Origin: Segatella paludivivens DSM 17968 = JCM 13650
Lineage (GTDB): Bacteria > Bacteroidota > Bacteroidia > Bacteroidales > Bacteroidaceae
Length of the DNA: 64,000 nucleotides
Reading direction: 5' to 3'
Assembly (NCBI RefSeq): GCF_000373185.1
Contig: NZ_KB890634.1
Location: forward strand, 1-64,000
The notes under the pieces were generated by a model. It saw only the letters and a program-made list of their open reading frames with translations. It searched no databases and was not told the DNA's origin. Below, piece by piece: positions 1 to 64,000 of this stretch. Both the position numbers and the translations under genes were made by a program. Position 1 is the stretch's first letter; the number at the start of each line of letters is the position of its first letter.

Positions 1-271
1 TGCTATATGAAGAGAAAAGTCTAACGGGGGCTGTCTGCCCACAGTCGACAACTTCCTCGGAGTGTCTTTCATTTATTTAATTTTGTTGTATCGGATTTTA
101 TTTCTAAATTTGTAGACAAAGATATGATAATAAAAGATATTTGTAACAAAATTTTCATCAACCGACAACTAATTCGGGAAGGTGACAACCATATTGGATT
201 GAATGACAACCAATCTGGTAAGGTTAGACAACTTATTTAATAACAAATGTAAACCTATTCCGGCTAAAGAC
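1..271. other. Non-coding left edge with GACAAC repeats
   Basis: I see no plausible gene here. The hexamer GACAAC occurs at 47-52 and then four times at 164, 184, 205 and 227, that is at a 20-22 bp period or about two helical turns. This is an iteron-like arrangement directly abutting element R1. It has no counterpart beside R2. Function unknown; spaced binding sites for a DNA-binding protein are one reading. Confidence 0.5.
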
Positions 272-290
272 ATACCAGAAAAAGTTTTTT

Positions 291-380
291 CAATGTCACT
301 AATGTCACAATGTCACAAACGCCCTGTTTATCGGGCTTTAGCGAGTGACATTAAGTGACATTATCGGGGTAAAAGTGACA
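291..380 (+). repeat. TGTCAC cluster around a conserved hairpin core (R1)
   Basis: Three TGTCAC hexamers (294, 303, 311) are followed by a hairpin GCCC (321-324) / GGGC (333-336) with loop TGTTTATC. Three inverted copies GTGACA follow (345, 355, 375). The core reads CTGTTTATCGGGCTTTAGCG. Very similar cores occur at about 29994-30014 (minus), 56607-56634 (minus) and 57415-57440 (plus), the last two with a different flanking motif. Confidence 0.75.
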
Positions 381-475
381 TTAAAATCGAAAACACACCT
401 ATTTTTAGCGTTTTATTTCAAATTATTAAGTTACCTGATTCTTCGTAAGAAATATCATTCAGATATTTTATTAAA

Positions 476-542
476 TAGTGATAAGGGCCTTATCACTATC
501 TAATGTATCACAAAGTGCAGAGTGATAAGGGCCTTATCACTC
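476..542. repeat. Paired 23-bp palindromes (R1)
   Basis: Two palindromes lie at 476-498 and 520-542. Each has arms containing AGTGATAAGG and CCTTATCACT around one central base. The outermost pair differs between them (T...A in the first, G...C in the second) yet stays complementary. The equivalent pair in R2 is at 29798-29818 and 29842-29862, and a single copy is in R3 at 57137-57159. Confidence 0.8.
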
Positions 543-661
543 AATGGTATGTCGAAGAAACTAATTTTATCATCGTTGCGCATATACGCTTTACTGCTAG
601 TAATAAATCTGTTTCATGATACAGAGTTTTTGCTATAGTGTAGGATGTCTCTGCTTTATCG

Positions 662-837
662 TTACTAAGTTTCTATTATTAATTGTCCATCATCCCGTTC
701 TATCGATCAAACGTTTGCGTTATGTCGTTATAAAGTTTCTGATTCTACGATCAAACGTTTCCATTATATCGTTATAAAGTTTCCATTGCATCAATCAAAC
801 GTTTTCTTTTTGTCGTTACTAATGCTTTAGTTGTATC
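662..837. repeat. Eight tandem 22-bp units (R1)
   Basis: Exactly 176 bp parse into eight 22-bp units starting at 662, 684, 706, 728, 750, 772, 794 and 816. From 706 onward two subtypes alternate, one beginning ATCAAACGTTT and the other beginning TTATAAAGTTT or TTACTAATGC, giving a 44-bp higher-order period. Most units end in TCG or similar. The period is not a multiple of three and there are no spacers, so this is neither a protein repeat nor a CRISPR array. Confidence 0.75.
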
Positions 838-982
838 AACAACATGTTTATTGATTATAATATAGTAAATAAATTTCCATCATATTCTTTTAATGCTACC
901 GAACTTTCAAAGTAGTAGTCTAGCCAGATCTTCTATTTTATCGTAGAAAATAGCAAATTTTAGTGGAGGACAGTGGATGATA

Positions 983-1000
983 GTGGAGGTATACCTCCAC
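983..1000. repeat. 18-bp perfect palindrome GTGGAGG...CCTCCAC (R1)
   Basis: This is a perfect dyad centred on GGTATACC, with extra half-sites TAGTGGAGG at 961 and AGTGGATGA at 972. The R2 copy (29359-29380) is extended to a perfect 22 bp. It looks like a high-affinity site for a dimeric DNA-binding protein or a cruciform. Confidence 0.7.
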
Positions 1001-1165
1001 CAGTTAACAAACTACAAGATAGCAGTTTACGCTTAAAGTGGAGGTTATTTAGAATTTTTGGAACTTTTTTGGTTTTTCGTTTTTCTATTATTAAACACTC
1101 ATGGGAAAGCAATAAAAAATCACAGCCATATAACAACTAGGGTTAGGTATAAAATCTATATAATA

Positions 1166-1212
1166 AAAAAAGGACTTAGCTTTAAAAACATATAAAACTA
1201 AGTCCTTTTTTG
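1166..1212 (-). terminator. Intrinsic terminator of rhaD
   Basis: Ten-bp arms AAGGACTTAG (1170-1179) and CTAAGTCCTT (1198-1207) are flanked by A-runs on the left and T-runs on the right, so it can work in both directions. It lies just downstream of the rhaD stop. Confidence 0.85.
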
Positions 1213-1224
1213 TTTGTATCCTTA

Positions 1225-2037
1225 TTACTTTGGAAGATTAAAAGCTACAGACATTTCTTTCATCTGTGCTTCGCTCATTCCTTCAGGTTCAAATCCCATG
1301 CAACGAGAATTGATATATATCTTGGCACTCTTTGAAAGGACATCAATCTGATCGAAAGCATCCATTACATCAAGTCCCTTTGCAAATACACCATGCTTTT
1401 CCCACATAACTACATCATAGTTTTCAAGTTCATTCAATGTAGCCTGAGCCAAATTGTTTGAGCCTGGTAGTTCGTAAGGAACTATTCCCAATCCCAGTGG
1501 ACAGAAAGCCTTTGTTTCAGGAATCATGCTCCACAATAAATTAGAAAGCACATCCTTGCCCATCATCTTAGGGTTGTGACTCATTGCAATAAGTTCAATA
1601 GGGTGTGTATGTACAGTAGCACGATATGGAGAACCAGTTTCTATAAGATGTGCATGAACTGTAAGGTGTGAAGGAAGTTCACTTGTAGGCATAACAGCAT
1701 TGTCGGCAATGATTACATAACTTGCGCAATCGTCTAATATGCGAATGATACTTCCGTTGTCCATAGGCTCACGTGCAAGATCACGCATACGCTTACCAGT
1801 TCCCTTGCAAAAGAAGTAGCAACCTTTCAAAGCAGGCAAAGTAACACCAATCTGCTTAACATCACTGATTGCAGGAAGACTCTTTATCTTGTCATCCACC
1901 AATTCTGTAATGTTTACTGTGATATTACCACCATTGCGCTCTGCCCATCCGTTCTGCCACAGATAACCAGCAACCTCTGCAATCTTATCAATTTCTTTCT
2001 TTAAGGCTTCACGGCCTTCCAAAACTGTCTGTTTCAT
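1225..2037 (-). CDS. rhaD: L-rhamnulose-1-phosphate aldolase
   Basis: Cytoplasmic zinc-dependent class II aldolase that splits L-rhamnulose 1-phosphate into dihydroxyacetone phosphate and L-lactaldehyde, the last step of the classical rhamnose pathway. The 270-residue length is normal for the family. Visible signatures are the phosphate-binding NGGNIT (residues 36-41), a probable catalytic Glu120, and the metal ligands His143 and His145 in VHTHP plus His215 in WEKHG. It is transcribed towards the left edge, is separate from the rhaB operon and has its own terminator. No lactaldehyde oxidoreductase gene is seen in the window. The neighbouring kinase, isomerase and transporter genes make the assignment firm. 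Confidence 0.95.
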   Translation of the reverse strand: MKQTVLEGREALKKEIDKIAEVAGYLWQNGWAERNGGNITVNITELVDDKIKSLPAISDVKQIGVTLPALKGCYFFCKGTGKRMRDLAREPMDNGSIIRILDDCASYVIIADNAVMPTSELPSHLTVHAHLIETGSPYRATVHTHPIELIAMSHNPKMMGKDVLSNLLWSMIPETKAFCPLGLGIVPYELPGSNNLAQATLNELENYDVVMWEKHGVFAKGLDVMDAFDQIDVLSKSAKIYINSRCMGFEPEGMSEAQMKEMSVAFNLPK

Positions 2038-2066
2038 ATTTTTGTTGATTTGTTTTTTTCTTTCGG

Positions 2067-2074
2067 CAAAAATA
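2067..2074 (-). promoter_or_regulatory. -7 box of rhaD promoter
   Basis: On the minus strand this reads TATTTTTG followed by C, matching the Bacteroidota -7 consensus TAnnTTTG, 30 bp before the rhaD start codon. The -33 element is not clear. Confidence 0.55.
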
Positions 2075-2156
2075 GCCTTATTTTACCTTTAAAGGCTTTG
2101 AATTATGATTTTTAAGCCTCAATAATTGATATTTCAATTATCATATAATGAATATA

Positions 2157-3032
2157 TTATCTTTCATTACCACGAAACTCACTCGGTTTAAGTCCCGTCT
2201 TTAGTCTGAACTTAGAAGAAAAATAATCAGGTGACTCGAAATTAAGCTGATAAGCAATTTCCTTTATTGTCATATCTGTAGTCGCCAATAGATCTTTGGC
2301 ACGCTGCAATTTTAAATCCTGCTGATACATAGACGGAGAAAAACCAGTGAACTCCTTGAATATTTTTCTGAAATTCGAATAGCTCATTCCTAACCGCATT
2401 GCAATCTCCTGAATAGTCGTTCCATCTTCCAATGTCTCACGTATCATCTGACGGGCACGATTCACTATATCAGTATGCACAAAATTCTGTTGCAACTGAT
2501 TGCTGCTTTCTAGAGAATACATCAACCCGATAAGATAGTTGGTTATTCCGGCAAGCACCTGTTGAGAATGTATAGCCTCCTCGTCTGCTACATGCAAAGC
2601 CATGTCGAGCATGCGGATAATCTCACTTGAATAGCCCACGTGATATATAGGATGTTCTGGAGACAAGAAATCTGCATTTACACGATCGTCCATGTTGCGC
2701 CCTTTAAATCCAAGCCAATAACATTTCCAACCAGTATTAGTATTGGGATGATAACTATGCCATTCACCAGGAAAGAGAAGAAATATATCGCCACTACGCA
2801 ATTCAACTTCTCCTACACTATGAGACTTGAACATACCACCGCCCTCTTTGACGTAAAGCATCTGATATTCTTGCAAAATGCGCCCTTTGGCAACATTGAA
2901 GTAGAAGCCATCGGCATGACCATGCGTAGGATAATCCTCACCAGGAAGATTCTCCTCATAACCAACGGTGTCGACATTCAATCCCCACAGCAAGTCCTTG
3001 GTATCAGTAACCAGATATTTAAACTTTTTCAT
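2157..3032 (-). CDS. AraC-family regulator, probable rhamnose sensor
   Basis: A 291-residue one-component regulator. The N-terminal half is a cupin-type sugar-sensing domain (about residues 30-150, with a HGHADG metal-like motif near residue 37). The C-terminal 95 residues contain two helix-turn-helix motifs of the AraC type (IQEIAMRLGMSYSNFRKIF and IKEIAYQLNFESPDYFSSKF) and end in the usual LKPSEFR. It is divergent from rhaB with only 137 bp between them and sits between rhaD and rhaB, so control of the rha genes is the natural inference. It is the functional counterpart of RhaR/RhaS, but orthology to either is not established. Confidence 0.85.
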   Translation of the reverse strand: MKKFKYLVTDTKDLLWGLNVDTVGYEENLPGEDYPTHGHADGFYFNVAKGRILQEYQMLYVKEGGGMFKSHSVGEVELRSGDIFLLFPGEWHSYHPNTNTGWKCYWLGFKGRNMDDRVNADFLSPEHPIYHVGYSSEIIRMLDMALHVADEEAIHSQQVLAGITNYLIGLMYSLESSNQLQQNFVHTDIVNRARQMIRETLEDGTTIQEIAMRLGMSYSNFRKIFKEFTGFSPSMYQQDLKLQRAKDLLATTDMTIKEIAYQLNFESPDYFSSKFRLKTGLKPSEFRGNER

Positions 3033-3051
3033 GTTACCAAATTGTATTGTG

Positions 3052-3083
3052 CAAAGTTATCAAAAAACATGGTAATGACAAAA
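3052..3083 (-). promoter_or_regulatory. Promoter of the AraC regulator gene
   Basis: On the minus strand a TTTTTG -33 element is followed after 19 bp by TAACTTTG (3052-3059) and then C, a good Bacteroidota promoter about 20 bp from the start codon. The divergent rhaB promoter begins within 60 bp, so one regulator could act on both. Confidence 0.65.
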
Positions 3084-3132
3084 ATTATGGGTTTAAAATC
3101 AAAAAATCTAGTCTGTCACATCACTGATTTAC

Positions 3133-3140
3133 TATCTTTG
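3133..3140 (+). promoter_or_regulatory. -7 box of the rhaB-rhaA-rhaT operon
   Basis: TATCTTTG followed by C fits TAnnTTTG exactly and lies 30 bp upstream of the rhaB ATG. The -33 region is degenerate, as expected for a promoter that needs an activator. Confidence 0.65.
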
Positions 3141-3169
3141 CCAACATAATAAACACTAACCTACAAACA

Positions 3170-4645
3170 ATGGAAAATCTAAAACACTTCTTTGCCGTTG
3201 ACCTTGGAGCAACAAGCGGACGTACAATCGTTGGCTTTCTGAAAGACGGAAAGGTGAAAATGGATGAGCTAACACGTTTCGACAACAATCTGATTTCTAC
3301 AGGCGGGCATGTGTATTGGGATATATTTGCCCTATACAATGAGATAATAAAGAGTCTGAAAATCGTAGCCGAGCGTAATATAAAGATTGAAAGTATCGGT
3401 ATTGACACTTGGGGATGCGACTTTGTATGCACGGGTAAAGACGGAAACATTCTTCGCAATCCACTAGCCTATCGTGATCCTCACACTATGAACACGATGG
3501 AGGAATACTTTGCTGAGCAGATGTCTAAAAAAGACGTTTATGGAATAACTGGAATACAATTGATGAACTTCAATTCCATTTTCCAGCTTTACGCTATGAA
3601 GAAAGCTAAGAATGATGCTCTTGCTGGTGCAGACAAGATTATGTTCATACCTGACGCGTTGAGTTACATGCTTACAGGAAAAGCTATCTGCGAATACACT
3701 GTATGCTCTACATCACAACTGCTTAATCCAAAAGAAGGCGATATTTCAGAAGAACTGCTTGAAACACTTGGACTGAAACGTGAGCAATTTGGTAAAATGA
3801 CTGCTCCAGGAACAGTAATAGGAAACCTTAGCGATGAGGTTAAAAATATTACAGGACTTGGTGATATACCTGTTGTAGCTGTAGCCGGACACGACACTGC
3901 AAGTGCTGTAGCTGCCGTACCTGCAGAAGACGAGCACTTCGCTTATCTTAGTTCGGGTACTTGGAGCCTTATGGGTATAGAAACAAAGGACGCTATCATA
4001 AATGAAGAAAGCTACAAACTTAACTTCACTAACGAAGGCGGTATTGAGGGAACAACAAGATTCCTAAAGAATATCTGCGGTATGTGGTTGTATGAAAGTT
4101 GCAGAAAAGAATGGCACGAGACTAAGGGTATGGGACATGCCGAACTACTTAACGAGGCCATGAAGGTGGAAGGATTCAGAAGTCTTATTAATCCTGATGA
4201 CGCAGTATTCGCTAATCCTACTTCTATGGTTGAAGCAATAAAGAAATATTGTGCTAATCACGGCGAACACGTACCTGAAGGATATGCCGAGATATGCCGT
4301 TGCATATTCGATTCACTTGCACTGCGATATAGACAGGTATTGGAATGGCTGAAAGACTTTGCCGATTTCGACATCAAGGCTTTACATATCATCGGCGGAG
4401 GTTCACTTAACAAATACTTGAATCAGTTTACTGCAAATTCATGTGGTGTTACTGTACTCGCTGGTCCACAGGAAGCTACAGCTATTGGCAATATAATGAT
4501 GCAGGCAAAAGCAGCAGGATTGGTAAAAGATGTTTGGGATATGAGAAAGCTTATTGCCGACTCTGTTCAGCTAAACATATTTGAACCAGAAGACAAGGAA
4601 ATCTGGGATGAAGCTTACGATAAATATTTAAAAATAACAAAATAA
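3170..4645 (+). CDS. rhaB: L-rhamnulokinase
   Basis: FGGY-family sugar kinase (491 residues) that phosphorylates L-rhamnulose at O1 in the cytoplasm. The N-terminal phosphate-1 loop FFAVDLGATSGRT (residues 7-19) starts the first actin-like domain. AGHDTASAV and YLSSGTWSLMG lie at the domain junction, and the adenine-binding IIGGGSLNKYLNQF plus GPQEATAIGN are in the second half. GTWS and GPQEATAIGN are typical of rhamnulokinases. It is the first gene of an operon, 14 bp ahead of rhaA. No anomalies seen. Confidence 0.96.
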   Translation: MENLKHFFAVDLGATSGRTIVGFLKDGKVKMDELTRFDNNLISTGGHVYWDIFALYNEIIKSLKIVAERNIKIESIGIDTWGCDFVCTGKDGNILRNPLAYRDPHTMNTMEEYFAEQMSKKDVYGITGIQLMNFNSIFQLYAMKKAKNDALAGADKIMFIPDALSYMLTGKAICEYTVCSTSQLLNPKEGDISEELLETLGLKREQFGKMTAPGTVIGNLSDEVKNITGLGDIPVVAVAGHDTASAVAAVPAEDEHFAYLSSGTWSLMGIETKDAIINEESYKLNFTNEGGIEGTTRFLKNICGMWLYESCRKEWHETKGMGHAELLNEAMKVEGFRSLINPDDAVFANPTSMVEAIKKYCANHGEHVPEGYAEICRCIFDSLALRYRQVLEWLKDFADFDIKALHIIGGGSLNKYLNQFTANSCGVTVLAGPQEATAIGNIMMQAKAAGLVKDVWDMRKLIADSVQLNIFEPEDKEIWDEAYDKYLKITK

Positions 4646-4659
4646 TAAAACCTAAAATT

Positions 4660-5913
4660 ATGAATTCAGAACTAATTGAAAAGAACTATCAAATTGCCAA
4701 AGAGCGTTATGCTGCGATTGGCATAGACACAGACAAGGCTCTTGATACATTGGAGAAGACTCCAATATCACTTCATTGCTGGCAAGCTGACGATGTAGTG
4801 GGATTTGAGCGTAACGAAGCTCTTTCTGGTGGTATCCAGACTACAGGTAACTACCCTGGACGCGCACGCAACATCGACGAACTTCGTCAAGATATAAATA
4901 AGGTTACATCACTTCTTGGTGGAACATTCCGCCTAAACCTTCACGAAACATACGGTGAATTCGGAAACAAATTTGTTGACCGTGATGAGGTTGAGGTTAA
5001 GCATTTCCAGGGATGGATTGACTGGGCTAAGGAAAACGGACTGAAACTTGATTTCAACTCAACAAGTTTCTCTCACCCAAAGAGCGGATACCTATCTCTT
5101 TCAAATCCAGACAAGAGCATACGTGATTTCTGGATTGAGCACACAAAGCGTTGTCGCCGCATTGCAGACGCAATGGGTAAGGCACAGAATGATCCTTGTA
5201 TCATGAACATCTGGGTACACGACGGTATGAAGGATATCACTGTTGAGCGTAATCGCTATCGTGAAATTCTGAAAAACAGTCTTGACGAGATTCTTGCAGA
5301 GAATTTGCCAGATATGAAACCATGTCTTGAAGCAAAACTATTCGGTATTGGAATGGAAAGCTACACTGTAGGTTCTCACGACTTCTATGCAAGTTATTGC
5401 GCAAAGAACAACGTGATGTACACACTTGACACCGGTCACTACGAGCAGACAGAGAACGTTAGCGACATGGCTGCTTCACTATTGCTGTTTGTACCAGAAT
5501 TGATGCTTCACGTAAGCCGCCCTATCAGATGGGATAGCGATCACGTAACAATCATGAACGATCAGACTCTAGACTTGTTCAAGGAGATTACACGTGCAAA
5601 CGCACTCAATAGAGTTCACATCGGACTTGATTACTTTGATGCAAGTATTAACCGTATCGGTGCATACATCGTAGGAACAAGAGCTACACAGAAGAGTGTT
5701 CTTTCTGCACTTCTTGAACCTTTGGCTAAACTGCGTGAGTACGAAGATAAGGGACAGTGGTTTGAACGTCTTGCTCTTCTTGAAGAAGCTAAATCTCTTC
5801 CATTCGGTGCAGTATACGATTACTTCAACATGAAGCATAACATACCTGTAGGCGAAGAGTTTATAGCAGATGTTCAGCAATATGAAAAGGATGTTCTTTC
5901 AAAGAGAGCGTAA
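4660..5913 (+). CDS. rhaA: L-rhamnose isomerase
   Basis: Converts L-rhamnose to L-rhamnulose, the first intracellular step. At 417 residues it is almost the length of the E. coli enzyme. It is a metal-dependent TIM barrel: the metal ligands are expected at His260 (in LDTGH), Asp292 and Asp294 (in RPIRWDSDHV), with Glu233 in GMESYTVGSH. The start is clear, 14 bp after rhaB, and rhaT follows after 3 bp, so translation is probably coupled. The gene order kinase-isomerase-transporter supports the call. Confidence 0.96.
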   Translation: MNSELIEKNYQIAKERYAAIGIDTDKALDTLEKTPISLHCWQADDVVGFERNEALSGGIQTTGNYPGRARNIDELRQDINKVTSLLGGTFRLNLHETYGEFGNKFVDRDEVEVKHFQGWIDWAKENGLKLDFNSTSFSHPKSGYLSLSNPDKSIRDFWIEHTKRCRRIADAMGKAQNDPCIMNIWVHDGMKDITVERNRYREILKNSLDEILAENLPDMKPCLEAKLFGIGMESYTVGSHDFYASYCAKNNVMYTLDTGHYEQTENVSDMAASLLLFVPELMLHVSRPIRWDSDHVTIMNDQTLDLFKEITRANALNRVHIGLDYFDASINRIGAYIVGTRATQKSVLSALLEPLAKLREYEDKGQWFERLALLEEAKSLPFGAVYDYFNMKHNIPVGEEFIADVQQYEKDVLSKRA

Positions 5914-5916
5914 ACA

Positions 5917-6939
5917 ATGAATATTGCATTAGGACTTATTATCATTGCGATAGGAGCGTTTTGCCAGTCAAGTTGCTACGTTCCTATCAATAAGATAAAG
6001 AACTGGAGTTGGGAAAGCTACTGGATTGTCCAGGGAGTATTTGCCTGGCTCCTGCTCCCTCTCTTGGGAGCAATGCTTGCAATACCTGCCGGACACTCTA
6101 TGATAGAATTGTTCAGTCAGGATATGCATGCCACAATTATGACAATGCTCTATGGCGTGTTATGGGGTATCGGCGGACTTACTTTCGGTTTGTCTATGAG
6201 ATATCTTGGAGTTGCTCTCGGTCAGTCTATAGCACTAGGAACATGTGCCGGACTTGGAACGATATTAGCTCCGCTTTTTACAGGACATGCTAGCGACCTT
6301 ACAACATCCGTAATAGTTGGTGTCGTAGTAACTCTAGTCGGTATTGCAATAATAGGAATAGCTGGTTCTATGAAATCGGCTTCACTGTCAGATGAGGAAA
6401 AGCGTGAAGCAGTAAAGGACTTCAACTTCACAAAAGGAATCACAGTAGCTCTATTGGCTGGTTTCATGTCGGCATGTTTCAACATAGGACTTGCACAAGG
6501 TGCCGACCTTCATTTCGAAGGTGTAAACCCAATGTTCATATCATTACCTGTTACATTCTTGGTTACGCTAGGAGGATTTATCACAAATGCGATATATTGC
6601 TTCTATCAAAACCAGAAGAATCATACATGGAATGACTATGGCAAATCAAACGTATGGATGAACAATGTATTATTCTGTCTGCTTGCAGGCGGACTATGGT
6701 ACAGTCAGTTCTTCGGTCTTTCACTTGGAAAAGGATTTCTCTCAGAAAGTCCAGCTCTGCTCACATTCGCATTCTGCATTCTGATGGCTCTTAACGTTGT
6801 ATTCTCTAATGTATGGGGAATCATCCTAAAAGAGTGGAAAGGATGTTCTAGCAAAACTATCGTTGTATTGATAACAGGAATATTGATACTTGTTATATCA
6901 TGTTTCCTTCCGCAGATCATAGATATGATAAACAAATAA
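5917..6939 (+). CDS. rhaT: L-rhamnose/proton symporter
   Basis: A 340-residue inner-membrane transporter of the drug/metabolite superfamily, RhaT type. About ten hydrophobic segments run from IALGLIIIAIGAFCQSSCYVP at the N-terminus to VVLITGILILVISCFLP at the end. The N-terminal QSSCYVPINK and the conserved GLSLGKG near residue 270 are typical. It is the last gene of rhaBAT and would import rhamnose released in the periplasm by the glycosidases encoded nearby. Confidence 0.93.
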   Translation: MNIALGLIIIAIGAFCQSSCYVPINKIKNWSWESYWIVQGVFAWLLLPLLGAMLAIPAGHSMIELFSQDMHATIMTMLYGVLWGIGGLTFGLSMRYLGVALGQSIALGTCAGLGTILAPLFTGHASDLTTSVIVGVVVTLVGIAIIGIAGSMKSASLSDEEKREAVKDFNFTKGITVALLAGFMSACFNIGLAQGADLHFEGVNPMFISLPVTFLVTLGGFITNAIYCFYQNQKNHTWNDYGKSNVWMNNVLFCLLAGGLWYSQFFGLSLGKGFLSESPALLTFAFCILMALNVVFSNVWGIILKEWKGCSSKTIVVLITGILILVISCFLPQIIDMINK

Positions 6940-6954
6940 TAACTAATTGCATCT

Positions 6955-6993
6955 AAACCGCATCATTGTACAGTAATGTCTTTGATGCGGTTT
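6955..6993. terminator. Bidirectional terminator between rhaT and the DUF5703 gene
   Basis: Eleven-bp arms AAACCGCATCA (6955-6965) and TGATGCGGTTT (6983-6993) are followed by a T-run on the plus strand. The structure ends rhaT and also contains the last codons and stop of the convergent gene, so the two genes share it. Confidence 0.8.
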
Positions 6994-9212
6994 TTTGGAT
7001 ATACACTTATAATGTGTGCCTTACCTTGTTTCATTTCAGCCTCCACAATTGTGCCACGACTGCAATGAAGTTTGAATTTCACATTCCATGACTTGGGCCA
7101 AGCTGGGAAGATAATAATTTTATCACCTACTTCCTGAAGTAACATTTCCTGAATACCAATCATTCCAGAACCTCCCCAATTATGATCGGGTGTCCAATCA
7201 TGTCCAGGTCCCCAGAAAGCAGGAAAGCGATGTGGACCACTTTTCAATTTCAAAGTATTCCATTTTACGGCTTCATCAGTAAGTCCAAGACATGCTGCCC
7301 ATATATTTGTCTGTTCCCAACCTGCATAACCATTAAACTTATTCACATAAGGATCATATTTCCATGTATCAACGGCTACGCTAAGACTATCACGCCCTAC
7401 ACCGAACATTCGCCAAGGAAAGACAGGATAAAGCATCGTCGGTTCTGTATTGTTTACACGCGCCCATACAACGGCAGGTGAAATCACTTTATGACCATCA
7501 ACATATCTATATGAAATGTCGGGCCATATTGAAGACATTGTCTTATAATGTGCTATTGTTGTACTGTCAGCTCCAATACTTGATAAGTATTTAACAAGAT
7601 AATCAGTCACCGTTTTTAGTCCGCATACTGTGGAAGTTGGATTATAAGCCATTTTAAATGTCTCTGCTCCTGAACCAGGATATATCACTAAGTGACCATC
7701 ATCGTCGAGTTGCTTGCGCCCATTACGTGAAGCCACATAACGATAATGTTGTTCAAAAAAATCAAGTGAAGATTCAATCCAAGGCACATATTTTGAGATG
7801 TCTACGCCACCATAGCTATGTGCGTCTAATGCCATTTGGCAAAACTCCAGCACGGTGTCCCATGTATATTCCAACCAAGCATTATATTCAAGTCCTGAAT
7901 CAAAACCTTCAGGGCGCTTTGTTCCATATTCATCATATTCAGGGAGTCCGAAATTCTCTAACTGTTCGGTAAATGCCGCACCACCATGATGCCAATAAAC
8001 ACGACTGCGCAATTCTGCATTATGAAGAATACGTACATAAAAATCAAGTTGGCTTTTCATGGCATCATAATCTCCGCTTTTTAGCATAGGCCAATAAAGC
8101 AGTCGCTGATTCTGTGCAGTATGAGTTCCACCACCCCATCTGCGATAATCAGGAGTGAAAGCAAAATCAGATTTAACATAAGAAGGATCAAAGCAGAAAA
8201 GTCCGCCATTGAATTTCGTTGGCCATTCACCAAGAGCATTACATCCCATCATATATCTGAAAAGCGTGTAGTTTCGAGTAATCTCTTCAGCTTCTCCCTC
8301 TCCTTCAATATAACTGCGTTGCCACCATTTATGCCACCATGTTACAGAAGATTTACTGTCACGGCTAACATCAATAGCTTTTATAATGCCCTCAAGTTTA
8401 TTATTCCATTCGGCAACTGTTCCCTGATTATCAGTTAAAGCTATACACAGTTCATGATGTTTTGAAGCTGAACGTGAACGTAGATTATAGCTTCTATAAT
8501 CAGTATTGTCATATACTCCATCACAAGTTCCGGAATATTTAATGTTGTTACCAAATATCTTTCCTCCAAAGATTAGATTTTTCAGAGGATTATACATCTC
8601 AGACTTATATGGCAAAAGATGTTGTTGCGCGACAGTTGCATCAAAAACCGTAGTATCTGGATTCTGATGGAAAAAAGTAATTCCACAATCAGATGGAGTT
8701 ATCACATCATGAGACGTAACAACTCCACTAGGTACACCAAATTTATATGATGTCTGAAAACTTTCTTTTTTGCCTATTTCCCGATTACGATAGCGCCAAT
8801 TATGGTACTCATATTCAACTGCTACCGCCTTTTTGCTGTCAATGCTAACATGAACGACCGGCTTGAATACATCAGCCCAAAGTTTGACTGAAATGTTACC
8901 ATCTGAAATCACGGCATATCCAGCATTGACAACCAATCGCTGTGAGAAATTGTGGGTTGTGTTAAGATTTGGAGTCAGTCTTATACGAAAACGACCTTGT
9001 TTTAAGAGAGTGTTATTCTCATCAAAAGATCCGCTTCGACTCAAATAAAAATATATATCACCATTTTCCACCCATACATTCATTCCGATACTCCCTCCGC
9101 CAACAGGCATTGACTCTGACGAATTACGACTTTGGCTATGCCAAACTACATCTGCGGGTAGTCCCCACACAAAAAGCGGAATAAATAATAAAAGTAAAAA
9201 CAGTTTCCTCAT
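6963..9212 (-). CDS. Secreted DUF5703-type (alpha/alpha)6 glycoside hydrolase-like protein
   Basis: A 749-residue exported protein (signal peptide over residues 1-19, ending WGLPA). The N-terminal part (about 20-280) is a beta-sandwich of the DUF5703 type with SMPVGGGSIGMNVWVENGD. The remainder looks like an (alpha/alpha)6 toroid, as in GH95/GH65-like enzymes, with MGCNALGEWPTKFNGGLF and a C-terminal DHNWGGSGMIGIQEMLLQ. It starts 12 bp after the sigma factor gene and is probably co-transcribed with it. The substrate is not visible in the sequence; its place in a pectin/rhamnose locus suggests removal of a side-chain sugar. The family call is moderately sure, the activity is not. Confidence 0.75.
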   Translation of the reverse strand: MRKLFLLLLFIPLFVWGLPADVVWHSQSRNSSESMPVGGGSIGMNVWVENGDIYFYLSRSGSFDENNTLLKQGRFRIRLTPNLNTTHNFSQRLVVNAGYAVISDGNISVKLWADVFKPVVHVSIDSKKAVAVEYEYHNWRYRNREIGKKESFQTSYKFGVPSGVVTSHDVITPSDCGITFFHQNPDTTVFDATVAQQHLLPYKSEMYNPLKNLIFGGKIFGNNIKYSGTCDGVYDNTDYRSYNLRSRSASKHHELCIALTDNQGTVAEWNNKLEGIIKAIDVSRDSKSSVTWWHKWWQRSYIEGEGEAEEITRNYTLFRYMMGCNALGEWPTKFNGGLFCFDPSYVKSDFAFTPDYRRWGGGTHTAQNQRLLYWPMLKSGDYDAMKSQLDFYVRILHNAELRSRVYWHHGGAAFTEQLENFGLPEYDEYGTKRPEGFDSGLEYNAWLEYTWDTVLEFCQMALDAHSYGGVDISKYVPWIESSLDFFEQHYRYVASRNGRKQLDDDGHLVIYPGSGAETFKMAYNPTSTVCGLKTVTDYLVKYLSSIGADSTTIAHYKTMSSIWPDISYRYVDGHKVISPAVVWARVNNTEPTMLYPVFPWRMFGVGRDSLSVAVDTWKYDPYVNKFNGYAGWEQTNIWAACLGLTDEAVKWNTLKLKSGPHRFPAFWGPGHDWTPDHNWGGSGMIGIQEMLLQEVGDKIIIFPAWPKSWNVKFKLHCSRGTIVEAEMKQGKAHIISVYPKNRIKDITVQ

Positions 9213-9224
9213 TGTATTTCTTTT

Positions 9225-9785
9225 TTACACTGCAGCAGTTCGTAGCTTTATCATTCCTCGATGAACAAGATTACGCACTGAATGATAGTTCATATTCATT
9301 ATATCACATATTTCATCATACTTGCGTTCATCAAGATAGTAAAGTTGGAAAGCCTCACGCTGTCTTGGAGTCAATGTATTCAAAAGATACACGATCTTTG
9401 CATGTCCCAATCGTTCGTTCTCAGCATCTAAATAAGCTTTCTCTACATCATCAGACATACGCATATTAGTAGCTCTGTCCAATTCTGTAACATTATTATA
9501 TGATGCCTTGCGGAATTCATCAAGCAGACGATTACGCAAAGATACAATTAAATAAGAACTTACCGAAGTAATCTTTAAGGAATCTCTACGATCGAGCATC
9601 TTTACAAACACATCTTGTATGCAGTCCTTTATAAGTTCCACATCAGATGTAATGCAACGACCATAATTCAACATTGTCTGAACATACATACTATATAATT
9701 CAGAGAAGGCAGCATTATCACCAAATTGGTAAGCTTTCAGTAAAACAAGCGAACTCTTTTCATTGTTAATAGTAGAAGAAGTCAT
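9225..9785 (-). CDS. ECF-type RNA polymerase sigma factor
   Basis: A 186-residue sigma-70 factor with only regions 2 and 4. Region 2 (about residues 20-90) includes VELIKDCIQDVFVKMLD. Region 4 (about 125-180) includes LTPRQREAFQLYYLDERKYDEI followed by a helix-turn-helix, MNYHSVRNLVHRGMIKL. Bacteroidota ECF factors usually sit beside a FecR-type anti-sigma gene and a TonB receptor; here no anti-sigma gene is adjacent. It leads a two-gene unit with the DUF5703 protein and has a good -7 box. It may direct this locus or itself in response to an unknown cue. Confidence 0.9.
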   Translation of the reverse strand: MTSSTINNEKSSLVLLKAYQFGDNAAFSELYSMYVQTMLNYGRCITSDVELIKDCIQDVFVKMLDRRDSLKITSVSSYLIVSLRNRLLDEFRKASYNNVTELDRATNMRMSDDVEKAYLDAENERLGHAKIVYLLNTLTPRQREAFQLYYLDERKYDEICDIMNMNYHSVRNLVHRGMIKLRTAAV

Positions 9786-9816
9786 TTAGGTATTTTTTAG
9801 GTTTTATTTTCAAATG

Positions 9817-9824
9817 CAAATTTA
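9817..9824 (-). promoter_or_regulatory. -7 box of the sigma factor gene
   Basis: The minus strand reads TAAATTTG followed by C, matching TAnnTTTG, 31 bp before the start codon. The -33 element is weak. Confidence 0.55.
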
Positions 9825-9858
9825 CCTAAATAACCTATTAAGGTCTTGTAAAATCAGA

Positions 9859-9898
9859 TATAAAAATGGGAAAAATTGGTATTTTCCCCATTTTTATT
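9859..9898 (-). terminator. Terminator after the beta-helix gene
   Basis: Inverted repeat ATAAAAATGGG (plus strand 9860-9870) / CCCATTTTTAT, with further pairing in the loop and a T-run on the minus strand. It lies between the stop of the 985-residue protein and the sigma factor gene, which separates the two transcription units. Confidence 0.65.
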
Positions 9899-9916
9899 AC
9901 CATTTAAGGTCTAATA

Positions 9917-12874
9917 TTATCTTTTTCTTAACCAATAAATGCCTTTTGAAGAGATAAGATAATTGCCATTTATTGTCACTCCAGTCTTCATCTTTTTCAT
10001 CTCTCCACTCTTAGAATCTATCTGATAAATATCATAAACTCCATTGGAAAGTGAAATGCTAATAGTATTCTTATCCGTTCCAATATATGCCACGGCATCC
10101 TTCTTTTCATCATTAATCAAATAAACATTATCTTTGTGAAAAGATGGTTGCATTGCTGCAACACTATGCAAAAATTGCTTATCCTTAGCAGGAATATCAG
10201 GACAAGAACCACCAGCCATCAATACAGCCCATGACATTTCAGTATAGTTATTGGCATAATACATAACAGCCTTATCACTCCAGGCATTACGACATTCAGA
10301 AACGCCACGATACACATCGGCAAAACTAACACTTCCTGTCCTTCCATTACGCAAGGCTTGACGAGGAGCAAGATTCAATCCACCTTTAGGTGCATACAAT
10401 CCACGACTGTTATAAAACCATTGTTCAATATTTATTATATCAACAGTCTTTGCCAACTCCTTATCCTGCATTATAGAATCCTGAACATCTTTATTTATGG
10501 CGAGCGATACAAAAACCTTCTTGTTGTGTTCATGTTCCCATTCAGATATTGTCTGCAACCAGAACTTCACGAACTTGAAAGGTCCCGTAAACTCCTCACC
10601 TATTGAATGAATAACATTCGGTTTATCGGCAAAGGCATCAAGAACTCCATATATATATTTACGATGCAGTTCACGAAGATGACTGTTATTGACATCATAA
10701 AAATAATCTGCCATAAAGATTCTCTTATCAGCAGTGAAAGGTACTGGTTCTGGGAATCCTGTATTATTGATATTGTTTGCTGTACGCCAAGGACAATCAA
10801 CCCAATGCGCACCGGCTTCCAATATGTTATGCTGGAAATAATGCTGGTTCATCAACAGCATCCCATTATCAGCCTCACTGTCAGCAAACTTCCCTAGACG
10901 ATAGAAATACCATTTATTCGGTCTTGAAAGATCGTATTTGCTCAATCCGTCCCAAGCTGTATCCTTACCACTGCGTGCAAAAGGCTGTTCATAGAAAGGT
11001 CCCCAAACATCACCGTCACGTCTGCGCACACGTTCGTGGTCATCACGTCTGCGATCATACCATAGTCCGTAATTCTGACTATAGACTACGTTGTTGTCAC
11101 GTTTCATATTTAGGATAACACTATCCATTCGATCAGTAGTACCATACATTTCCATTCCAGGCACAAATCGTGTAACGGCATAAGGAAGTTTGGAAAATAC
11201 TGAATATTTTACTCTTCCGCTCCACCATGGACTGTTATGTCTACCACCAACAAGGAGACTTCCATCAACAAGAAGTTTTCCATCCACTATGGCATATTCA
11301 TGTTTTGCAACAGCAGTCTTGTTAGCGATTTTTATTGCATCAACATTTTTAGTTCCTGTCGGAGATACATTGGCAACAAATTTAGCACTGTCTATCCAAG
11401 AGTGCATTGTGATGCGTGGCAATTTTGCATTAGCCATCATAATCTGAGCTTGCTCTACAGTAGGACTACTTGATGCTTCGGTGTTTCGCTCCAGTGTTCT
11501 GGTTATTCTACTTACATCCCTACCCAAACGTTTACTCAACTGCGACGCAAAAAGACTCCAAGGCTTCACATGATTATTTGATTCATCAAAGAAACCTGTT
11601 CCGCAAAATTGCGCCCAACATCCATATACATAATTATTTGTTCCGTCAGGAAGACTGTCAGCAAAGATACCACTTGCAGTACTCTGATATACTGTTGAGT
11701 TTGTTGAATTCCAACCTGTACCGTATTTCTCTATACCAAGATTGCACAGTTTAATATCATTGCCATCTATATTTACATCATCGAATAGCAGACCTGAGGC
11801 AAAACTTCCAACAGAACCACTGAATCCCAATGACTCATAACTGTCACACTGAACAAAAGCATTTGGACCAGCAGCTATATAGCCTGCAGCGAAGTCGTTG
11901 ATGCCATGTTCACTATATAGTCTTTGAAAAAGACATTTTTCGCCAAACGTTAGGAATGTGCGACGTCGGTAACCACCAATCTCTGAAACTGGAGACAACG
12001 ACTTGCAATCCTCAACAGTAATCTGGCTACCACTGCGCTGTATAACGACAGCCGAACCTGCCAAATGTTTGAAATCAACCATTCTAACCCAACAGTTGAT
12101 TGCATTCGCAAGATAAACGCCATTCCAAGCATGATCTTCATCCTTAGGATATGCCTTGTCATAATCAGACTCAACAGTGATATTCTCTATTCCAGAATTC
12201 TCTATTCTACCACTCCAATTATAACGAAGCATCATGCAGTCTTTGTCGTAAGATATAGGCAATGGAGCGTCAAAAGAAGGCAGTCCGTTTACAATACCAG
12301 TTATCTTTCTAGTGAATTCCAAATCCATTTCACCAGGATGCCATCCCCAATAGCCCAAGTCCAGGCCGCCGCCAAAGTTACCACATTTCATAAGATCTAT
12401 CCATTTCTGAGTAGACTTCCTTACGATAATTACATCATCGTCTTTTTTGGCGTTACCATGAATAGTATCTGTTACGATGCGGTTATCCTTTCCTTCAACA
12501 TATACAACTGCTCCACGGTCTACACCAGTCTTGAACAATACAGTTTCACCTTTTGCAGTTCCACGGATCACAACTCCTGAAGCTTGGATACGCAAAGGTT
12601 CAGACAATTCATAGCATCCCTTACCTAAGAGTACGGCACCACGCAAACCTGTTTTTCTATCAGGTTTCAATGAAGCCACATAATCAATGGCTTTTTGTAT
12701 GCGTGAACTTTGATTACCAGCATGCCATTCCACATACACTTTTACATCTGCATTAGGAATTGGTTGCTGCGACATGTGGTAACCCACATAACTGTAATCT
12801 AAAGGGAAGGGTTGCGCATAACAACACGCAACCCCAATCATAAACACCAATATGGCAATTATCTTTTTCATCAA
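9917..12874 (-). CDS. Secreted pectate-lyase-like beta-helix protein with C-terminal barrel domain
   Basis: A 985-residue protein with a signal peptide (residues 1-20, ending CCYAQ). Residues 50-450 have the repetitive short-strand pattern of a right-handed parallel beta-helix, such as VVIRGTAKGETVLFKTG and GSQITVEDCKSLSPVSEIGG. The C-terminal third (about 640-900, with HSIGEEFTGPFKFVKFW and DIINIEQWFYNSRG) resembles a TIM-barrel hydrolase-type domain. This layout is what I recall for Bacteroidota proteins annotated DUF4955/DUF6298, but I cannot confirm those models. It is the last of a three-gene operon, 8 bp after the DUF3826 gene. A role in pectin breakdown follows from context; the reaction is unknown. 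Confidence 0.72.
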   Translation of the reverse strand: MMKKIIAILVFMIGVACCYAQPFPLDYSYVGYHMSQQPIPNADVKVYVEWHAGNQSSRIQKAIDYVASLKPDRKTGLRGAVLLGKGCYELSEPLRIQASGVVIRGTAKGETVLFKTGVDRGAVVYVEGKDNRIVTDTIHGNAKKDDDVIIVRKSTQKWIDLMKCGNFGGGLDLGYWGWHPGEMDLEFTRKITGIVNGLPSFDAPLPISYDKDCMMLRYNWSGRIENSGIENITVESDYDKAYPKDEDHAWNGVYLANAINCWVRMVDFKHLAGSAVVIQRSGSQITVEDCKSLSPVSEIGGYRRRTFLTFGEKCLFQRLYSEHGINDFAAGYIAAGPNAFVQCDSYESLGFSGSVGSFASGLLFDDVNIDGNDIKLCNLGIEKYGTGWNSTNSTVYQSTASGIFADSLPDGTNNYVYGCWAQFCGTGFFDESNNHVKPWSLFASQLSKRLGRDVSRITRTLERNTEASSSPTVEQAQIMMANAKLPRITMHSWIDSAKFVANVSPTGTKNVDAIKIANKTAVAKHEYAIVDGKLLVDGSLLVGGRHNSPWWSGRVKYSVFSKLPYAVTRFVPGMEMYGTTDRMDSVILNMKRDNNVVYSQNYGLWYDRRRDDHERVRRRDGDVWGPFYEQPFARSGKDTAWDGLSKYDLSRPNKWYFYRLGKFADSEADNGMLLMNQHYFQHNILEAGAHWVDCPWRTANNINNTGFPEPVPFTADKRIFMADYFYDVNNSHLRELHRKYIYGVLDAFADKPNVIHSIGEEFTGPFKFVKFWLQTISEWEHEHNKKVFVSLAINKDVQDSIMQDKELAKTVDIINIEQWFYNSRGLYAPKGGLNLAPRQALRNGRTGSVSFADVYRGVSECRNAWSDKAVMYYANNYTEMSWAVLMAGGSCPDIPAKDKQFLHSVAAMQPSFHKDNVYLINDEKKDAVAYIGTDKNTISISLSNGVYDIYQIDSKSGEMKKMKTGVTINGNYLISSKGIYWLRKR

Positions 12875-12882
12875 AAACGTAA

Positions 12883-13497
12883 TTATTTCTGTTTTTTTGC
12901 TGCCTCAATACGCTTATACCAACCTTCTCGCTCACTTTTTAGGTCATATCCACGAGTTGCAAGCCAGTTGTTTATACGTCCTTTATATTTACCAAACCAA
13001 GCGTGTTTGCTTTTAGAATCACTTGCGTCTATAGCAAATTCACGAGCTTCCTTCAACCAATTAAGAATCTGAAGTTTTTCATTTTCCTTTAGTCCTGGTA
13101 TCATTTCAAGATGCGCCTTATAAGTTTTTGGAACAACACCGTATGTCATTCCGTCCTTAATGGCTTCTATCTGAGCATCGTTGACATAGTTTGCCAAATC
13201 TGCAGCAAACTCGAAATGATGCTTATACAATTCTGCATCAATCGCATTGCGATCTTTGTTTTTTTCGTATATGTCGTTCAATTTGAAATAACGGTTACAA
13301 ATGATATTTAGTACATTATTGCGTACGTTGCCATCATTTATATTAAGCCCATCAACTATTTTTATTGAACGCTCGGTTATAGACTTCACATAGTTGGCGT
13401 CACGTCCTGCGCTGTCAAGTTTTACTTGACCTACAGCGCAAAGACATCCGCACATTATAGCAAATACACCGAGTAATAATCTTTTTCTGATAATCAT
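12883..13497 (-). CDS. Secreted DUF3826 protein
   Basis: A 204-residue exported protein (signal peptide 1-23, ending CLCAVGQ). The mature part is helical and highly charged, with NYVKSITERSIKIVDGLNI, a central ICNRYFKLNDIYEKNKDR and a C-terminal ARGYDLKSEREGWYKRIE. This matches the DUF3826 family, which I know mainly as small periplasmic proteins encoded next to pectin-degrading enzymes in Bacteroidota. No catalytic motif is evident. It is 13 bp after the PL1 lyase gene and 8 bp before the beta-helix gene, hence a middle cistron. An accessory role is likely; the activity is unknown. Confidence 0.8.
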   Translation of the reverse strand: MIIRKRLLLGVFAIMCGCLCAVGQVKLDSAGRDANYVKSITERSIKIVDGLNINDGNVRNNVLNIICNRYFKLNDIYEKNKDRNAIDAELYKHHFEFAADLANYVNDAQIEAIKDGMTYGVVPKTYKAHLEMIPGLKENEKLQILNWLKEAREFAIDASDSKSKHAWFGKYKGRINNWLATRGYDLKSEREGWYKRIEAAKKQK

Positions 13498-13510
13498 GAT
13501 ATATCTACGT

Positions 13511-15247
13511 TTACATCAATTTACCCTTTTCGGCAAGAGTATCATGATTATTTTTCAAATTGGTCCAATCAGTCTTTTCCTTGGTACTGATTCCGTTAAT
13601 ATACTTTTCTATATTTGTATATCCATCACCAGTACAATCCTTAACAGCGTCTGAAGGATCATTTGGATTCAGTCCGTTTGCGATTTCCCATTCATCAGGC
13701 ATACCATCTTTGTCACTGTCCTTATAAGGCTTACCCTTATATTGTGGATATCCTCCCATCTGACGTGGATCTGTTATGATACCTTCTTTATATGAATCTT
13801 TTGAAAGGCGACGATACTTGAATGAACCATCTGGTGCCTGTGATCTAGGACTAAGTCCCCAAAGATCACCATAAGGATTTACCTTTGGCAATTTCTTTTC
13901 ATAATAAACATTTCCTGTGCGAACTTCATCTACGACTCTTTGGTCAACGATATCACGCTTAGGAATTGTAGCACCTACATTATTTAAAACATAGTCAAAT
14001 GTCTGATTACTTGGAAGAATTGTAATATAAGGCATTACAAAAGGTTCTTTTGAATGCATAATAGCCAATTCATCTTCTGCAAGATCACCATCCTTATCAG
14101 CTGTCTGTATTCCACCAGCCCAGTTATTCTTTGTTATTGCATCATATCCTTCTACAATATTGCCATCGGCATATACTCTACCAAACTGCTTGAAAGGAAA
14201 TAGTTTACCACTACGGCTTTCAGACTTTATTATACGCCAACCTACATTACTGTCTTTTGGAGTCAATGGTCCTGGCTTGTAATAGTTGTTTACGAAGTTG
14301 GACATTGTTGAATATTCACCTCCATCAGCAGTACGATGTACCCAGTTATAAACAACATTGTTCACAAAGTTGAAAACACCACCCCATCCAATAGACGGGT
14401 TTCGTCCTGTATTGTCAGCCCATAGGTTTCTCATGAACGAAGCATTCTCTCCACCTATCGTACTTCCAAATGCATGATTATATGTATCAAGAGATTTAGC
14501 AGAAATTGTATTCTGTATTGTTACGTTTACAGTCGGTTCTTTACGACTGCCGAAAGCATCACCAAGGTCAAACATGTGACGATAGAATGAAATATTCTCA
14601 TCAAGTCCCCATTCGCAAGAGCAATGGTCTATCATGATGTTTCCAACAGGATTTCCACCAAAAGAATCTTCACGATACCATACATGTGTATTTCCACGAC
14701 GGAAACGCATATGACGAACGATTACATCATGGGTATTAACCTGAAAACTTTCACCTGCTAAACATACACCATCACCAGGAGCAGTCTGTCCAGCAATAGT
14801 AATATATGGAGCACGAACAATTATAGGAGTCTTCAATTTAATAATACCACTTACATTGAATACAATAATACGTGCACCGCCTTGTTCACAAGCCCATCTG
14901 AAAGAACCAATTCCGTCATCATTAAGATTGCTTACGGTAATGACCTTACCACCACGACCACCGAAGGTGTACATACCGCCACCTTCTGCACCAGGGAAAG
15001 AAGGAATTTTTGCTTGTTTCAAGTCATAAGGGCGGAAAGCCCAAGGCACGTAAGGACGTCCTTCCATAGCTTCTTTCTTTACAATTGGAAAAGCAACAGC
15101 CCATGCTGAATCAGAATGTGCAGTCCACACTTTCTGTAGAGAATCAATCTTAGCTTTTGCAGCATCTGTTATGCTTGGATATTGTGCTTCGGCTGCAACC
15201 GGGGCCAATATCATTGCGCATGCTGCAAGTAATAGTTTCTGTTTCAT
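13511..15247 (-). CDS. Secreted pectate lyase, PL1 family
   Basis: A 578-residue secreted polysaccharide lyase (signal peptide 1-21, ending AAEAQ) that should cleave polygalacturonate by beta-elimination. The PL1 beta-helix begins near residue 80 with IPSFPGAEGGGMYTFGGRGG. It continues with FNVSGIIKLKTPIIV, TIAGQTAPGDG, and MIDHCSCEWGLDENIS near residue 205, where calcium ligands are expected. The C-terminus has an EF-hand-like DSDKDGMPDEWE...DCTGDGYTNIE repeat (about 520-555), common on these lyases. It is the first gene of the operon PL1-DUF3826-beta-helix. A second PL1 is at 18345. Confidence 0.92.
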   Translation of the reverse strand: MKQKLLLAACAMILAPVAAEAQYPSITDAAKAKIDSLQKVWTAHSDSAWAVAFPIVKKEAMEGRPYVPWAFRPYDLKQAKIPSFPGAEGGGMYTFGGRGGKVITVSNLNDDGIGSFRWACEQGGARIIVFNVSGIIKLKTPIIVRAPYITIAGQTAPGDGVCLAGESFQVNTHDVIVRHMRFRRGNTHVWYREDSFGGNPVGNIMIDHCSCEWGLDENISFYRHMFDLGDAFGSRKEPTVNVTIQNTISAKSLDTYNHAFGSTIGGENASFMRNLWADNTGRNPSIGWGGVFNFVNNVVYNWVHRTADGGEYSTMSNFVNNYYKPGPLTPKDSNVGWRIIKSESRSGKLFPFKQFGRVYADGNIVEGYDAITKNNWAGGIQTADKDGDLAEDELAIMHSKEPFVMPYITILPSNQTFDYVLNNVGATIPKRDIVDQRVVDEVRTGNVYYEKKLPKVNPYGDLWGLSPRSQAPDGSFKYRRLSKDSYKEGIITDPRQMGGYPQYKGKPYKDSDKDGMPDEWEIANGLNPNDPSDAVKDCTGDGYTNIEKYINGISTKEKTDWTNLKNNHDTLAEKGKLM

Positions 15248-15372
15248 TTTATATTATCATTTTTTGTTTGTTCTGATGTAAAGACGAACTAAAGCAAAAA
15301 ATGTAATATCAACTAAAACAAAAAATAAATATTTATTTTTAAAAATCTATTTGTATAAGTTCGTGATTAAGG

Positions 15373-15873
15373 TTACAACGTATTGGCAATACGCCTCACT
15401 TTGCTTGTATAGTTGCGGTCTTCAGCATAACCAATACGACTTAGAAAAGAATAATAATCCCCATCTGTATATTTATACTGTACATCATCACGATAACTCT
15501 TCACGCTTTCTTCCCAATTGTTAAAAACATAATAGCTACCATCAGAAGGATGGCGAAGTCCGAAAAGATTATGATTTACACGACATAGTTCACTTGAAAA
15601 GTTGCCTGTTTCCAATAATGCCTGCGCCAATACAATCTTAGGAAATTTAACATCATATTTCTGCAGCATCGCCAACACATTTTCAGCTGTCAATGCAGCG
15701 TCATTCATCATATAATCGCTATCGCTTTTCATTTCAAGTTCAGCTAGACTATCACATGTCTTATCAATACGTGCAACAGCAGGGAGCGCATCAGGCTCAT
15801 ATTGCTGAGCTTGAATTTCCAATGATAATAAAAGCGCGTATATAATTATAAGTAATTTTCTATTTATTGCCAT
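15373..15873 (-). CDS. Exported glucosaminidase-like (GH73-type) protein
   Basis: A 166-residue protein with a signal peptide (1-22, ending EIQAQ). Residues 60-166 fit the short bacterial glucosaminidase fold: VLAQALLETGNFSSELCRVNHNLFG contains the expected catalytic Glu in LLETG. FGLRHPSDGSYYVFNNWEESVKSY and the C-terminal YTSKVRRIANTL are typical of peptidoglycan-cutting GH73 enzymes. It is a lone gene on the same strand as the surrounding polysaccharide genes, with 125 bp to the next PL1 gene. It is probably a cell-wall housekeeping function rather than part of pectin use. Confidence 0.8.
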   Translation of the reverse strand: MAINRKLLIIIYALLLSLEIQAQQYEPDALPAVARIDKTCDSLAELEMKSDSDYMMNDAALTAENVLAMLQKYDVKFPKIVLAQALLETGNFSSELCRVNHNLFGLRHPSDGSYYVFNNWEESVKSYRDDVQYKYTDGDYYSFLSRIGYAEDRNYTSKVRRIANTL

Positions 15874-15996
15874 ACCAATAAAAGGAACGCGATATTTTTC
15901 AGTTTATTGTATAATCAACAAAAAAGGCTCCTTACTACTATTGTTGATATTATGAAGTTTTATAATAACACAGCAATGCTATCCGTACGTAAAAAA

Positions 15997-16036
15997 ACGA
16001 CCAAAGAACTAATATAAAATTGTTTCTTCGGTCGTT
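15997..16036 (-). terminator. Terminator of the CBM48-esterase gene
   Basis: Arms ACGACCAAAGAA (15997-16008) and TTCTTCGGTCGT (16025-16036) have one mismatch. On the minus strand a T7 run follows, right after the 16098 stop. Confidence 0.8.
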
Positions 16037-16097
16037 TTTCGTATGGTATAATAAAGAGAGCCACGAGACTCTAAAAAATCAAATAATCTTTATATGT

Positions 16098-17204
16098 TTA
16101 TTTGAAAAGTTTTTGTGCAAACAGGTACAAATCTTCACGCCAAACAGGCCATGTATGACCACCGTCTTTAGAATCGTAATAGTCAAACTTAACGCCTTTC
16201 TGCTTCAAATGCTGCATCATTACCTGGCAGTTGTCGTAAGCAATATCAGGTTTACCACCTATAGTGATAAAAAACTGTTTCAGATTATTATTCAATAGCG
16301 ATACGTTATTATCAATATATGCATAATTAGCATCACGTTCCTTATCTGCATTCATGAATGGTGAAGACTTAGCAAACCATCCTGAACTGAACACACCGAG
16401 ATAATGGAACTTGTCTGTATTAGGAACACCAACATACAATGTGAACATTCCGCCCATTGACAAACCAGAAATAGCACGACTATCCGCAGAAGCATCAACG
16501 CGGAAATCTTTTTCTACAGAAGGGATTACATTATCCAATATCTCTTTACCAACATTATCAAAGCCTCCAACGTTGGCATCAAAGCTTACCATCAACATTG
16601 GTTTAGCTTTGCCATCAGCGATAAGATTATCAAGAATTATATCTCCTCTACCTTGCTGTACCCATCCACGTGCATCCTCGCCACCACCGTGCATTATATA
16701 CAATACAGGATACTTCTTGTCAATATTCTTATCATATCCAGCAGGTGTATATACATACATCACTCTCCAGCTATTTGTCACCTTTGAGAAATATCTCACT
16801 GTGCTAACATTGCCATGAGCAACATCACGTACCTGAAAACGAGTGTCTTCCTTTGCATAAGGTACTTCAACACAACTCATCATCCTACTACATCCGAAGA
16901 ATGATTCACTTGACGGATCGGCAACAGACAGTCCGTCTACTATCAAACTATAATAATGAATTCCAGAGCCTTGTGGTTCTGTAGTTACAGTCCAAACTCC
17001 ATTTGTACTTTTCGTCATGTCATACTTGCGTCCCAAGTCTAACTGAACCTTTTGTGCCTCAGGTGCTTTGATACTGAATTCAATACTGTTATCTGGCATT
17101 ATTTTAGGAAAGCCAGATTTGTTAATGTTAGTTGTTGCCGGTGTCTGTGCAAATGTAGCTACAGATACCATGGCAAGCATACTTAAAAATAATTGTCTCT
17201 TCAT
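16098..17204 (-). CDS. Secreted CE1-type esterase with N-terminal CBM48-like domain
   Basis: A 368-residue exported alpha/beta-hydrolase. After the signal peptide (1-20, ending TFAQ), residues 28-120 form an E-set/CBM48-like beta-sandwich (IEFSIKAPEAQKVQLDLG, then IHYYSLIVDG). The catalytic domain carries the nucleophile elbow GLSMGG with Ser249, the oxyanion YIMHGGGED and the terminal His350 in DGGHTWPVWR. Feruloyl and acetyl xylan/pectin esterases have this architecture. Here a function in removing acetyl or feruloyl groups from pectin is likely. It forms a tandem pair with the next esterase, only 5 bp apart, so the two are co-transcribed. Confidence 0.87.
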   Translation of the reverse strand: MKRQLFLSMLAMVSVATFAQTPATTNINKSGFPKIMPDNSIEFSIKAPEAQKVQLDLGRKYDMTKSTNGVWTVTTEPQGSGIHYYSLIVDGLSVADPSSESFFGCSRMMSCVEVPYAKEDTRFQVRDVAHGNVSTVRYFSKVTNSWRVMYVYTPAGYDKNIDKKYPVLYIMHGGGEDARGWVQQGRGDIILDNLIADGKAKPMLMVSFDANVGGFDNVGKEILDNVIPSVEKDFRVDASADSRAISGLSMGGMFTLYVGVPNTDKFHYLGVFSSGWFAKSSPFMNADKERDANYAYIDNNVSLLNNNLKQFFITIGGKPDIAYDNCQVMMQHLKQKGVKFDYYDSKDGGHTWPVWREDLYLFAQKLFK

Positions 17205-17209
17205 GGTTT

Positions 17210-18052
17210 TTATTTGTTTATAAATGCGTTTTTAATTGCCTCAACAAGTGCAGGACGCCAATAGTCCCAATTATGATTACCGTCTTTCACACGAAACTGA
17301 TGACGAACGCCACGACTTCTAAATGTCTTTACAAAATCCATATTGCCTTCTAAAGTAAAATCATCATCTCCGCAATCAATAAACCAGCGAACGGTATTCA
17401 GTTGATTAATCTTTGTCTGCTGACATTCTGCAACATACTTTATAGGATTATTTCTTTCAACTACTGTCTGTCGCCATTCACCAAGCGGATCGTTTTTGAG
17501 GAATTCCAATGGCTGACGACGCAGATAACTACTCATGGCATAAACCATGTTAAAGTATTCTGGATGATGTACTCCATAAACCACAGAGCCACCACCTCCC
17601 ATTGAAAAGCCTGCTAACGAACGACTACTCTTATCATTAAGCACACGGTAGTGACTTTCTATATAAGGCACGAATTCTTTGAAGAAGAAATCCTCGTAAG
17701 TCCAATCAGGATCATTAAACCAAATCATTTTGTTCTTATTGGCTTCGGGACAAACAATAACCATTTTAGGAACAATATGATTATTGATAAGACTGTCGGC
17801 AACTTCAGGAAGGCGTCCGTCAGTCACCCATTGCGTGTCTTCACAACCACCACCATGCAATAGATATAGCACAGGATATCTCTCTGCTTTTTCAGCATCA
17901 TAGCCAGGAGGGAGATATAATGTATAGTCGCGTTGTGATATGCCCTTCAACATTTTACATGGCATTTTCATATATTCTATTCTACCTTTATCTTGGCTAA
18001 ACATTCCGCCACAAACAAATAAGAGTAGAAATGATAAAATTATTTTCTTCAT
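17210..18052 (-). CDS. Secreted CE1-type esterase
   Basis: A 280-residue secreted alpha/beta-hydrolase. I place the start at 18052 because translation from there gives a canonical signal peptide (MKKIILSFLLLFVCGG, cleaved after FSQ); an in-frame ATG 57 bp upstream would precede it with a non-signal stretch. The catalytic motifs are YLLHGGGCEDTQW (oxyanion), AGFSMGGGGS (nucleophile Ser) and DGNHNWDYWR (His). It lacks the CBM48 module of its downstream partner. It is probably an acetyl- or feruloyl-esterase acting on decorated pectin, and it leads the two-esterase operon. Confidence 0.87.
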   Translation of the reverse strand: MKKIILSFLLLFVCGGMFSQDKGRIEYMKMPCKMLKGISQRDYTLYLPPGYDAEKAERYPVLYLLHGGGCEDTQWVTDGRLPEVADSLINNHIVPKMVIVCPEANKNKMIWFNDPDWTYEDFFFKEFVPYIESHYRVLNDKSSRSLAGFSMGGGGSVVYGVHHPEYFNMVYAMSSYLRRQPLEFLKNDPLGEWRQTVVERNNPIKYVAECQQTKINQLNTVRWFIDCGDDDFTLEGNMDFVKTFRSRGVRHQFRVKDGNHNWDYWRPALVEAIKNAFINK

Positions 18053-18079
18053 TATCAGATTTATAATATTTTCAATATG

Positions 18080-18109
18080 CAAAGTAACAAAAAATATTCC
18101 ATTATACAA
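18080..18109 (-). promoter_or_regulatory. Promoter of the esterase operon
   Basis: On the minus strand TTG is followed after 19 bp by TTACTTTG (18080-18087) and C, close to the Bacteroidota consensus. It is 27 bp before the chosen start codon at 18052, which makes the upstream ATG impossible for this transcript and supports the shorter protein. Confidence 0.65.
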
Positions 18110-18344
18110 GATTCAAATGTTTCAAATACTTTATGCAATGTTACATATCCAAATTAATATCTAACAAAAGAAATATGAATTTAATATTTGAAAAAGATTG
18201 ACTAAGAGGCAATAATACTAATAGTATTTACATTTACTCATATATATATTCTGATATTTGTCTATCAGTATGCTTTTTAGATAATCCCAATGAGTATCTT
18301 TTTTAGCTTCATACGTCTTATTATAATTTAGACATTAATTTAAT

Positions 18345-20930
18345 ATGAAAAGACAACTGCTTATAATCACAGCAATGGCAGCCGGTTTGTCTGCCAATGC
18401 GCAACAAATAGACTTCAACCTTCCAGGGAGACAGGCTTCACAAGTAACCGAAGACGGTTTTACTCCATGGGCTATTGCTACAACAAGATCTGAATCTATG
18501 CTGCTTCAAGACGGTGGCATCACTGTTAAAATTGCATTGGATAATTCCGCAACAGGAATGACAATGAAGTCATGCTGGTGGAAAGACGGAGTAAACAAAT
18601 TCTCAAAACTTATTTCTGACGGCGTAACTGTATACCGACTTGACGCAAGCGGAAACACGACGATGATTCGGAGTGGAGCGGTAAAGATAATTGTCACTAT
18701 AAGCGGGCTTTCTGCCGGCAAGCATACCCTATTGACATATCACAATGATACCGACGGAAACTCTCCTGCCAAGCTAGATGTTTACGCTAATGGAACAAAG
18801 GTACAAACAGGAGTGAAACAATCAAGCAGAGTTACGAATACTGACGATTGCGGAATGTCGTATATAGAGTTTAATGCCGAGGAAGGAAAGGATGTAACAA
18901 TATGGTATGTGACCACACCTGAATCAGGAAAAGACTACACCAAAGATAATGGAACGACAAGTCTCACTATCAATGCATTGGTACTTGACCGTCCTAATCC
19001 AAAGACCACTGCATCAACTCCTTTTCCGGCAAACAGAGACTATCACGTTAACACAGACAACGGAAACATACAACTGCAATGGGCAGCAGCTTCTACAGCT
19101 GTGAAACATCATGTAAGAATAGGTACATCGTCAGATAACATGCATGAAGTGGCAACAGTTACAGACGCATATTATCAACTAGGCAACATGTATAACCTTA
19201 ATGAATATTTCTGGCGAATAGACGAAGAAGATGCTAACGGCAATATATATGAAGGTGACTTGTGGACTTTCCGTCCCAGACATCTTGCATTCCCAGGTGC
19301 TGAAGGTTATGGCAAATACGCTATCGGCGGACGTGGTGGAAGCGTATATCATGTAACAACACTTGCAGATAACGGTGATGATGAGAATCCTATCAGTGGG
19401 TCGTTCAGATATGGAATAAAGAAAGCAACAGGACCAAGGACTATTGTTTTTGACGTTGGTGGAGTGATTGCACTAAAAAACAGACTTACATGTTCTGATA
19501 AGTATGTTACTATTGCTGGACAAACTGCACCAGGTAACGGCATCATGCTTCGCGACTGTCCTTTCGGAATGGCTGAAGACGGAATAACCAGATTCATGCG
19601 CATGAGACTAGGACATAAAACTAAAACAAACGGTGTGATTGATGATCAATACAAAGCTGCAGGACTTGATGGTATGGGTATGGCTGGAAATAACAATTCT
19701 ATTATGGACCACTGCTCTATCGGATGGACTATCGACGAAGCTTTCAGTAGCCGCAATGCACGCAGCATAACATTACAACGCACGCTTATATCAGAAGCAT
19801 TGAATGTGGCTGGACATCCTAACTATAAAGCAGGAACAGCCCACGGATACGCAGCAACGATTGGAGGCGGTGAGGCATCCGGTGTTGGTTCGTTTCATCA
19901 CAACCTCCTTGCACACGACGAAGGACGAAACTGGAGTATCAGCGGAGGACTGGATGGAAGCGGCGCTTATGACGGGCATCACGACATATTCAATAATGTT
20001 GTTTACAACTGGGGAGGGCGTGCATGTGACGGAGGCTCACACCAAGCTAACTTTGTAGGTAACTTCTATAAGGAAGGTCCTGCCACAACACAGAAATATC
20101 TTTTAAGAGCGCAGTTGGAAGGTACTGGTACTGGTTCGCAATCATACTACGTAAACGGTAATCTTCGACAAGAAAAAGACGGAACTTTAACTGAGGACAA
20201 AGAAAATGAAACCTATCGCGTTGAAGCAAGCCAGGTATATAACTGGCAGGTATTTGTTGATAAGCCATTCTTTGCAAGTCAAGCTACTATAGAAAGTGCA
20301 AAAGCAGCCTACAAGGATGTTTTAAGCGACGTAGGATGCAATATGCCTTATCTAGATAATCATGACAAGAGAATGATCAACGAAACAATAAACGGAACAA
20401 CTTCTACAAAAGGCAGCGTTTCTGGTAAAGCGGGACTGATAGATTCAGAAGAAGACAAAGGATGTGAAGGATTTGGCGGGCTGAACGTATATTCTGCAAC
20501 ACGCTGTTCCAACTTTGATACTGACGGAGACGGTATGCCAGACTGGTGGGAGAAAGCTAACTCACTAAGTACAACAACAGCAGATAACAACGCCGACGCA
20601 AACAGAGACGGGTATACAAACCTTGAAAATTATCTAAACTGGATAGCTGTTCCACATTTCACTATATTTAAAAATGAGACTTCAGTTATCAATCTAAAAG
20701 ATTTCTTTGCAGGTTTTACTAACAATCCAAAATTTGAAATTAGCGGTTCAAACAACATAATCTATCATTTTGACGGACAAAATACTCTTACTGTAAATTC
20801 AAAAAAGAACAAGACTGGTTTCTACACCATAACAATAAAGGCATCAGATAATGACCATTGGGGCACAATGCAACGAGTATTCAATTTTTACATTGACAAT
20901 AACACGACAGGAATAAAGAAAGATATGTAA
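18345..20930 (+). CDS. Secreted multidomain pectate lyase, PL1 family
   Basis: An 861-residue secreted lyase, the only plus-strand gene of this locus. After the signal peptide (1-19, ending SANAQ) come a beta-sandwich carbohydrate-binding-like region (about 20-220) and a fibronectin-type segment (about 225-310, HHVRIGTSSDNMHEVATV). The PL1 beta-helix starts at LAFPGAEGYGKYAIGGRGG (about 313) and includes TIAGQTAPGNG and MDHCSIGWTIDEAFSSRNA. A calcium-type DTDGDGMPDWW...DANRDGYTN repeat and an Ig-like C-terminus follow. The frame closes at DNNTTGIKKDM, but a typical C-terminal tail continues in another frame (see 20919-21039), so the native protein was probably longer. Confidence 0.9.
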   Translation: MKRQLLIITAMAAGLSANAQQIDFNLPGRQASQVTEDGFTPWAIATTRSESMLLQDGGITVKIALDNSATGMTMKSCWWKDGVNKFSKLISDGVTVYRLDASGNTTMIRSGAVKIIVTISGLSAGKHTLLTYHNDTDGNSPAKLDVYANGTKVQTGVKQSSRVTNTDDCGMSYIEFNAEEGKDVTIWYVTTPESGKDYTKDNGTTSLTINALVLDRPNPKTTASTPFPANRDYHVNTDNGNIQLQWAAASTAVKHHVRIGTSSDNMHEVATVTDAYYQLGNMYNLNEYFWRIDEEDANGNIYEGDLWTFRPRHLAFPGAEGYGKYAIGGRGGSVYHVTTLADNGDDENPISGSFRYGIKKATGPRTIVFDVGGVIALKNRLTCSDKYVTIAGQTAPGNGIMLRDCPFGMAEDGITRFMRMRLGHKTKTNGVIDDQYKAAGLDGMGMAGNNNSIMDHCSIGWTIDEAFSSRNARSITLQRTLISEALNVAGHPNYKAGTAHGYAATIGGGEASGVGSFHHNLLAHDEGRNWSISGGLDGSGAYDGHHDIFNNVVYNWGGRACDGGSHQANFVGNFYKEGPATTQKYLLRAQLEGTGTGSQSYYVNGNLRQEKDGTLTEDKENETYRVEASQVYNWQVFVDKPFFASQATIESAKAAYKDVLSDVGCNMPYLDNHDKRMINETINGTTSTKGSVSGKAGLIDSEEDKGCEGFGGLNVYSATRCSNFDTDGDGMPDWWEKANSLSTTTADNNADANRDGYTNLENYLNWIAVPHFTIFKNETSVINLKDFFAGFTNNPKFEISGSNNIIYHFDGQNTLTVNSKKNKTGFYTITIKASDNDHWGTMQRVFNFYIDNNTTGIKKDM

Positions 20931-21039
20931 TAACATAAAAGCCCATTCTAGCAAAAGCTATAACATTTTAGGTCAAAGAATTGAAGGGAAAAGTAAAGGT
21001 GTTGTTGCTACCAATGGAAAGAAAAAGATGAACGGGTAA
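20919..21039 (+). pseudogene. Frameshifted C-terminal tail of the PL1 lyase
   Basis: In the +1 frame relative to the lyase, uninterrupted codons run across the stop at 20928-20930 and encode SYNILGQRIEGKSKGVV, then a GKKKMNG end and TAA at 21037. This is the short tail frequently found at the C-terminus of secreted Prevotella proteins. One indel in the A-rich stretch about 20913-20921 would restore a 40-residue extension. It is either a genuine mutation or a sequencing/assembly error. Confidence 0.75.
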
Positions 21040-21083
21040 ACACACACTGCCAGATATCTTAACAATAGCTACTATATATAAAT

Positions 21084-21120
21084 AAGATGAGGGCACTTCT
21101 ATATGAAGTGCCCTCATCTT
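21084..21120. terminator. Hairpin between convergent PL1 and susD genes
   Basis: Perfect 16-bp arms AAGATGAGGGCACTTC / GAAGTGCCCTCATCTT with a 5-nt loop TATAT. It sits between the converging PL1 and SusD genes and can end both transcripts, although the following T-run is short. Confidence 0.75.
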
Positions 21121-21167
21121 GTATTTAGTTTCAATCGTCACTTGTATATGTGACGACTGAATTTGCT

Positions 21168-23342
21168 TTATTCAGCCAATGGATCAAATGTTCCAGCAGA
21201 ACCAGACTTGTTATAGTCTGCCCATCCTATTGTCTGAGGCAAAGCCTTATTGGCAGAAGCAGCACCAGAGCATAGGCCCAATAGATAATAGTTTGGACGG
21301 AAATTCATATACTCAGAGACATGCTGTGCATTATATCCGTCACCCTTCTTTAGCTTACGTTTCAGATTAGTCTTATACCATGTTGCCAATTGAGAAAGCT
21401 GATCAGTGATTGGTTTGCGCAAGTCAACACCGGTAGGGCGTGTGACACCAGCCTTTACCATTGGATCAGAATCATAAGTAGTTCCACCAAGACCATACTT
21501 GTCAGCAACACGGAATTCCATATTTTCACGACGCTGTCCGTTAAATGGTTTGAATCCAAGCCATGTGCAAGTATTTCCACCCCATCCTGTCAAAGTCCAA
21601 GAAGCAGGAGCACCTGCGACTTTCTGGGCACCACCATCAAACAGCATCCAACGACGCATATCATCAAAGCGCTTACCTTCATAGGCAAATTCTATCTGAC
21701 GTTCATATAATATAGCACTCATACATGCAGCCTGATCAGATGAAAGGTTTGCCTGCAAACCACAGTCACCAGTATATCCAACGCGCTGACGAATCTGCTG
21801 CAACACAGCCACGGCTTCGTCAAGATGTCCTGCACCGCAAGCAGCCTCGGCAAAGTTCAACAATACTTCAGCAAATCTTATTTCGAGAAGCGGAGCTGCT
21901 GAATAATATGGTGCGGCACCCTTTACATCAGCTGCAACAAATGTATAAAGAGGACTGGTATTAGCATCAAGGTCATCTGACTTTTTGCGCACGTATACAC
22001 CAGATCTATTTAGTAATAAGTTATCTGCACCGTAAGAGTTTCCACTTTCTGTATTGCTCTGATCATCCTGAGAAGTGTACCATACATAGTTCCACAACAC
22101 AAAATTCTTACCGTCAGAAGGGTTGTTGGCTACAGCTGTACTATAATCGCCATTATATGCCCATCTGAAACCTGGAAAAGTAAATGTGCGATAGAAACGA
22201 GGATCACGATCTACAAAAGGAGTCTCAGAATCATAAGCATCATCTGAGGTCTGTAGTTTTGTATATGTACCAGTACCAGAAGGAATCTTACCATCTTTCA
22301 TAGGGAACATGTCAACCAACATAGCCGAAGCATTCTTTCCACTACCGCCTGCATTCTTTGGTCTAATACCTTTTTCCCAACTGTTGTTCTTCTGATTATC
22401 AAGACCGTCACCAGTGATGTTATTATAAAGAGTTACAAAAACAGCTTCAGGATTCTTCACTGATTGCGTAAAGATGTTAGCATATCCCTGTGCATTTTCA
22501 CCAGAGCCCTGATAAAGTCCATAGCCACAAGCCTTTATACTATCCATCTCCTGCTTCATCACAGTATATGCCTTTGTCCAACGACTCTCATCATTTGCAC
22601 GGTTAAATATAGGACTAGCCCATAGCAACAACACACGTCCTTTAAGAGCCTGAGCTGTACCAGTTGTTACTCTTCCGTAATCATCACCACTCCAGCCACC
22701 GCTCATCGTCTTTGAAGCAAGCAATGTTGCAGCCTTGTCAAGGTCACTCAACATAAACTCAATACAAGCCTTAGTTGAAGAACGTGGAGTTACAGATGTC
22801 ACAACAGGATCCATTGTCTCTGTCACAATAGGCACGCCGCCATACCATTTTACGATATTGTAATAACACCATGCACGAAAGAAATAGCACTGTCCTAGTA
22901 ATGTATTCTTCTGATCCTGAGAGATCGTTCCGCCATTGATGCCTTCGATGACATCATTGATATTACGAATGCGTCCATACACAGCTTCCTGTATATTAGA
23001 CTGAGTAGCCATAAAGTAATCTGGCACCTGATTAGTCGTACTTGTTGAAGAAAGTTCAAATTCAGGATTTACAAAATCACTGAATCCGCTATATTCCTCA
23101 GTAGACTTACCTGCATTATCAGCATTACCCATTGAAGGATACTTCCATGACAGATCGTTTGAAGTTGGCAGACACCAACTATATACATCATTAACTCTGC
23201 CGTTGCATCCACTATAATAATTATAAATATCTGTATTCACATTATCATAGTTTTTCTTATCTTCAAGAAAACCATCACTACATGAAGCCATAGCTAATAG
23301 ACCTGCCATGCAGAAAACTGATATTTTTATATTCTTTTTCAT
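21168..23342 (-). CDS. SusD-like outer-membrane glycan-binding lipoprotein
   Basis: A surface lipoprotein of the SusD/RagB family that caps the SusC transporter and captures oligosaccharides. I start at 23342 (724 residues) because MKKNIKISVFCMAGLLAMASC is a textbook lipoprotein signal with Cys in the lipobox; the frame opens four codons earlier. The N-terminal SusD region follows with DGFLEDKKNYDNVNTDIYNYY. TPR-like helices include CYFFRAWCYYNIVKWYGGVPIV, and LLEIRFAEVLLNFAEAACGAG and ILYERQIEFAYEGKRFDDMRRW are hallmark segments. It is rather long for the family. It is 30 bp downstream of susC. Confidence 0.95.
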   Translation of the reverse strand: MKKNIKISVFCMAGLLAMASCSDGFLEDKKNYDNVNTDIYNYYSGCNGRVNDVYSWCLPTSNDLSWKYPSMGNADNAGKSTEEYSGFSDFVNPEFELSSTSTTNQVPDYFMATQSNIQEAVYGRIRNINDVIEGINGGTISQDQKNTLLGQCYFFRAWCYYNIVKWYGGVPIVTETMDPVVTSVTPRSSTKACIEFMLSDLDKAATLLASKTMSGGWSGDDYGRVTTGTAQALKGRVLLLWASPIFNRANDESRWTKAYTVMKQEMDSIKACGYGLYQGSGENAQGYANIFTQSVKNPEAVFVTLYNNITGDGLDNQKNNSWEKGIRPKNAGGSGKNASAMLVDMFPMKDGKIPSGTGTYTKLQTSDDAYDSETPFVDRDPRFYRTFTFPGFRWAYNGDYSTAVANNPSDGKNFVLWNYVWYTSQDDQSNTESGNSYGADNLLLNRSGVYVRKKSDDLDANTSPLYTFVAADVKGAAPYYSAAPLLEIRFAEVLLNFAEAACGAGHLDEAVAVLQQIRQRVGYTGDCGLQANLSSDQAACMSAILYERQIEFAYEGKRFDDMRRWMLFDGGAQKVAGAPASWTLTGWGGNTCTWLGFKPFNGQRRENMEFRVADKYGLGGTTYDSDPMVKAGVTRPTGVDLRKPITDQLSQLATWYKTNLKRKLKKGDGYNAQHVSEYMNFRPNYYLLGLCSGAASANKALPQTIGWADYNKSGSAGTFDPLAE

Positions 23343-23372
23343 TGTAATTGACATTTATAGTTTTGCTATCTG

Positions 23373-26300
23373 TTAGAAAGTAACGTTCACACCAACCGTG
23401 AACTTTCTAAGGTTTGGATAACTGCCGTAAGAACCAGCCATTGAACTCATGAATTTATCAGGATAAGGGTTCAGGAAGCTAATGAGATTCTGGCCAGTTA
23501 CATTAAGACGTACACTTTGTAAACCAATCTTCTTTACTAACAGAGAAGGTATTGTATAAGCTAAAGTCAAACGGTTAAGTTCTATTCTTGCAGCACTCAC
23601 ACGCCAGAAACTAGAAGCTACAGCATTAACATCAGAATATGCAAGGTTTGGATAATATCCGTCAAGATTCTGAGCAACAACAAGTTTGCCTGAAGCATCA
23701 TAAACATCTTTGTAAGAGAACATATTTTTTACATTCCAGAATGATGGCATGTTGCAATATTCCAAACTTCCCGTTGGTTTCAAGGCTGCACTAGGTATAA
23801 GAGTGTATCCACCCCAACTTGCACCTAACTGCGCTGTTATTGAGAAGTTTTTATAATCTGCACCAAGATTCATTGTTAGACCATAGATATTATCACGATT
23901 TGACAAACATACCTGATCGTTATTTTGATCAACAATACCATCTGGAGCAGCATAAGTACCGTCAGCTTGTTGAGCACCTCTCACATCTTTATACATAAGC
24001 ATTCCAGGGCGTACCTTATCCTTTGTCAATCCCATATAAGATGTAATATTATACTTAGTAAAGTACTCATCTATATCCTGGAAACTACGGAACATTCCGA
24101 TGCACTGCATACCCCATGTACCCACATTTGTGCGACTACCATATCTAATTTGACGATAGATATATTCGTCTTCCCAGTCCATGTTCAGTACCTTATTATC
24201 AGAATATCCTGTATTGATACCAATCTTATACTTGAAGTCTTTACCAATCTTGTCGTGCCAGTTAAGAGAAAGCTCCCAGCCCCAAGAATCCATTTCACCA
24301 AGATTTGAAGCTGCAGAAACAGTACCTACTGTAGAAGGAACAGTCTGAAGAATATTCATCAACATTTCGCGATTCCATTCTCTATAATGATCAAGTGTCA
24401 AACCAAGACGCTGATCAAAGAAGTTTGCGTCAATACCGATGTTAAGCTTATAATCCTTGTCCCAATGAACATCAGAGTTTACGGCAGAGTTGTTTTTATT
24501 AATAGTAATTCGGCTGCCAGAATCATTGCTTGTTCCTTCACCAAATACAGTACCCTTATTAGCATCCAGCGCATAGACCTGCATCCACTGCCATGCTGCT
24601 GTATTATCACGACCTGTAAGTCCAAATGATGCACGAAGCTTCAAGAAGTCCATCCACTTTACGTTCTTCTTGAACCAAGGTTCCTCTGATACTACCCAAC
24701 CAGCACTTACTGCAGGGAATGTTCCCCAATAGTTTTTAGGAGCAAACTTTGTTGACGCATCAGAACGCAAAAGGAACTCCAATAAATATTTGTTTGCATA
24801 AGCATAATTCACACGACCAATATATGACAATGTACCACTCTCACTACGTGTGAAAGTTGTAGTCATTTCACCTGTTGCAGCATTATACTGACCGGTAGTA
24901 AATTCATAAGGATTTTCACGCTGACCTGTTAGATATTCACTCTCTGACTCAGATTTTTCTACAGAGAATAAAGCCTGAAGATGGTGCAATCCGAAGTCGC
25001 GCGCATACTGTGCAGTAAAGTTCATCTGGTAGTTATCTGTACGTGTCATAGAACGTTCCAAATAGTTACCATTAGATGTTGTTGTTCCTACGAAGTTAGA
25101 CGCAGCTAGGTACGAATCATCTTCAGAACCTGTGACAGGAGTATAAAGATGGCTACCACTACCATATCGATTTGTCATCTGATACAGTGTATATTTTGTA
25201 CCGTATTCGTTGCCCTTATCGTTATTAATGCTCTTACTATAAGAGAAGCTAAGTTTCAAGCCCTTTAAGATATTGCTCCAACCAAAATCATAGTTAATAC
25301 TACCCATGATATTTATATTAGAGTTCATATTCTTTTTATAGTCACCATTATTCTGAAGTACACCATAATTGTAACCCTGACTTTGATCTTTCTGAGAATT
25401 GCTAACGCCATAAGCAGGTATAGCATATCCGTTTACAGACTCTGGTATATAATAAGGATGGGTAAGCAAAAGATTATAATCTTTTTCGCTGCTAGAGCCA
25501 CCGACTTTTACCAAAGGAGTCTTCTGCGAACCATAATCTCCAGATACAGTAAGATTTGCGCCAAGCCATTTGCTGACCTTCACATCAATTCCTGCACGAT
25601 AGTTAAAACGATTATAATCAAGTTTACCTAGATTACCTCCTTGGTCATAATAAGACAGGCCTGCAAAGTAATTCACTTTGTCTGTTGCACCGCTTACATT
25701 CACACTATGCTTCATTGTTGTACTGGATTTCCAATACTTATCAAGTAAGTCATAATTCAGTCCCTTCATAGCCTCTAGTTCATCAGCCTGAAACAAACCA
25801 GTCTTTCTGTTGAGTGCAGTATTTGTTGGATCAGCTGCAGCCACTGCATTATACAAACGACCGTATTCATAAGAGTTGAGCATTTTTGGTCGTGACACTT
25901 CATCAGCAAAACCAAATGTTCCGCTATAACTGATGCTTGGTGCTCCCAACTTACCCTTTTTCGTTGTAACAAGAATAACACCGTTAGCGGCACGTGCACC
26001 ATAAACAGCAGCAGAAGCATCTTTCAATACAGAAATACTTTCAACTTCTGATGCATCAAGATTGTTGAAAGCCTCAACACCTAGATTCTGAGTTGTGTTA
26101 CCAACTTTCACATCATTAGGGTAAATATAGCCATCAATAACGATAAGAGGCTCTTGTGCATTAGAACCGATATCACTAAGTGAGTTGGTATCACGAATAG
26201 ACATCTTTGCATTTTCGCCTGGACGAGCATCGCCTCCGCTAATGCTTAATCCATTGACCAATCCACTAAGACTGCTTGCAAGTCCTCCATTAGCTAGATC

Positions 26301-26681
26301 TTGAATATCTGCTACAGGAACACTTGCTACAGAACCCGTAAGGTGAGCCTTCTTTTGAGTACCATATCCCACGACAATAACGTCTGTCAAATCAGTTGAA
26401 TTTGTTTCCATCTGAATTCGTCCTCCTGTTGTGGTGGTATCTTTATATCCTATATAAGTGATGGTAATTTTACCCCCATTAGGGACATTAATCTTATAAT
26501 TTCCTCCAAGATCAGATACTGTTCCGTTCTTGCTGCCGGCAACACGTATGGTAGCACCGATAATTGGTTCGCCATTCTCGTCAACAACTGTTCCCTGAAC
26601 AACTTTATTCTGAGCCATTGCAGGCGCAGCACAAACTAGAGCCAGTCCAAGAGCCAAAGTCTTTATATATTTACTTTTCAT
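23373..26681 (-). CDS. SusC-like TonB-dependent oligosaccharide transporter
   Basis: A 1102-residue outer-membrane TonB-dependent transporter. After the signal peptide (1-23, ending PAMAQ) comes a carboxypeptidase-regulatory-like domain, VVQGTVVDENGEPIIGATI (about 26-100). The plug domain follows with VVGYGTQKKAHLTGSV, IDGYIYPND and VLKDASAAVYGARAANGVI (about 105-240). The rest is a 22-strand barrel ending RKFTVGVNVTF with terminal aromatic Phe. It should import pectin or RG-I oligosaccharides with the SusD protein encoded 30 bp downstream. No truncation seen. Confidence 0.96.
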   Translation of the reverse strand: MKSKYIKTLALGLALVCAAPAMAQNKVVQGTVVDENGEPIIGATIRVAGSKNGTVSDLGGNYKINVPNGGKITITYIGYKDTTTTGGRIQMETNSTDLTDVIVVGYGTQKKAHLTGSVASVPVADIQDLANGGLASSLSGLVNGLSISGGDARPGENAKMSIRDTNSLSDIGSNAQEPLIVIDGYIYPNDVKVGNTTQNLGVEAFNNLDASEVESISVLKDASAAVYGARAANGVILVTTKKGKLGAPSISYSGTFGFADEVSRPKMLNSYEYGRLYNAVAAADPTNTALNRKTGLFQADELEAMKGLNYDLLDKYWKSSTTMKHSVNVSGATDKVNYFAGLSYYDQGGNLGKLDYNRFNYRAGIDVKVSKWLGANLTVSGDYGSQKTPLVKVGGSSSEKDYNLLLTHPYYIPESVNGYAIPAYGVSNSQKDQSQGYNYGVLQNNGDYKKNMNSNINIMGSINYDFGWSNILKGLKLSFSYSKSINNDKGNEYGTKYTLYQMTNRYGSGSHLYTPVTGSEDDSYLAASNFVGTTTSNGNYLERSMTRTDNYQMNFTAQYARDFGLHHLQALFSVEKSESESEYLTGQRENPYEFTTGQYNAATGEMTTTFTRSESGTLSYIGRVNYAYANKYLLEFLLRSDASTKFAPKNYWGTFPAVSAGWVVSEEPWFKKNVKWMDFLKLRASFGLTGRDNTAAWQWMQVYALDANKGTVFGEGTSNDSGSRITINKNNSAVNSDVHWDKDYKLNIGIDANFFDQRLGLTLDHYREWNREMLMNILQTVPSTVGTVSAASNLGEMDSWGWELSLNWHDKIGKDFKYKIGINTGYSDNKVLNMDWEDEYIYRQIRYGSRTNVGTWGMQCIGMFRSFQDIDEYFTKYNITSYMGLTKDKVRPGMLMYKDVRGAQQADGTYAAPDGIVDQNNDQVCLSNRDNIYGLTMNLGADYKNFSITAQLGASWGGYTLIPSAALKPTGSLEYCNMPSFWNVKNMFSYKDVYDASGKLVVAQNLDGYYPNLAYSDVNAVASSFWRVSAARIELNRLTLAYTIPSLLVKKIGLQSVRLNVTGQNLISFLNPYPDKFMSSMAGSYGSYPNLRKFTVGVNVTF

Positions 26682-26705
26682 AATATGTTTCCGTTTGATT
26701 AGTTG

Positions 26706-28157
26706 TTATTGAGCAGAAGGAAGCCATCTTGGATCTCCTGTCTTTGCATTCACCTGAGCAGCATTACTAATAGTGAAATCAGCTTTGTCTGGATTATTGA
26801 AAACTGGATTTTCCTTTATATCTGTTCCTGTATCATCATATCCAGTTGGAACATCAAAGGTTATACCGCCTGTATTTTTCTGCATATATGTATTATTCTT
26901 AAATGTAGCAGTTTTTTGATTTGTTTTACCTGCTAAGAATCTACGAGCCACACCTGAAGGGCTGCAATACGCAAATATACAGTCTGTCATATTCCAATAA
27001 GCATTAGTCTGTCCAGCCATTCCATTGTAGTTACCCCATTGCCCATTATTACATACATTATAGAATGTTGAGTTGGCATAAGTGGTGTTATTACTTAAAT
27101 AGCTTATATTCTTTGCACGACCACTTGTCTGATAGAAATACTTATAATCGTAAGAACCAGTTTCATAGAATGTTGAATTTGACACTGTTAGCGACAATAT
27201 ATTTCCACCCTTATTCAAATAGAAAACAGCATCCAATACAGCAGCTGGTGTGAGGTGAACAATACAATTATTTACAACGACATTCTCAATATACACAGGC
27301 TGCTTGTTGTCATAAACAAAATAGTTGTTTACATTGTCTATATTACATGACTGGATATTCAACTTGTCCTGCAAGAAATAGTTACTACTTATCACGTTTT
27401 TGATTAATGGTGTTGCATCCATCGAAACAAAAGGCGTTGCAGAGGTCCCACAGTCAAAGTTAATATTCTTTAGTGTGAGTCCGGCATCCATAACAAACCC
27501 CGCATTAGCAGTGAATTTTACTGTTGGACGCTTGTTTTTATTCGTACATCGAAGTGTAATCTTATTAAGTTTTGGAGTTATAACACCAGACATTGTGTAG
27601 CTACCACCGTCAGCAAGATTGAAACACAAATCATTTGATGTGCTGTCAGCAGGGAGTGTTATACCAGCAAAATACTGTGTCAAATCTGTATTGTCAGGAA
27701 TAGTCTTATATGTAGGAGTATAAGTATTATATGAAATTTCAGAATTCTGTTCAGCCGCAGTATTATTTGCCTTAGCATTTGCAGCCGACTTTATAGAAAA
27801 CTTATAATAAGTATCTTCCTTACGAGAGAATGTTATTGCTGTACCGTCAACAAGTTTGTTTTCAATACTATCCACAGCAACAGGTTTGTCAGGAGTAGTA
27901 ACGTCATACACCGACACGATGTATCCGCCTGCGCCAAATACCACAGGCCAAGAGATTGTTTGTTTTGCACCACTTGCATCAGGAGTTACAACAATGGAAT
28001 CGGCATTTGGTGATTCGAGCTTAACCCCCGAAACAGTAGTAAATCGTTCTCCATTGTCAAAACCATCCTGTGCACACGAGCCAAATGTCAAGACAGCTAC
28101 ACCCAACATAAGGTAGCCACCTAGTTTACGTCGTGCTATGAAATGATTTTTTTTCAT
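26706..28157 (-). CDS. Surface beta-helix lipoprotein (DUF4957/DUF5123 type)
   Basis: A 483-residue lipoprotein; the signal ends LTFGSCAQDG. An N-terminal fibronectin-like domain (about 40-150) has WPVVFGAGGYIVSVYDV. A parallel beta-helix follows (about 170-480) with repeated short strands such as LTLKNINFDCG and YIENVVVNNCIVHL. The C-terminus ENPVFNNPDKADFTISNAA...GDPRWLP is the DUF5123 hallmark. Such proteins occupy the SusE/F-like surface glycan-binding position in pectin loci. Here it precedes susC by 24 bp rather than following susD, which is an unusual order. It is a probable binding protein, although residual lyase activity cannot be excluded. Confidence 0.85.
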   Translation of the reverse strand: MKKNHFIARRKLGGYLMLGVAVLTFGSCAQDGFDNGERFTTVSGVKLESPNADSIVVTPDASGAKQTISWPVVFGAGGYIVSVYDVTTPDKPVAVDSIENKLVDGTAITFSRKEDTYYKFSIKSAANAKANNTAAEQNSEISYNTYTPTYKTIPDNTDLTQYFAGITLPADSTSNDLCFNLADGGSYTMSGVITPKLNKITLRCTNKNKRPTVKFTANAGFVMDAGLTLKNINFDCGTSATPFVSMDATPLIKNVISSNYFLQDKLNIQSCNIDNVNNYFVYDNKQPVYIENVVVNNCIVHLTPAAVLDAVFYLNKGGNILSLTVSNSTFYETGSYDYKYFYQTSGRAKNISYLSNNTTYANSTFYNVCNNGQWGNYNGMAGQTNAYWNMTDCIFAYCSPSGVARRFLAGKTNQKTATFKNNTYMQKNTGGITFDVPTGYDDTGTDIKENPVFNNPDKADFTISNAAQVNAKTGDPRWLPSAQ

Positions 28158-28196
28158 GATTTAACGTTTTTAAGTTTAACATATCATTTTAGTTCA

Positions 28197-29078
28197 TTAT
28201 TTTTTCAAAAATACTTCTTTGAGATATTCGACGTTGCTTCCGAAGTTGTATTTCACGTTTTTTATACGCCTAACATCACGACTACGTTCCACTACAAGCC
28301 ATCCGTTCCACCCCATTTTGTCAAGAGTCCGTTTAATCTTGGGCAAATCTATTTTGCTGTCGTATCTCAGAACTGTACTATCTGTATTACTAGCATGAAT
28401 CTGGGCTAAATTATCACGCCCTAGCTTTTTCAATTCATAAGATATATCTCGTTTGGAATCAGCAGCATCCTGGAAGTTATAATATATCTTCACACCATTG
28501 CTATGAATCTGCTTCAAAAGTTTTATATCATATTTGGCATCCATTGCGGTACGAATAGCAATGATAACACCTCGCTTCAAAGCCATCTCACCTGCCACAT
28601 GCAGTCTGTCAACTAGAGAATCATGAATAGCGCCTTCTTTTTTCCAATCATTTCCACATCCGCCCAAAGGAAGAAAAGCTACTTTGCTATTGAAAATTTC
28701 CATCGTATTAAAACAGTCTTTCAATAGTTCTACATAGTTTTCACGAGTAATAAAGTTCTGTGCAAAGAAACCAGACATTGCAATAGATGGCACTTCTATC
28801 TGCAAACTATCTGCTGTATGCTTAAAAATACGAGCATCATCGGCATTACGGAATCTGTTATCAAAAAGCACACGGTTACCCAAAGGTCCCATATCCATTT
28901 CAACCCCATCGGCATTAATTTGTCGCGCCAAAGCGAACTCACCCAATTTTTGCCTTTTCAGAATCATCCAGTCACACACCGCAACACGATATCTTGGCGT
29001 ATTTTGCGCTTCTGTTTTTATAAATGGTACCAGCAGAATAACCGATACAACGATTAACTTTAAAGACTTAACAGCCAT
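28197..29078 (-). CDS. Exported xylose-isomerase-like TIM-barrel protein
   Basis: A 293-residue member of the sugar phosphate isomerase/epimerase superfamily (AP endonuclease-2-like TIM barrel). Visible segments are EFALARQINADGVEMDMGPLG, IEVPSIAMSGFFAQNF, AFLPLGGCGND, LAQIHASNTD and WNGWLVVERSRD. It has an N-terminal export signal (1-24, ending KTEAQ), so it should act in the periplasm on a non-phosphorylated sugar. It is the first gene of the operon that continues with the surface lipoprotein, SusC and SusD. The substrate is unknown. Confidence 0.83.
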   Translation of the reverse strand: MAVKSLKLIVVSVILLVPFIKTEAQNTPRYRVAVCDWMILKRQKLGEFALARQINADGVEMDMGPLGNRVLFDNRFRNADDARIFKHTADSLQIEVPSIAMSGFFAQNFITRENYVELLKDCFNTMEIFNSKVAFLPLGGCGNDWKKEGAIHDSLVDRLHVAGEMALKRGVIIAIRTAMDAKYDIKLLKQIHSNGVKIYYNFQDAADSKRDISYELKKLGRDNLAQIHASNTDSTVLRYDSKIDLPKIKRTLDKMGWNGWLVVERSRDVRRIKNVKYNFGSNVEYLKEVFLKK

Positions 29079-29226
29079 TTGGCATTAATTTCTAATTAGA
29101 TACTTAGTTAACTAAATTATCTCTATAGACGATATTTACAGAACTTTGTAATCAGATAAAATAAAAAAATATAATTATTCCATAAAAGAAATATTTATGC
29201 CCATTCTGTATATTCATTTTAACAAC

Positions 29227-29257
29227 TTGTATATACATGACTATTTTATTACTTTTG
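29227..29257 (+). promoter_or_regulatory. Promoter-like sequence reading into R2
   Basis: TTG (29227-29229), 20 bp, then TACTTTTG (29250-29257) followed by C: a good Bacteroidota promoter. The only thing downstream is the R2 element. R1 keeps TTG at the same distance from the shared TAATAATAG, but its -7 is less good. Transcription would yield a hairpin-rich non-coding RNA. Confidence 0.5.
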
Positions 29258-29358
29258 CATTACTAACTTAATAATAGAAAAACAAAAAACAAAAAAGTTT
29301 CAAAAATCAGGAACAGCCTCCACTTCAAGCGTAAATTATTATATTTCAGCCTGTTAAC

Positions 29359-29380
29359 TAGTGGAGGTATACCTCCACTA
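29359..29380. repeat. 22-bp perfect palindrome (R2)
   Basis: The half-site TAGTGGAGGTA is followed immediately by its exact reverse complement. Two near-copies of a half-site (ATCCACTATC, then CCTCCACTA) follow within 20 bp. Confidence 0.75.
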
Positions 29381-29522
29381 TCATCCACTATCCTCCACTA
29401 AAATTTGCTATTTTCTAGGATAAAACAACAAGACGCAACAAAGTTACAGCTTTGAAGGTTTGATTATAGTAAAAGAATAAAATAGAAATTTATTTACTAT
29501 ATCTTAATCAACAAACATCTCG

Positions 29523-29700
29523 TTGATGCAACTTAAACATTAGCAACGACAAAACGAAAACGTTTGATCGATGAAATGGAAACTTTATAACGATGAAATG
29601 GAAACTTTACATCGATATAACGCAAACGTTTGATCGATAGAACGGGGAGATAGATGATTAATAATAGAAACTTAGTAACTATAAAATAGAAACATTTTTC
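29523..29700. repeat. 22-bp tandem units (R2)
   Basis: Reverse-complement counterpart of the 662-837 array. Units read CGATGAAATGGAAACTTT (two adjacent copies) and CGATATAACGCAAACGTTTG at the same 22-bp period. The spacing is kept although the sequence has diverged. Confidence 0.7.
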
Positions 29701-29797
29701 ACGATAGCAAAAACTCGTGTAGTGAAACCGAGTTATTGTTACCAGCAAAGTGTATAAACACAATGATCATATAATTAGTTTCTCCGACATGCCATTG

Positions 29798-29862
29798 AGT
29801 GATAAGGGCCTAATCACTCTGCACTTTGCGATACATTAGAAAGTGATTAGGCCCTTATCACT
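29798..29862. repeat. Paired complementary 21-mers (R2)
   Basis: The 21-mer at 29798-29818 (AGTGATAAGG...CTAATCACT) and that at 29842-29862 (AGTGATTAGG...CTTATCACT) are exact reverse complements of each other, although each has one mismatch as a palindrome on its own. The 23-nt spacer could be a hairpin loop. Confidence 0.8.
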
Positions 29863-30239
29863 ATCCAATAAAATAGCTGGATTATATTTTTTGCAAAGAA
29901 TCGGGTATGATAATTGGTCATAAAACGCCAAAAATAGGTGTGTTTTCGATTTTAATGTCACTTTTAGCCCGATAATGTCACTTAATGTCACTCGCTCAGA
30001 CCCTATAAACAGGGCGTTTGTGACATTATGACATTAGTGGCATTGAAAAAACTTTTTCTGGTATAAGACAATATCATAAGAAATGAACAATATAACGTTG
30101 CTATAGCATCGTCTAATTATATTTATTATTACTGCTGTTAAGACATAATACTTACCTAAATATTAACACTCATTATCAGCCACCCCTGCCTTAACAATAG
30201 ATATCATAAATATAGATTCACAACACAAAAGACCTCACT

Positions 30240-30671
30240 TTATTTTTTATTAAAAATCTTAATTGAGTCAAAAAGCATATCATATTTTTCTTTATTCTCA
30301 GTAGGAACATTATAATAATAGAATTGCACACCCTTGCAAACATCTTTTCTCCAACATCTATTATTTTCTTTCCCAACATAAATTGTATGTCCTTTTTTGT
30401 TTACTATTGCAGATGGCTTATAAGAATCAACATCAAATTGCATTAGTCCCCCTTCATGAAAGATAATGCATCCCCCATCATTGAATGTATATATATAGAC
30501 AACACCCTCTTCATAATTTTCTTTTTGAAAATGAACAGGATTGGGCATCTTCACGACAATGCTCTTTGAGAGCAAATCTACACGTTCACTTTCAATGGAA
30601 GAATGTGCCATCTGATTTAAAGCAGAACATGACACAAAAAACAGCAACATAATACCAAGGATTTTTTTCAT
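30240..30671 (-). CDS. Hypothetical lipoprotein
   Basis: A 143-residue protein with a lipoprotein signal (MKKILGIMLLFFVSC, Cys15). The mature part appears beta-rich, with GVVYIYTFNDGGCIIFHEGG, HTIYVGKENNRCWRKD and FYYYNVPTENKEKYD. I do not recognise a family. It stands alone between R2 and 293 bp of empty A+T-rich DNA. A monocistronic surface or periplasmic lipoprotein is all that can be said. Confidence 0.7.
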   Translation of the reverse strand: MKKILGIMLLFFVSCSALNQMAHSSIESERVDLLSKSIVVKMPNPVHFQKENYEEGVVYIYTFNDGGCIIFHEGGLMQFDVDSYKPSAIVNKKGHTIYVGKENNRCWRKDVCKGVQFYYYNVPTENKEKYDMLFDSIKIFNKK

Positions 30672-30964
30672 GCTATTTTTTATTGCTTACTTTTCTAAAG
30701 TATTAATCCATTTTCCTAATATTGTATTATTCAATGCCATTTTTAGACAGGGCTACATTTCTCTTTAGCAACCTAAAATTATATTAGAGAAAATATTATA
30801 AAATGAAGCTTACAAAGCTATATATAAAGAAATTTAAATGCAACAAAATTCATCTATCAAGCAATCATTTTTGAAATCACTATATTGACACAATTGCATA
30901 TTATCATTTTATTTATATAGAAATATCAACTGAATCAATATAGCAGAAATACAATCTATTCTAT
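30672..30964. other. A+T-rich intergenic stretch
   Basis: I see no open frame, repeat or strong hairpin here; it is simply A+T-rich. The promoter of the lipoprotein gene must lie at its left end, but no good TAnnTTTG box stands out. Confidence 0.4.
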
Positions 30965-31591
30965 TTATTTGGCATCTTCGATTTGAATATTTAAGCCTTC
31001 AATTAAAATAGCTTGTTTATTACTTATTGGAATAAGCTGCAACTTCTCATTATATAGCTGAACTACCTTTTCACCTTTTTTCTTGAATGGGAAATTTCCA
31101 TAATGAGGAACCGTATAAAAGTCGACCAAATCTAAAGAAGTACAGTCTTCCAATTCTGGAGCTTTTTCTATTGGATCAAAGTTTACACTTTTTATATATT
31201 CTGTATCAGGAGATGCTATTATAGCTCCAGCAGATTCTCCAATGTACAATTTGCCCAATTCTACTTGTTCAGCTATGATTTTATCAATACCTTTTCTTTT
31301 TAACTCTTGCAAAAGGAAGAATGTATTGCCACCTGTTATATAAATATAATCGCATTTGTGTAATCGAGAAGATATTTCCTCTTTGGAAAGTTGAGTGATC
31401 TCGACTTCTTCTACAATTAATCCTGCTTTTTCCAAAGCTTTTTTTCCTTTTTCTACATAAAATCGTACTGATTCGGTAAGGCTTGCAGTCGGTATAAAAG
31501 CTATAGTTTTCCCTTGCAAATCCTCTTTGACATAATCGACAAACAGATTGGCAACATCTGCAAATGATGAGCATAAAAATAATCTTTTCAT
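30965..31591 (-). CDS. Peptidase E (family S51) homologue
   Basis: A 208-residue cytoplasmic serine peptidase of family S51, which in enteric bacteria cleaves aspartyl dipeptides. The nucleophile lies in GESAGA (Ser120), the catalytic His is probably His163 in YTVPHYGNFP, and the glutamine amidotransferase-like fold is shown by YIYITGGNTFFLLQELK. The length is slightly below E. coli PepE (229). It is a single gene with its own promoter at 31721-31750 and a long leader containing an inverted repeat. Confidence 0.88.
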   Translation of the reverse strand: MKRLFLCSSFADVANLFVDYVKEDLQGKTIAFIPTASLTESVRFYVEKGKKALEKAGLIVEEVEITQLSKEEISSRLHKCDYIYITGGNTFFLLQELKRKGIDKIIAEQVELGKLYIGESAGAIIASPDTEYIKSVNFDPIEKAPELEDCTSLDLVDFYTVPHYGNFPFKKKGEKVVQLYNEKLQLIPISNKQAILIEGLNIQIEDAK

Positions 31592-31916
31592 ATTTTATTA
31601 TATTAACGTGAGTTCAATGAATTGTAAGCATTAAAACGTTTGGTGATCAATGAAATATCATTATAATTTAAGGTTAAAGATCAATAGATCACCAACAAGA
31701 ATCGCTATAATCACATAGGACAAAGTTACTATTTTTTTTTGTATTTCAAATAATTTCTAAAAGTTTTCTAATACTATCATAGTAAAATACATGTTGATAA
31801 GCAACATGAAACGTGAATTTTATAATTATTAATTTAAATCTTTACATATTTTACATGTTTTTTGTATATCACTAATAATAAGCAATATACCAAAAACATA
31901 TCAAATCATATTTCGA
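31592..31916. promoter_or_regulatory. Leader and promoter region of the peptidase E gene
   Basis: A minus-strand promoter, TTTG (31747-31750), 18 bp, TAACTTTG (31721-31728), lies about 130 bp before the start codon. The leader contains a 9-bp inverted repeat TTGGTGATC (31640-31648) / GATCACCAA (31687-31695), with a further GATC repeat nearby. This could be a leader hairpin or a regulator site. Nothing else is visible up to 31916. Confidence 0.5.
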
Positions 31917-33644
31917 TTATGATTTCCTAATTTTTTCATCAAATATTTGTGCTCCACCCTTAATATTGTAAAGAGAGGACAGCAATTTTGCACGAATATT
32001 AGTTATAACCTGTGGAGAAACATCCAACAGACAAGCCATTTCTGAAGGTAAAAATCTTAATCTCGTCAAAAGACAAAGTAGAAATTCACGCTCTTTCAAT
32101 ACGCTTTCTTTTGATATTAGAAATGACAAAAATACATTATCATATTTCTCAAAATGCAAGCGTAAAGATTTTATATCTGAATAAGATGCTATTTTCCCTT
32201 TTTGAGATATTGCATGCAGATAATTCACAATTGGAGCATTAAAGAATATATCACGCATACCCCATTGGTCAGGACGCAACTTATCACTTTGCTGTGATGA
32301 AAGCTTTTCTTGCAGGCTTTCTATCTCATTCTGTAAACGGTCTATATACTCACTATTCTGCGAGTCTTTCTTTTTATTAGCACGTGATAATTCCTCTTCT
32401 CGATTGCGCAAGGTAAGAATATCGAATGCGTAACTTGTATTTTGCTCTTTTATTCTATTGTAACGAAGTCTATTTCTCAGATAAAAGAGCAGGAAAAGCA
32501 AGAATAAGACTATGATCACAACGATAATAAATGTTGTTCTGATTTTTAATTCATAGTCTTTCTGCTGTGCTAAATCCTTATATTTGCTGTAATTAAAAAT
32601 AGCATGCATCTGTTGTAGATGCCGTGTAGACATATGTGCGTAAGATGAATCTACTGCATTATTCCATAGTTCACTATATTTTGCGATTGAATCAGCATCT
32701 TTCTTTTTTCTGTATAACATGAACAGACCCTTGGCAGCAGCTTGTTTATTATTAAAATCACTATAGTTATAAAGTTCACGTTCAAAGAAAAATTTTGAAG
32801 AGTCTAATTTATTAACGCCTAAATAATAAAGCCCCTTATGATATCCACGAATACCATATTCCTTAGTATCTATATATTTTTTATCAAAATACTTGTCTGA
32901 AATATCCATATAGTATTTTGCCTTAACAAACTTTTTTTGCAGAAGATAAATATATACTTCTAGGTCGGAAGGTACTGTGGCTAATTCTTTATATCCATAT
33001 CGTCTATACAAACTACGCACGTGCCTATTAATTATAAAAACAGAGTCGTACTTCCCCTTAAAATAATATTCTCTTTCTTCATTTCTATAATATGATAATG
33101 CTCCTAAGGTATCTTTGGCTATGAACGCGTATTTAGCAGCAAGTTTAAAATAAGAAAGCATGATATTATATGAGTCCTGCTCTTCATATCTTTCTGCCAT
33201 CTGTCCATATATTCTTGACAAGGTATAAAAATCACAATTTTTATCTGTAACATCTGCATGCTTAACAGCATCTTCATAATATTTTATTGCGAGAGGAGCA
33301 TCACCCATATCACGATATACACATCCTAGTAGATAGAATGCTTCCATACGTTGATTATTGTTACCATTATCTGAATAATAATCAACGACATCCTTCATAG
33401 TACTATCTGATGTCATAGAGATAAAAAACTTGTTGTGTGCACTAGCAAGCAACAATTCGTATCTCATTCTATCAGCTTTTGATAAATTATTTTGATCATT
33501 GCCAATCTTTCGCAATAACTGTAATGCTGTTGTATCTGAGTGACGGATACAACTATCTATTTTATTCCACTCAGCAGTGTGTGCATTATTCGTGCAACCT
33601 ATAAGACTAATACTTAATATAAAGAATATTACAAGATGTTTCAT
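31917..33644 (-). CDS. TPR membrane regulator with C-terminal helix-turn-helix
   Basis: A 575-residue protein with a lipoprotein-like signal (ISLIGC, Cys17). Tetratricopeptide-like helices follow (about 35-340, e.g. EAFYLLGCVYRDMGDAPLAIKYYEDAVKH). There is one membrane span (about 370-390, FIIVVIIVLFLLFLLFY) and a coiled coil (about 395-450, EEELSRANKKKDSQNSEYIDRL). The C-terminal segment with REFLLCLLTRLRFLPSEMACLL and VSPQVITNIRAKLLSSL fits a DNA-binding HTH. This architecture is common in Bacteroidota but poorly characterised. A role in passing an envelope signal to transcription is inferred. Two copies of a 36-bp promoter repeat lie just upstream. Confidence 0.75.
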   Translation of the reverse strand: MKHLVIFFILSISLIGCTNNAHTAEWNKIDSCIRHSDTTALQLLRKIGNDQNNLSKADRMRYELLLASAHNKFFISMTSDSTMKDVVDYYSDNGNNNQRMEAFYLLGCVYRDMGDAPLAIKYYEDAVKHADVTDKNCDFYTLSRIYGQMAERYEEQDSYNIMLSYFKLAAKYAFIAKDTLGALSYYRNEEREYYFKGKYDSVFIINRHVRSLYRRYGYKELATVPSDLEVYIYLLQKKFVKAKYYMDISDKYFDKKYIDTKEYGIRGYHKGLYYLGVNKLDSSKFFFERELYNYSDFNNKQAAAKGLFMLYRKKKDADSIAKYSELWNNAVDSSYAHMSTRHLQQMHAIFNYSKYKDLAQQKDYELKIRTTFIIVVIIVLFLLFLLFYLRNRLRYNRIKEQNTSYAFDILTLRNREEELSRANKKKDSQNSEYIDRLQNEIESLQEKLSSQQSDKLRPDQWGMRDIFFNAPIVNYLHAISQKGKIASYSDIKSLRLHFEKYDNVFLSFLISKESVLKEREFLLCLLTRLRFLPSEMACLLDVSPQVITNIRAKLLSSLYNIKGGAQIFDEKIRKS

Positions 33645-33660
33645 GTGTTATTATTTTGGC

Positions 33661-33768
33661 ATGTTCTGCCGAGTGCAGCTTATCTTATGCAAAGATTACG
33701 CAAATGAGAGCAGATACATCAAACTCGTTTGAATGTTCTGCCGAGTGCAGCTTATCTTATGCAAAGAT
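33661..33768 (-). repeat. Two 36-bp perfect direct repeats carrying promoter elements
   Basis: Identical 36-mers lie at 33661-33696 and 33733-33768 (beginning ATGTTCTGCCGAGTGCAG), separated by exactly 36 bp. On the minus strand each contains ATCTTTGCATAAG, a -7-like box, followed by CTGCACTCGGCAGAAC. The upstream copy reads TTATCTTTGC, which fits TAnnTTTG. They precede the TPR regulator gene. A diverged copy lies at 56819-56854. Confidence 0.8.
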
Positions 33769-33890
33769 AAAACAATTATCTTAGATAGCAAAATGAGACT
33801 TAATACTAGAGGCTTAATCCCTCAGAAAAAATAAGCAATTATATTTCACTAGAAATTCTAATAAAGATTATATTGAATAATTTAATTCTT

Positions 33891-36788
33891 TTATTTCTGA
33901 CTATTAATAAATTCACGAGGACTAACGCCATATCGCTTCCTGAAGCATTTACCAAAATAGCCAGAATCACTGAAACCAGATTTATAGGCAATATCAGCAA
34001 TACTCAATTCTGACGTTTTCAATAATTCAACGGCACAAGCCAACTTACGCTCCTTCACGAAATCAGAAGGAGATAATCCAGTAAGAGCTTTAAGGCGTTT
34101 GAAGAATGAGCTCCTACTCATACCCAACTGTTTGGCAATTAATTCGATATCAAAGTCTTCCTGAACTAGATTACTATCAATGATTCTACTAACATTATCA
34201 ACAAATAATTTATCCTGCTGTTCAAGATAGAATTTCTTCTTGAATTCCGACACCTTAGTCTGGATATAAATATCGTTCTTCATCTTCAGCTGATACTTAG
34301 CATACTTTATAACAAAGTAAGCCGTTACCATGAAAATCAATAGATAAAATGTATACGCCCACCATGTAGCCCACCAAGGCGGCAATACCGTTATCTGCAT
34401 CTTGCAACTGCTCATCTTACCTGGATTAGCAGTATCTATTGCCTGAACAACAAAAGTGTAATCTCCAGGAGGCACGTTAGTATAAGACGCAATTCGGTTG
34501 CTGCCATTATAATGCCAATCCTTATCATATCCGTCTAGCTTGTAACGATAGTTCACTCCATCACGATTATGAAAGTTCAATGCAGCAAACTCCAATGTAA
34601 ACATTGACTGATTATGTTTAAGTTCCAGTCTGTGAACATAGTTTATAGCCTCATCAATAATAGGATCATCAACATAACTGCGTATATCCCTGTTATTTAC
34701 CTGACAGCCGACAATATATACAGGATATTTTACATTTTTTGTTTTAAGAGCCTCTGGTCGAAATGCCAATATTCCCTGTTTGCACCCCATCCATAATTCT
34801 CCATTTGAATTTTTCAAAGAAGAAGTCTCTTCCATATCCACATGTGGAAAACCATCTGTATTGTCAAAATTCCTTATGCGATCAGAAACAGGATTATAAC
34901 ATGACAAACCATGATCATTGCCTAGCCAGAGTCTGCCACTGTTATCCTCTAAAATAGAAACAATAACATCGTTTCGTAACCCCTCACGTTTTCCAAGAGA
35001 CTTAAACAAAGGAAGATTCTGCTTTTTATCATATCCAGAAATACGACTCAAGCCGCCACCAAACATACACACCCAAATATTCTGCCGATGATCTTTATAT
35101 AGTGCATAAACATCACTATTAGCCAAGGTATTTGTTTCGGTCAATCTGTAAGAATCAAATTTTATATGCTTTACATCATCAAAGTTTGCATCAAAAGACA
35201 TCAATCCATCTATCGTTCCAACCCATATTCTACCATGGCGGTCTTCAACCATATTTCTTACTTCAAGATAAAGTCCATATCCCGGATAGTTCTTCATTCC
35301 GTTATACTTATTTTTGAACTCTATCCTGCCATTATGTTCCACGATAAGATTCAAACCACCATCAAGCGTTCCTACCCAAATGCGTCGATGACTATCCTCA
35401 TAGGTGATATAAACGTTATTACCACTTATTGTAGATCGATCGGCAACATTGTGCAAATAATGAACAAAACGGTACCCTCCCTCAACGCTCTTATCTGGCA
35501 AAGCCTTTACTAGTCCGTCACCTTTAGTTGACAACCACAGATTTCCTTTATGGTCTGCCATTATATAATAAACGCTTCCTATATGATACTTGTCATAAGA
35601 ATATTTGAACTTCAATTTACCGTTTATGTCAAGCAAATAAAGATTCTTACTGCGTGTGCCGACCAATACATCTCCATTTTTAAGTTGAAACAAAGACCTC
35701 ACGCCTTCCTTATCACTAGGCGGTAAGGGAATGATACGGAACTGACGTTTTGGAAAGTTAAATCGATAGATGCCATTGTTTGTTGACGAAAGCCATAAAA
35801 TTCCATCACGGTCTATATTCATACTAAAGAAATGTGCTCCTTGCTTTTCATCACTCAATTGCGGTAACGTTGCGACATTACGCATTTCAAGAGTCTGTCT
35901 ATCAATATAAAGAGCCTCACCCGCCTCAGTGAGATAGAATATGCCATGTTCTCCAGCATCGCAAAATGAAGGGGATGTTACACGACCGAAATAAGAAAAC
36001 GGAAACATTTTTTGTTTGCCGTTACGAGGATTGAAATATTTTATTGAAGTAGTGCCAACAGTCCATAAACATCCAAAGCGATCCTTATAAACATTAGACT
36101 CTACAGACTTTCGCTGAAAATAATCATACCATTGTTTCTTTGTCCATTTACACCCTTTAATCGGTTGAACAAAAATGCGATAGTCTTTTCCTACCCAACC
36201 AGCATAACCAGAACGTATATCTACAAAATTATCCTTCAGTTGATAATCAAACGTATTAAGCTTTCCACGAGAAGACGCAATCAACTGAACTTTAATTCTT
36301 CCATCTGGCAATGTGTAAGCTTGTAATAAGTTCTTGTCTTTCGTAAGCAGTAATACCCGTCCTTCTGGTGTCGACTGTATCTTTATGATCTGTAGATTAC
36401 GAGAATACGGTTTCAGTTCATCAAAGATATTCTCAAAACGCTCAGTGCGTTTAAAGAATACAGATAGCTTCCAGTCCAACGTTTTTATCCATATATTTCC
36501 CTGTCCATCTTCCACAATAGTCTCTATCTTTCGTGGAGGTTGGTCGGAAACAATGTTCACTGCACTGGAAAAGTTTTGAAAACGTGTTCCATCAAAACGT
36601 GTAAGGCCATACCATGTGCCAAACCACATAAACCCTTCCTTATCCTTTAAGGAACAGTTTACGATGTTGTTTAGCAATCCATTTTGTTCAGTGTAATGAG
36701 AAACCAACAAATCATCCTTTCCCGAATTATTCGCCAAAGCTGAAACGGAAAGTAAAACAAAAAGCAGTATGTAGGCTAGTTTTCTCAT
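33891..36788 (-). CDS. Membrane-spanning propeller sensor fused to AraC-type DNA-binding domain
   Basis: A 965-residue regulator. After the signal sequence (1-19) come two seven-bladed propeller regions (about 25-690) with repeats such as DKEGFMWFGTWYGLTRFDG and DNSGRLWLGNDHGLSCY. A Y_Y_Y domain follows (about 720-795, YRYKLDGYDKDWHYNG), then one membrane span (about 805-825, FYLLIFMVTAYFVIKYA). A short linker joins directly to an AraC-type HTH (about 865-965, IELIAKQLGMSRSSFFKRL). Unlike classical hybrid two-component systems it has no histidine kinase, ATPase or receiver domain. It is last in the operon with the GH2/GH106 genes, 21 bp after the GH2 gene, and probably senses their oligosaccharide product. 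Confidence 0.88.
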   Translation of the reverse strand: MRKLAYILLFVLLSVSALANNSGKDDLLVSHYTEQNGLLNNIVNCSLKDKEGFMWFGTWYGLTRFDGTRFQNFSSAVNIVSDQPPRKIETIVEDGQGNIWIKTLDWKLSVFFKRTERFENIFDELKPYSRNLQIIKIQSTPEGRVLLLTKDKNLLQAYTLPDGRIKVQLIASSRGKLNTFDYQLKDNFVDIRSGYAGWVGKDYRIFVQPIKGCKWTKKQWYDYFQRKSVESNVYKDRFGCLWTVGTTSIKYFNPRNGKQKMFPFSYFGRVTSPSFCDAGEHGIFYLTEAGEALYIDRQTLEMRNVATLPQLSDEKQGAHFFSMNIDRDGILWLSSTNNGIYRFNFPKRQFRIIPLPPSDKEGVRSLFQLKNGDVLVGTRSKNLYLLDINGKLKFKYSYDKYHIGSVYYIMADHKGNLWLSTKGDGLVKALPDKSVEGGYRFVHYLHNVADRSTISGNNVYITYEDSHRRIWVGTLDGGLNLIVEHNGRIEFKNKYNGMKNYPGYGLYLEVRNMVEDRHGRIWVGTIDGLMSFDANFDDVKHIKFDSYRLTETNTLANSDVYALYKDHRQNIWVCMFGGGLSRISGYDKKQNLPLFKSLGKREGLRNDVIVSILEDNSGRLWLGNDHGLSCYNPVSDRIRNFDNTDGFPHVDMEETSSLKNSNGELWMGCKQGILAFRPEALKTKNVKYPVYIVGCQVNNRDIRSYVDDPIIDEAINYVHRLELKHNQSMFTLEFAALNFHNRDGVNYRYKLDGYDKDWHYNGSNRIASYTNVPPGDYTFVVQAIDTANPGKMSSCKMQITVLPPWWATWWAYTFYLLIFMVTAYFVIKYAKYQLKMKNDIYIQTKVSEFKKKFYLEQQDKLFVDNVSRIIDSNLVQEDFDIELIAKQLGMSRSSFFKRLKALTGLSPSDFVKERKLACAVELLKTSELSIADIAYKSGFSDSGYFGKCFRKRYGVSPREFINSQK

Positions 36789-36809
36789 TACACCGCCAAA
36801 AATACAAAA

Positions 36810-39365
36810 TTATTTTGATATTCCGAAATCTGCTTGCTGCTGTTCTACCTCTTTAAGCATTTTTTCTTTCTCCTTTGCAGATAATACAATACCATTATGC
36901 TTTTCAACCACGTTATTTGAATTCTCGGAATTATTCTTATCCAGCTGATTTATAAAGCAAAAACTGCCTTCATAAGGAACCGACTCAATGTCAAGTTCAG
37001 CAGGAACAGGTGCATGCGTACCAGGGAATTGCACCTCTGCACGGATATGTATCTTGCCTGCTTTGCGTGTAGAGCGAAGCAATATTGGAGCAGAGCCCCA
37101 TTCCACTTCACGAGGATTGGCATTTATTGTACCATCATCAATAATACTACCTTCACCAGTGACTGTAAACTTAACGCATTCCTTAGCCAAACGACGCACA
37201 TTACCATTATCATCTGTAACCTCAGCCACAACAACAATAAAGTCGGAACCATCAGCAACCAAAGGTTTTCCCATTGTGTCAGCATATAAACGAAGACGGG
37301 TGCTGCGACGTGAAGGCATGCGACGTGAAGTGCAAACTACTTTGCCATTTACAATACCTTGTGCAACCATATTCACTTTCTGCCAGTTCTTTTTTACATA
37401 ACTATAGTTACGAGCTTCAAAGAAATTCCATACGCCCTTGAAGATAACAGGAGCAGAATACTGCTGATTATGAACAACAGGTAATGTCCAACTCTTTTCA
37501 TTATCATATACACTAAGGCGTACGCTGTCACAATTTGAGAACACAACTACATCACTGTCCGAGAATGGAGTCAACTCATTAGCTATATTCACAACTGGTT
37601 TGCTGCCCAATGTTTCATACATAGCAGCCGCATATTTGGGTTGACGGAAAGCATCAAAGTCTCCTCCCCAATAAGGATCTGGGTGATAACCTCTCTGATG
37701 ATCAAAAGGATGCCACTGAGCGCCACCAATAAACTGAGTCGTTGGAGTAAACATTTCGCCTGTCGTCTTAGCTAGTGATAATGCCTGAACAAGTTGAGGG
37801 CGTTCACCCCAGCTACGACTCGCACGATTGATACAGTTATGAGCATACCAATCATCAACAAATTCACCAAATTCACGTGTAAATATACATTGACGCGGAC
37901 TATTTGACTTTAGCTCATCACCCGGCCAACCATATACTACATCGTAATGATCACGAACTCCCTCTGAATTTAAATCAGCGGCAGCAGCTGGACGATATGG
38001 ATAAGGGTATTCGTCTCTGGTAATCTGCAATGATTTCAATGAAAATTCAAGCGGATAATGTGTCTCGTTAAGGATTGGTTCCCACATCAGCACAGAAGGA
38101 TGATTTCTGTCGCGTCGAATAATATTATGGGTATTACTTAACACACGATTTTCAAACAATGTATCCTTGTTCCAGAATTGCCATCCCGGAGTTGCTACAA
38201 TAACGAAAACACCCAACTCATCACATGCATCCATGAATGAAGGATCTTGAGGATAATGAGCTGTTCTGATTATATTGAATCCGCAATTCTTCAATCTCAT
38301 GACATCACGCCACTGCTGACTGTTTGGAACAGCATTACCTACATAAGCGAAATCCTGATGACGATTACCACCAATCAGTTTGCGATATCTTTTACCATTA
38401 AGCCAGAAGCCATCCTTTCCACGAAATTCGATAGAACGAATTCCAATCTTTGTCATTCCACCGTCAAGAGTTTTTGAACCTTCCTTAACACGTGTAACAA
38501 GATTATATAGATATGGACTTTCAGGCGACCATAGTTTTGGATTGCGTACTGTAAACTTCAGAGTAACACTCTTCTGCCCAGCAGGAATTAAAAGACCTTT
38601 ACTCACTCTCTTTATTGTCTTTCCACAAGAATCAACAAGCGTATTTTCAATATTCAAACGACGTTCCTTATTTGATATATTTCTAACATTCACATCTACC
38701 ATCACATCAGCTGAATGTGTTGATATATTAGCATAATGAACAAATATACCAGCATCGCGTCTGTCTTCAACTTGTGGATTGGTAATAAACACATCGTTTT
38801 TAGCTATGAGCCACACATCACGATAAATACCGCCATGATAAGCAAAGTCAAGAGCGTATTGTGGTTTGCCTGGAGGATAATTCTTATCATCTGAATTATC
38901 AGCCATCACAGCAACAACACAACTATCACCCTTATGAAGTCCAAATTCATCCAGATTAACTATTATTGGAAGATAGCCACCAAAATGAGTCGTGGCTAGT
39001 TTACCGTTGATATATATCTGCTGTTTGCCCATTATGGCTTCAAAATATATCTCACTATGATTTGCAGGTACAACAAAATGCTTTCTATACCAAGCTTTCC
39101 CCTGATAATTACGACAGCCACTAGCCTCAGCAGGTTCGAGTTTTACGCAATGTGGAGTTGAAACCACTTCCCAACTTCTATCATCAAAACCTACTGATTC
39201 TGCATTGGGTACATCACCAAGGCAAAAACGCCATTCAGGATTAAAATTCCATACTTGGCGACCTTGAGAGGCGATAGGGAAAAGTCCATCTACAGACGTA
39301 TCGTTCTTTGCCATACTAGTAATGCATGACAATACAGCCACAAACAATAAAATTATTTTCTTCAT
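36810..39365 (-). CDS. Secreted GH2 glycosidase (beta-galactosidase-like)
   Basis: An 851-residue exported family GH2 enzyme. I start at 39365, where MKKIILLFVAVLSCITSMA forms the signal peptide; the frame opens three codons earlier. The order is sugar-binding jelly-roll (about 40-190, YRKHFVVPANHSEIYFEA), Ig-like domain (about 200-315) and TIM barrel. In the barrel the acid/base Glu is in WEPILNE (about 434) and the nucleophile is probably the first Glu of REFGEF (about 498). C-terminal Ig-like domains end the protein. GH2 enzymes include beta-galactosidases, mannosidases and glucuronidases, so the sugar is not certain; galactose side chains of RG-I are a natural target. Confidence 0.87.
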   Translation of the reverse strand: MKKIILLFVAVLSCITSMAKNDTSVDGLFPIASQGRQVWNFNPEWRFCLGDVPNAESVGFDDRSWEVVSTPHCVKLEPAEASGCRNYQGKAWYRKHFVVPANHSEIYFEAIMGKQQIYINGKLATTHFGGYLPIIVNLDEFGLHKGDSCVVAVMADNSDDKNYPPGKPQYALDFAYHGGIYRDVWLIAKNDVFITNPQVEDRRDAGIFVHYANISTHSADVMVDVNVRNISNKERRLNIENTLVDSCGKTIKRVSKGLLIPAGQKSVTLKFTVRNPKLWSPESPYLYNLVTRVKEGSKTLDGGMTKIGIRSIEFRGKDGFWLNGKRYRKLIGGNRHQDFAYVGNAVPNSQQWRDVMRLKNCGFNIIRTAHYPQDPSFMDACDELGVFVIVATPGWQFWNKDTLFENRVLSNTHNIIRRDRNHPSVLMWEPILNETHYPLEFSLKSLQITRDEYPYPYRPAAAADLNSEGVRDHYDVVYGWPGDELKSNSPRQCIFTREFGEFVDDWYAHNCINRASRSWGERPQLVQALSLAKTTGEMFTPTTQFIGGAQWHPFDHQRGYHPDPYWGGDFDAFRQPKYAAAMYETLGSKPVVNIANELTPFSDSDVVVFSNCDSVRLSVYDNEKSWTLPVVHNQQYSAPVIFKGVWNFFEARNYSYVKKNWQKVNMVAQGIVNGKVVCTSRRMPSRRSTRLRLYADTMGKPLVADGSDFIVVVAEVTDDNGNVRRLAKECVKFTVTGEGSIIDDGTINANPREVEWGSAPILLRSTRKAGKIHIRAEVQFPGTHAPVPAELDIESVPYEGSFCFINQLDKNNSENSNNVVEKHNGIVLSAKEKEKMLKEVEQQQADFGISK

Positions 39366-39377
39366 ACTAAACATTAT

Positions 39378-40787
39378 TTACCAATTATCCGTACGGAAAG
39401 AACTTACCGGCAGTCCGTCATGGAACAAATCTCCTACAGCCCAATCATGAAATGCATATCTCACAGCCACAGGATTCTTTACTTCGTCACTCTTCACATA
39501 TACCTGATTGCGTGTTATCCAAGCCTTTGCTGGATGAAACACCTTGTCTGCTCCGGCTACTTCAAACAAATTACTTGATGTAGAATTATTGAAATATACC
39601 CATTCACGACTACGGCTGAATGAAACCACAGCAGTATCACCGCTAAACTTCACTCCACTGTATGCTGCAAATTCAGGAAGTCCACTTTCATTATAGGTGT
39701 TTTTCAAAGCAAGCATAGCAAGACGTTCACCAGCCTCACGCTTTTTGCGTGGATGAATTCCATATTGTAAACCAGCATCCATCAAGACTGCCATGCGACA
39801 ATTTTCCACTTTGTTTTCTACAATAGACTGTTGTTCACGAAGATACGCACTGTTGTAATTCCAATTGATTAAAGAATAATCGTAGGGTGCTATCTGACAG
39901 TAGTAAAAAGGAAAGGATCCCTCATTCCATTCATTTCTCCAACCGCTTATCATCTTTTCCATTAAAGCAGAATAAGAAGATGCGCGATTTACATTATCCT
40001 CTCCCTGATACCATATCACGCCACGCATGGTGAAACCAATCAAAGGACGCAACATTCCATTATATAAAGCTGTAGGACAACGTTGTGCCCGCTTGTCAAC
40101 ATCAGTTTGGTTGGTGGGTAACTTCACATCAGGAAAAGCCTTCAACCAATCAGAAGACATCCATGCCTCACAGGCACTGCCACCCCATGAAGTGACGATT
40201 AATCCAACAGGAACTCGCAGACTCTTACGCAATGTTGAGCCGAAATAATATGCCGTCGCACTGAACTGACGTATTGACTCTGCATTTGCAGCATTCCATT
40301 TTCCCAGCAATGTATCAACAGCCTGTAAACGAGCATTGCGACTGACCGTGAACAGGCGCAAGTTACTATCAGCTCCTGTCATCAATTTCTGCAAAGCACC
40401 ATCAACAGGTTGCGCTTTAAATCCCTTCATCGGCATTTCCATATTACTCTGTCCGCTACATATCCAAACCTCACCAATAAGGATATTATGAAGAGTGAGC
40501 GTTTTTCCGTCAGAAAGTTTTATATTATATGGACCTCCTGCATCAGGAGTACTTATCTTCAGTTTCCATTTGCCGTCATCTCCAGCTTTAACCTTATAAG
40601 TTTTGCCATTCCATGACGTAGTTATGGTCACGGTTTTTAAAGCATCCGCAGTTCCCCATATATTACAATTAGAATTACGCTGCATGACCATATTGTCGTC
40701 AAACATTCGTGGAAGTTTGACCTCTGCTTTCATGACTATGGCAGACAATGTCATTGCCACACCAACAAGTAGTTTGTTGTATATCAT
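39378..40787 (-). CDS. Sialate O-acetylesterase-like SGNH esterase
   Basis: A 469-residue SGNH-type carbohydrate esterase with an N-terminal signal (1-21, ending VMKAE). The serine block is WICSGQSNMEMPM (probable nucleophile Ser114). The second block is VIWYQGEDNVNRA, and the His block GIHPRKKREAGERLA is near residue 355. Although the family is named for sialate, members in plant-glycan operons remove acetyl groups from pectin or hemicellulose, which fits here. The gene lies 12 bp before the downstream GH2 gene and 7 bp after the GH106 gene. Confidence 0.88.
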   Translation of the reverse strand: MIYNKLLVGVAMTLSAIVMKAEVKLPRMFDDNMVMQRNSNCNIWGTADALKTVTITTSWNGKTYKVKAGDDGKWKLKISTPDAGGPYNIKLSDGKTLTLHNILIGEVWICSGQSNMEMPMKGFKAQPVDGALQKLMTGADSNLRLFTVSRNARLQAVDTLLGKWNAANAESIRQFSATAYYFGSTLRKSLRVPVGLIVTSWGGSACEAWMSSDWLKAFPDVKLPTNQTDVDKRAQRCPTALYNGMLRPLIGFTMRGVIWYQGEDNVNRASSYSALMEKMISGWRNEWNEGSFPFYYCQIAPYDYSLINWNYNSAYLREQQSIVENKVENCRMAVLMDAGLQYGIHPRKKREAGERLAMLALKNTYNESGLPEFAAYSGVKFSGDTAVVSFSRSREWVYFNNSTSSNLFEVAGADKVFHPAKAWITRNQVYVKSDEVKNPVAVRYAFHDWAVGDLFHDGLPVSSFRTDNW

Positions 40788-40794
40788 ATAGATT

Positions 40795-43700
40795 TTAGTA
40801 TTTTAATTCCACAGGTCCAATAAGTCCCGCATTCAGTAGTTTATCGCTTTTCATTCTATAGGACGCATTGGTCCAGATTCCAGAGAAAGGAGCTTTTCCC
40901 ATATCATTACCACGTAAGGCATTGGCCCATGTATTTGTAACGATTATCTTAACGATGTTGTCTCCAGTCTTCAAAGCCTTTGTTACATCCACCTCATAAG
41001 GTGATGTCCATGCCACGCCACAATCAACATTATTTACGAAGACATGTGCTATATCACATACTCTTCCTAATGATAACGTTGCTTTCTGTCCTTTTAGTAT
41101 ATCACATTTCAAATGAGTTGAATATTCAGCCGAACCGCTATAATATTTTATCTTCTCATTTTCATTGAGACTCCAATCATCAGGAAGTTGAGTATTTAGA
41201 CTAATTCCGGTAGCACCAAAAGTCAACTTCCAATCACCAGTGACATTCATCACGTTATTATATATTGGCAACTTCTCTAGAGATGTTGACAAGGCGTGAT
41301 GTGGAAAAATTACGAAAACGGAACCATAAGACGGCAACGTTATTTCTACATTTGCAAGACCGTTATCAATGCTACATGTTGAAGGACTGAAATAAATGTC
41401 TTTCTGAGCATCATACAACATACATCCTTTTATATCAGATTGTCGCATAACAGCATTGAATATCATAACGCTATCATGCTGATTACTAAGAAAATAAATA
41501 TCATCGCCATTTTTTGCCTTTACATGATTAAAAGCTATACCTTTAGGCAGCACAATATCTCGTGGAATTCCAACAGAGTTGAATGCATCATCTGTATAAG
41601 GAACATTAATAACAGTAACGCCACTCTGACGAAGTTGCGCTATTCTATCAGCTATAACTTTGGAATATCCCGAGAATGAAGGTGTCATCTTTGCCTTTCC
41701 TGGCATAACCAAAACTCCATAGCTTATGCCACCAGGCATTACAATACGCCCATCTACAATTTTAGCATAAAGAAGAGCATCACTATTCATTGAGTCATAA
41801 TGATACCCTCGCAACGGATTGATCCAATCACTTAGATTCATAATACCTGATGCATGAACTACACCGACAGGACTTTCTTCAAGAGGTTGGTTTTTATTCT
41901 CCATGCGTCTACGTTCAGATTCCACACGTTCCTTACCAAACAAGCCCGGAAGAATATCTACAAGACGATCAGGAGTAAACGAACGCGAAGGCATTTCCTC
42001 ACCGGTAAACACGGCAATATCAACAACGGGAGTGCCACTCTGCAAGAGTTTCTGACATCTATTGATATAATCTACAAGCGCACCAGCCTCATGATACCAA
42101 GTATTGTCGCGCTGGAAGAAAAGTCCTATCCCATCAAGCGTCATGCCGGGTTTCCTGTCTGTCCACGGATTATGAGTATCGACATGAAAGAACAACTTAT
42201 TCATTCCCAAGGCAAAGTTATGATCGAGAAGTGGTTTTATCATTGCTGGAGTTTCATTCCAGACACCTCTTACCTCTGTAAAACCTTCAGCTTGAACGAT
42301 AGGTTTTCCATATATGTGAGCGCCACTTATTGCATCAAGCATGTCACTAGGTTTATCATGAGTTGGCGAATTCAACCAAAACTCTCCCATTGGCACATCT
42401 GAATACTTGTAATGTTCAAGACCATCAGCAACAAACGTAGGCGCAATACTCTCATGACTCACTTTAAGTGCGTGTTTATGTGCATACTTTTCGACTGTTT
42501 TGAAAAAGATGTCATTCACAAGATCATTCTGCGTAACTCTTATATCATGCAAAACTCTTTCACTTTCTGCAGCACTCTCCATTGGTATTCCAACCATTAC
42601 GGGAAGCCAATCCACAAGATTATAACCTCTGCGTGACCTGAACTCTCTTGCAAAAGAGCTTCCCCAATTTTGAGTTCCACATTCCCAACTGTCTACATGA
42701 AGATATTTCACAACCGATGAATGTGGGCGTGCAAGAAAAAGAGAATACCAATTACTCAAAAGTTTGTTTATGGAAGATGAAGAGAATTTGTCTACTTCCA
42801 AACCTTTACCACCTCCTGCCGTAGCATTCATCTGCCCAGTAGAAGTATGTCCCATGCGCAATATGCGCCATGTTCCTTTTGGAAGTTTCGTAACAACACT
42901 ATTATTATTCAGTTTTAATCTTATTACTTCTGCTTTCTTTATGCAATCTTTATCAGGAACTTCATCTTGGATTGTCTCTGGAGACACTAACCATGTAAAG
43001 CCCGCTTTGCCACGCCATTGTGAAATAACTGGCGATAAACCGAATTTCACATCTTTCAACTTAAAGTTTGGCTTCCATTTGGCAGCATCCAAATCTTCAC
43101 TGCCAGGTTCTGTTCCATCAGGGCTCCATTCAAGTTTTACAAATCTTGCCGAAACAGCACTTATAGCATAAGTAAAACCATATCCATTACTCTGCCATCC
43201 CTGTCGTGCCGGTTGAAGTTGTGAAGCCTGATGATAATCATTCCCATCATCCGACACTATCACCTTAACACGTTGACATTGTATATTGTTTCCAGAAGGA
43301 ATAATATCTATACTGCGCAGCGTAACCTTTCTACCAAGGTCATAGGTTATCCAACAGGCTTTGGAAGCACTAAAACTGCCATTAGGATTCACAACTACAT
43401 CATCAGAATGCGACACGACAATAGGTTTAACCTTTGCTGTGTCGTATTTCACTGGCAAAGCAAATGTTGCTATATCCTCATAATATCCCATATAAGCCTC
43501 TGGGCGAGCCAATTTTATATTGATTGGCGATGATGAATTGACAGCAACTATCGTGTCACTCCACACAACCTTCTGCATACTTTCAGCAGGAGATATGCAA
43601 GGAGAACCGGCTAGTGCAAAACCGTCACAGATATGAATACCCATATCAAGACCTAATGAGTCGGCTTGTGAGAAAGAATAATCGACCATCTCCCAGAATT

Positions 43701-43935
43701 TAGGCGATAACTGAGTAGCGTCGCCATCAAATTCTGTTTTGTCAGCCTTTCCACGTATCGGCATCAGGTAACAGCCACCAAGTCCGATATCTTTCATTCC
43801 CTTTAAGTCTGCATGTATTCCGGTTTTAGAAACCGCACCATACATCCAGTACCAAAAAGTCCAAGGGCGAGAATCCCCATAGACGTAAGCTGCCATCAGA
43901 AAGGCAATCAATATAGTATATGATAATCTTCTCAT
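40795..43935 (-). CDS. GH106 alpha-L-rhamnosidase
   Basis: A 1046-residue secreted enzyme (signal 1-20, ending YVYG). The mature N-terminus RPWTFWYWMYGAVSKTGIHADL and following KGMKDIGLGGCYLMPI are characteristic of family GH106, whose members are large alpha-L-rhamnosidases acting on pectic side chains. Catalysis takes place in a partial TIM barrel (about residues 20-600, with YLHVDSWECGTQNWG and KVSHESIAPTF). Beta-sandwich domains follow, with the terminal one (about 900-1046) resembling a GH2 sugar-binding domain (ATLSLGRVCDIAHVFVNNVDCGVAW). It overlaps the upstream GH2 gene by 4 bp. It would release rhamnose for the rha pathway at 1-7 kb. Confidence 0.9.
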   Translation of the reverse strand: MRRLSYTILIAFLMAAYVYGDSRPWTFWYWMYGAVSKTGIHADLKGMKDIGLGGCYLMPIRGKADKTEFDGDATQLSPKFWEMVDYSFSQADSLGLDMGIHICDGFALAGSPCISPAESMQKVVWSDTIVAVNSSSPINIKLARPEAYMGYYEDIATFALPVKYDTAKVKPIVVSHSDDVVVNPNGSFSASKACWITYDLGRKVTLRSIDIIPSGNNIQCQRVKVIVSDDGNDYHQASQLQPARQGWQSNGYGFTYAISAVSARFVKLEWSPDGTEPGSEDLDAAKWKPNFKLKDVKFGLSPVISQWRGKAGFTWLVSPETIQDEVPDKDCIKKAEVIRLKLNNNSVVTKLPKGTWRILRMGHTSTGQMNATAGGGKGLEVDKFSSSSINKLLSNWYSLFLARPHSSVVKYLHVDSWECGTQNWGSSFAREFRSRRGYNLVDWLPVMVGIPMESAAESERVLHDIRVTQNDLVNDIFFKTVEKYAHKHALKVSHESIAPTFVADGLEHYKYSDVPMGEFWLNSPTHDKPSDMLDAISGAHIYGKPIVQAEGFTEVRGVWNETPAMIKPLLDHNFALGMNKLFFHVDTHNPWTDRKPGMTLDGIGLFFQRDNTWYHEAGALVDYINRCQKLLQSGTPVVDIAVFTGEEMPSRSFTPDRLVDILPGLFGKERVESERRRMENKNQPLEESPVGVVHASGIMNLSDWINPLRGYHYDSMNSDALLYAKIVDGRIVMPGGISYGVLVMPGKAKMTPSFSGYSKVIADRIAQLRQSGVTVINVPYTDDAFNSVGIPRDIVLPKGIAFNHVKAKNGDDIYFLSNQHDSVMIFNAVMRQSDIKGCMLYDAQKDIYFSPSTCSIDNGLANVEITLPSYGSVFVIFPHHALSTSLEKLPIYNNVMNVTGDWKLTFGATGISLNTQLPDDWSLNENEKIKYYSGSAEYSTHLKCDILKGQKATLSLGRVCDIAHVFVNNVDCGVAWTSPYEVDVTKALKTGDNIVKIIVTNTWANALRGNDMGKAPFSGIWTNASYRMKSDKLLNAGLIGPVELKY

Positions 43936-46709
43936 TCGAATTTAAATGTTGCTGTTGTTGACATACTGCCACTGCTCCACACTGGTTGTGCAGAAGGACC
44001 GTTGAGATCGGTGCAATTCACCTTGTTTCTGACTGCGGGAATCACTCTCAGCAATGATATTCCTGTTTTCGGCAAAGTATATAGCAGATTATCCCTGCCG
44101 TCTCGTGGCTGATAAACTCCGATGAAACTGTTGCTGTCGTTGACTATTCCAACACGTCCTTCGGTTGTTTTAATCTGCATCCATGTCACATTAGAGAAAT
44201 ATCCCTTAAACTCTGGGTATTCAAAGCTCTCTCCTGGTATAGGGTCATTATATTTATTCTGCCATAAATTATATTGAGGTCCCTGCATTCTATTCTGCCA
44301 TACGCGATAAGGTCCGTCGCCAACCCATTGCTTGCTCTCTACATTTTGTTCTGGATAATCAAACATGATTCCCATCAGGTCAACAACTCCACCAAAGCTA
44401 TAGCATGCATTCATCTCAACACTTCCACCAGAAAGGAAACGCCATTTCACTTCATTAAGTGAACCGTGATCATATTTCACAGTGAGCACATTGCCTATGA
44501 TCTGCATACTCTTCAACACACCTTGGTCTTTATAAAGAGTATATTGAGTCTTTTTCTTTTCGGCATCAGTATCATCATGATTATAAAACTGGTCAAAACT
44601 TCGATCACTACGTCTTGCTGCTACGAAGCGTGGACCATTTGCAAATGATATATTTCTATCGCCTACAGCTACACCTTTCAATTGTCCGTCAACACGTGAA
44701 AATTTATAGGTACGACCTTCTGAACTTATGATCAGATTGTCCTTTGTAGAATCAATCTTGCATGTGTTTACATTCACACGTGCAAGCGTATTTACGTTCT
44801 GTTTGAAATCCCACGTAAATAATTCGTTTCCATGATTATCAATAGCCTTCACCTCAATCACGTCCGCTTTCTTCCAACCATCAGGTAATGCCATGTAAGC
44901 TGTATCACCAGGATTTACATTCGGAGAGACAAGGTTTCCAGCTGAAATTGTTTTAACATCAGAAGAGCCCAACATCGGCATTGATAAATACTTATACGAG
45001 AAATGGCAGTCGCGAAGATTTGTGAAGTTGTAAGTGTTCACAGCCTGCAATTTATTTCCAGACAACGACAACGTAACAGGACTCCACACCTGCTTAACAG
45101 TATAATACGAACCTTCTTTCTCGAAATGAGGTCCTACGATTCCATCAGCTCCAAAGTTGCCCATGCAGTCAACCATATTATTTTTGTCTGTACGCACCAC
45201 TCCCTCATCAGCCAGATCCCATAAGAATCCACCAGCACATCTTGGGTTCGCCATCATCATTTTCCAATAGTCAGCAAGTCCGGCGCCATGGCCTCCATCA
45301 TAAAGTCCATGCAGAAATTCTGTAGGCATAAATATTTCTTTCTGGCGCATGTATTCCTCTGTTTCGCCATATGAACGATAATGCTTCGTTTCAAATCCAT
45401 TTCTGTTTGCCCAAGGATATAGCACCACACGCTTTTGAATATCCCAACGTGAGAATTCAGGTTCAAGCTCGTAATTAAATCCCCCTTCATTTCCATTGCT
45501 CCAGAATATGATACTTGGATGATTTTCATCGCGTGTTACCATTTCCTTCACAAGCTGCTGACCTATGATAGTCTCGTGAGCATAATGCCATCCACTAAGT
45601 TCACTTTCTACATATAGTCCAAGCGAATCACATGCATCAAGAAATTCAGGATCTGCAGGATAATGACTCAATCTCACTGCATTCATGTTCATACTCTTAA
45701 TAAGTTTCACATCTTCGATATTCTTTGCCTTACTCAAAGTTCTACCGCTTTCTGGACGGAATGAATGACGGTTTACACCCTTGAATATCACCTTTCTGCC
45801 ATTAATATAAACACCATCTGACTGGCGATATTCAATTGTTCTGAAACCAAACTTCTGTTTCTCACGATGAATCACTTTATTATTTGAGTCCATTAAAGAA
45901 AACTCTGCTGTATAGATGTTTGGTGTTTCTGCAGTCCACAGTTTAGGATTTGATGTTTTAAAATCAAAATGTGCTACATCTCCCCTTACTTCAGCCACAC
46001 TTTCACCAAGTGAATTTATCTTCACCTTAACTTTTGATCCGTTTAGAGCATGATTAATAAAGCAATCTGCCTTAAAAACACCATTCATATCCGCATCAAT
46101 AGCGACTCGGGAAATATTATAAGACGGTTTAGCAACAACAAAGACGGGGCGGAATATTCCTCCAAAGTTCCAATAGTCTGCACGCCTTTCAGCCATGTTT
46201 ACCTGTGTGTTAGCACTTTCTTTACTAACCTCTACCTCAAGAATATTTTTATGTTTACCAAAGAAGATACGATCACTGACATCAAAAATAAAGCGATAAA
46301 AACCGCCCTGATGCAATCCACTTCCAGCTTTTCGCCCATTAATGGTTACTTTCGCATCTGTCATGACAGCTTCAAACACCAGTTCAATCTGCTTTCCTTC
46401 CCATGACTTCGGAAGGTTAAATTCATATTTATAAAGTCCCTTTTCGTTTGCTATACCTTCAGGATTTGGAATACCATAAAAGCGCATGCCATATTGATAA
46501 GTTCCAAAGCCTTGCAATTCCCAACAAGACGGAACACCAATCTTTGTCCACTTGCCAGAATTTTGTCCTCCTGTACATAAGAAATCCCATTTCACCATAT
46601 CGTCACATCCATGTCCCGACAGATACATTCGTTGTGTATCAACATCGCTTTGAGCTAATGCTGCCAACGTAACAAAGAAAAACACTATATAAGTTGCAAA
46701 CCTTTTCAT
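43932..46709 (-). CDS. Secreted GH2 beta-galactosidase-like enzyme
   Basis: A 925-residue GH2 enzyme and first gene of the five-gene operon. I choose 46709 as start because MKRFATYIVFFFVTLAALAQ is a clean signal peptide; an in-frame ATG 87 bp upstream would bury it. The sugar-binding domain has YGMRFYGIPNPEGIANEKG. The barrel contains FKGVNRHSFRPESG, then IIFWSNGNEGG (acid/base Glu) and MPTEFLHGLYDGGHGAGLADYW (nucleophile Glu). A small-chain beta-galactosidase-like domain ends the protein. Its ATGA overlap with the GH106 gene indicates translational coupling. Confidence 0.88.
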   Translation of the reverse strand: MKRFATYIVFFFVTLAALAQSDVDTQRMYLSGHGCDDMVKWDFLCTGGQNSGKWTKIGVPSCWELQGFGTYQYGMRFYGIPNPEGIANEKGLYKYEFNLPKSWEGKQIELVFEAVMTDAKVTINGRKAGSGLHQGGFYRFIFDVSDRIFFGKHKNILEVEVSKESANTQVNMAERRADYWNFGGIFRPVFVVAKPSYNISRVAIDADMNGVFKADCFINHALNGSKVKVKINSLGESVAEVRGDVAHFDFKTSNPKLWTAETPNIYTAEFSLMDSNNKVIHREKQKFGFRTIEYRQSDGVYINGRKVIFKGVNRHSFRPESGRTLSKAKNIEDVKLIKSMNMNAVRLSHYPADPEFLDACDSLGLYVESELSGWHYAHETIIGQQLVKEMVTRDENHPSIIFWSNGNEGGFNYELEPEFSRWDIQKRVVLYPWANRNGFETKHYRSYGETEEYMRQKEIFMPTEFLHGLYDGGHGAGLADYWKMMMANPRCAGGFLWDLADEGVVRTDKNNMVDCMGNFGADGIVGPHFEKEGSYYTVKQVWSPVTLSLSGNKLQAVNTYNFTNLRDCHFSYKYLSMPMLGSSDVKTISAGNLVSPNVNPGDTAYMALPDGWKKADVIEVKAIDNHGNELFTWDFKQNVNTLARVNVNTCKIDSTKDNLIISSEGRTYKFSRVDGQLKGVAVGDRNISFANGPRFVAARRSDRSFDQFYNHDDTDAEKKKTQYTLYKDQGVLKSMQIIGNVLTVKYDHGSLNEVKWRFLSGGSVEMNACYSFGGVVDLMGIMFDYPEQNVESKQWVGDGPYRVWQNRMQGPQYNLWQNKYNDPIPGESFEYPEFKGYFSNVTWMQIKTTEGRVGIVNDSNSFIGVYQPRDGRDNLLYTLPKTGISLLRVIPAVRNKVNCTDLNGPSAQPVWSSGSMSTTATFKFE

Positions 46710-47096
46710 ATCATTACTTAATTTATTATAAGACTCAAAACTCCCGTTTTTGTCTATAACAAAGAGCGAAAAAGTAATGGCAATGATATAATCCATAAAT
46801 TATAAAAGCAGTAAAAAATCAGATTAAGCTCTTTTCTTTTACTGCTCTATACTTTATATTTTTTCTGTTCCCATCTAGGAATTCGATCTCCAGGATGGTA
46901 AATTGAGACTAAAGTTACATCAAAAACCAATGCTTATAAAAATAAGTTGATAAGCCACTGATTCATAAAAACAATTTAAGGAAATGATAAATCTATTGCA
47001 AAAATGATATAAATTCGCAATTCATTAAAATATTTGCAGCACTCATCTGTCTTAATCTATAGGAAGCTATTTATAATATAAAAAATGATATGACAA
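46710..47096. promoter_or_regulatory. Divergent intergenic region with hairpin
   Basis: 387 bp between the leftward GH2 operon and the rightward Fe-S gene. It contains an inverted repeat AGCAGTAAAA (about 46807-46816) / TTTTACTGCT (about 46837-46846), which lies in the probable leader of the GH2 operon. A TAACTTTA box on the minus strand near 46911-46918 may be its -7 element. A regulator binding site for the propeller sensor is expected here but I cannot identify it. Confidence 0.4.
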
Positions 47097-47426
47097 ATGA
47101 TACAACTTTATTTTGCAGTAGGTGCTGTATTCCTAATTTATCTAGTAACGCACTTATTAAGGAAAAAGAGAAAAACTAATAGAATAATATCTATCGACGA
47201 TAAGAAGTGTGCTCGATGTAACAGCTGTATTACGCACTGTCCAAACGGTGTTCTCAAAATGGAACCTGAGGAAGGAAAGGATATGCATGTAACTGTAAAA
47301 AATCCAAATCTATGTACGGAGTGCGAACATTGCATAAAAAGTTGTAACTTTGGAGCCATCAGACTGATTGATAAGATACAATTATCTTCAACACAAGAAA
47401 AAATTCAATTTAATAATAAACATTAA
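47097..47426 (+). CDS. Membrane-anchored 2[4Fe-4S] ferredoxin-like protein
   Basis: A 109-residue protein with an N-terminal membrane anchor (2-21) and two four-cysteine clusters: Cys38, 41, 44 and 48 in CARCNSCITHCPNG, and Cys73, 76, 79 and 83 in CTECEHCIKSCNFG. Each fits a [4Fe-4S] binding motif (CxxCxxCxxxC). It probably transfers electrons at the inner membrane, partner unknown. A gene for a His-rich membrane protein follows after 12 bp. Confidence 0.87.
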   Translation: MIQLYFAVGAVFLIYLVTHLLRKKRKTNRIISIDDKKCARCNSCITHCPNGVLKMEPEEGKDMHVTVKNPNLCTECEHCIKSCNFGAIRLIDKIQLSSTQEKIQFNNKH

Positions 47427-47438
47427 TATACATACATT

Positions 47439-47804
47439 ATGAAATCTTATTTTAAACATTCACTCTTGCATTTTTTAGGCTTTTTGGGGTTTGCAGCCGT
47501 ATTTTCTGCTATTGTCATGTTGCTTTGGAATTGGTTGATGCCAACTATTTTCGGGCTTTCATGCATTAACATTTGGCAGGCATTCGGTCTATTGGTTCTT
47601 TCGCGCCTACTGTTCGGATCATTTCCTAGCGGTTGGATGGCAAGAAGAGAGATGGCCAGACATCACAGACATCCTTTATATGAGAAATGGGCCGAGATGA
47701 ACGAGAAAGAACGTGAAGAATTTATTAAAAACAGACACCACGGTTTCCACGGTTATCCTTTTGGACATGGACATTCCCATAGCGAAAACAACAGTGAGCA
47801 ATAA
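47439..47804 (+). CDS. Small membrane protein with His-rich C-terminus
   Basis: 121 residues with two predicted membrane spans (about 10-31 LHFLGFLGFAAVFSAIVMLLW and 42-62) and a C-terminal cytoplasmic tail. The tail is rich in His and charged residues (ARHHRHPLYEKW, then HHGFHGYPFGHGHSHSE), suggestive of metal binding. Its 3' end overlaps the sigma factor start by 38 bp. I do not recognise a characterised family. The arrangement suggests a membrane sensor or anti-sigma-like partner for that sigma factor, which is inference only. Confidence 0.7.
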   Translation: MKSYFKHSLLHFLGFLGFAAVFSAIVMLLWNWLMPTIFGLSCINIWQAFGLLVLSRLLFGSFPSGWMARREMARHHRHPLYEKWAEMNEKEREEFIKNRHHGFHGYPFGHGHSHSENNSEQ

Positions 47805-48366
47805 TTCAAACCAAAAGAAACTGAAAGAGTGGATTGCAAAATACACCCCGAGGTTAAAATCGTTTATCAGAGGGCAGATATCAAGTCGTGATGATGCGGA
47901 TGATATTTTGCAGGATGTGTTTTATCAATTGGCAAAAAACGTGGATAATGCCATGAACCCGATTGAAAACATTTCTGCATGGCTGTATCGTGTCACGCAA
48001 AATAAGATCATCAATGCCGAAACAAAAAAGAAGGAAGTAAGGATGCCGGTGTTTCAGGAAGATGAAGACGAAAATGTGCTGGAAGAAATATCGGGGCTAC
48101 TGTTTCACGAAGTGGAAGACGAAGACTCTCCTGAAACGAAATATCTGCGTTCACTAGTATGGACGGAACTTGAAAATGCTTTGGCAGAATTACCACCCGA
48201 ACAACGTGAGATTTTTGAGATGACGGAACTGGACGGTATCCCTGTGAAAGAGATTTCCAAAACTATCGGTGTACCGGTCAACACATTGCTTTCGCGCAAA
48301 CATTACGCTATCGTTTATCTGCGGAAGCGTTTGCAAACAATCTACAACGACTTGATCTCAACATAA
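47767..48366 (+). CDS. Sigma-70 family (ECF) RNA polymerase sigma factor
   Basis: I start at 47767 (199 residues, MDIPIAKTTVSNNSNQKKLK); an in-frame ATG at 47713 exists but lies deep in the previous gene. Region 2 includes FIRGQISSRDDADDILQDVFYQLA and SAWLYRVTQNKIINAETKK. Region 4 includes LPPEQREIFEMTELDGIPVKEI and the HTH VPVNTLLSRKHYAIVYLRK. An acidic insert (EDEDENVLEEIS) separates the regions. The gene is embedded between a His-rich membrane protein and an ABC exporter, which may be its regulon or its signal source. Confidence 0.88.
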   Translation: MDIPIAKTTVSNNSNQKKLKEWIAKYTPRLKSFIRGQISSRDDADDILQDVFYQLAKNVDNAMNPIENISAWLYRVTQNKIINAETKKKEVRMPVFQEDEDENVLEEISGLLFHEVEDEDSPETKYLRSLVWTELENALAELPPEQREIFEMTELDGIPVKEISKTIGVPVNTLLSRKHYAIVYLRKRLQTIYNDLIST

Positions 48367-48412
48367 AAACAAAAGATACAAGAATTAGGATAATAAAATT
48401 AAAACAATTAAG

Positions 48413-49327
48413 ATGAATAGTATCGAAGTTAAAAACTTTACAAAGAAATTCGGTGATTTCATAGCGGTAGACAATATTTCTTTCGAAGTGGAAGAAGGGA
48501 GTATCTTCGGATTCCTTGGTCCAAACGGAGCGGGTAAGAGTACCACGATCAATACGCTATGCACCATTCAGGAAAAGACATCGGGCGACATGATTATAAA
48601 TGGGTTCGACGTAAGCACACAGATGGCGCAGGTAAGAAACAACATAGGCATTGTCTTTCAGGAGTCTACACTTGATGATAAGCTTACCATTGAAGAAAAC
48701 TTAAAACTGCATTGCGATTTTTATAACGTACCCAAAAAAGAAGTAAAATCACGTATCGACTTTGTACTCGATTTGGTTGACCTTGAACAAAGGCGCAATT
48801 CACCGGTCAAGAATCTTTCGGGAGGCATGAAACGCCGTGCCGAGATAGCCCGTGGTTTGGTGCATTTTCCCAAAGTTTTGTTTTTGGACGAACCCACTAC
48901 CGGTCTCGATCCACAAACACGCTCCAACGTGTGGGAGTATATTTATAAACTGCAAAAAGAAAAGAAAATCACCATATTTCTCACCACACACTATATGGAA
49001 GAAGCAGAGATATGCAATAAAATTGCTATTATCGACAAAGGAAAGATCATTGCTTACGACACGCCGTTCAACCTAAAAAAGCAATACACATCAACCGTCA
49101 TGAGACTGGAATCGGATCAACCCGAAGTGATTGTCGATTTTCTTAATCAGCATCACATGAAATATAAAATGGATGGCGATTTAGTTATGGTCTACATCAA
49201 TGATTACGATGACTTTCTGCAGATCCTGTCCACCAACAAACAGTATATCAAAGACCTTGAAGTTAAGAAAGGATCACTCAACGACGTATTTTTAAATATT
49301 ACAGGAAAGGAGATCAGAGAATCATGA
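48413..49327 (+). CDS. ABC-2 type exporter, ATPase subunit
   Basis: A 304-residue ATP-binding subunit of the DrrA/CcmA type. Walker A is GPNGAGKST (36-44), the signature LSGGMKRR (135-142), Walker B VLFLDEP (155-161), and the His switch lies in LTTHYMEEAE. The C-terminal extension (about 225-304) is typical of drug or natural-product exporters. It overlaps the permease gene by 4 bp (ATGA), so translation is coupled. Cargo unknown. Confidence 0.93.
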   Translation: MNSIEVKNFTKKFGDFIAVDNISFEVEEGSIFGFLGPNGAGKSTTINTLCTIQEKTSGDMIINGFDVSTQMAQVRNNIGIVFQESTLDDKLTIEENLKLHCDFYNVPKKEVKSRIDFVLDLVDLEQRRNSPVKNLSGGMKRRAEIARGLVHFPKVLFLDEPTTGLDPQTRSNVWEYIYKLQKEKKITIFLTTHYMEEAEICNKIAIIDKGKIIAYDTPFNLKKQYTSTVMRLESDQPEVIVDFLNQHHMKYKMDGDLVMVYINDYDDFLQILSTNKQYIKDLEVKKGSLNDVFLNITGKEIRES

Positions 49328-50148
49328 GAGCCATTTTAGCCATCTTAAATAGAAATTTATTGAAACTTGTGCGCGATAGAATGCGCCTGTTTATGAATCT
49401 ATTCATGTCTGTTATCATGCTTTTTGTCTTTTCATTTGTAATGAAGAGCACAGCTACGGGCATTACCAACCCTATGAATTATTTGATTGCGGGTATCATC
49501 ATCATGACCGTCTTCCAAATTGCTTTGAATAATTCTATGAATATCCTCGATGATATTTCAAGCGGTTTTATGAAAGAAATTCTGGTAGCACCGATCTCTC
49601 GTTGGCAGATTGCTATCGGGCATATGTTATCGTCTACCGTTATCTCTGTTATTCAGGGACTTATTATCGTAATCATCGGTCTGTTTATGGGATTAGACCT
49701 TGATACAGTTCACGGACTCGGTATGGTTCTCATTATGGTTTTAGCCGGACTCACATTCAGTGCTTTGGGATTATATCTGGCAACAATTACACGCGAATCA
49801 AGCAATTTTCAGCTGTTGGTCACTATCATATCATTTCCCCTTACGTTCTTGTCTGGAGCCTACATTCCGACATTTGCGTTACCCAAATTTATGCTTCCCA
49901 TCGTCCTGATAAATCCCCTGACATACGCCACAGCTCTGTTCCGGGAAGTAACATTGAAAATGGATCATTTATCGGTAGCAGAAATGGTGAAAAGTGGCAT
50001 AGCGTTTCAAGTGGGCAGTTTCACAATCATGCCATGGATGAGTTTTGTCATAATTATGGTCATTTGCCTTATCTTCCTGATGCTAAGCGTACAGCAATTT
50101 TCCAAAGCCGATTTTTCAAGAATCAAAATATTCAAGCACGGGCATTAA
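49324..50148 (+). CDS. ABC-2 type exporter, permease subunit
   Basis: A 274-residue inner-membrane permease with six hydrophobic spans (e.g. LFMSVIMLFVFSFVMKS, MNYLIAGIIIMTVFQIAL, VLIMVLAGLTFSALGLYLATI). The ABC-2 signature segment near residues 190-215 is PIVLINPLTYATALFREV. It partners the ATPase encoded immediately upstream. A hairpin terminator follows at 50255, closing the unit that starts at the Fe-S protein or the sigma factor. Confidence 0.92.
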   Translation: MRAILAILNRNLLKLVRDRMRLFMNLFMSVIMLFVFSFVMKSTATGITNPMNYLIAGIIIMTVFQIALNNSMNILDDISSGFMKEILVAPISRWQIAIGHMLSSTVISVIQGLIIVIIGLFMGLDLDTVHGLGMVLIMVLAGLTFSALGLYLATITRESSNFQLLVTIISFPLTFLSGAYIPTFALPKFMLPIVLINPLTYATALFREVTLKMDHLSVAEMVKSGIAFQVGSFTIMPWMSFVIIMVICLIFLMLSVQQFSKADFSRIKIFKHGH

Positions 50149-51075
50149 TAATTGAATTTAAGGACATTCTTAGAAGATTTATTCTCTTGAATAAACACCC
50201 AAAGGCTCCTAAAAATGTTTTTAGCAAAATAAAAAGATAGTTACTATTATATGCATGAAAGAATCCCTATAAAATATTGGGATTCTTTCATTTGAAATTT
50301 GCTAATTCATTTTGTCGACAAGAAGAAAGCTTACATAGCCACCACACAATAGTAACATAATGAACAAGCAAGAATACTAGTCACAATACAAGTAAAGTTA
50401 TATTCGTTTTATTTTTATCACTATTTTTTATGCAACCTGTGAAATGCTGCAAATAAAAGCCATATTAGTATTAAAAGCAGAGAACAGACAAGTATGCTAT
50501 TTATAATCAAAAGCTTAGCAGAACATAAAGTAATATATAATAACAATAGCATTGTTAGTATTCTTAGTATATATCATACCCGATTTCTTTTTTAGCTTCA
50601 TTAGTTGTTAATTTACAATGTTCTTCGTGTATTTTATTATCATACAAAATAAACTAATATAATGATAAATTCAAAATATATGACATCACATTTTCTTTTT
50701 ATTTTAGATAATTAATATAACAAAGAGCTACATATACAATCAAGAAGACGCTTGAGCCTTTATGAAAGCAAATTATTTCCCGTAATTAAAAATAAGATCA
50801 TTATAATAATGACAAAATCAAATAACAAGAAAAACAAAGAATAATTTGGATATTGATAATTTTATATTTAAATTTGTACATGATGTAAAAAATAGCTATA
50901 TGAACATATCTAAATCAAACATGTATAAAATAACTCCCATGAAAACAAAGCCTTACAAGGATCTTTTAGATATGAGAATCCCCGTAATGTTCGTAAAGAC
51001 GATTATGAGTCTATTAATTATAAAATACTTGCATTAAAAAACAAGTACAATCACAAAAAAACAAACCATTTACAT
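50149..51075. other. 927-bp A+T-rich intergenic region before the Shango cassette
   Basis: It contains the terminator at 50255-50291 and otherwise very A+T-rich sequence with no recognisable gene. A 63-codon frame (50846-51037) and a separate start-less frame (50929-51075, in frame with the next gene) overlap here; together they could be a frameshifted N-terminal extension of the TerB protein. Confidence 0.4.
50255..50291 (+). terminator. Terminator of the ABC exporter operon
   Basis: Perfect 13-bp arms ATGAAAGAATCCC / GGGATTCTTTCAT with an 11-nt loop, followed by TTGAAATTT, 106 bp after the permease stop. Confidence 0.75.
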
Positions 51076-53049
51076 ATGAATTCAAATAATGGTTGCAATA
51101 TTTGGTATATACTAATTGGGCTACTATTTCTTATTTCAGGAATGATCCAATCAAATAATATATACGCTATAATTATAGCTGCACTACTCTTAATTAGTAT
51201 TATCGGGGCATTTATATATTTAACGATAAACGGACCTAAAAAAACAGATGAAAAGGATTTTTATATTTCGGAACAAAAAGAATCAGAAGACATTAACATT
51301 ACTGAGTCAGATAAACAAGCGTGTTTGCTTTTTTTCTCGAACTTTAATCTCACAGAAGGATATACAAGTGAACAAATCAATTATAATATCTGGCTTGCAA
51401 AAAAAACAGTATTCTTTAATGAAGATACATCTATTATAGAAAAAGAATCCATCTTGGGAGGAGTACTTATGCTATATAATAAAAATATTCTGCCATCTTT
51501 AGACAAATATTTTCTTAGTAACTTTATACAAGCCTTAATAATCAAATTTTTTCCCGACAAGATACTAACTCTTATTAAGAGTCGTATAATAGACGATATG
51601 GATGAAATTAAAGATTTCTATTTTATAAACAAAATCAAGGAATCTGCAAAAATTGACAAAACGTTAATTTTTGAGACTGCGAAAATTTATATTAACCATT
51701 TTGCCATATCTTCGTTTGAAAGAGATATCAAAACATATTTTATTAGTGATTTTAATCTTCCTGAGCAAAAAAATACACAGAATTATGATAAAGATTATAA
51801 TATTAGATTAGGTTATTTCATAGAAAAGGCTTTTAATGATAGTAAATCATCTGTCACTATATACACAACTACACAAACGGTACACTCTTATTTAGAAGCA
51901 ACTAAGGATGCTTGCAAAAAAATAAATGATGATTTTAAATATCTTGGACGATTTAATAATATTTTAGCACTAGCATACTTGCCGCATTATATTGATATAA
52001 GAGATAATAAGAAATGTATTCATTTTAATAAAGAAATAGAACGATTATTTAGTATTTCTGATTATCCAACGCTAAATATAGATAAGATTGTTAAAATTTT
52101 CAATCTTGCAAAAAAATTAAATGAAACTACTTTGGAAGAAATTCAAGATCCTTTTATAAGAAGTTTATCTCGCTTAGGATATGGCATTATACCAGAAAAT
52201 TTTACATACGAAAATAAATGCGTTTTATATAGACGAGAGCAGGCTGTATACAGAAATAAAGACATAGAGGATTTTTGTTTGCTCTCAATATTAATAAACA
52301 AATTGATGCAAGCTGATTCTGCTACAAATGCAGATTTCTGTCTATTCGACAAAATAATTTCCAGTTTAATTGACAATGTGAATGAACGCCATTATCTTTC
52401 TGCATTTATTAGATGGCAGAATACGAAAAAAGTGATTTTGTACAAATCAAGAAAGGATAACATTCAAGAACTGAGCAATGAAAGGAAAAAAATGTTTGGA
52501 GAAATCTTGTTCAGATTTACATATAGCACAGGGGAAGTAAGGCCTAAGAGAACATCTGCTATAGCTAATTTACTATTATTATTAGGATTAGAAAATAATA
52601 ATATTCATGGAAAAATCCACAATTTAATAACTAGCAGAGAGCCCTCTGTAAATGACTTTAAAAACGTCAACAAATTGATTAATAACAAAGAAAAGACTCA
52701 AGTAAATATTAATAAAAGAAGACTTAATGAATTAGAAGAAGAAACTCTTTTGTCTCAAAATATACTAGACGAAATATTTAGTCAGAAAGAGGATCTTATT
52801 ACTAATGAAATGAAAGAACAAGATATAGTCCCTAACAATAAAATATTAGAAATTCTCTCAACATTGCTCTCAAAAGAAATGTGGAGCAAAAAAGAAGTAG
52901 ATGATATTTGCAAACAAAAAGGCTTGATAACAAGCTCTGTTTTAGAAAAAATAAATGATTACTCATATTCTAAAATTGAAGATTCAATTATAGAAGATAA
53001 TGGGGAGAATATATTTGTTATACAAGATTATAAAGAACTGTTATTATGA
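51076..53049 (+). CDS. sngA: TerB_C-domain protein, Shango defence subunit A
   Basis: A 657-residue protein. The N-terminus has two membrane spans (about 9-25 IWYILIGLLFLISGMIQ and 28-53 IYAIIIAALLLISIIGAFI), then a long helical region. The last 65 residues, SKKEVDDICKQKGLITSSVL then EKINDYSYSKIEDSIIEDNG, match the TerB_C domain. It overlaps the ATPase gene by 4 bp and is followed by a helicase gene. TerB-type protein + ATPase + DEAD/H helicase is the composition of the Shango anti-phage system. Membrane anchoring of subunit A is a feature I would not take for granted in other Shango systems. The symbol is assigned by gene order and domain. Confidence 0.78.
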   Translation: MNSNNGCNIWYILIGLLFLISGMIQSNNIYAIIIAALLLISIIGAFIYLTINGPKKTDEKDFYISEQKESEDINITESDKQACLLFFSNFNLTEGYTSEQINYNIWLAKKTVFFNEDTSIIEKESILGGVLMLYNKNILPSLDKYFLSNFIQALIIKFFPDKILTLIKSRIIDDMDEIKDFYFINKIKESAKIDKTLIFETAKIYINHFAISSFERDIKTYFISDFNLPEQKNTQNYDKDYNIRLGYFIEKAFNDSKSSVTIYTTTQTVHSYLEATKDACKKINDDFKYLGRFNNILALAYLPHYIDIRDNKKCIHFNKEIERLFSISDYPTLNIDKIVKIFNLAKKLNETTLEEIQDPFIRSLSRLGYGIIPENFTYENKCVLYRREQAVYRNKDIEDFCLLSILINKLMQADSATNADFCLFDKIISSLIDNVNERHYLSAFIRWQNTKKVILYKSRKDNIQELSNERKKMFGEILFRFTYSTGEVRPKRTSAIANLLLLLGLENNNIHGKIHNLITSREPSVNDFKNVNKLINNKEKTQVNINKRRLNELEEETLLSQNILDEIFSQKEDLITNEMKEQDIVPNNKILEILSTLLSKEMWSKKEVDDICKQKGLITSSVLEKINDYSYSKIEDSIIEDNGENIFVIQDYKELLL

Positions 53050-54371
53050 AGAAGATAATAAAGCCAATGGAGCGTGAGGCAATCATTCGCTCACTGAGAA
53101 GCGGTATTGTACCAAAAATTGGTCTCCAACATATTCAAGTTGGTAGAGCAAAAGAATTAGACTCATTTATAAAAGACATAACCAACATTGTTGATGGGGG
53201 AAATTCTTTTCGATTAGTAATTGGAGAGTATGGTTCAGGAAAGACTTTTTTTTTATCACTTGTCAGAAGTATTGCGTTAGAGAAAGGACTTGTCACTTTA
53301 AATGCTGACTTGTCTCCAAGCAAGAGGATTTGTGGTAGTCAAGATCAACCAAAGAAATTAGTTTCTGAACTTATAGCAAATATTTCAACTAGAACTAAGC
53401 AAGATGGTAATGCGCTTAGCTACATATTGGAAAGAGTAATCACTTTGGCAAACAAAGAAGCCCAAACCAATAAAGATGACGTAGCTTCTGAAATATACAA
53501 AATGCTTAAAGAATTGGAAGATTATTATGGAGGGGAAAGTTTCATAAAGGTTATAGCTTGTTATTGGTACGCATATAATAACAATAATGATGATCTTAAA
53601 AGCAAATGCATAAAATGGTTACGTTGCGAATACAAATCTAGAACAGATGCTAAAAAAGATCTCAATGTGAGAGAAATCTTAGCAGACTATACTTTTTTCA
53701 ATATAATGGAACTTTATTCTGTACTTGTCAGAAAAGCAGGATATAAAGGATTACTTATATGTCTTGATGAAATGGTTAATCTATATAAGATAACAAATTC
53801 TCAATCTCGCAAATCAAACTACGAAGAAATACTAAACATATTGAATAATACATATCAAGGTACAATATCAAATATTGGTTTTATTATGAGTGGTACACCA
53901 GATTTTCTTACAGATGAAACAAGAGGACTATATAGTTATGAAGCATTAAGATCACGACTGGCAGAAAACAACTTTGCTAAGAAGATTGGAATAACTGATT
54001 ACAACTCAACGGTACTACGATTAGCAAATCTACATCAAGAGGAACTACTTTTACTATTAAAAAATATTCGCAATGTTTATGCATATGGGAAAAAAGATTC
54101 ATATCTTGTACCAGATGAAGCTATTATTGCATATATGAAACATTGCAATTCGGTAATTGGTGAAAGTTATTTTAGAACTCCACGAAATACAATAAAGGGA
54201 TTTATAGATCTATTATCAGTGCTTGAGCAATCCCCCCAAAGCAAATGGGAAGATCTTGTTGAAAAAACAGAAGTTACAGAAGATATAGAATCTGACAATT
54301 TAAGTTATTTAATGACGAATGAAAAATCAGATTCTAATTTAAATGAAGAATTTGCGTCGTTTAATATATAA
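53046..54371 (+). CDS. sngB: DUF2791/BrxD-like ATPase, Shango defence subunit B
   Basis: A 441-residue P-loop ATPase of the DUF2791 (BREX BrxD-like) family. It opens with the family-typical MEREAIIRSLRSGIVPKIGLQ and VGRAKELDSF. Walker A is GEYGSGKTF (60-68) and Walker B LLICLDEMV (236-244). A sensor-like IMSGTPDFLTDETRGLYSY and an RTPRNTIKGFIDLL segment near the end are also family features. It overlaps sngA by 4 bp and ends 6 bp before sngC, so the three are translated from one message. No other BREX component is nearby, which argues for Shango over BREX. Confidence 0.83.
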   Translation: MKKIIKPMEREAIIRSLRSGIVPKIGLQHIQVGRAKELDSFIKDITNIVDGGNSFRLVIGEYGSGKTFFLSLVRSIALEKGLVTLNADLSPSKRICGSQDQPKKLVSELIANISTRTKQDGNALSYILERVITLANKEAQTNKDDVASEIYKMLKELEDYYGGESFIKVIACYWYAYNNNNDDLKSKCIKWLRCEYKSRTDAKKDLNVREILADYTFFNIMELYSVLVRKAGYKGLLICLDEMVNLYKITNSQSRKSNYEEILNILNNTYQGTISNIGFIMSGTPDFLTDETRGLYSYEALRSRLAENNFAKKIGITDYNSTVLRLANLHQEELLLLLKNIRNVYAYGKKDSYLVPDEAIIAYMKHCNSVIGESYFRTPRNTIKGFIDLLSVLEQSPQSKWEDLVEKTEVTEDIESDNLSYLMTNEKSDSNLNEEFASFNI

Positions 54372-54377
54372 AACGAT

Positions 54378-56534
54378 ATGAAACCATCTTCGTTAACATT
54401 ATTAGATATTAGAATCCAAAAATGGATAGCACGACAAGGTTGGAATTCTCTTCGAGAAATACAAGAGAATTCCATACCACCTATATTGAGAAAAAATTGC
54501 GATGTAATCATTAGTGCTTCTACAGCAGGAGGAAAGACTGAGGCCGTCTTTCTTCCTGTAATAAGTCAAATTCTCAAATCAAAAAGGAACAATGGATATC
54601 AAGTTTTGTACATAAGTCCATTAAGAGCTTTAATAAATAATCAGTATGAACGGTTAATAAAAATGGTTTATGGATTAAACATACCCATAACTTCTTGGCA
54701 TAGTGATGTACCAAATAATATCAAAGTAAAATCCTTAAAAAATTCTGATGGAATTCTTATTATAACACCAGAATCTTTAGAATCTTTTTTAATAAATCGT
54801 AAGGATGAAGCACATAATTTATTCAAAGCAATACAGTATGTAATTATTGATGAATTACACACATTCATAGGGAACGAGAGAGGGATACAATTACAATCTC
54901 TGTTGTCAAGAATTGAACATTGTCAGCAAAGAGTGATACCAAGAATTGCCATGAGTGCAACATTCTCTGATTACAATTTCGTTAAAAAATTCTTAAGAAA
55001 CGATAGTATAATACCATGCGAGATACCATCAAAAGGCGATGATTCTCATCAAATGATGATAATTATTAAAGAATATACAACCAAAGATCATATCTCATAT
55101 ATTAAAAATATCACTGAAGATATATTCAAAAGACTTAGAGGTAGTAATAATCTTATTTTTACAAATAGCCGCTATGATTCTGAAAAATATGCATCATTAT
55201 TATCAAATATGTGTAAAAGACTATTTATTCCAGATGCATTCAGAGTTCATCATGGTAGTTTAAGTAAAACCATACGAGAAAAAACAGAAAAAGATTTACA
55301 GAATGGTTTGTATCCCATTTCTGTCTTTTGTTCTTCTACATTAGAACTTGGTATAGATATCGGCAAAATAGAATCTATAGCTCAAATTGAATCAATAAAT
55401 TCTGTATCTAGTCTAATGCAAAGGCTGGGACGCTCCGGACGAGCAGGAGATTCTTCCAAATTAAGAATATATTCTATTGATAGAGGTAACAATATTATGT
55501 ATTATTTACGTAGTAATCTTGTCCAAAATATAGCAGCTGTAGAACTCACAAAAGAAAAACATTTCCAAAGCCCAGACATTTCTGGTTATCACTTTTCAAC
55601 TCTAATACAACAGATAGTTGCTATTATTGGGCAATTTGGTAGCTTTCATCCAAAGAATGGATGGAAGCTCCTTTGTCAAGAAGGCGCTTTTTGTAATATC
55701 TCAGCTAAACTTTTTTTGGAAATTATAAAGTCTTTAGCAAAAAATGATATTATATCACAAATGAGAAATGGTCAAATTATTATTGGTTCAAAAGGAGAGA
55801 GTATTCTTAATAAGAAAGATTTTTATTCCGCATTCAATAGCGATAAAGGATACATGGTTATAAATAAGAATAATACAGTCCCCATTGGTTATATTAAAGA
55901 AGATCCACAAGTAGGAAACTCTATTATTTTAGCAGGAATAAGTTGGAAAATAGAATATATAAACTATAGGAATAATAAGGTTTATGTAACACAAAACGGA
56001 CTAGGAAATATAACACACTACTCTGGGAGTCTCGTTCCCAAAGACAATATTATCATACAAAAGATGCGAGATATATACTTATCGGATGAAATATATCCGT
56101 ACCTTGATAAAAATACTAATACTCCCAAGCACTTATTAAGAGCACGCTCTTTTCTTAAGAAAATTGGACTGGATAAGAGTTCTATAATACAATACCGCAC
56201 TAAAACCTATATTTTTACTTGGGCAGGCGATAAAATTAACAAAACGATCTACTTAATGGCTAAATATTATTTAGATAAACGCATTAGCTACAATCATTTA
56301 TATATTACAGACCTCAAAATAAATGATATAGAATCAATTATTAGATTTGGTAAAGTAGATGCTATTGAGTTAGCAAATCTTATAAACCGAGGAGCTAAAG
56401 AAAAGCAAAAATACGACTATCTACTTTCTGATGAGCTTTTGAATATTGAATACGCAAATACTTATTTAGATATAGACCATGCTTGGGAAATATTAATAGA
56501 ACTAAATAGTTATATAATTTTAAAGATGCAATAA
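54378..56534 (+). CDS. sngC: DEAD/DEAH superfamily II helicase, Shango defence subunit C
   Basis: A 718-residue SF2 helicase of the Lhr/BrxHI-like group. Motif I is STAGGKTE (48-55), motif Ia SPLRALINNQ (80-89), motif II DELH (158-161) and motif III SAT (193-195). The second RecA domain has FTNSRYDSEKYA, STLELGIDIG and motif VI QRLGRSGR (349-356). The C-terminal 350 residues are a helical/winged-helix extension of no recognisable nuclease type. It is probably the DNA-remodelling component of the defence complex. Codon use is strongly A/T-biased, as in the other two genes, suggesting joint transfer. Confidence 0.85.
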   Translation: MKPSSLTLLDIRIQKWIARQGWNSLREIQENSIPPILRKNCDVIISASTAGGKTEAVFLPVISQILKSKRNNGYQVLYISPLRALINNQYERLIKMVYGLNIPITSWHSDVPNNIKVKSLKNSDGILIITPESLESFLINRKDEAHNLFKAIQYVIIDELHTFIGNERGIQLQSLLSRIEHCQQRVIPRIAMSATFSDYNFVKKFLRNDSIIPCEIPSKGDDSHQMMIIIKEYTTKDHISYIKNITEDIFKRLRGSNNLIFTNSRYDSEKYASLLSNMCKRLFIPDAFRVHHGSLSKTIREKTEKDLQNGLYPISVFCSSTLELGIDIGKIESIAQIESINSVSSLMQRLGRSGRAGDSSKLRIYSIDRGNNIMYYLRSNLVQNIAAVELTKEKHFQSPDISGYHFSTLIQQIVAIIGQFGSFHPKNGWKLLCQEGAFCNISAKLFLEIIKSLAKNDIISQMRNGQIIIGSKGESILNKKDFYSAFNSDKGYMVINKNNTVPIGYIKEDPQVGNSIILAGISWKIEYINYRNNKVYVTQNGLGNITHYSGSLVPKDNIIIQKMRDIYLSDEIYPYLDKNTNTPKHLLRARSFLKKIGLDKSSIIQYRTKTYIFTWAGDKINKTIYLMAKYYLDKRISYNHLYITDLKINDIESIIRFGKVDAIELANLINRGAKEKQKYDYLLSDELLNIEYANTYLDIDHAWEILIELNSYIILKMQ

Positions 56535-56818
56535 ATACAAACTAAAAAACACAATTGAATTTCCCTATCATTTCTCTTGTTTTTAGCTACGTGAGCTTCG
56601 GATCCTCTCTCAAAGCCCATAAACAGAGGCTTTGACGATACGTAGCTGGTAGGATTTAGCTACGATAGCTACGTTTTAGCTACGGCAACTTGGATTATTT
56701 GGAGGATGGAATGTATTTCATAATTGAATTTGTCAAAGAAACGTTACTGCATCTGAGGGACTGAGGATGGATACATAGATTCAGTAAACGAAAACAGAAT
56801 TTTCAAGCTTGATTAAAC

Positions 56819-56854
56819 GTTCTGCCGAATTCCACTGAATTCTCTGCAAAGATA
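56819..56854 (-). repeat. Diverged third copy of the promoter-leader repeat
   Basis: Begins GTTCTGCCGA and ends TGCAAAGATA like the two 36-bp repeats at 33661-33768, with a different middle (two GAATTC). On the minus strand it reads TATCTTTGCA...TCGGCAGAAC, a -7 box plus the same downstream sequence. Transcription would run leftwards, antisense to the end of the helicase gene. Confidence 0.6.
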
Positions 56855-57136
56855 CTTCAAGATTTTTATCCATGCAATGAAATCAAGTTTGGGCAGTTAG
56901 CCAAAGTTTCAATTACTGGTGCTACACATAATAACACATGCGCATACGCACACTTTGGATTTTTCAAAAATACCAGCGTCGAAATGTCTATCCGTTGAAT
57001 ATCAACTTGTTAGACTTCTTTTCGAGAATAATCAAGTGACGAAAATGTGTCAAGCAAAAATCTAATTGAGTACTTTTCATAATCTTCTAATACAAATTTT
57101 TGCGGAAAACTAAATTGCGTTTCGTGTTACTTTGCC

Positions 57137-57159
57137 GAGTGATAAGGCCCTTATCACTC
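57137..57159. repeat. 23-bp perfect palindrome (R3)
   Basis: Arms GAGTGATAAGG and CCTTATCACTC around a central C. Apart from the central base it is identical to the second R1 palindrome (520-542). Confidence 0.8.
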
Positions 57160-57753
57160 CCCAAAACAACGTAAATCGCAATGCATTTCTTCGTAAAAAG
57201 CATGATAAAATTTGAGGCTTCTTCGTCATATCACCGTCATCATATATTATTAAAAATGACAGATAATATATTGATATTCATTATGTTGACACTTCGACAC
57301 TAGTATTTTTAAAAAGTCCTAAGTGCGTGCGCGCACGTACATAATATATAATAGAAATAGACAACGTAGCTAGAACGTAGCTTTCGTAGTTAAATTGACC
57401 TAGCTACGTATCGTCAAAGCCCCTGTTTATGGGATTTGCGAGAGAATACGTAGTTCACGTAGCTAAAAAGCACGAAAAACGTAGGGAAAGCCCCCTAAAC
57501 ATACAAAAATCAAATCGACACAGAGAAATTTAAGCCAAAAATAATATGCTACACTACATTATATGTAGATACGAGTATAACTGTTTGCAATGCGCAATAT
57601 AGTAATAAATTACACAGAAAAAGATGTTTTTTTCTTTTACTATGCATTTTTTTACTATCATAGCCTCATATCAAAGTGAATGGTTAGTTATGCTGTAGCT
57701 ACATAACTACAAAACAACATACCTGCATTTTATTATTTTTTGATAATCATTTT

Positions 57754-57783
57754 TTGATAATCGCAATAAAAGTACTATATTTG
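57754..57783 (+). promoter_or_regulatory. Promoter of the AAA ATPase gene
   Basis: TTG (57754-57756), 19 bp, TATATTTG (57776-57783) followed by C: a near-perfect Bacteroidota promoter, 22 bp from the start codon. The -33 region is part of a tandem duplication of TTTTTTGATAATC. Confidence 0.75.
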
Positions 57784-57805
57784 CGGAATCAAACAAGAAA
57801 CAATT

Positions 57806-58948
57806 ATGTTGAACAACCCTTTCATAACAAATGGATATGCTGGTCCTGAGTATTTTTGTGATCGCAAAGATGAAACAAGAAAAATTACAGACCTGTTAGT
57901 CAATGAGAATAATCTTGCCCTTATGTCGCCTCGACGTATTGGCAAGACTGAACTTATAAATCATTGTTTCAACCAACCTGAGATAAACCAAAACTACTAT
58001 ACTTTTATCATCGACATCTATTCCACATCTTCTGTTTCAGACCTTGTTAATGTATTTGGTAAAAGTATTATAGACGGACTACGTTCAAAGGGTAAGAAAG
58101 TCTGGGAAAAATTAATCCAGACATTAACGTCTTTGCGCTCTGAAATTTCATTTGACATCAATGGTCTTCCCGTATGGAGTGTTGGTGTTGGAGCTATAAC
58201 AAATCCAGAAGTGACTTTAGACGAGATATTCACTTATCTACAGCAAGCAGATAAGCCTTGCCTTGTGGCAATAGACGAGTTCCAGCAGATAACATACTAT
58301 GGCGACAATAGAATCGAAGCACTTTTGCGTACATATATACAAAGATGTACAAATGCACATTTCATATTTTCTGGCTCACATCGCCACCTAATGGGAGAGA
58401 TATTTGTATCACCGTCACGACCTTTTTATCAGAGCGTTACACTAATGAATTTAAAAACACTAACTGTTGAGAAATATAGCGAATTCGCATCTAAGAAATT
58501 TGAGGAACGCAACAAACATCTAGAAGTAGAAATAATAAAAGAATTATTCAATAGATTTGAAGGCGTCACTTCCTACATACAACGTGTAATGAATGTACTG
58601 TTTCTTAAAACTCCTCAGAACGGTACATGCTCAAAAGATATGCTTGATGATGCAATAAACTATATCTTAGATATGTCATCAGACACCTACGAAACCATAT
58701 TGCGACAAATGGCAGAAAAGCAGCGTAACACGTTCCTTGCCATTGCCACTGAAGGTAAAGCCAGAAATGTTACAGGCGGATTTTTTTCAAAGAAATATCA
58801 CCTACCATCACCAAGTTCGGTAAATTCTGCGATCAAAGGATTATTAGAGAAAGATTTTATCACACAGAATGATGGAGCATATTCTGTGTATGATCAGTTT
58901 TTCAGCCTATGGATAAAGAAATTTGTTTTAGGCAATACAGCTCTTTAA
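57806..58948 (+). CDS. AAA ATPase of the archaeal-ATPase (PF01637-like) group
   Basis: A 380-residue protein. Walker A is SPRRIGKTEL (41-50) and Walker B CLVAIDEFQQI (152-162). SGSHRHLMGEIF and SPSRPFYQSVTLMNL are the sensor segments typical of this STAND-like group. The C-terminal 90 residues form a winged-helix-like domain (GFFSKKYHLPSPSSVNSAIKGLLEKDFI). Bacteroidota often carry many paralogues, with function unknown. It directly follows the Shango cassette and R3 but has its own promoter, so membership of the defence system is not supported. Confidence 0.85.
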   Translation: MLNNPFITNGYAGPEYFCDRKDETRKITDLLVNENNLALMSPRRIGKTELINHCFNQPEINQNYYTFIIDIYSTSSVSDLVNVFGKSIIDGLRSKGKKVWEKLIQTLTSLRSEISFDINGLPVWSVGVGAITNPEVTLDEIFTYLQQADKPCLVAIDEFQQITYYGDNRIEALLRTYIQRCTNAHFIFSGSHRHLMGEIFVSPSRPFYQSVTLMNLKTLTVEKYSEFASKKFEERNKHLEVEIIKELFNRFEGVTSYIQRVMNVLFLKTPQNGTCSKDMLDDAINYILDMSSDTYETILRQMAEKQRNTFLAIATEGKARNVTGGFFSKKYHLPSPSSVNSAIKGLLEKDFITQNDGAYSVYDQFFSLWIKKFVLGNTAL

Positions 58949-59079
58949 AAAAAATTAGACTATGAAAAATATCTTTTATATATGGACGGTTTCTTATAGC
59001 CTACTAATAATGGAATGGAATAGAATGTATGTAGGCAGAGAACTTCCTCGATGGCATTAAGTAATAAAAAGCAAAAACC

Positions 59080-59370
59080 TTATTTCTTCACGTTTAGGTA
59101 CACCTTTAAGGCATCCACATAATCTTCAAAAGCCTGTTTACCCTTGCTAGTCATGCGACATAAAGTGCGCGTTTTCTTTCCTTCAATAACTCTTTCTGTT
59201 GAGATATATCCAGCAGCAGATAATTTATCTAATTGCACACTTAAGTTACCGGCTGTAGATTCTGTCTTTTTTCGCAGATATACAAAGTCGGCTTCATCTA
59301 ATGACATTAGAATAGAGACAACAGCAAGTCGTAGTTGGGAGTGTAGTAGTGGATCTAATTCCCTTAACAT
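59080..59370 (-). CDS. Winged-helix transcriptional regulator (HTH_34 / MarR-ArsR-like)
   Basis: A 96-residue small regulator that is almost entirely one winged helix. HSQLRLAVVSILMSLDEADF begins the domain, TAGNLSVQLDKLSAAGYI is the recognition helix, and YISTERVIEGKKTRTLCRMT forms the wing. It overlaps the membrane-protein gene by 7 bp and is the last gene of an operon starting at 62619. The promoter of that operon carries two identical palindromes (62657-62673 and 62738-62754), so autorepression is likely. A ligand site is not visible. Confidence 0.87.
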   Translation of the reverse strand: MLRELDPLLHSQLRLAVVSILMSLDEADFVYLRKKTESTAGNLSVQLDKLSAAGYISTERVIEGKKTRTLCRMTSKGKQAFEDYVDALKVYLNVKK

Positions 59371-59984
59371 GCCTTGTTCTCCTTTCTTTTAAGTATATGA
59401 CCAGGGATTGCCATCATTATTATAAATGATAAACCAAACATAAGATGCCAAGATATATTTGGAAGTATATTTAAATATAGAGCTGTGAGCATATACAAAC
59501 CGAGACCAATTCCAACAAATGGAAGATAGGCTATCCATTTATTCTGAATAATTATTCCTGTGATTGCAACTCCTATACCAACATAGATAGCTGATAACGG
59601 CATCATTAAATCTAGCGAATTATATCTTCCATAGATAAAGCCGATGCAAAGAATAACAGCAAATGTTACAATAAACATAGAACCCATAGCATACCAGACA
59701 TGATCAATAACTTTATTGATGTATGTCATTACTGTTGGACGCTTGCGATGGTTCAAGACTTCCATGAATATCCAAAATACAAACATTAGTAACCACAGAA
59801 ATCCACAACTTTTCCATCCTGTCAACTGAAACACAGAATATATTACTATAGACAATGCTGCAGTGAAGTATCCCCAATATATGAAATGGTTACCACTTCC
59901 TATTTCCATATATTCCTTTGTAGATTGTATCATTTGAGAAATAAGTTCTAAACTCTCTTTCTCGTCTATATTCTTTTCTTCCAT
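59364..59984 (-). CDS. Integral membrane protein
   Basis: I start at 59984 (206 residues, MEEKNIDEKESLELISQMIQ), since the 37 codons before this ATG look unlike a protein N-terminus. About six membrane spans follow a charged cytoplasmic N-terminus, e.g. FIYWGYFTAALSIVIYSVFQL, SMFIVTFAVILCIGFIYG and LMPLSAIYVGIGVAITGIII. Pairing of such a protein with an HTH_34-type regulator is common in Bacteroidota. It is probably a membrane partner or sensor. Function unknown. Confidence 0.75.
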   Translation of the reverse strand: MEEKNIDEKESLELISQMIQSTKEYMEIGSGNHFIYWGYFTAALSIVIYSVFQLTGWKSCGFLWLLMFVFWIFMEVLNHRKRPTVMTYINKVIDHVWYAMGSMFIVTFAVILCIGFIYGRYNSLDLMMPLSAIYVGIGVAITGIIIQNKWIAYLPFVGIGLGLYMLTALYLNILPNISWHLMFGLSFIIMMAIPGHILKRKENKAC

Positions 59985-60069
59985 TATAGTATATTTGTTT
60001 GCAAAATTATAAAAACTTCTGTAAAATAGTTCCTTAGACTGTCTTTTTATTGGGTAATATTGTAAATAG

Positions 60070-62223
60070 TCATAGTTTCTTAGACATTCTTGCACGATCT
60101 TCGCTAGAACTATTTTCGACCCTTCTTGATATTATTTTACTACCCTTATTAAAATTATATGTTAATGATAAACTTATCAATCTACCTGTTGATCCCATTA
60201 AATTTCTGCTTTTAATGGAGTATTCACTAAGTTCGGATTGATATCTCGCAGATTCGTTTAGTATATTATCTATTCCTGCTGCCAGCAATATTTTATCTTT
60301 GGCAAATGTCTTTTTAAGTTTAAAGTTTATACTGTTGCTTGATTTTATTGAACTATTGCCCGAGTACAAACGATTGTGCATATCATATTCAATTTCTGCA
60401 TCGTATTTGTAAGGAAGGTGCATGTTAGCTACACAATTAATAAACACCAGATTGTGATTACTATAATTATCTTTAGCTGTCATTTGTATGCATTGTCTGA
60501 CCATAGTCAAATTGGTGTTTAAATCAATAAACTTGCCAAATTGAAACGGTGCATTTATGTTTATAAACCAATGATTCTCACGATTGTGATTTTCATAAGT
60601 TATATAAGATACATTTTGATCTTTCGAATCTTGCTTTGCAAATTCTCTTATCAAATCAGTATATAAATCGCATCCTATGGTTAGCGTATATTTATAATCG
60701 TGTATAAGTGTTGCACTTATTCTGTTTATGTATGAAGGCTTCAGATCAGGATTACCTATCTGATATGAATATTGCGACAATTCTATACGGTTTGGATTAA
60801 GTGCATCAAAAGCTGGTCGTTCTATCTGCCTAGCATATCTCATTGAAATCATCCACCTTTTCATTTCGTCAAATGAATATCCAAGAATGACATGAGGGTA
60901 TATGTTAGAATAGTCTTTTTTCATATTGACATTTTTATTTGTTGTCTTGGTATTTTCAGCTCTTAATCCCGCTATTATTTGCCATTGCTTTATCTCGGTA
61001 TTAATTTCGGCATAAGCAGCAAATATATGCTCGTTGTATCTTGAAGAGTAATTATAATCTAAAATATCTTTCCACTGATTATCAACAAAGGATTGATAAC
61101 TATTGTCATTGATCATTTGTGTTGTTGTGAACTTTATTCCTGTAAGTAATGCCGTCCCGCCAGTTAAAACCTTCTTGTAAGAAACATCTGTGGAAGCAAT
61201 ATTGTATGTTGATGAAAGATTACTTCTGTAAGTAGAATCTCGGTTGTTCCATAATAACATGAGATTATATAAATTATGATTTACTGATTTCTTCTTAACA
61301 TAATCAACCATTATTTTAAACATAGAACCGTTATTATCAAATTTTCTTTGATAATTTAGTGAACCAGATAGCATATTGAATTTCATTCTCTGAGAATATT
61401 GTGCATTGCTATTTTGTATATCATTATTGTATGTCAGATATGAACAACTATTTGTGTTCATATCAGTATAATCGTGAAAATACCCAAGCTCAGCGCCAAT
61501 TGTTCTCAATGAATCAATCTCATAAAACATACCTGCACTTATATTCTGATTATTAGCCGGCGTATTTACGTCACCGAAACTTGAATAATGGTTTATATTG
61601 TCTCTGTAATAACGTGTCCCCAATATTGAACCTCTGTCGCTTGTTGTCCATGAACCAGAACCAAATGTATAAAAGTCTAATTTATGTTGATGCATATTGT
61701 AGGAATATGAAGGACGCATTGCAAAACTTTTATCAGATGCCATTCCTTTAACAGCTATGCTACCTTGATAGTCATCTGTGTGTTTATGTCTGAGTTTTAT
61801 CTTGATAATGCCACCCCTTGCATCTGCGTCATAACTGGCTCCTGCAACAGGGAAAACCTCTATACTTTCTATATCCTTAGAACTTAAACTTCGAATATAA
61901 GATATTAGATTGTCTCCTGAAAGTCTAATTTCTCTATCGTTTATAAATACTTTTGCACCACTGCTACCATTGATAGTTATATCTTTGCCGTTTAATGCTA
62001 TGCTTGGAGTCTGCCTAAGAAGCTCTTCTCCATTTTTATTTTCATTAATCGAAATAATCTTTATAAATTTATCTGCTTTACTTATGATACTCTGTGATTT
62101 AACAACGACTTCCTTAAGTTGTATTGGTTCTTTATTTAACGTTGTCATATTCGTGGAATCCGTTTGTGCATTGCATGGCAATACACAAACAACAAATCCT
62201 ATTATGAGATTATGCGTCATCAT
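60070..62223 (-). CDS. Outer-membrane beta-barrel receptor (TonB-dependent-like)
   Basis: A 717-residue outer-membrane protein with a signal peptide (1-19, ending PCNAQ). It lacks the usual carboxypeptidase-like N-terminal domain. The plug region has IQLKEVVVKSQSIISKADKF, LLRQTPSIALNGKDITINGS and IEVFPVAGASYDADARGGII. The rest is a barrel with YARQIERPAFDALNPNRIEL, matching the outer-membrane beta-barrel family 3. Bacteroidota receptors of this type have unknown ligands, possibly metals or peptides. It is 9 bp after the DUF2141 gene in the same operon. Confidence 0.87.
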   Translation of the reverse strand: MMTHNLIIGFVVCVLPCNAQTDSTNMTTLNKEPIQLKEVVVKSQSIISKADKFIKIISINENKNGEELLRQTPSIALNGKDITINGSSGAKVFINDREIRLSGDNLISYIRSLSSKDIESIEVFPVAGASYDADARGGIIKIKLRHKHTDDYQGSIAVKGMASDKSFAMRPSYSYNMHQHKLDFYTFGSGSWTTSDRGSILGTRYYRDNINHYSSFGDVNTPANNQNISAGMFYEIDSLRTIGAELGYFHDYTDMNTNSCSYLTYNNDIQNSNAQYSQRMKFNMLSGSLNYQRKFDNNGSMFKIMVDYVKKKSVNHNLYNLMLLWNNRDSTYRSNLSSTYNIASTDVSYKKVLTGGTALLTGIKFTTTQMINDNSYQSFVDNQWKDILDYNYSSRYNEHIFAAYAEINTEIKQWQIIAGLRAENTKTTNKNVNMKKDYSNIYPHVILGYSFDEMKRWMISMRYARQIERPAFDALNPNRIELSQYSYQIGNPDLKPSYINRISATLIHDYKYTLTIGCDLYTDLIREFAKQDSKDQNVSYITYENHNRENHWFININAPFQFGKFIDLNTNLTMVRQCIQMTAKDNYSNHNLVFINCVANMHLPYKYDAEIEYDMHNRLYSGNSSIKSSNSINFKLKKTFAKDKILLAAGIDNILNESARYQSELSEYSIKSRNLMGSTGRLISLSLTYNFNKGSKIISRRVENSSSEDRARMSKKL

Positions 62224-62232
62224 CTGATTGTC

Positions 62233-62619
62233 TTATTTTATCGTTAAAGGATAGAAAAGCTTTAATTTTATGGCTTCGCTACTTGAATTCTTTGAGTTGC
62301 TAACTGTTATTGTTTTCAAAACAAATCCTTCTGTCGGAATACCTTTTTCATCCTTGTCTATATTATAGTTACCATTTTCATCATGAAAAGCAGATAGCTT
62401 ATATGTGCCATCTTCAATATCTTTGAAAACGAAATTACAAGAGTCATTTGTAATCTCTTTCATATTCTGATATGTAGCATCTTTACCAACAGGTTTAATC
62501 ATGATGAGTATCTTTCCTTTGCTGCTACGTATACCTTTAATTGAAATAGTAAGATTGGCTCCATAAGTTAAGCACGATACTGCTGTTAATACTAAAACTG
62601 ATAAAATAAATCTTTTCAT
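62233..62619 (-). CDS. Exported DUF2141 protein
   Basis: 128 residues with a signal peptide (1-20, ending LTYGA). Features of DUF2141 are visible: LTISIKGIRSSKGKILIMI, CNFVFKDIEDGTYKLSAFHDENGNYNIDKDEKGIPTEGF and the C-terminal IKLKLFYP. It is a small beta-sandwich in the periplasm, often encoded beside outer-membrane receptors; function unknown. It is the first gene of the operon controlled by the palindromic operators upstream. Confidence 0.88.
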   Translation of the reverse strand: MKRFILSVLVLTAVSCLTYGANLTISIKGIRSSKGKILIMIKPVGKDATYQNMKEITNDSCNFVFKDIEDGTYKLSAFHDENGNYNIDKDEKGIPTEGFVLKTITVSNSKNSSSEAIKLKLFYPLTIK

Positions 62620-62655
62620 GTCTGTAGTTATTTTAAATAATTAAACAATACAAAT

Positions 62656-62674
62656 TGGTTTATAAAATAAACCA
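62656..62674. promoter_or_regulatory. Operator O2 in the operon leader
   Basis: Palindrome with arms TGGTTTAT / ATAAACCA around AAA. It lies about 50 bp downstream of the predicted transcription start and repeats O1 exactly over 17 bp (62657-62673). Confidence 0.75.
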
Positions 62675-62725
62675 TTCGCCATAAAAAAGAAAGGCGAACT
62701 GACGCCTAACTGTTATATCATGATG

Positions 62726-62757
62726 CAAATATAAATAGGTTTATAAAATAAACCAAA
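62726..62757 (-). promoter_or_regulatory. Promoter and operator O1 of the DUF2141-barrel-regulator operon
   Basis: On the minus strand TTTG (62754-62757), 20 bp, TATATTTG (62726-62733) followed by C is a consensus promoter. Its spacer is filled by the palindrome GGTTTAT-N3-ATAAACC (62738-62754). Occupation of this site would block RNA polymerase directly. The regulator is probably the winged-helix protein encoded last in the same operon. Confidence 0.8.
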
Positions 62758-62814
62758 TAATAATAAATTATTTAGCCTTGTTTAACAATGAAAAAATAAT
62801 CACTTGAAGTTTTA

Positions 62815-62843
62815 AAGGGTTGAAACTTTATTTTTCAACCCTT
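62815..62843 (-). terminator. Hairpin at the 3' end of kup
   Basis: Perfect 11-bp arms AAGGGTTGAAA (62815-62825) and TTTCAACCCTT (62833-62843). It includes the last codons and stop of the transporter gene. On the minus strand it is followed by TAAAACTT, a weak T-run. Confidence 0.6.
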
Positions 62844-64000
62844 ACTATTTTCTGTTGGCAGTTTTTATTTATGATAAGCGGAACATTCTCAACAACAACA
62901 TTACTGGTATCCAAACCCAACCAATGTTGCTCAGGAATAGCCATGTGACGAGCTAAAGCGTATAAGTTCATAACGAATTGCTCAAACGAACTTACACTAC
63001 TTGCCGGATAGAAGATACGATGAATAACAACAAAGCAGAAATCGCCAAGTATGCCATGCTGACGCAATGACGGATATCCACTTGTGATGCTTACTTCATT
63101 ACGCTCGGTCATATCATGTATTATCTGACGCAAAAACTGACTAACAAACGGTTGGACACGGAATCCTATCTTAATGCGGATATTAAAAACAGTATCCTCA
63201 AGCAATGTGTCTACAGTATATTCCAACGTCTGAGGCTCATCAACCATGTCAAGATGTATCAACCAATAATGGTCGGCACGCTTGGGTTGCTTGCGCAATA
63301 TTGAATATATAAGTTTATCTTCAACTTCATCTTCCTTTTGTGCCCAGTTAATAAACACTAGGTTAGAGGCATATTTTGCAATGGTCGTATCCGCTTTCAA
63401 ATCCTTTATTACTGGTAGGTAATCCTTTATCTTAACCAGTTTCAGATTACGCTGACGAGTTTTAGAAGCCTTATACCATACCATCATTATAATGAAGAAG
63501 AAACTAGCTATGAGAAGAGTGAACCAACCTCCACGCATGAATTTAGCTACATTAGCCATAAGGAAACAACTCTCTATTGTCATGAATACCACCAAAAAAG
63601 GTATGGCAAATATCCTTGTAACATTTCCATGCCACAGATATACACCGAGAAGGATTGTTGTCATCAACATTGTTATTGTTATAGACAATCCATAAGCAGC
63701 CTCCATATTATCCGAAGTCTGGAATAATATTAACGTGAATACACAGAAACAAAAAAGGAAATTGTTTACCAACGGTATATATATCTGTCCCTTAAAATTT
63801 GTGGGGTGCTTTATTTTCAGACGTGGCCAGAAGTTAAGATTTATAGCTTCACTAAATATTGTATAGCAACCGCTTATAAGAGCCTGACTGGCAATAACAG
63901 CAGCCATGGTAGCCATAACTATCGCAAAGACTAGGAAATCCTTTGGTATGATAGCATAAAAAGGATTTATTCCATTCATGTCATTACCTATCCTACTTAT
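62828..64000 (-). CDS. kup: Kup-family potassium transporter, C-terminal part
   Basis: The frame runs out of the window at 64000: the codons before the first in-window Met (63979) encode ISRIGND and continue the protein, so the N-terminus is missing. The visible 390 codons include the final membrane spans (FLVFAIVMATMAAVIASQALI, NFLFCFCVFTLILFQT, WFTLLIASFFFIIMMVWYKAS). The motif MAAVIASQALISGCYTIFSEAI and the cytoplasmic C-terminal domain, with LVFINWAQKEDEVEDKLIYSI, are typical of Kup/HAK transporters. It would be proton-coupled potassium uptake at the inner membrane. No link to the neighbours is evident. Confidence 0.9.
   Translation of the reverse strand: MSRIGNDMNGINPFYAIIPKDFLVFAIVMATMAAVIASQALISGCYTIFSEAINLNFWPRLKIKHPTNFKGQIYIPLVNNFLFCFCVFTLILFQTSDNMEAAYGLSITITMLMTTILLGVYLWHGNVTRIFAIPFLVVFMTIESCFLMANVAKFMRGGWFTLLIASFFFIIMMVWYKASKTRQRNLKLVKIKDYLPVIKDLKADTTIAKYASNLVFINWAQKEDEVEDKLIYSILRKQPKRADHYWLIHLDMVDEPQTLEYTVDTLLEDTVFNIRIKIGFRVQPFVSQFLRQIIHDMTERNEVSITSGYPSLRQHGILGDFCFVVIHRIFYPASSVSSFEQFVMNLYALARHMAIPEQHWLGLDTSNVVVENVPLIINKNCQQKIVRVEK

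Follow-up and report, generated by a model that had tools for sequence, protein, structure and literature searches.

Three repeats, R1, R2 and R3, lie in the window, that is, the whole 64,000-nucleotide stretch of DNA that was analysed, and sequence comparison identifies them as non-coding mosaics, pieced together from ends of VapE-domain elements. In these comparisons, an element end is a hairpin core placed between inverted copies of an element-specific motif of 6-9 bp, and it is probable that each such end serves as an origin of replication, with the element's own initiator as the predicted recognition protein. The best reading of two origins plus an initiator is a mobile unit without a transposase of its own, for which we infer origin function, binding and movement.

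Hairpin cores and composition of R1, R2 and R3

The sequence-only reading had reported four copies of a hairpin core, in R1, in R2 and at both ends of R3, and all four were recovered, each with its GCGAG/GAGAG tail. The core CTGTTTATCGGGCTTT is exact at 324-339 (+) in R1, and the cores of R2 (29997-30012, -), R3 left (56611-56626, -) and R3 right (57423-57438, +) each show 2 differences from the written pattern; the loop letters common to R1, R2 and R3 are TGTTTAT. As a bare pattern with up to 3 mismatches, the core was not significant (13 matches vs 8.9 expected; 10 of 100 shuffles reached 13). It is considered real on grounds of homology, because R1 and R2 form one inverted repeat of ~800 bp, the 125-bp arms of R3 are inverted, and both are members of families dispersed through this genome (G000), with at least 77 and at least 78 matching pieces, respectively, in searches that scored the best 40 candidates for each.

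The R1/R2 core does lie inside inverted TGTCAC hexamers, as had been claimed, with six sites within 87 bp round the R1 core and four exact sites at R2, and the R3 cores lie inside GTAGCT, with five exact copies at 56585-56683 and four at 57366-57464. Both hexamers are clustered, reaching 6 (TGTCAC) and 5 (GTAGCT) in their densest 100 bp, with CCTCCA reaching 4; no 100-bp stretch held more than 3 in 100 first-order Markov simulations. Over the window, the TGTCAC total is at background (32 vs 27.9 expected), and GTAGCT occurs 42 times (20.3 expected), a count reached in 0 of 100 shuffles. A stem of at least 3 bp can be formed around the TGTTTAT loop by 19 of the 28 distinct cores of the TGTCAC type and by 24 of the 50 of the GTAGCT type, the control with shuffled flanks giving 28%. 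The stem letters differ (CCCTT/AAGGG, AGCCC/GGGCT, CCA/TGG), and the loop is constant across the collected cores because they were selected by it.

The two hexamers had been interpreted as a switch of specificity on one element type, a view that is amended here in that R1-R3 combine ends of several elements (Table 1). One end of R1/R2 is that of a DUF6078+VapE element of 3.2 kb, which this genome and the sister genome G024 both contain, and the other is the CCTCCAC end of a second VapE element; the outer arrays of R3 match a third VapE element and its inner part a fourth. R1 and R2 are old, because the same pair is found in G024 among the matches listed.

Table 1. Features of R1, R2 and R3 in the window and their matches at VapE loci
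Feature	Position	Strand	Match or remark
R1, non-coding mosaic	272..1094	+	inverted copy of R2; pieces match VapE elements
R1 left end: VapE-I (DUF6078+VapE) element end, TGTCAC array, likely origin	273..426	+	86% to L178 left end, E 2e-48; 88% to L127 right end, E 1e-46
R1, six TGTCAC/GTGACA sites	294..380	294, 303, 311 +; 345, 355, 375 -	
R1 hairpin core CTGTTTATCGGGCTTTAGCGAG	324..345	+	
R1 GTGATAAGGGCCTTATCAC palindromes: stretch just 3' of VapE-III-a	477..581	+	73% to L170, E 3e-9
R1 AAACGTTT repeats: stretch 3' of VapE-III-b	698..813	+	81% to L177, E 1e-25
R1 right end: VapE-III-b element end, CCTCCAC array	961..1084	-	two L177 ends: 85% over 961-1001, E 1e-7; 68% over 962-1084, E 5e-6
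R2, inverted copy of R1	29268..30064	-	
R2 end: VapE-I element end, TGTCAC array	29902..30063	-	86% to L178 right end, E 2e-48
R2 other end: VapE-III-b end, CCTCCAC array	29361..29400	+	87.5% to L177, E 3e-8
R3, non-coding mosaic	56560..57489	.	125-nt inverted arms; relatives in G000 and G024
R3 left arm, GTAGCT array	56560..56684	.	56651-56684 matches VapE-II-b left array, 94% to L164, E 1e-8
R3 right arm, GTAGCT array	57365..57489	.	57364-57396 matches VapE-II-b array, 91% to L164 and L175, E 2e-6
R3 inner stretch: VapE-II-a 3' flank (GTGTCGAA-like motif)	56845..57052	-	67% to L172, E 2e-12
R3 inner stretch: VapE-II-a end	57288..57334	+	87% to L172, 85% to L165, E 3e-9
R3 GATAAGGCCCTTATC palindrome, as 3' of VapE-III-a	57131..57159	.	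90% to L170 over 29 nt, E 7e-5

The second end of R1 and R2, with CCTCCAC as a third motif, had been overlooked in the first reading. A known RNA family was rejected for the repeats, as Rfam gave 0 matches in the window, and a tRNA target was rejected because the window contains no tRNA.

Motif class and VapE type

The hexamer class does go with a particular primase gene, each motif pairing with a VapE clade: TGTCAC with clade I (L127, L178), CCTCCAC with III-b (L177), GTAGCT with II-b (L164, L175) and GTGTCGAA-like motifs with II-a (L165, L171-L174). This co-occurrence supports the earlier proposal of modular recognition by several replication proteins acting on one element type.

Own and cross flanks of VapE loci were then compared. 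G000 and G024 have 17 VapE matches, of which L166, L167 and L168 were excluded from the flank test; genome_contigs contributed 80 loci, the best 80 of 184 relatives. The test started from 100 loci; a VapE ORF was present at 99, the flank was long enough at 97, and 85 were under 95% identical. Over these 85 non-redundant loci, inverted arrays were common to both flanks of one VapE far more than between different VapEs: own-flank similarity exceeded the 99th percentile at 49 loci, self was the best-matching flank partner at 46 (chance 1 in 85 each), and 36 had no inverted array above threshold. The GTAGCT parents fell just under the threshold of 44.6 (L164, 41.0; L175, 31.9), and their arrays are supported by matches of 18-32 nt. 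Cross-matches above threshold numbered 5 of 889 at 0-35% VapE identity, 9 of 4035 ordered pairs at 45-60% and 29 of 62 at 80-95%. Judged by these flanks, different elements have different arrays, and it is mainly close VapEs that have one in common.

A common repeated 6-mer was present in the own arms of 48 of the 49 elements and in 605 of 2352 cross comparisons; the former share is partly by construction, because the 49 were chosen by arm similarity, which is not true of the 85-locus test. The top 6-mers over the 49 elements number 31, which overstates the motif classes because shifted readings of one motif are included. The TGTTTAT..GG core recurs with several other motifs, in 17 of 98 arms with up to 1 mismatch (7 of 385 control windows) and exactly in 10 of 98 (1 of 385).

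The VapE domain matches PF05272 (E 2e-30), a phage DNA-helicase family (E 3e-38) and PDB 7pds (E 6e-9), a SaPI Rep whose record reads 'similar to D. nodosus vapE'. Its primase half may be inactive, because the catalytic aspartates of primase motif I were not visible by eye in 13 aligned VapEs. DUF6078 has four invariant cysteines, and its weak matches include HTH regulators (Aca10 and C.Kpn2I, for example) as well as other folds; it is read here as a Zn-cysteine protein, possibly with an HTH. A hidden nuclease was considered for DUF6078 and set aside, with no clear fold match either way. Segment identities of VapE and DUF6078 predict motif similarity about equally (AUC 0.71-0.79, 990 pairs), so the correlation does not single out either protein as the motif reader.

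Parent elements, gene-less copies and rival explanations

The VapE-domain elements are about 2.4-3.4 kb long, most with a DUF6078 gene. In G024, two TGTCAC ends 3,172 bp apart enclose only DUF6078 and a BT4734-N/VapE/DUF3874 protein, and the same element is present in G000 (C25:22274-25441). Only DUF6078 and VapE lie between the ends of L127, which has no integrase gene, and Pfam analysis of both L127 proteins found no transposase domain. DUF6078 is present in 45 of the 49 arrayed elements, and 42 of the 49 have no further ORF of at least 110 aa besides VapE/DUF6078; 11 of 20 fetched DUF6078 loci had no VapE alongside. G024 also carries 12 short paired copies of 781-1123 bp. Short A-type copies have kept both parent ends and the middle non-coding stretch without the genes, and the DUF6078-VapE intergenic stretch is retained in gene-less copies (10 pieces on L127 2220-2371).

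Hints of movement are limited to unmatched flanks, one presence/absence site and the lack of a visible target duplication. The same element has non-matching flanks in two species among the matches listed. The presence/absence site, metF-tonB, shows no target duplication and may be a deletion, because G000 still has the final 10 bp of the tip; at tamA-rlmB (L021), 5.9 kb lie between the flanks in G024, so there is no empty site. No target-site duplication was seen by eye at 13 TGTCAC-class elements. A tip pattern, CYAC-N3..12-TTTTT, with the letters CTACCAGAAAAAGTTTTTT in the TGTCAC class, is common to different motif classes and lies outside the arrays (21 of 98 ends vs 2 of 388 control windows, for a pattern chosen after seeing the ends).

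This tip and the abundance of gene-less copies with both ends are what inverted-repeat transposons would show if an unlinked, tip-reading transposase mobilised them in trans, VapE and DUF6078 being passengers or only amplifying excised copies. We regard this as unlikely, because most DDE transposons make the target duplications not seen here, the Y1 family covered by our search was found in 0 of 2 genomes (G000 and G024; 5 of 14 control genomes positive), and mere passengers, the only genes in 42 of 49 elements, leave a private array at both ends unexplained. It is improbable that the arrays are operators of elements that are not replicons, DUF6078 repressing its own operon and the downstream array serving as a terminator or second operator. 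The array is indeed 10-274 bp upstream of DUF6078 in 45 elements, and the cysteines and weak HTH matches would suit a regulator, but operators would predict neither that the far end has a matching array in inverted orientation, which in L127 and L164 extends into the VapE stop codon, nor that gene-less copies keep both ends, and no DUF6078 was found at four arrayed loci (L165, L177, L269, L270). Although R3 hairpins have GTAG-type letters and REP/BIME with RAYT (Y1) are likewise dispersed intergenic hairpins, REP/BIME-like repeats moved by a REP-associated Y1 transposase, or chance hairpins, are very improbable, given that Y1_Tnp was found in neither genome and that the units here are much larger (0.8-1.1 kb, ~150-bp inverted ends) and derive from coding VapE parents.

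Proposed mechanism and known systems

Under the replication-origin reading, VapE, with DUF6078, would load on the iterons and open the hairpin, and the unit would be copied by firing from both ends. Copies would reach new sites with no recombinase of the element involved, perhaps at forks or hairpins via host repair, which would leave no target duplication, and gene-less mosaics could then draw on more than one initiator for replication in trans. We tentatively suggest, as a possibility, that the elements spread by replication alone, with a private origin per end and no element-encoded recombinase, and that the origin-mosaics R1-R3 parasitise several initiators; within the genus, the origin words would then follow the initiators in their divergence and amount to a natural catalogue of which initiator recognises which iteron. 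If so, a replication initiator would be all that DNA needs to move and multiply within a genome, a route of which no description was found in the literature searched (subscription journals and preprints being largely outside it). This would account for the abundance of VapE/BT4734 genes in Bacteroidales, and dozens of matched initiator-array pairs would provide a testbed for the evolution of initiator specificity. As well-matched inverted repeats of considerable length, the mosaics would also be capable of chromosome breakage and rejoining, which is suggested by one site among the matches listed.

According to the accessible text of PMC7581432, the C-terminus of SaPI Rep binds iterons that lie directly after the rep gene; the arrays of L127 and L164 similarly extend into the VapE stop codon. 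SaPI/SCC modules (Rep or Cch2 helicase) resemble the present elements in their self-contained initiator helicase, in some fused to a primase-type domain, and, in the same accessible text, in element-specific short iterons beside the helicase gene; here, a Rep/VapE-type initiator helicase has an iteron array beside its gene at 49 of 85 loci by the flank test. However, the elements here have two inverted arrays, one per end, and many gene-less copies per genome; 42 of 49 are without integrase, packaging or regulation genes, and the element-borne integrase of SaPI/PICI was found neither in L127 nor among these 42, which have no other ORF of at least 110 aa. As in MITEs and their parent IS, short gene-less copies, many intergenic, arise by internal deletion and have inverted ends in common with a larger coding element. 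In contrast to MITEs, the parent encodes no recognised transposase, its ends are iteron-hairpin arrays, no target duplication was seen, and R1-R3 join ends of different parents. PINSR of Prevotella intermedia, a 188-bp repeat in 177-184 copies (PMC4755523, accessible text), is also an intergenic repeat amplified in a Prevotella lineage, but, compared by that description, it is without terminal inverted repeats or a known source element.

Phage carriage was rejected, since none of 124 viral_contigs pattern matches was a VapE relative by tblastn. Plasmid carriage was also considered, PLSDB giving 53 records with a VapE relative. Among three PLSDB regions fetched, L333 had no arrays, L335 (P. distasonis) had DUF6078 and only 14-nt matches, and L334 (B. 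finegoldii) carried inverted CTGACAATA arrays; outside Prevotella, arrays occurred at only 1 of 3 VapE loci inspected.

Short copies and their two-gene parent

In the source genome (G000; 3.46 Mb, 61 contigs; the window is C9:1-64000), the four hairpin cores and both hexamer clusters lay where the sequence-only reading had placed them, and the clustering of the hexamers exceeded chance by far. R1 and R2 represent a single unit in opposite orientations, and the arms of R3 are likewise inverted. The R1/R2 pair recurs with unchanged spacing in the closed sister genome G024, and it predates the split from that genome. A 29-kb gene block lies between R1 and R2, and a likely defence cluster lies directly left of R3 (table).

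The TGTCAC end is dispersed in the genome, and 36 ends align to CTACCAGAAAAAGTTTTTTTAATGTCACTAATGTCATAATGTCAC-core-GAGTGACATTAAGTGACATTATCGGGGTAAAAGTGACATTAAA. Among 60 related genomes it was matched in four: G000, G024, which has many matches, and G003 and G026, in which only the first 42 bases match. The 39 matches in G024, which also holds 148 R3-like pieces, include 13 inward-facing pairs (26 ends), spaced 781-1123 bp in 12 cases and 3,172 bp in one. This 3,172-bp unit carries two genes, encoding a DUF6078 protein (150 aa) and a 710-aa protein with BT4734-like N-terminal, VapE-like and DUF3874 domains; no transposase was found in it. Its counterpart in the source genome lies on C25 (VapE identity 91%), and the ends of the parent unit are the R1/R2 TGTCAC end (R1 273-426 against L178, a locus of the parent element, E 2e-48). 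A Cas6 gene (Pfam) adjoins the G024 parent copy.

In their central part, the short copies correspond to the non-coding stretch between DUF6078 and VapE (10 pieces), and many short copies retain a remnant of the last VapE codons, which lie inside the parent's right end. The short copies are thus derivatives that arose by internal deletion and retained the non-coding parts. The right ends of three loci (L004, L019, L021) represent another end type: they carry CGTCACT/CATCACT words and share about 70% identity with the TGTCAC end. No parent was found for this type.

Coordinates and loci of the features discussed
Feature	Genome or locus	Coordinates	Remarks
R1	window	272-1094	
R2	window	29268-30064	inverted copy of R1
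R3	window	56560-57489	
29-kb gene block	window	272-30064	including R1 and R2, inverted to each other
Likely defence cluster	window	51076-56534	TerB-C, BrxC/D ATPase, DEAD helicase genes
R1/R2 pair	G024	973606 and 1003453	
Cas6 gene	L127 (G024 parent)	540-1319	
Intergenic stretch	L127	2220-2371	
metF-tonB short copy	G024	2307015-2307838	
Element between G000 contig matches	G024:C1 (L090, L091)	1405057-1405843	left flank C27, right flank C18
GTAGCT arrays	L164, L175		VapE II-b; inverted-repeat search
GTGTCGAA/CGTCTA-type repeats	L165, L171-L174		VapE II-a; inverted-repeat search
134-nt CCTCCAC repeat	L177		VapE III-b; inverted-repeat search
CCTACATG/CATACATG matches, weak	L169, L170, L176		VapE III-a; inverted-repeat search
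Recurring VapE II-a block	L172	5724-14002	
IS-like end at hairpin loop	L028, L017, L030		G000 C27, C35; by eye

Other VapE parents and matched arrays

G000 and G024 together hold 17 VapE matches, around which automatic inverted-repeat searches found the arrays listed in the table. In the co-occurrence test that the sequence-only reading had proposed, the motif classes go with particular VapE genes: GTAGCT with VapE II-b, CCTCCAC with VapE III-b and TGTCAC with the DUF6078+VapE parent. BLAST of the window repeats traced the other end of R1/R2 to VapE III-b, the outer R3 arrays to VapE II-b, the inner R3 part to VapE II-a, and the GTGATAAGGGCCTTATCAC palindrome to a stretch behind VapE III-a. 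Judged by these matches, R1-R3 are mosaics. In L172, VapE II-a is followed by genes for an HU-type protein and a tyrosine recombinase and by fimbrillin-cluster-like genes (the last by eye); this block was found at several places in G024.

Named VapE relatives were overwhelmingly from Prevotella, Segatella or unnamed Prevotellaceae/Bacteroidales, and a VapE stretch on a Prevotella contig (L330) shared 95% identity across the final 228 residues, which fits a Prevotella-like source genome. DUF6078 was present in 56 of 149 relatives, every one within the same genus. In 7 of 20 fetched loci, DUF6078-VapE lay within inverted repeats (45-138 nt; six additional motifs); another locus lay at a contig end with CCTCCACC repeats, one had a distant VapE, and 11 had no adjacent VapE. 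A genome_contigs scan added 80 loci, the best 80 of 184 relatives.

In a test on 85 non-redundant VapE loci, the two flanks of each locus were scored for inverted repeats shared with each other and with the flanks of other loci. The median was 50.0 for own flanks versus 20.2 for different-locus flanks; own flanks exceeded the cross 99th percentile (44.6) in 49 loci, and self was strictly the best partner in 46. Cross scores of ordered pairs passed this threshold in 5/889 cases at VapE identity below 35%, 0/1530 at 35-45%, 9/4035 at 45-60%, 26/624 at 60-80% and 29/62 at 80-95%. The GTAGCT parents, whose arrays are short, fell below it (41.0 and 31.9). DUF6078 was present in 45 of the 49 above-threshold loci, and 42 had no further ORF of at least 110 aa. 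The core also occurred with other words (exact TGTTTAT..GG in 10/98 arms versus 1/385 outside windows). At the sequence level, these comparisons establish a class of elements with two genes and matched private arrays. The same layout was observed outside Prevotella in Bacteroides finegoldii (L334, NZ_OY725909.1), where inverted CTGACAATA arrays flank a VapE gene.

A probable role in replication

VapE-type helicases are replication enzymes, as indicated by PDB 7pds and by phage helicase/primase family matches; PMC5862659 gives VirE/VapE ATPase as a predicted mobile-element helicase and lists BT4734 among primase families. According to PMC7581432, SaPI Rep uses its C-terminus to recognise short iterons located immediately downstream of its own gene, and SCC Cch2 recognises AAGTG direct repeats in the same way. 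The arrays of the VapE elements are element-specific; one copy is located at the stop codon of VapE, and an inverted counterpart occupies the opposite end. By analogy, the arrays are likely to act as replication origins. The proposal of a modular recognition system, with a constant core and exchangeable words, is supported by the matched private arrays, and its concrete partner would be the VapE initiator. By eye, the aspartates of the N-terminal primase motif I are absent in 13 aligned sequences; priming may therefore depend on a host or partner primase. No clear relative was found for the confident DUF6078 structure model (pLDDT 92); the protein has four invariant cysteines.

Possible movement and place among known elements

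With 40 candidates scored in each genome, the flanks of the parent unit did not match between G000 and G024; the match was confined to the unit itself and to repeats no longer than 66 bp. G024 has a short copy between metF and tonB that is absent from G000; there, 63 bp separate the matched flanks, among them the final 10 bp of the element's tip, and no target duplication is visible. This difference could reflect loss as well as gain. No target duplication was seen by eye around 13 elements, and the Y1 transposase family is absent in both genomes. Movement may be transposase-free, with a helper transposase of another family as the alternative. VapE elements have some, but not all, of the features that define satellites or MITEs, and they lack the recombinase by which known mobile elements are defined. 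With a helper transposase, they would fall among known kinds.

By eye, a foreign IS-like end (TGTCTTTAGCCGGAATAGG or TGTCTTATAGCAG) starts in or beside the hairpin loop of some TGTCAC-type ends, as if the loop were an insertion sequence target; no IS gene was identified at these ends. In the flanks of several short copies (L141, L145 and L019 among them; by eye), some 50 bp beyond the tip, there is often a second repeat, GGTTCTTCgTCAATTTAGgg..ATCCTCnATAAATGggCTTGG, which is perhaps a preferred target. One G024 element, whose two flanks match different G000 contigs (table), likely marks a rearrangement breakpoint.
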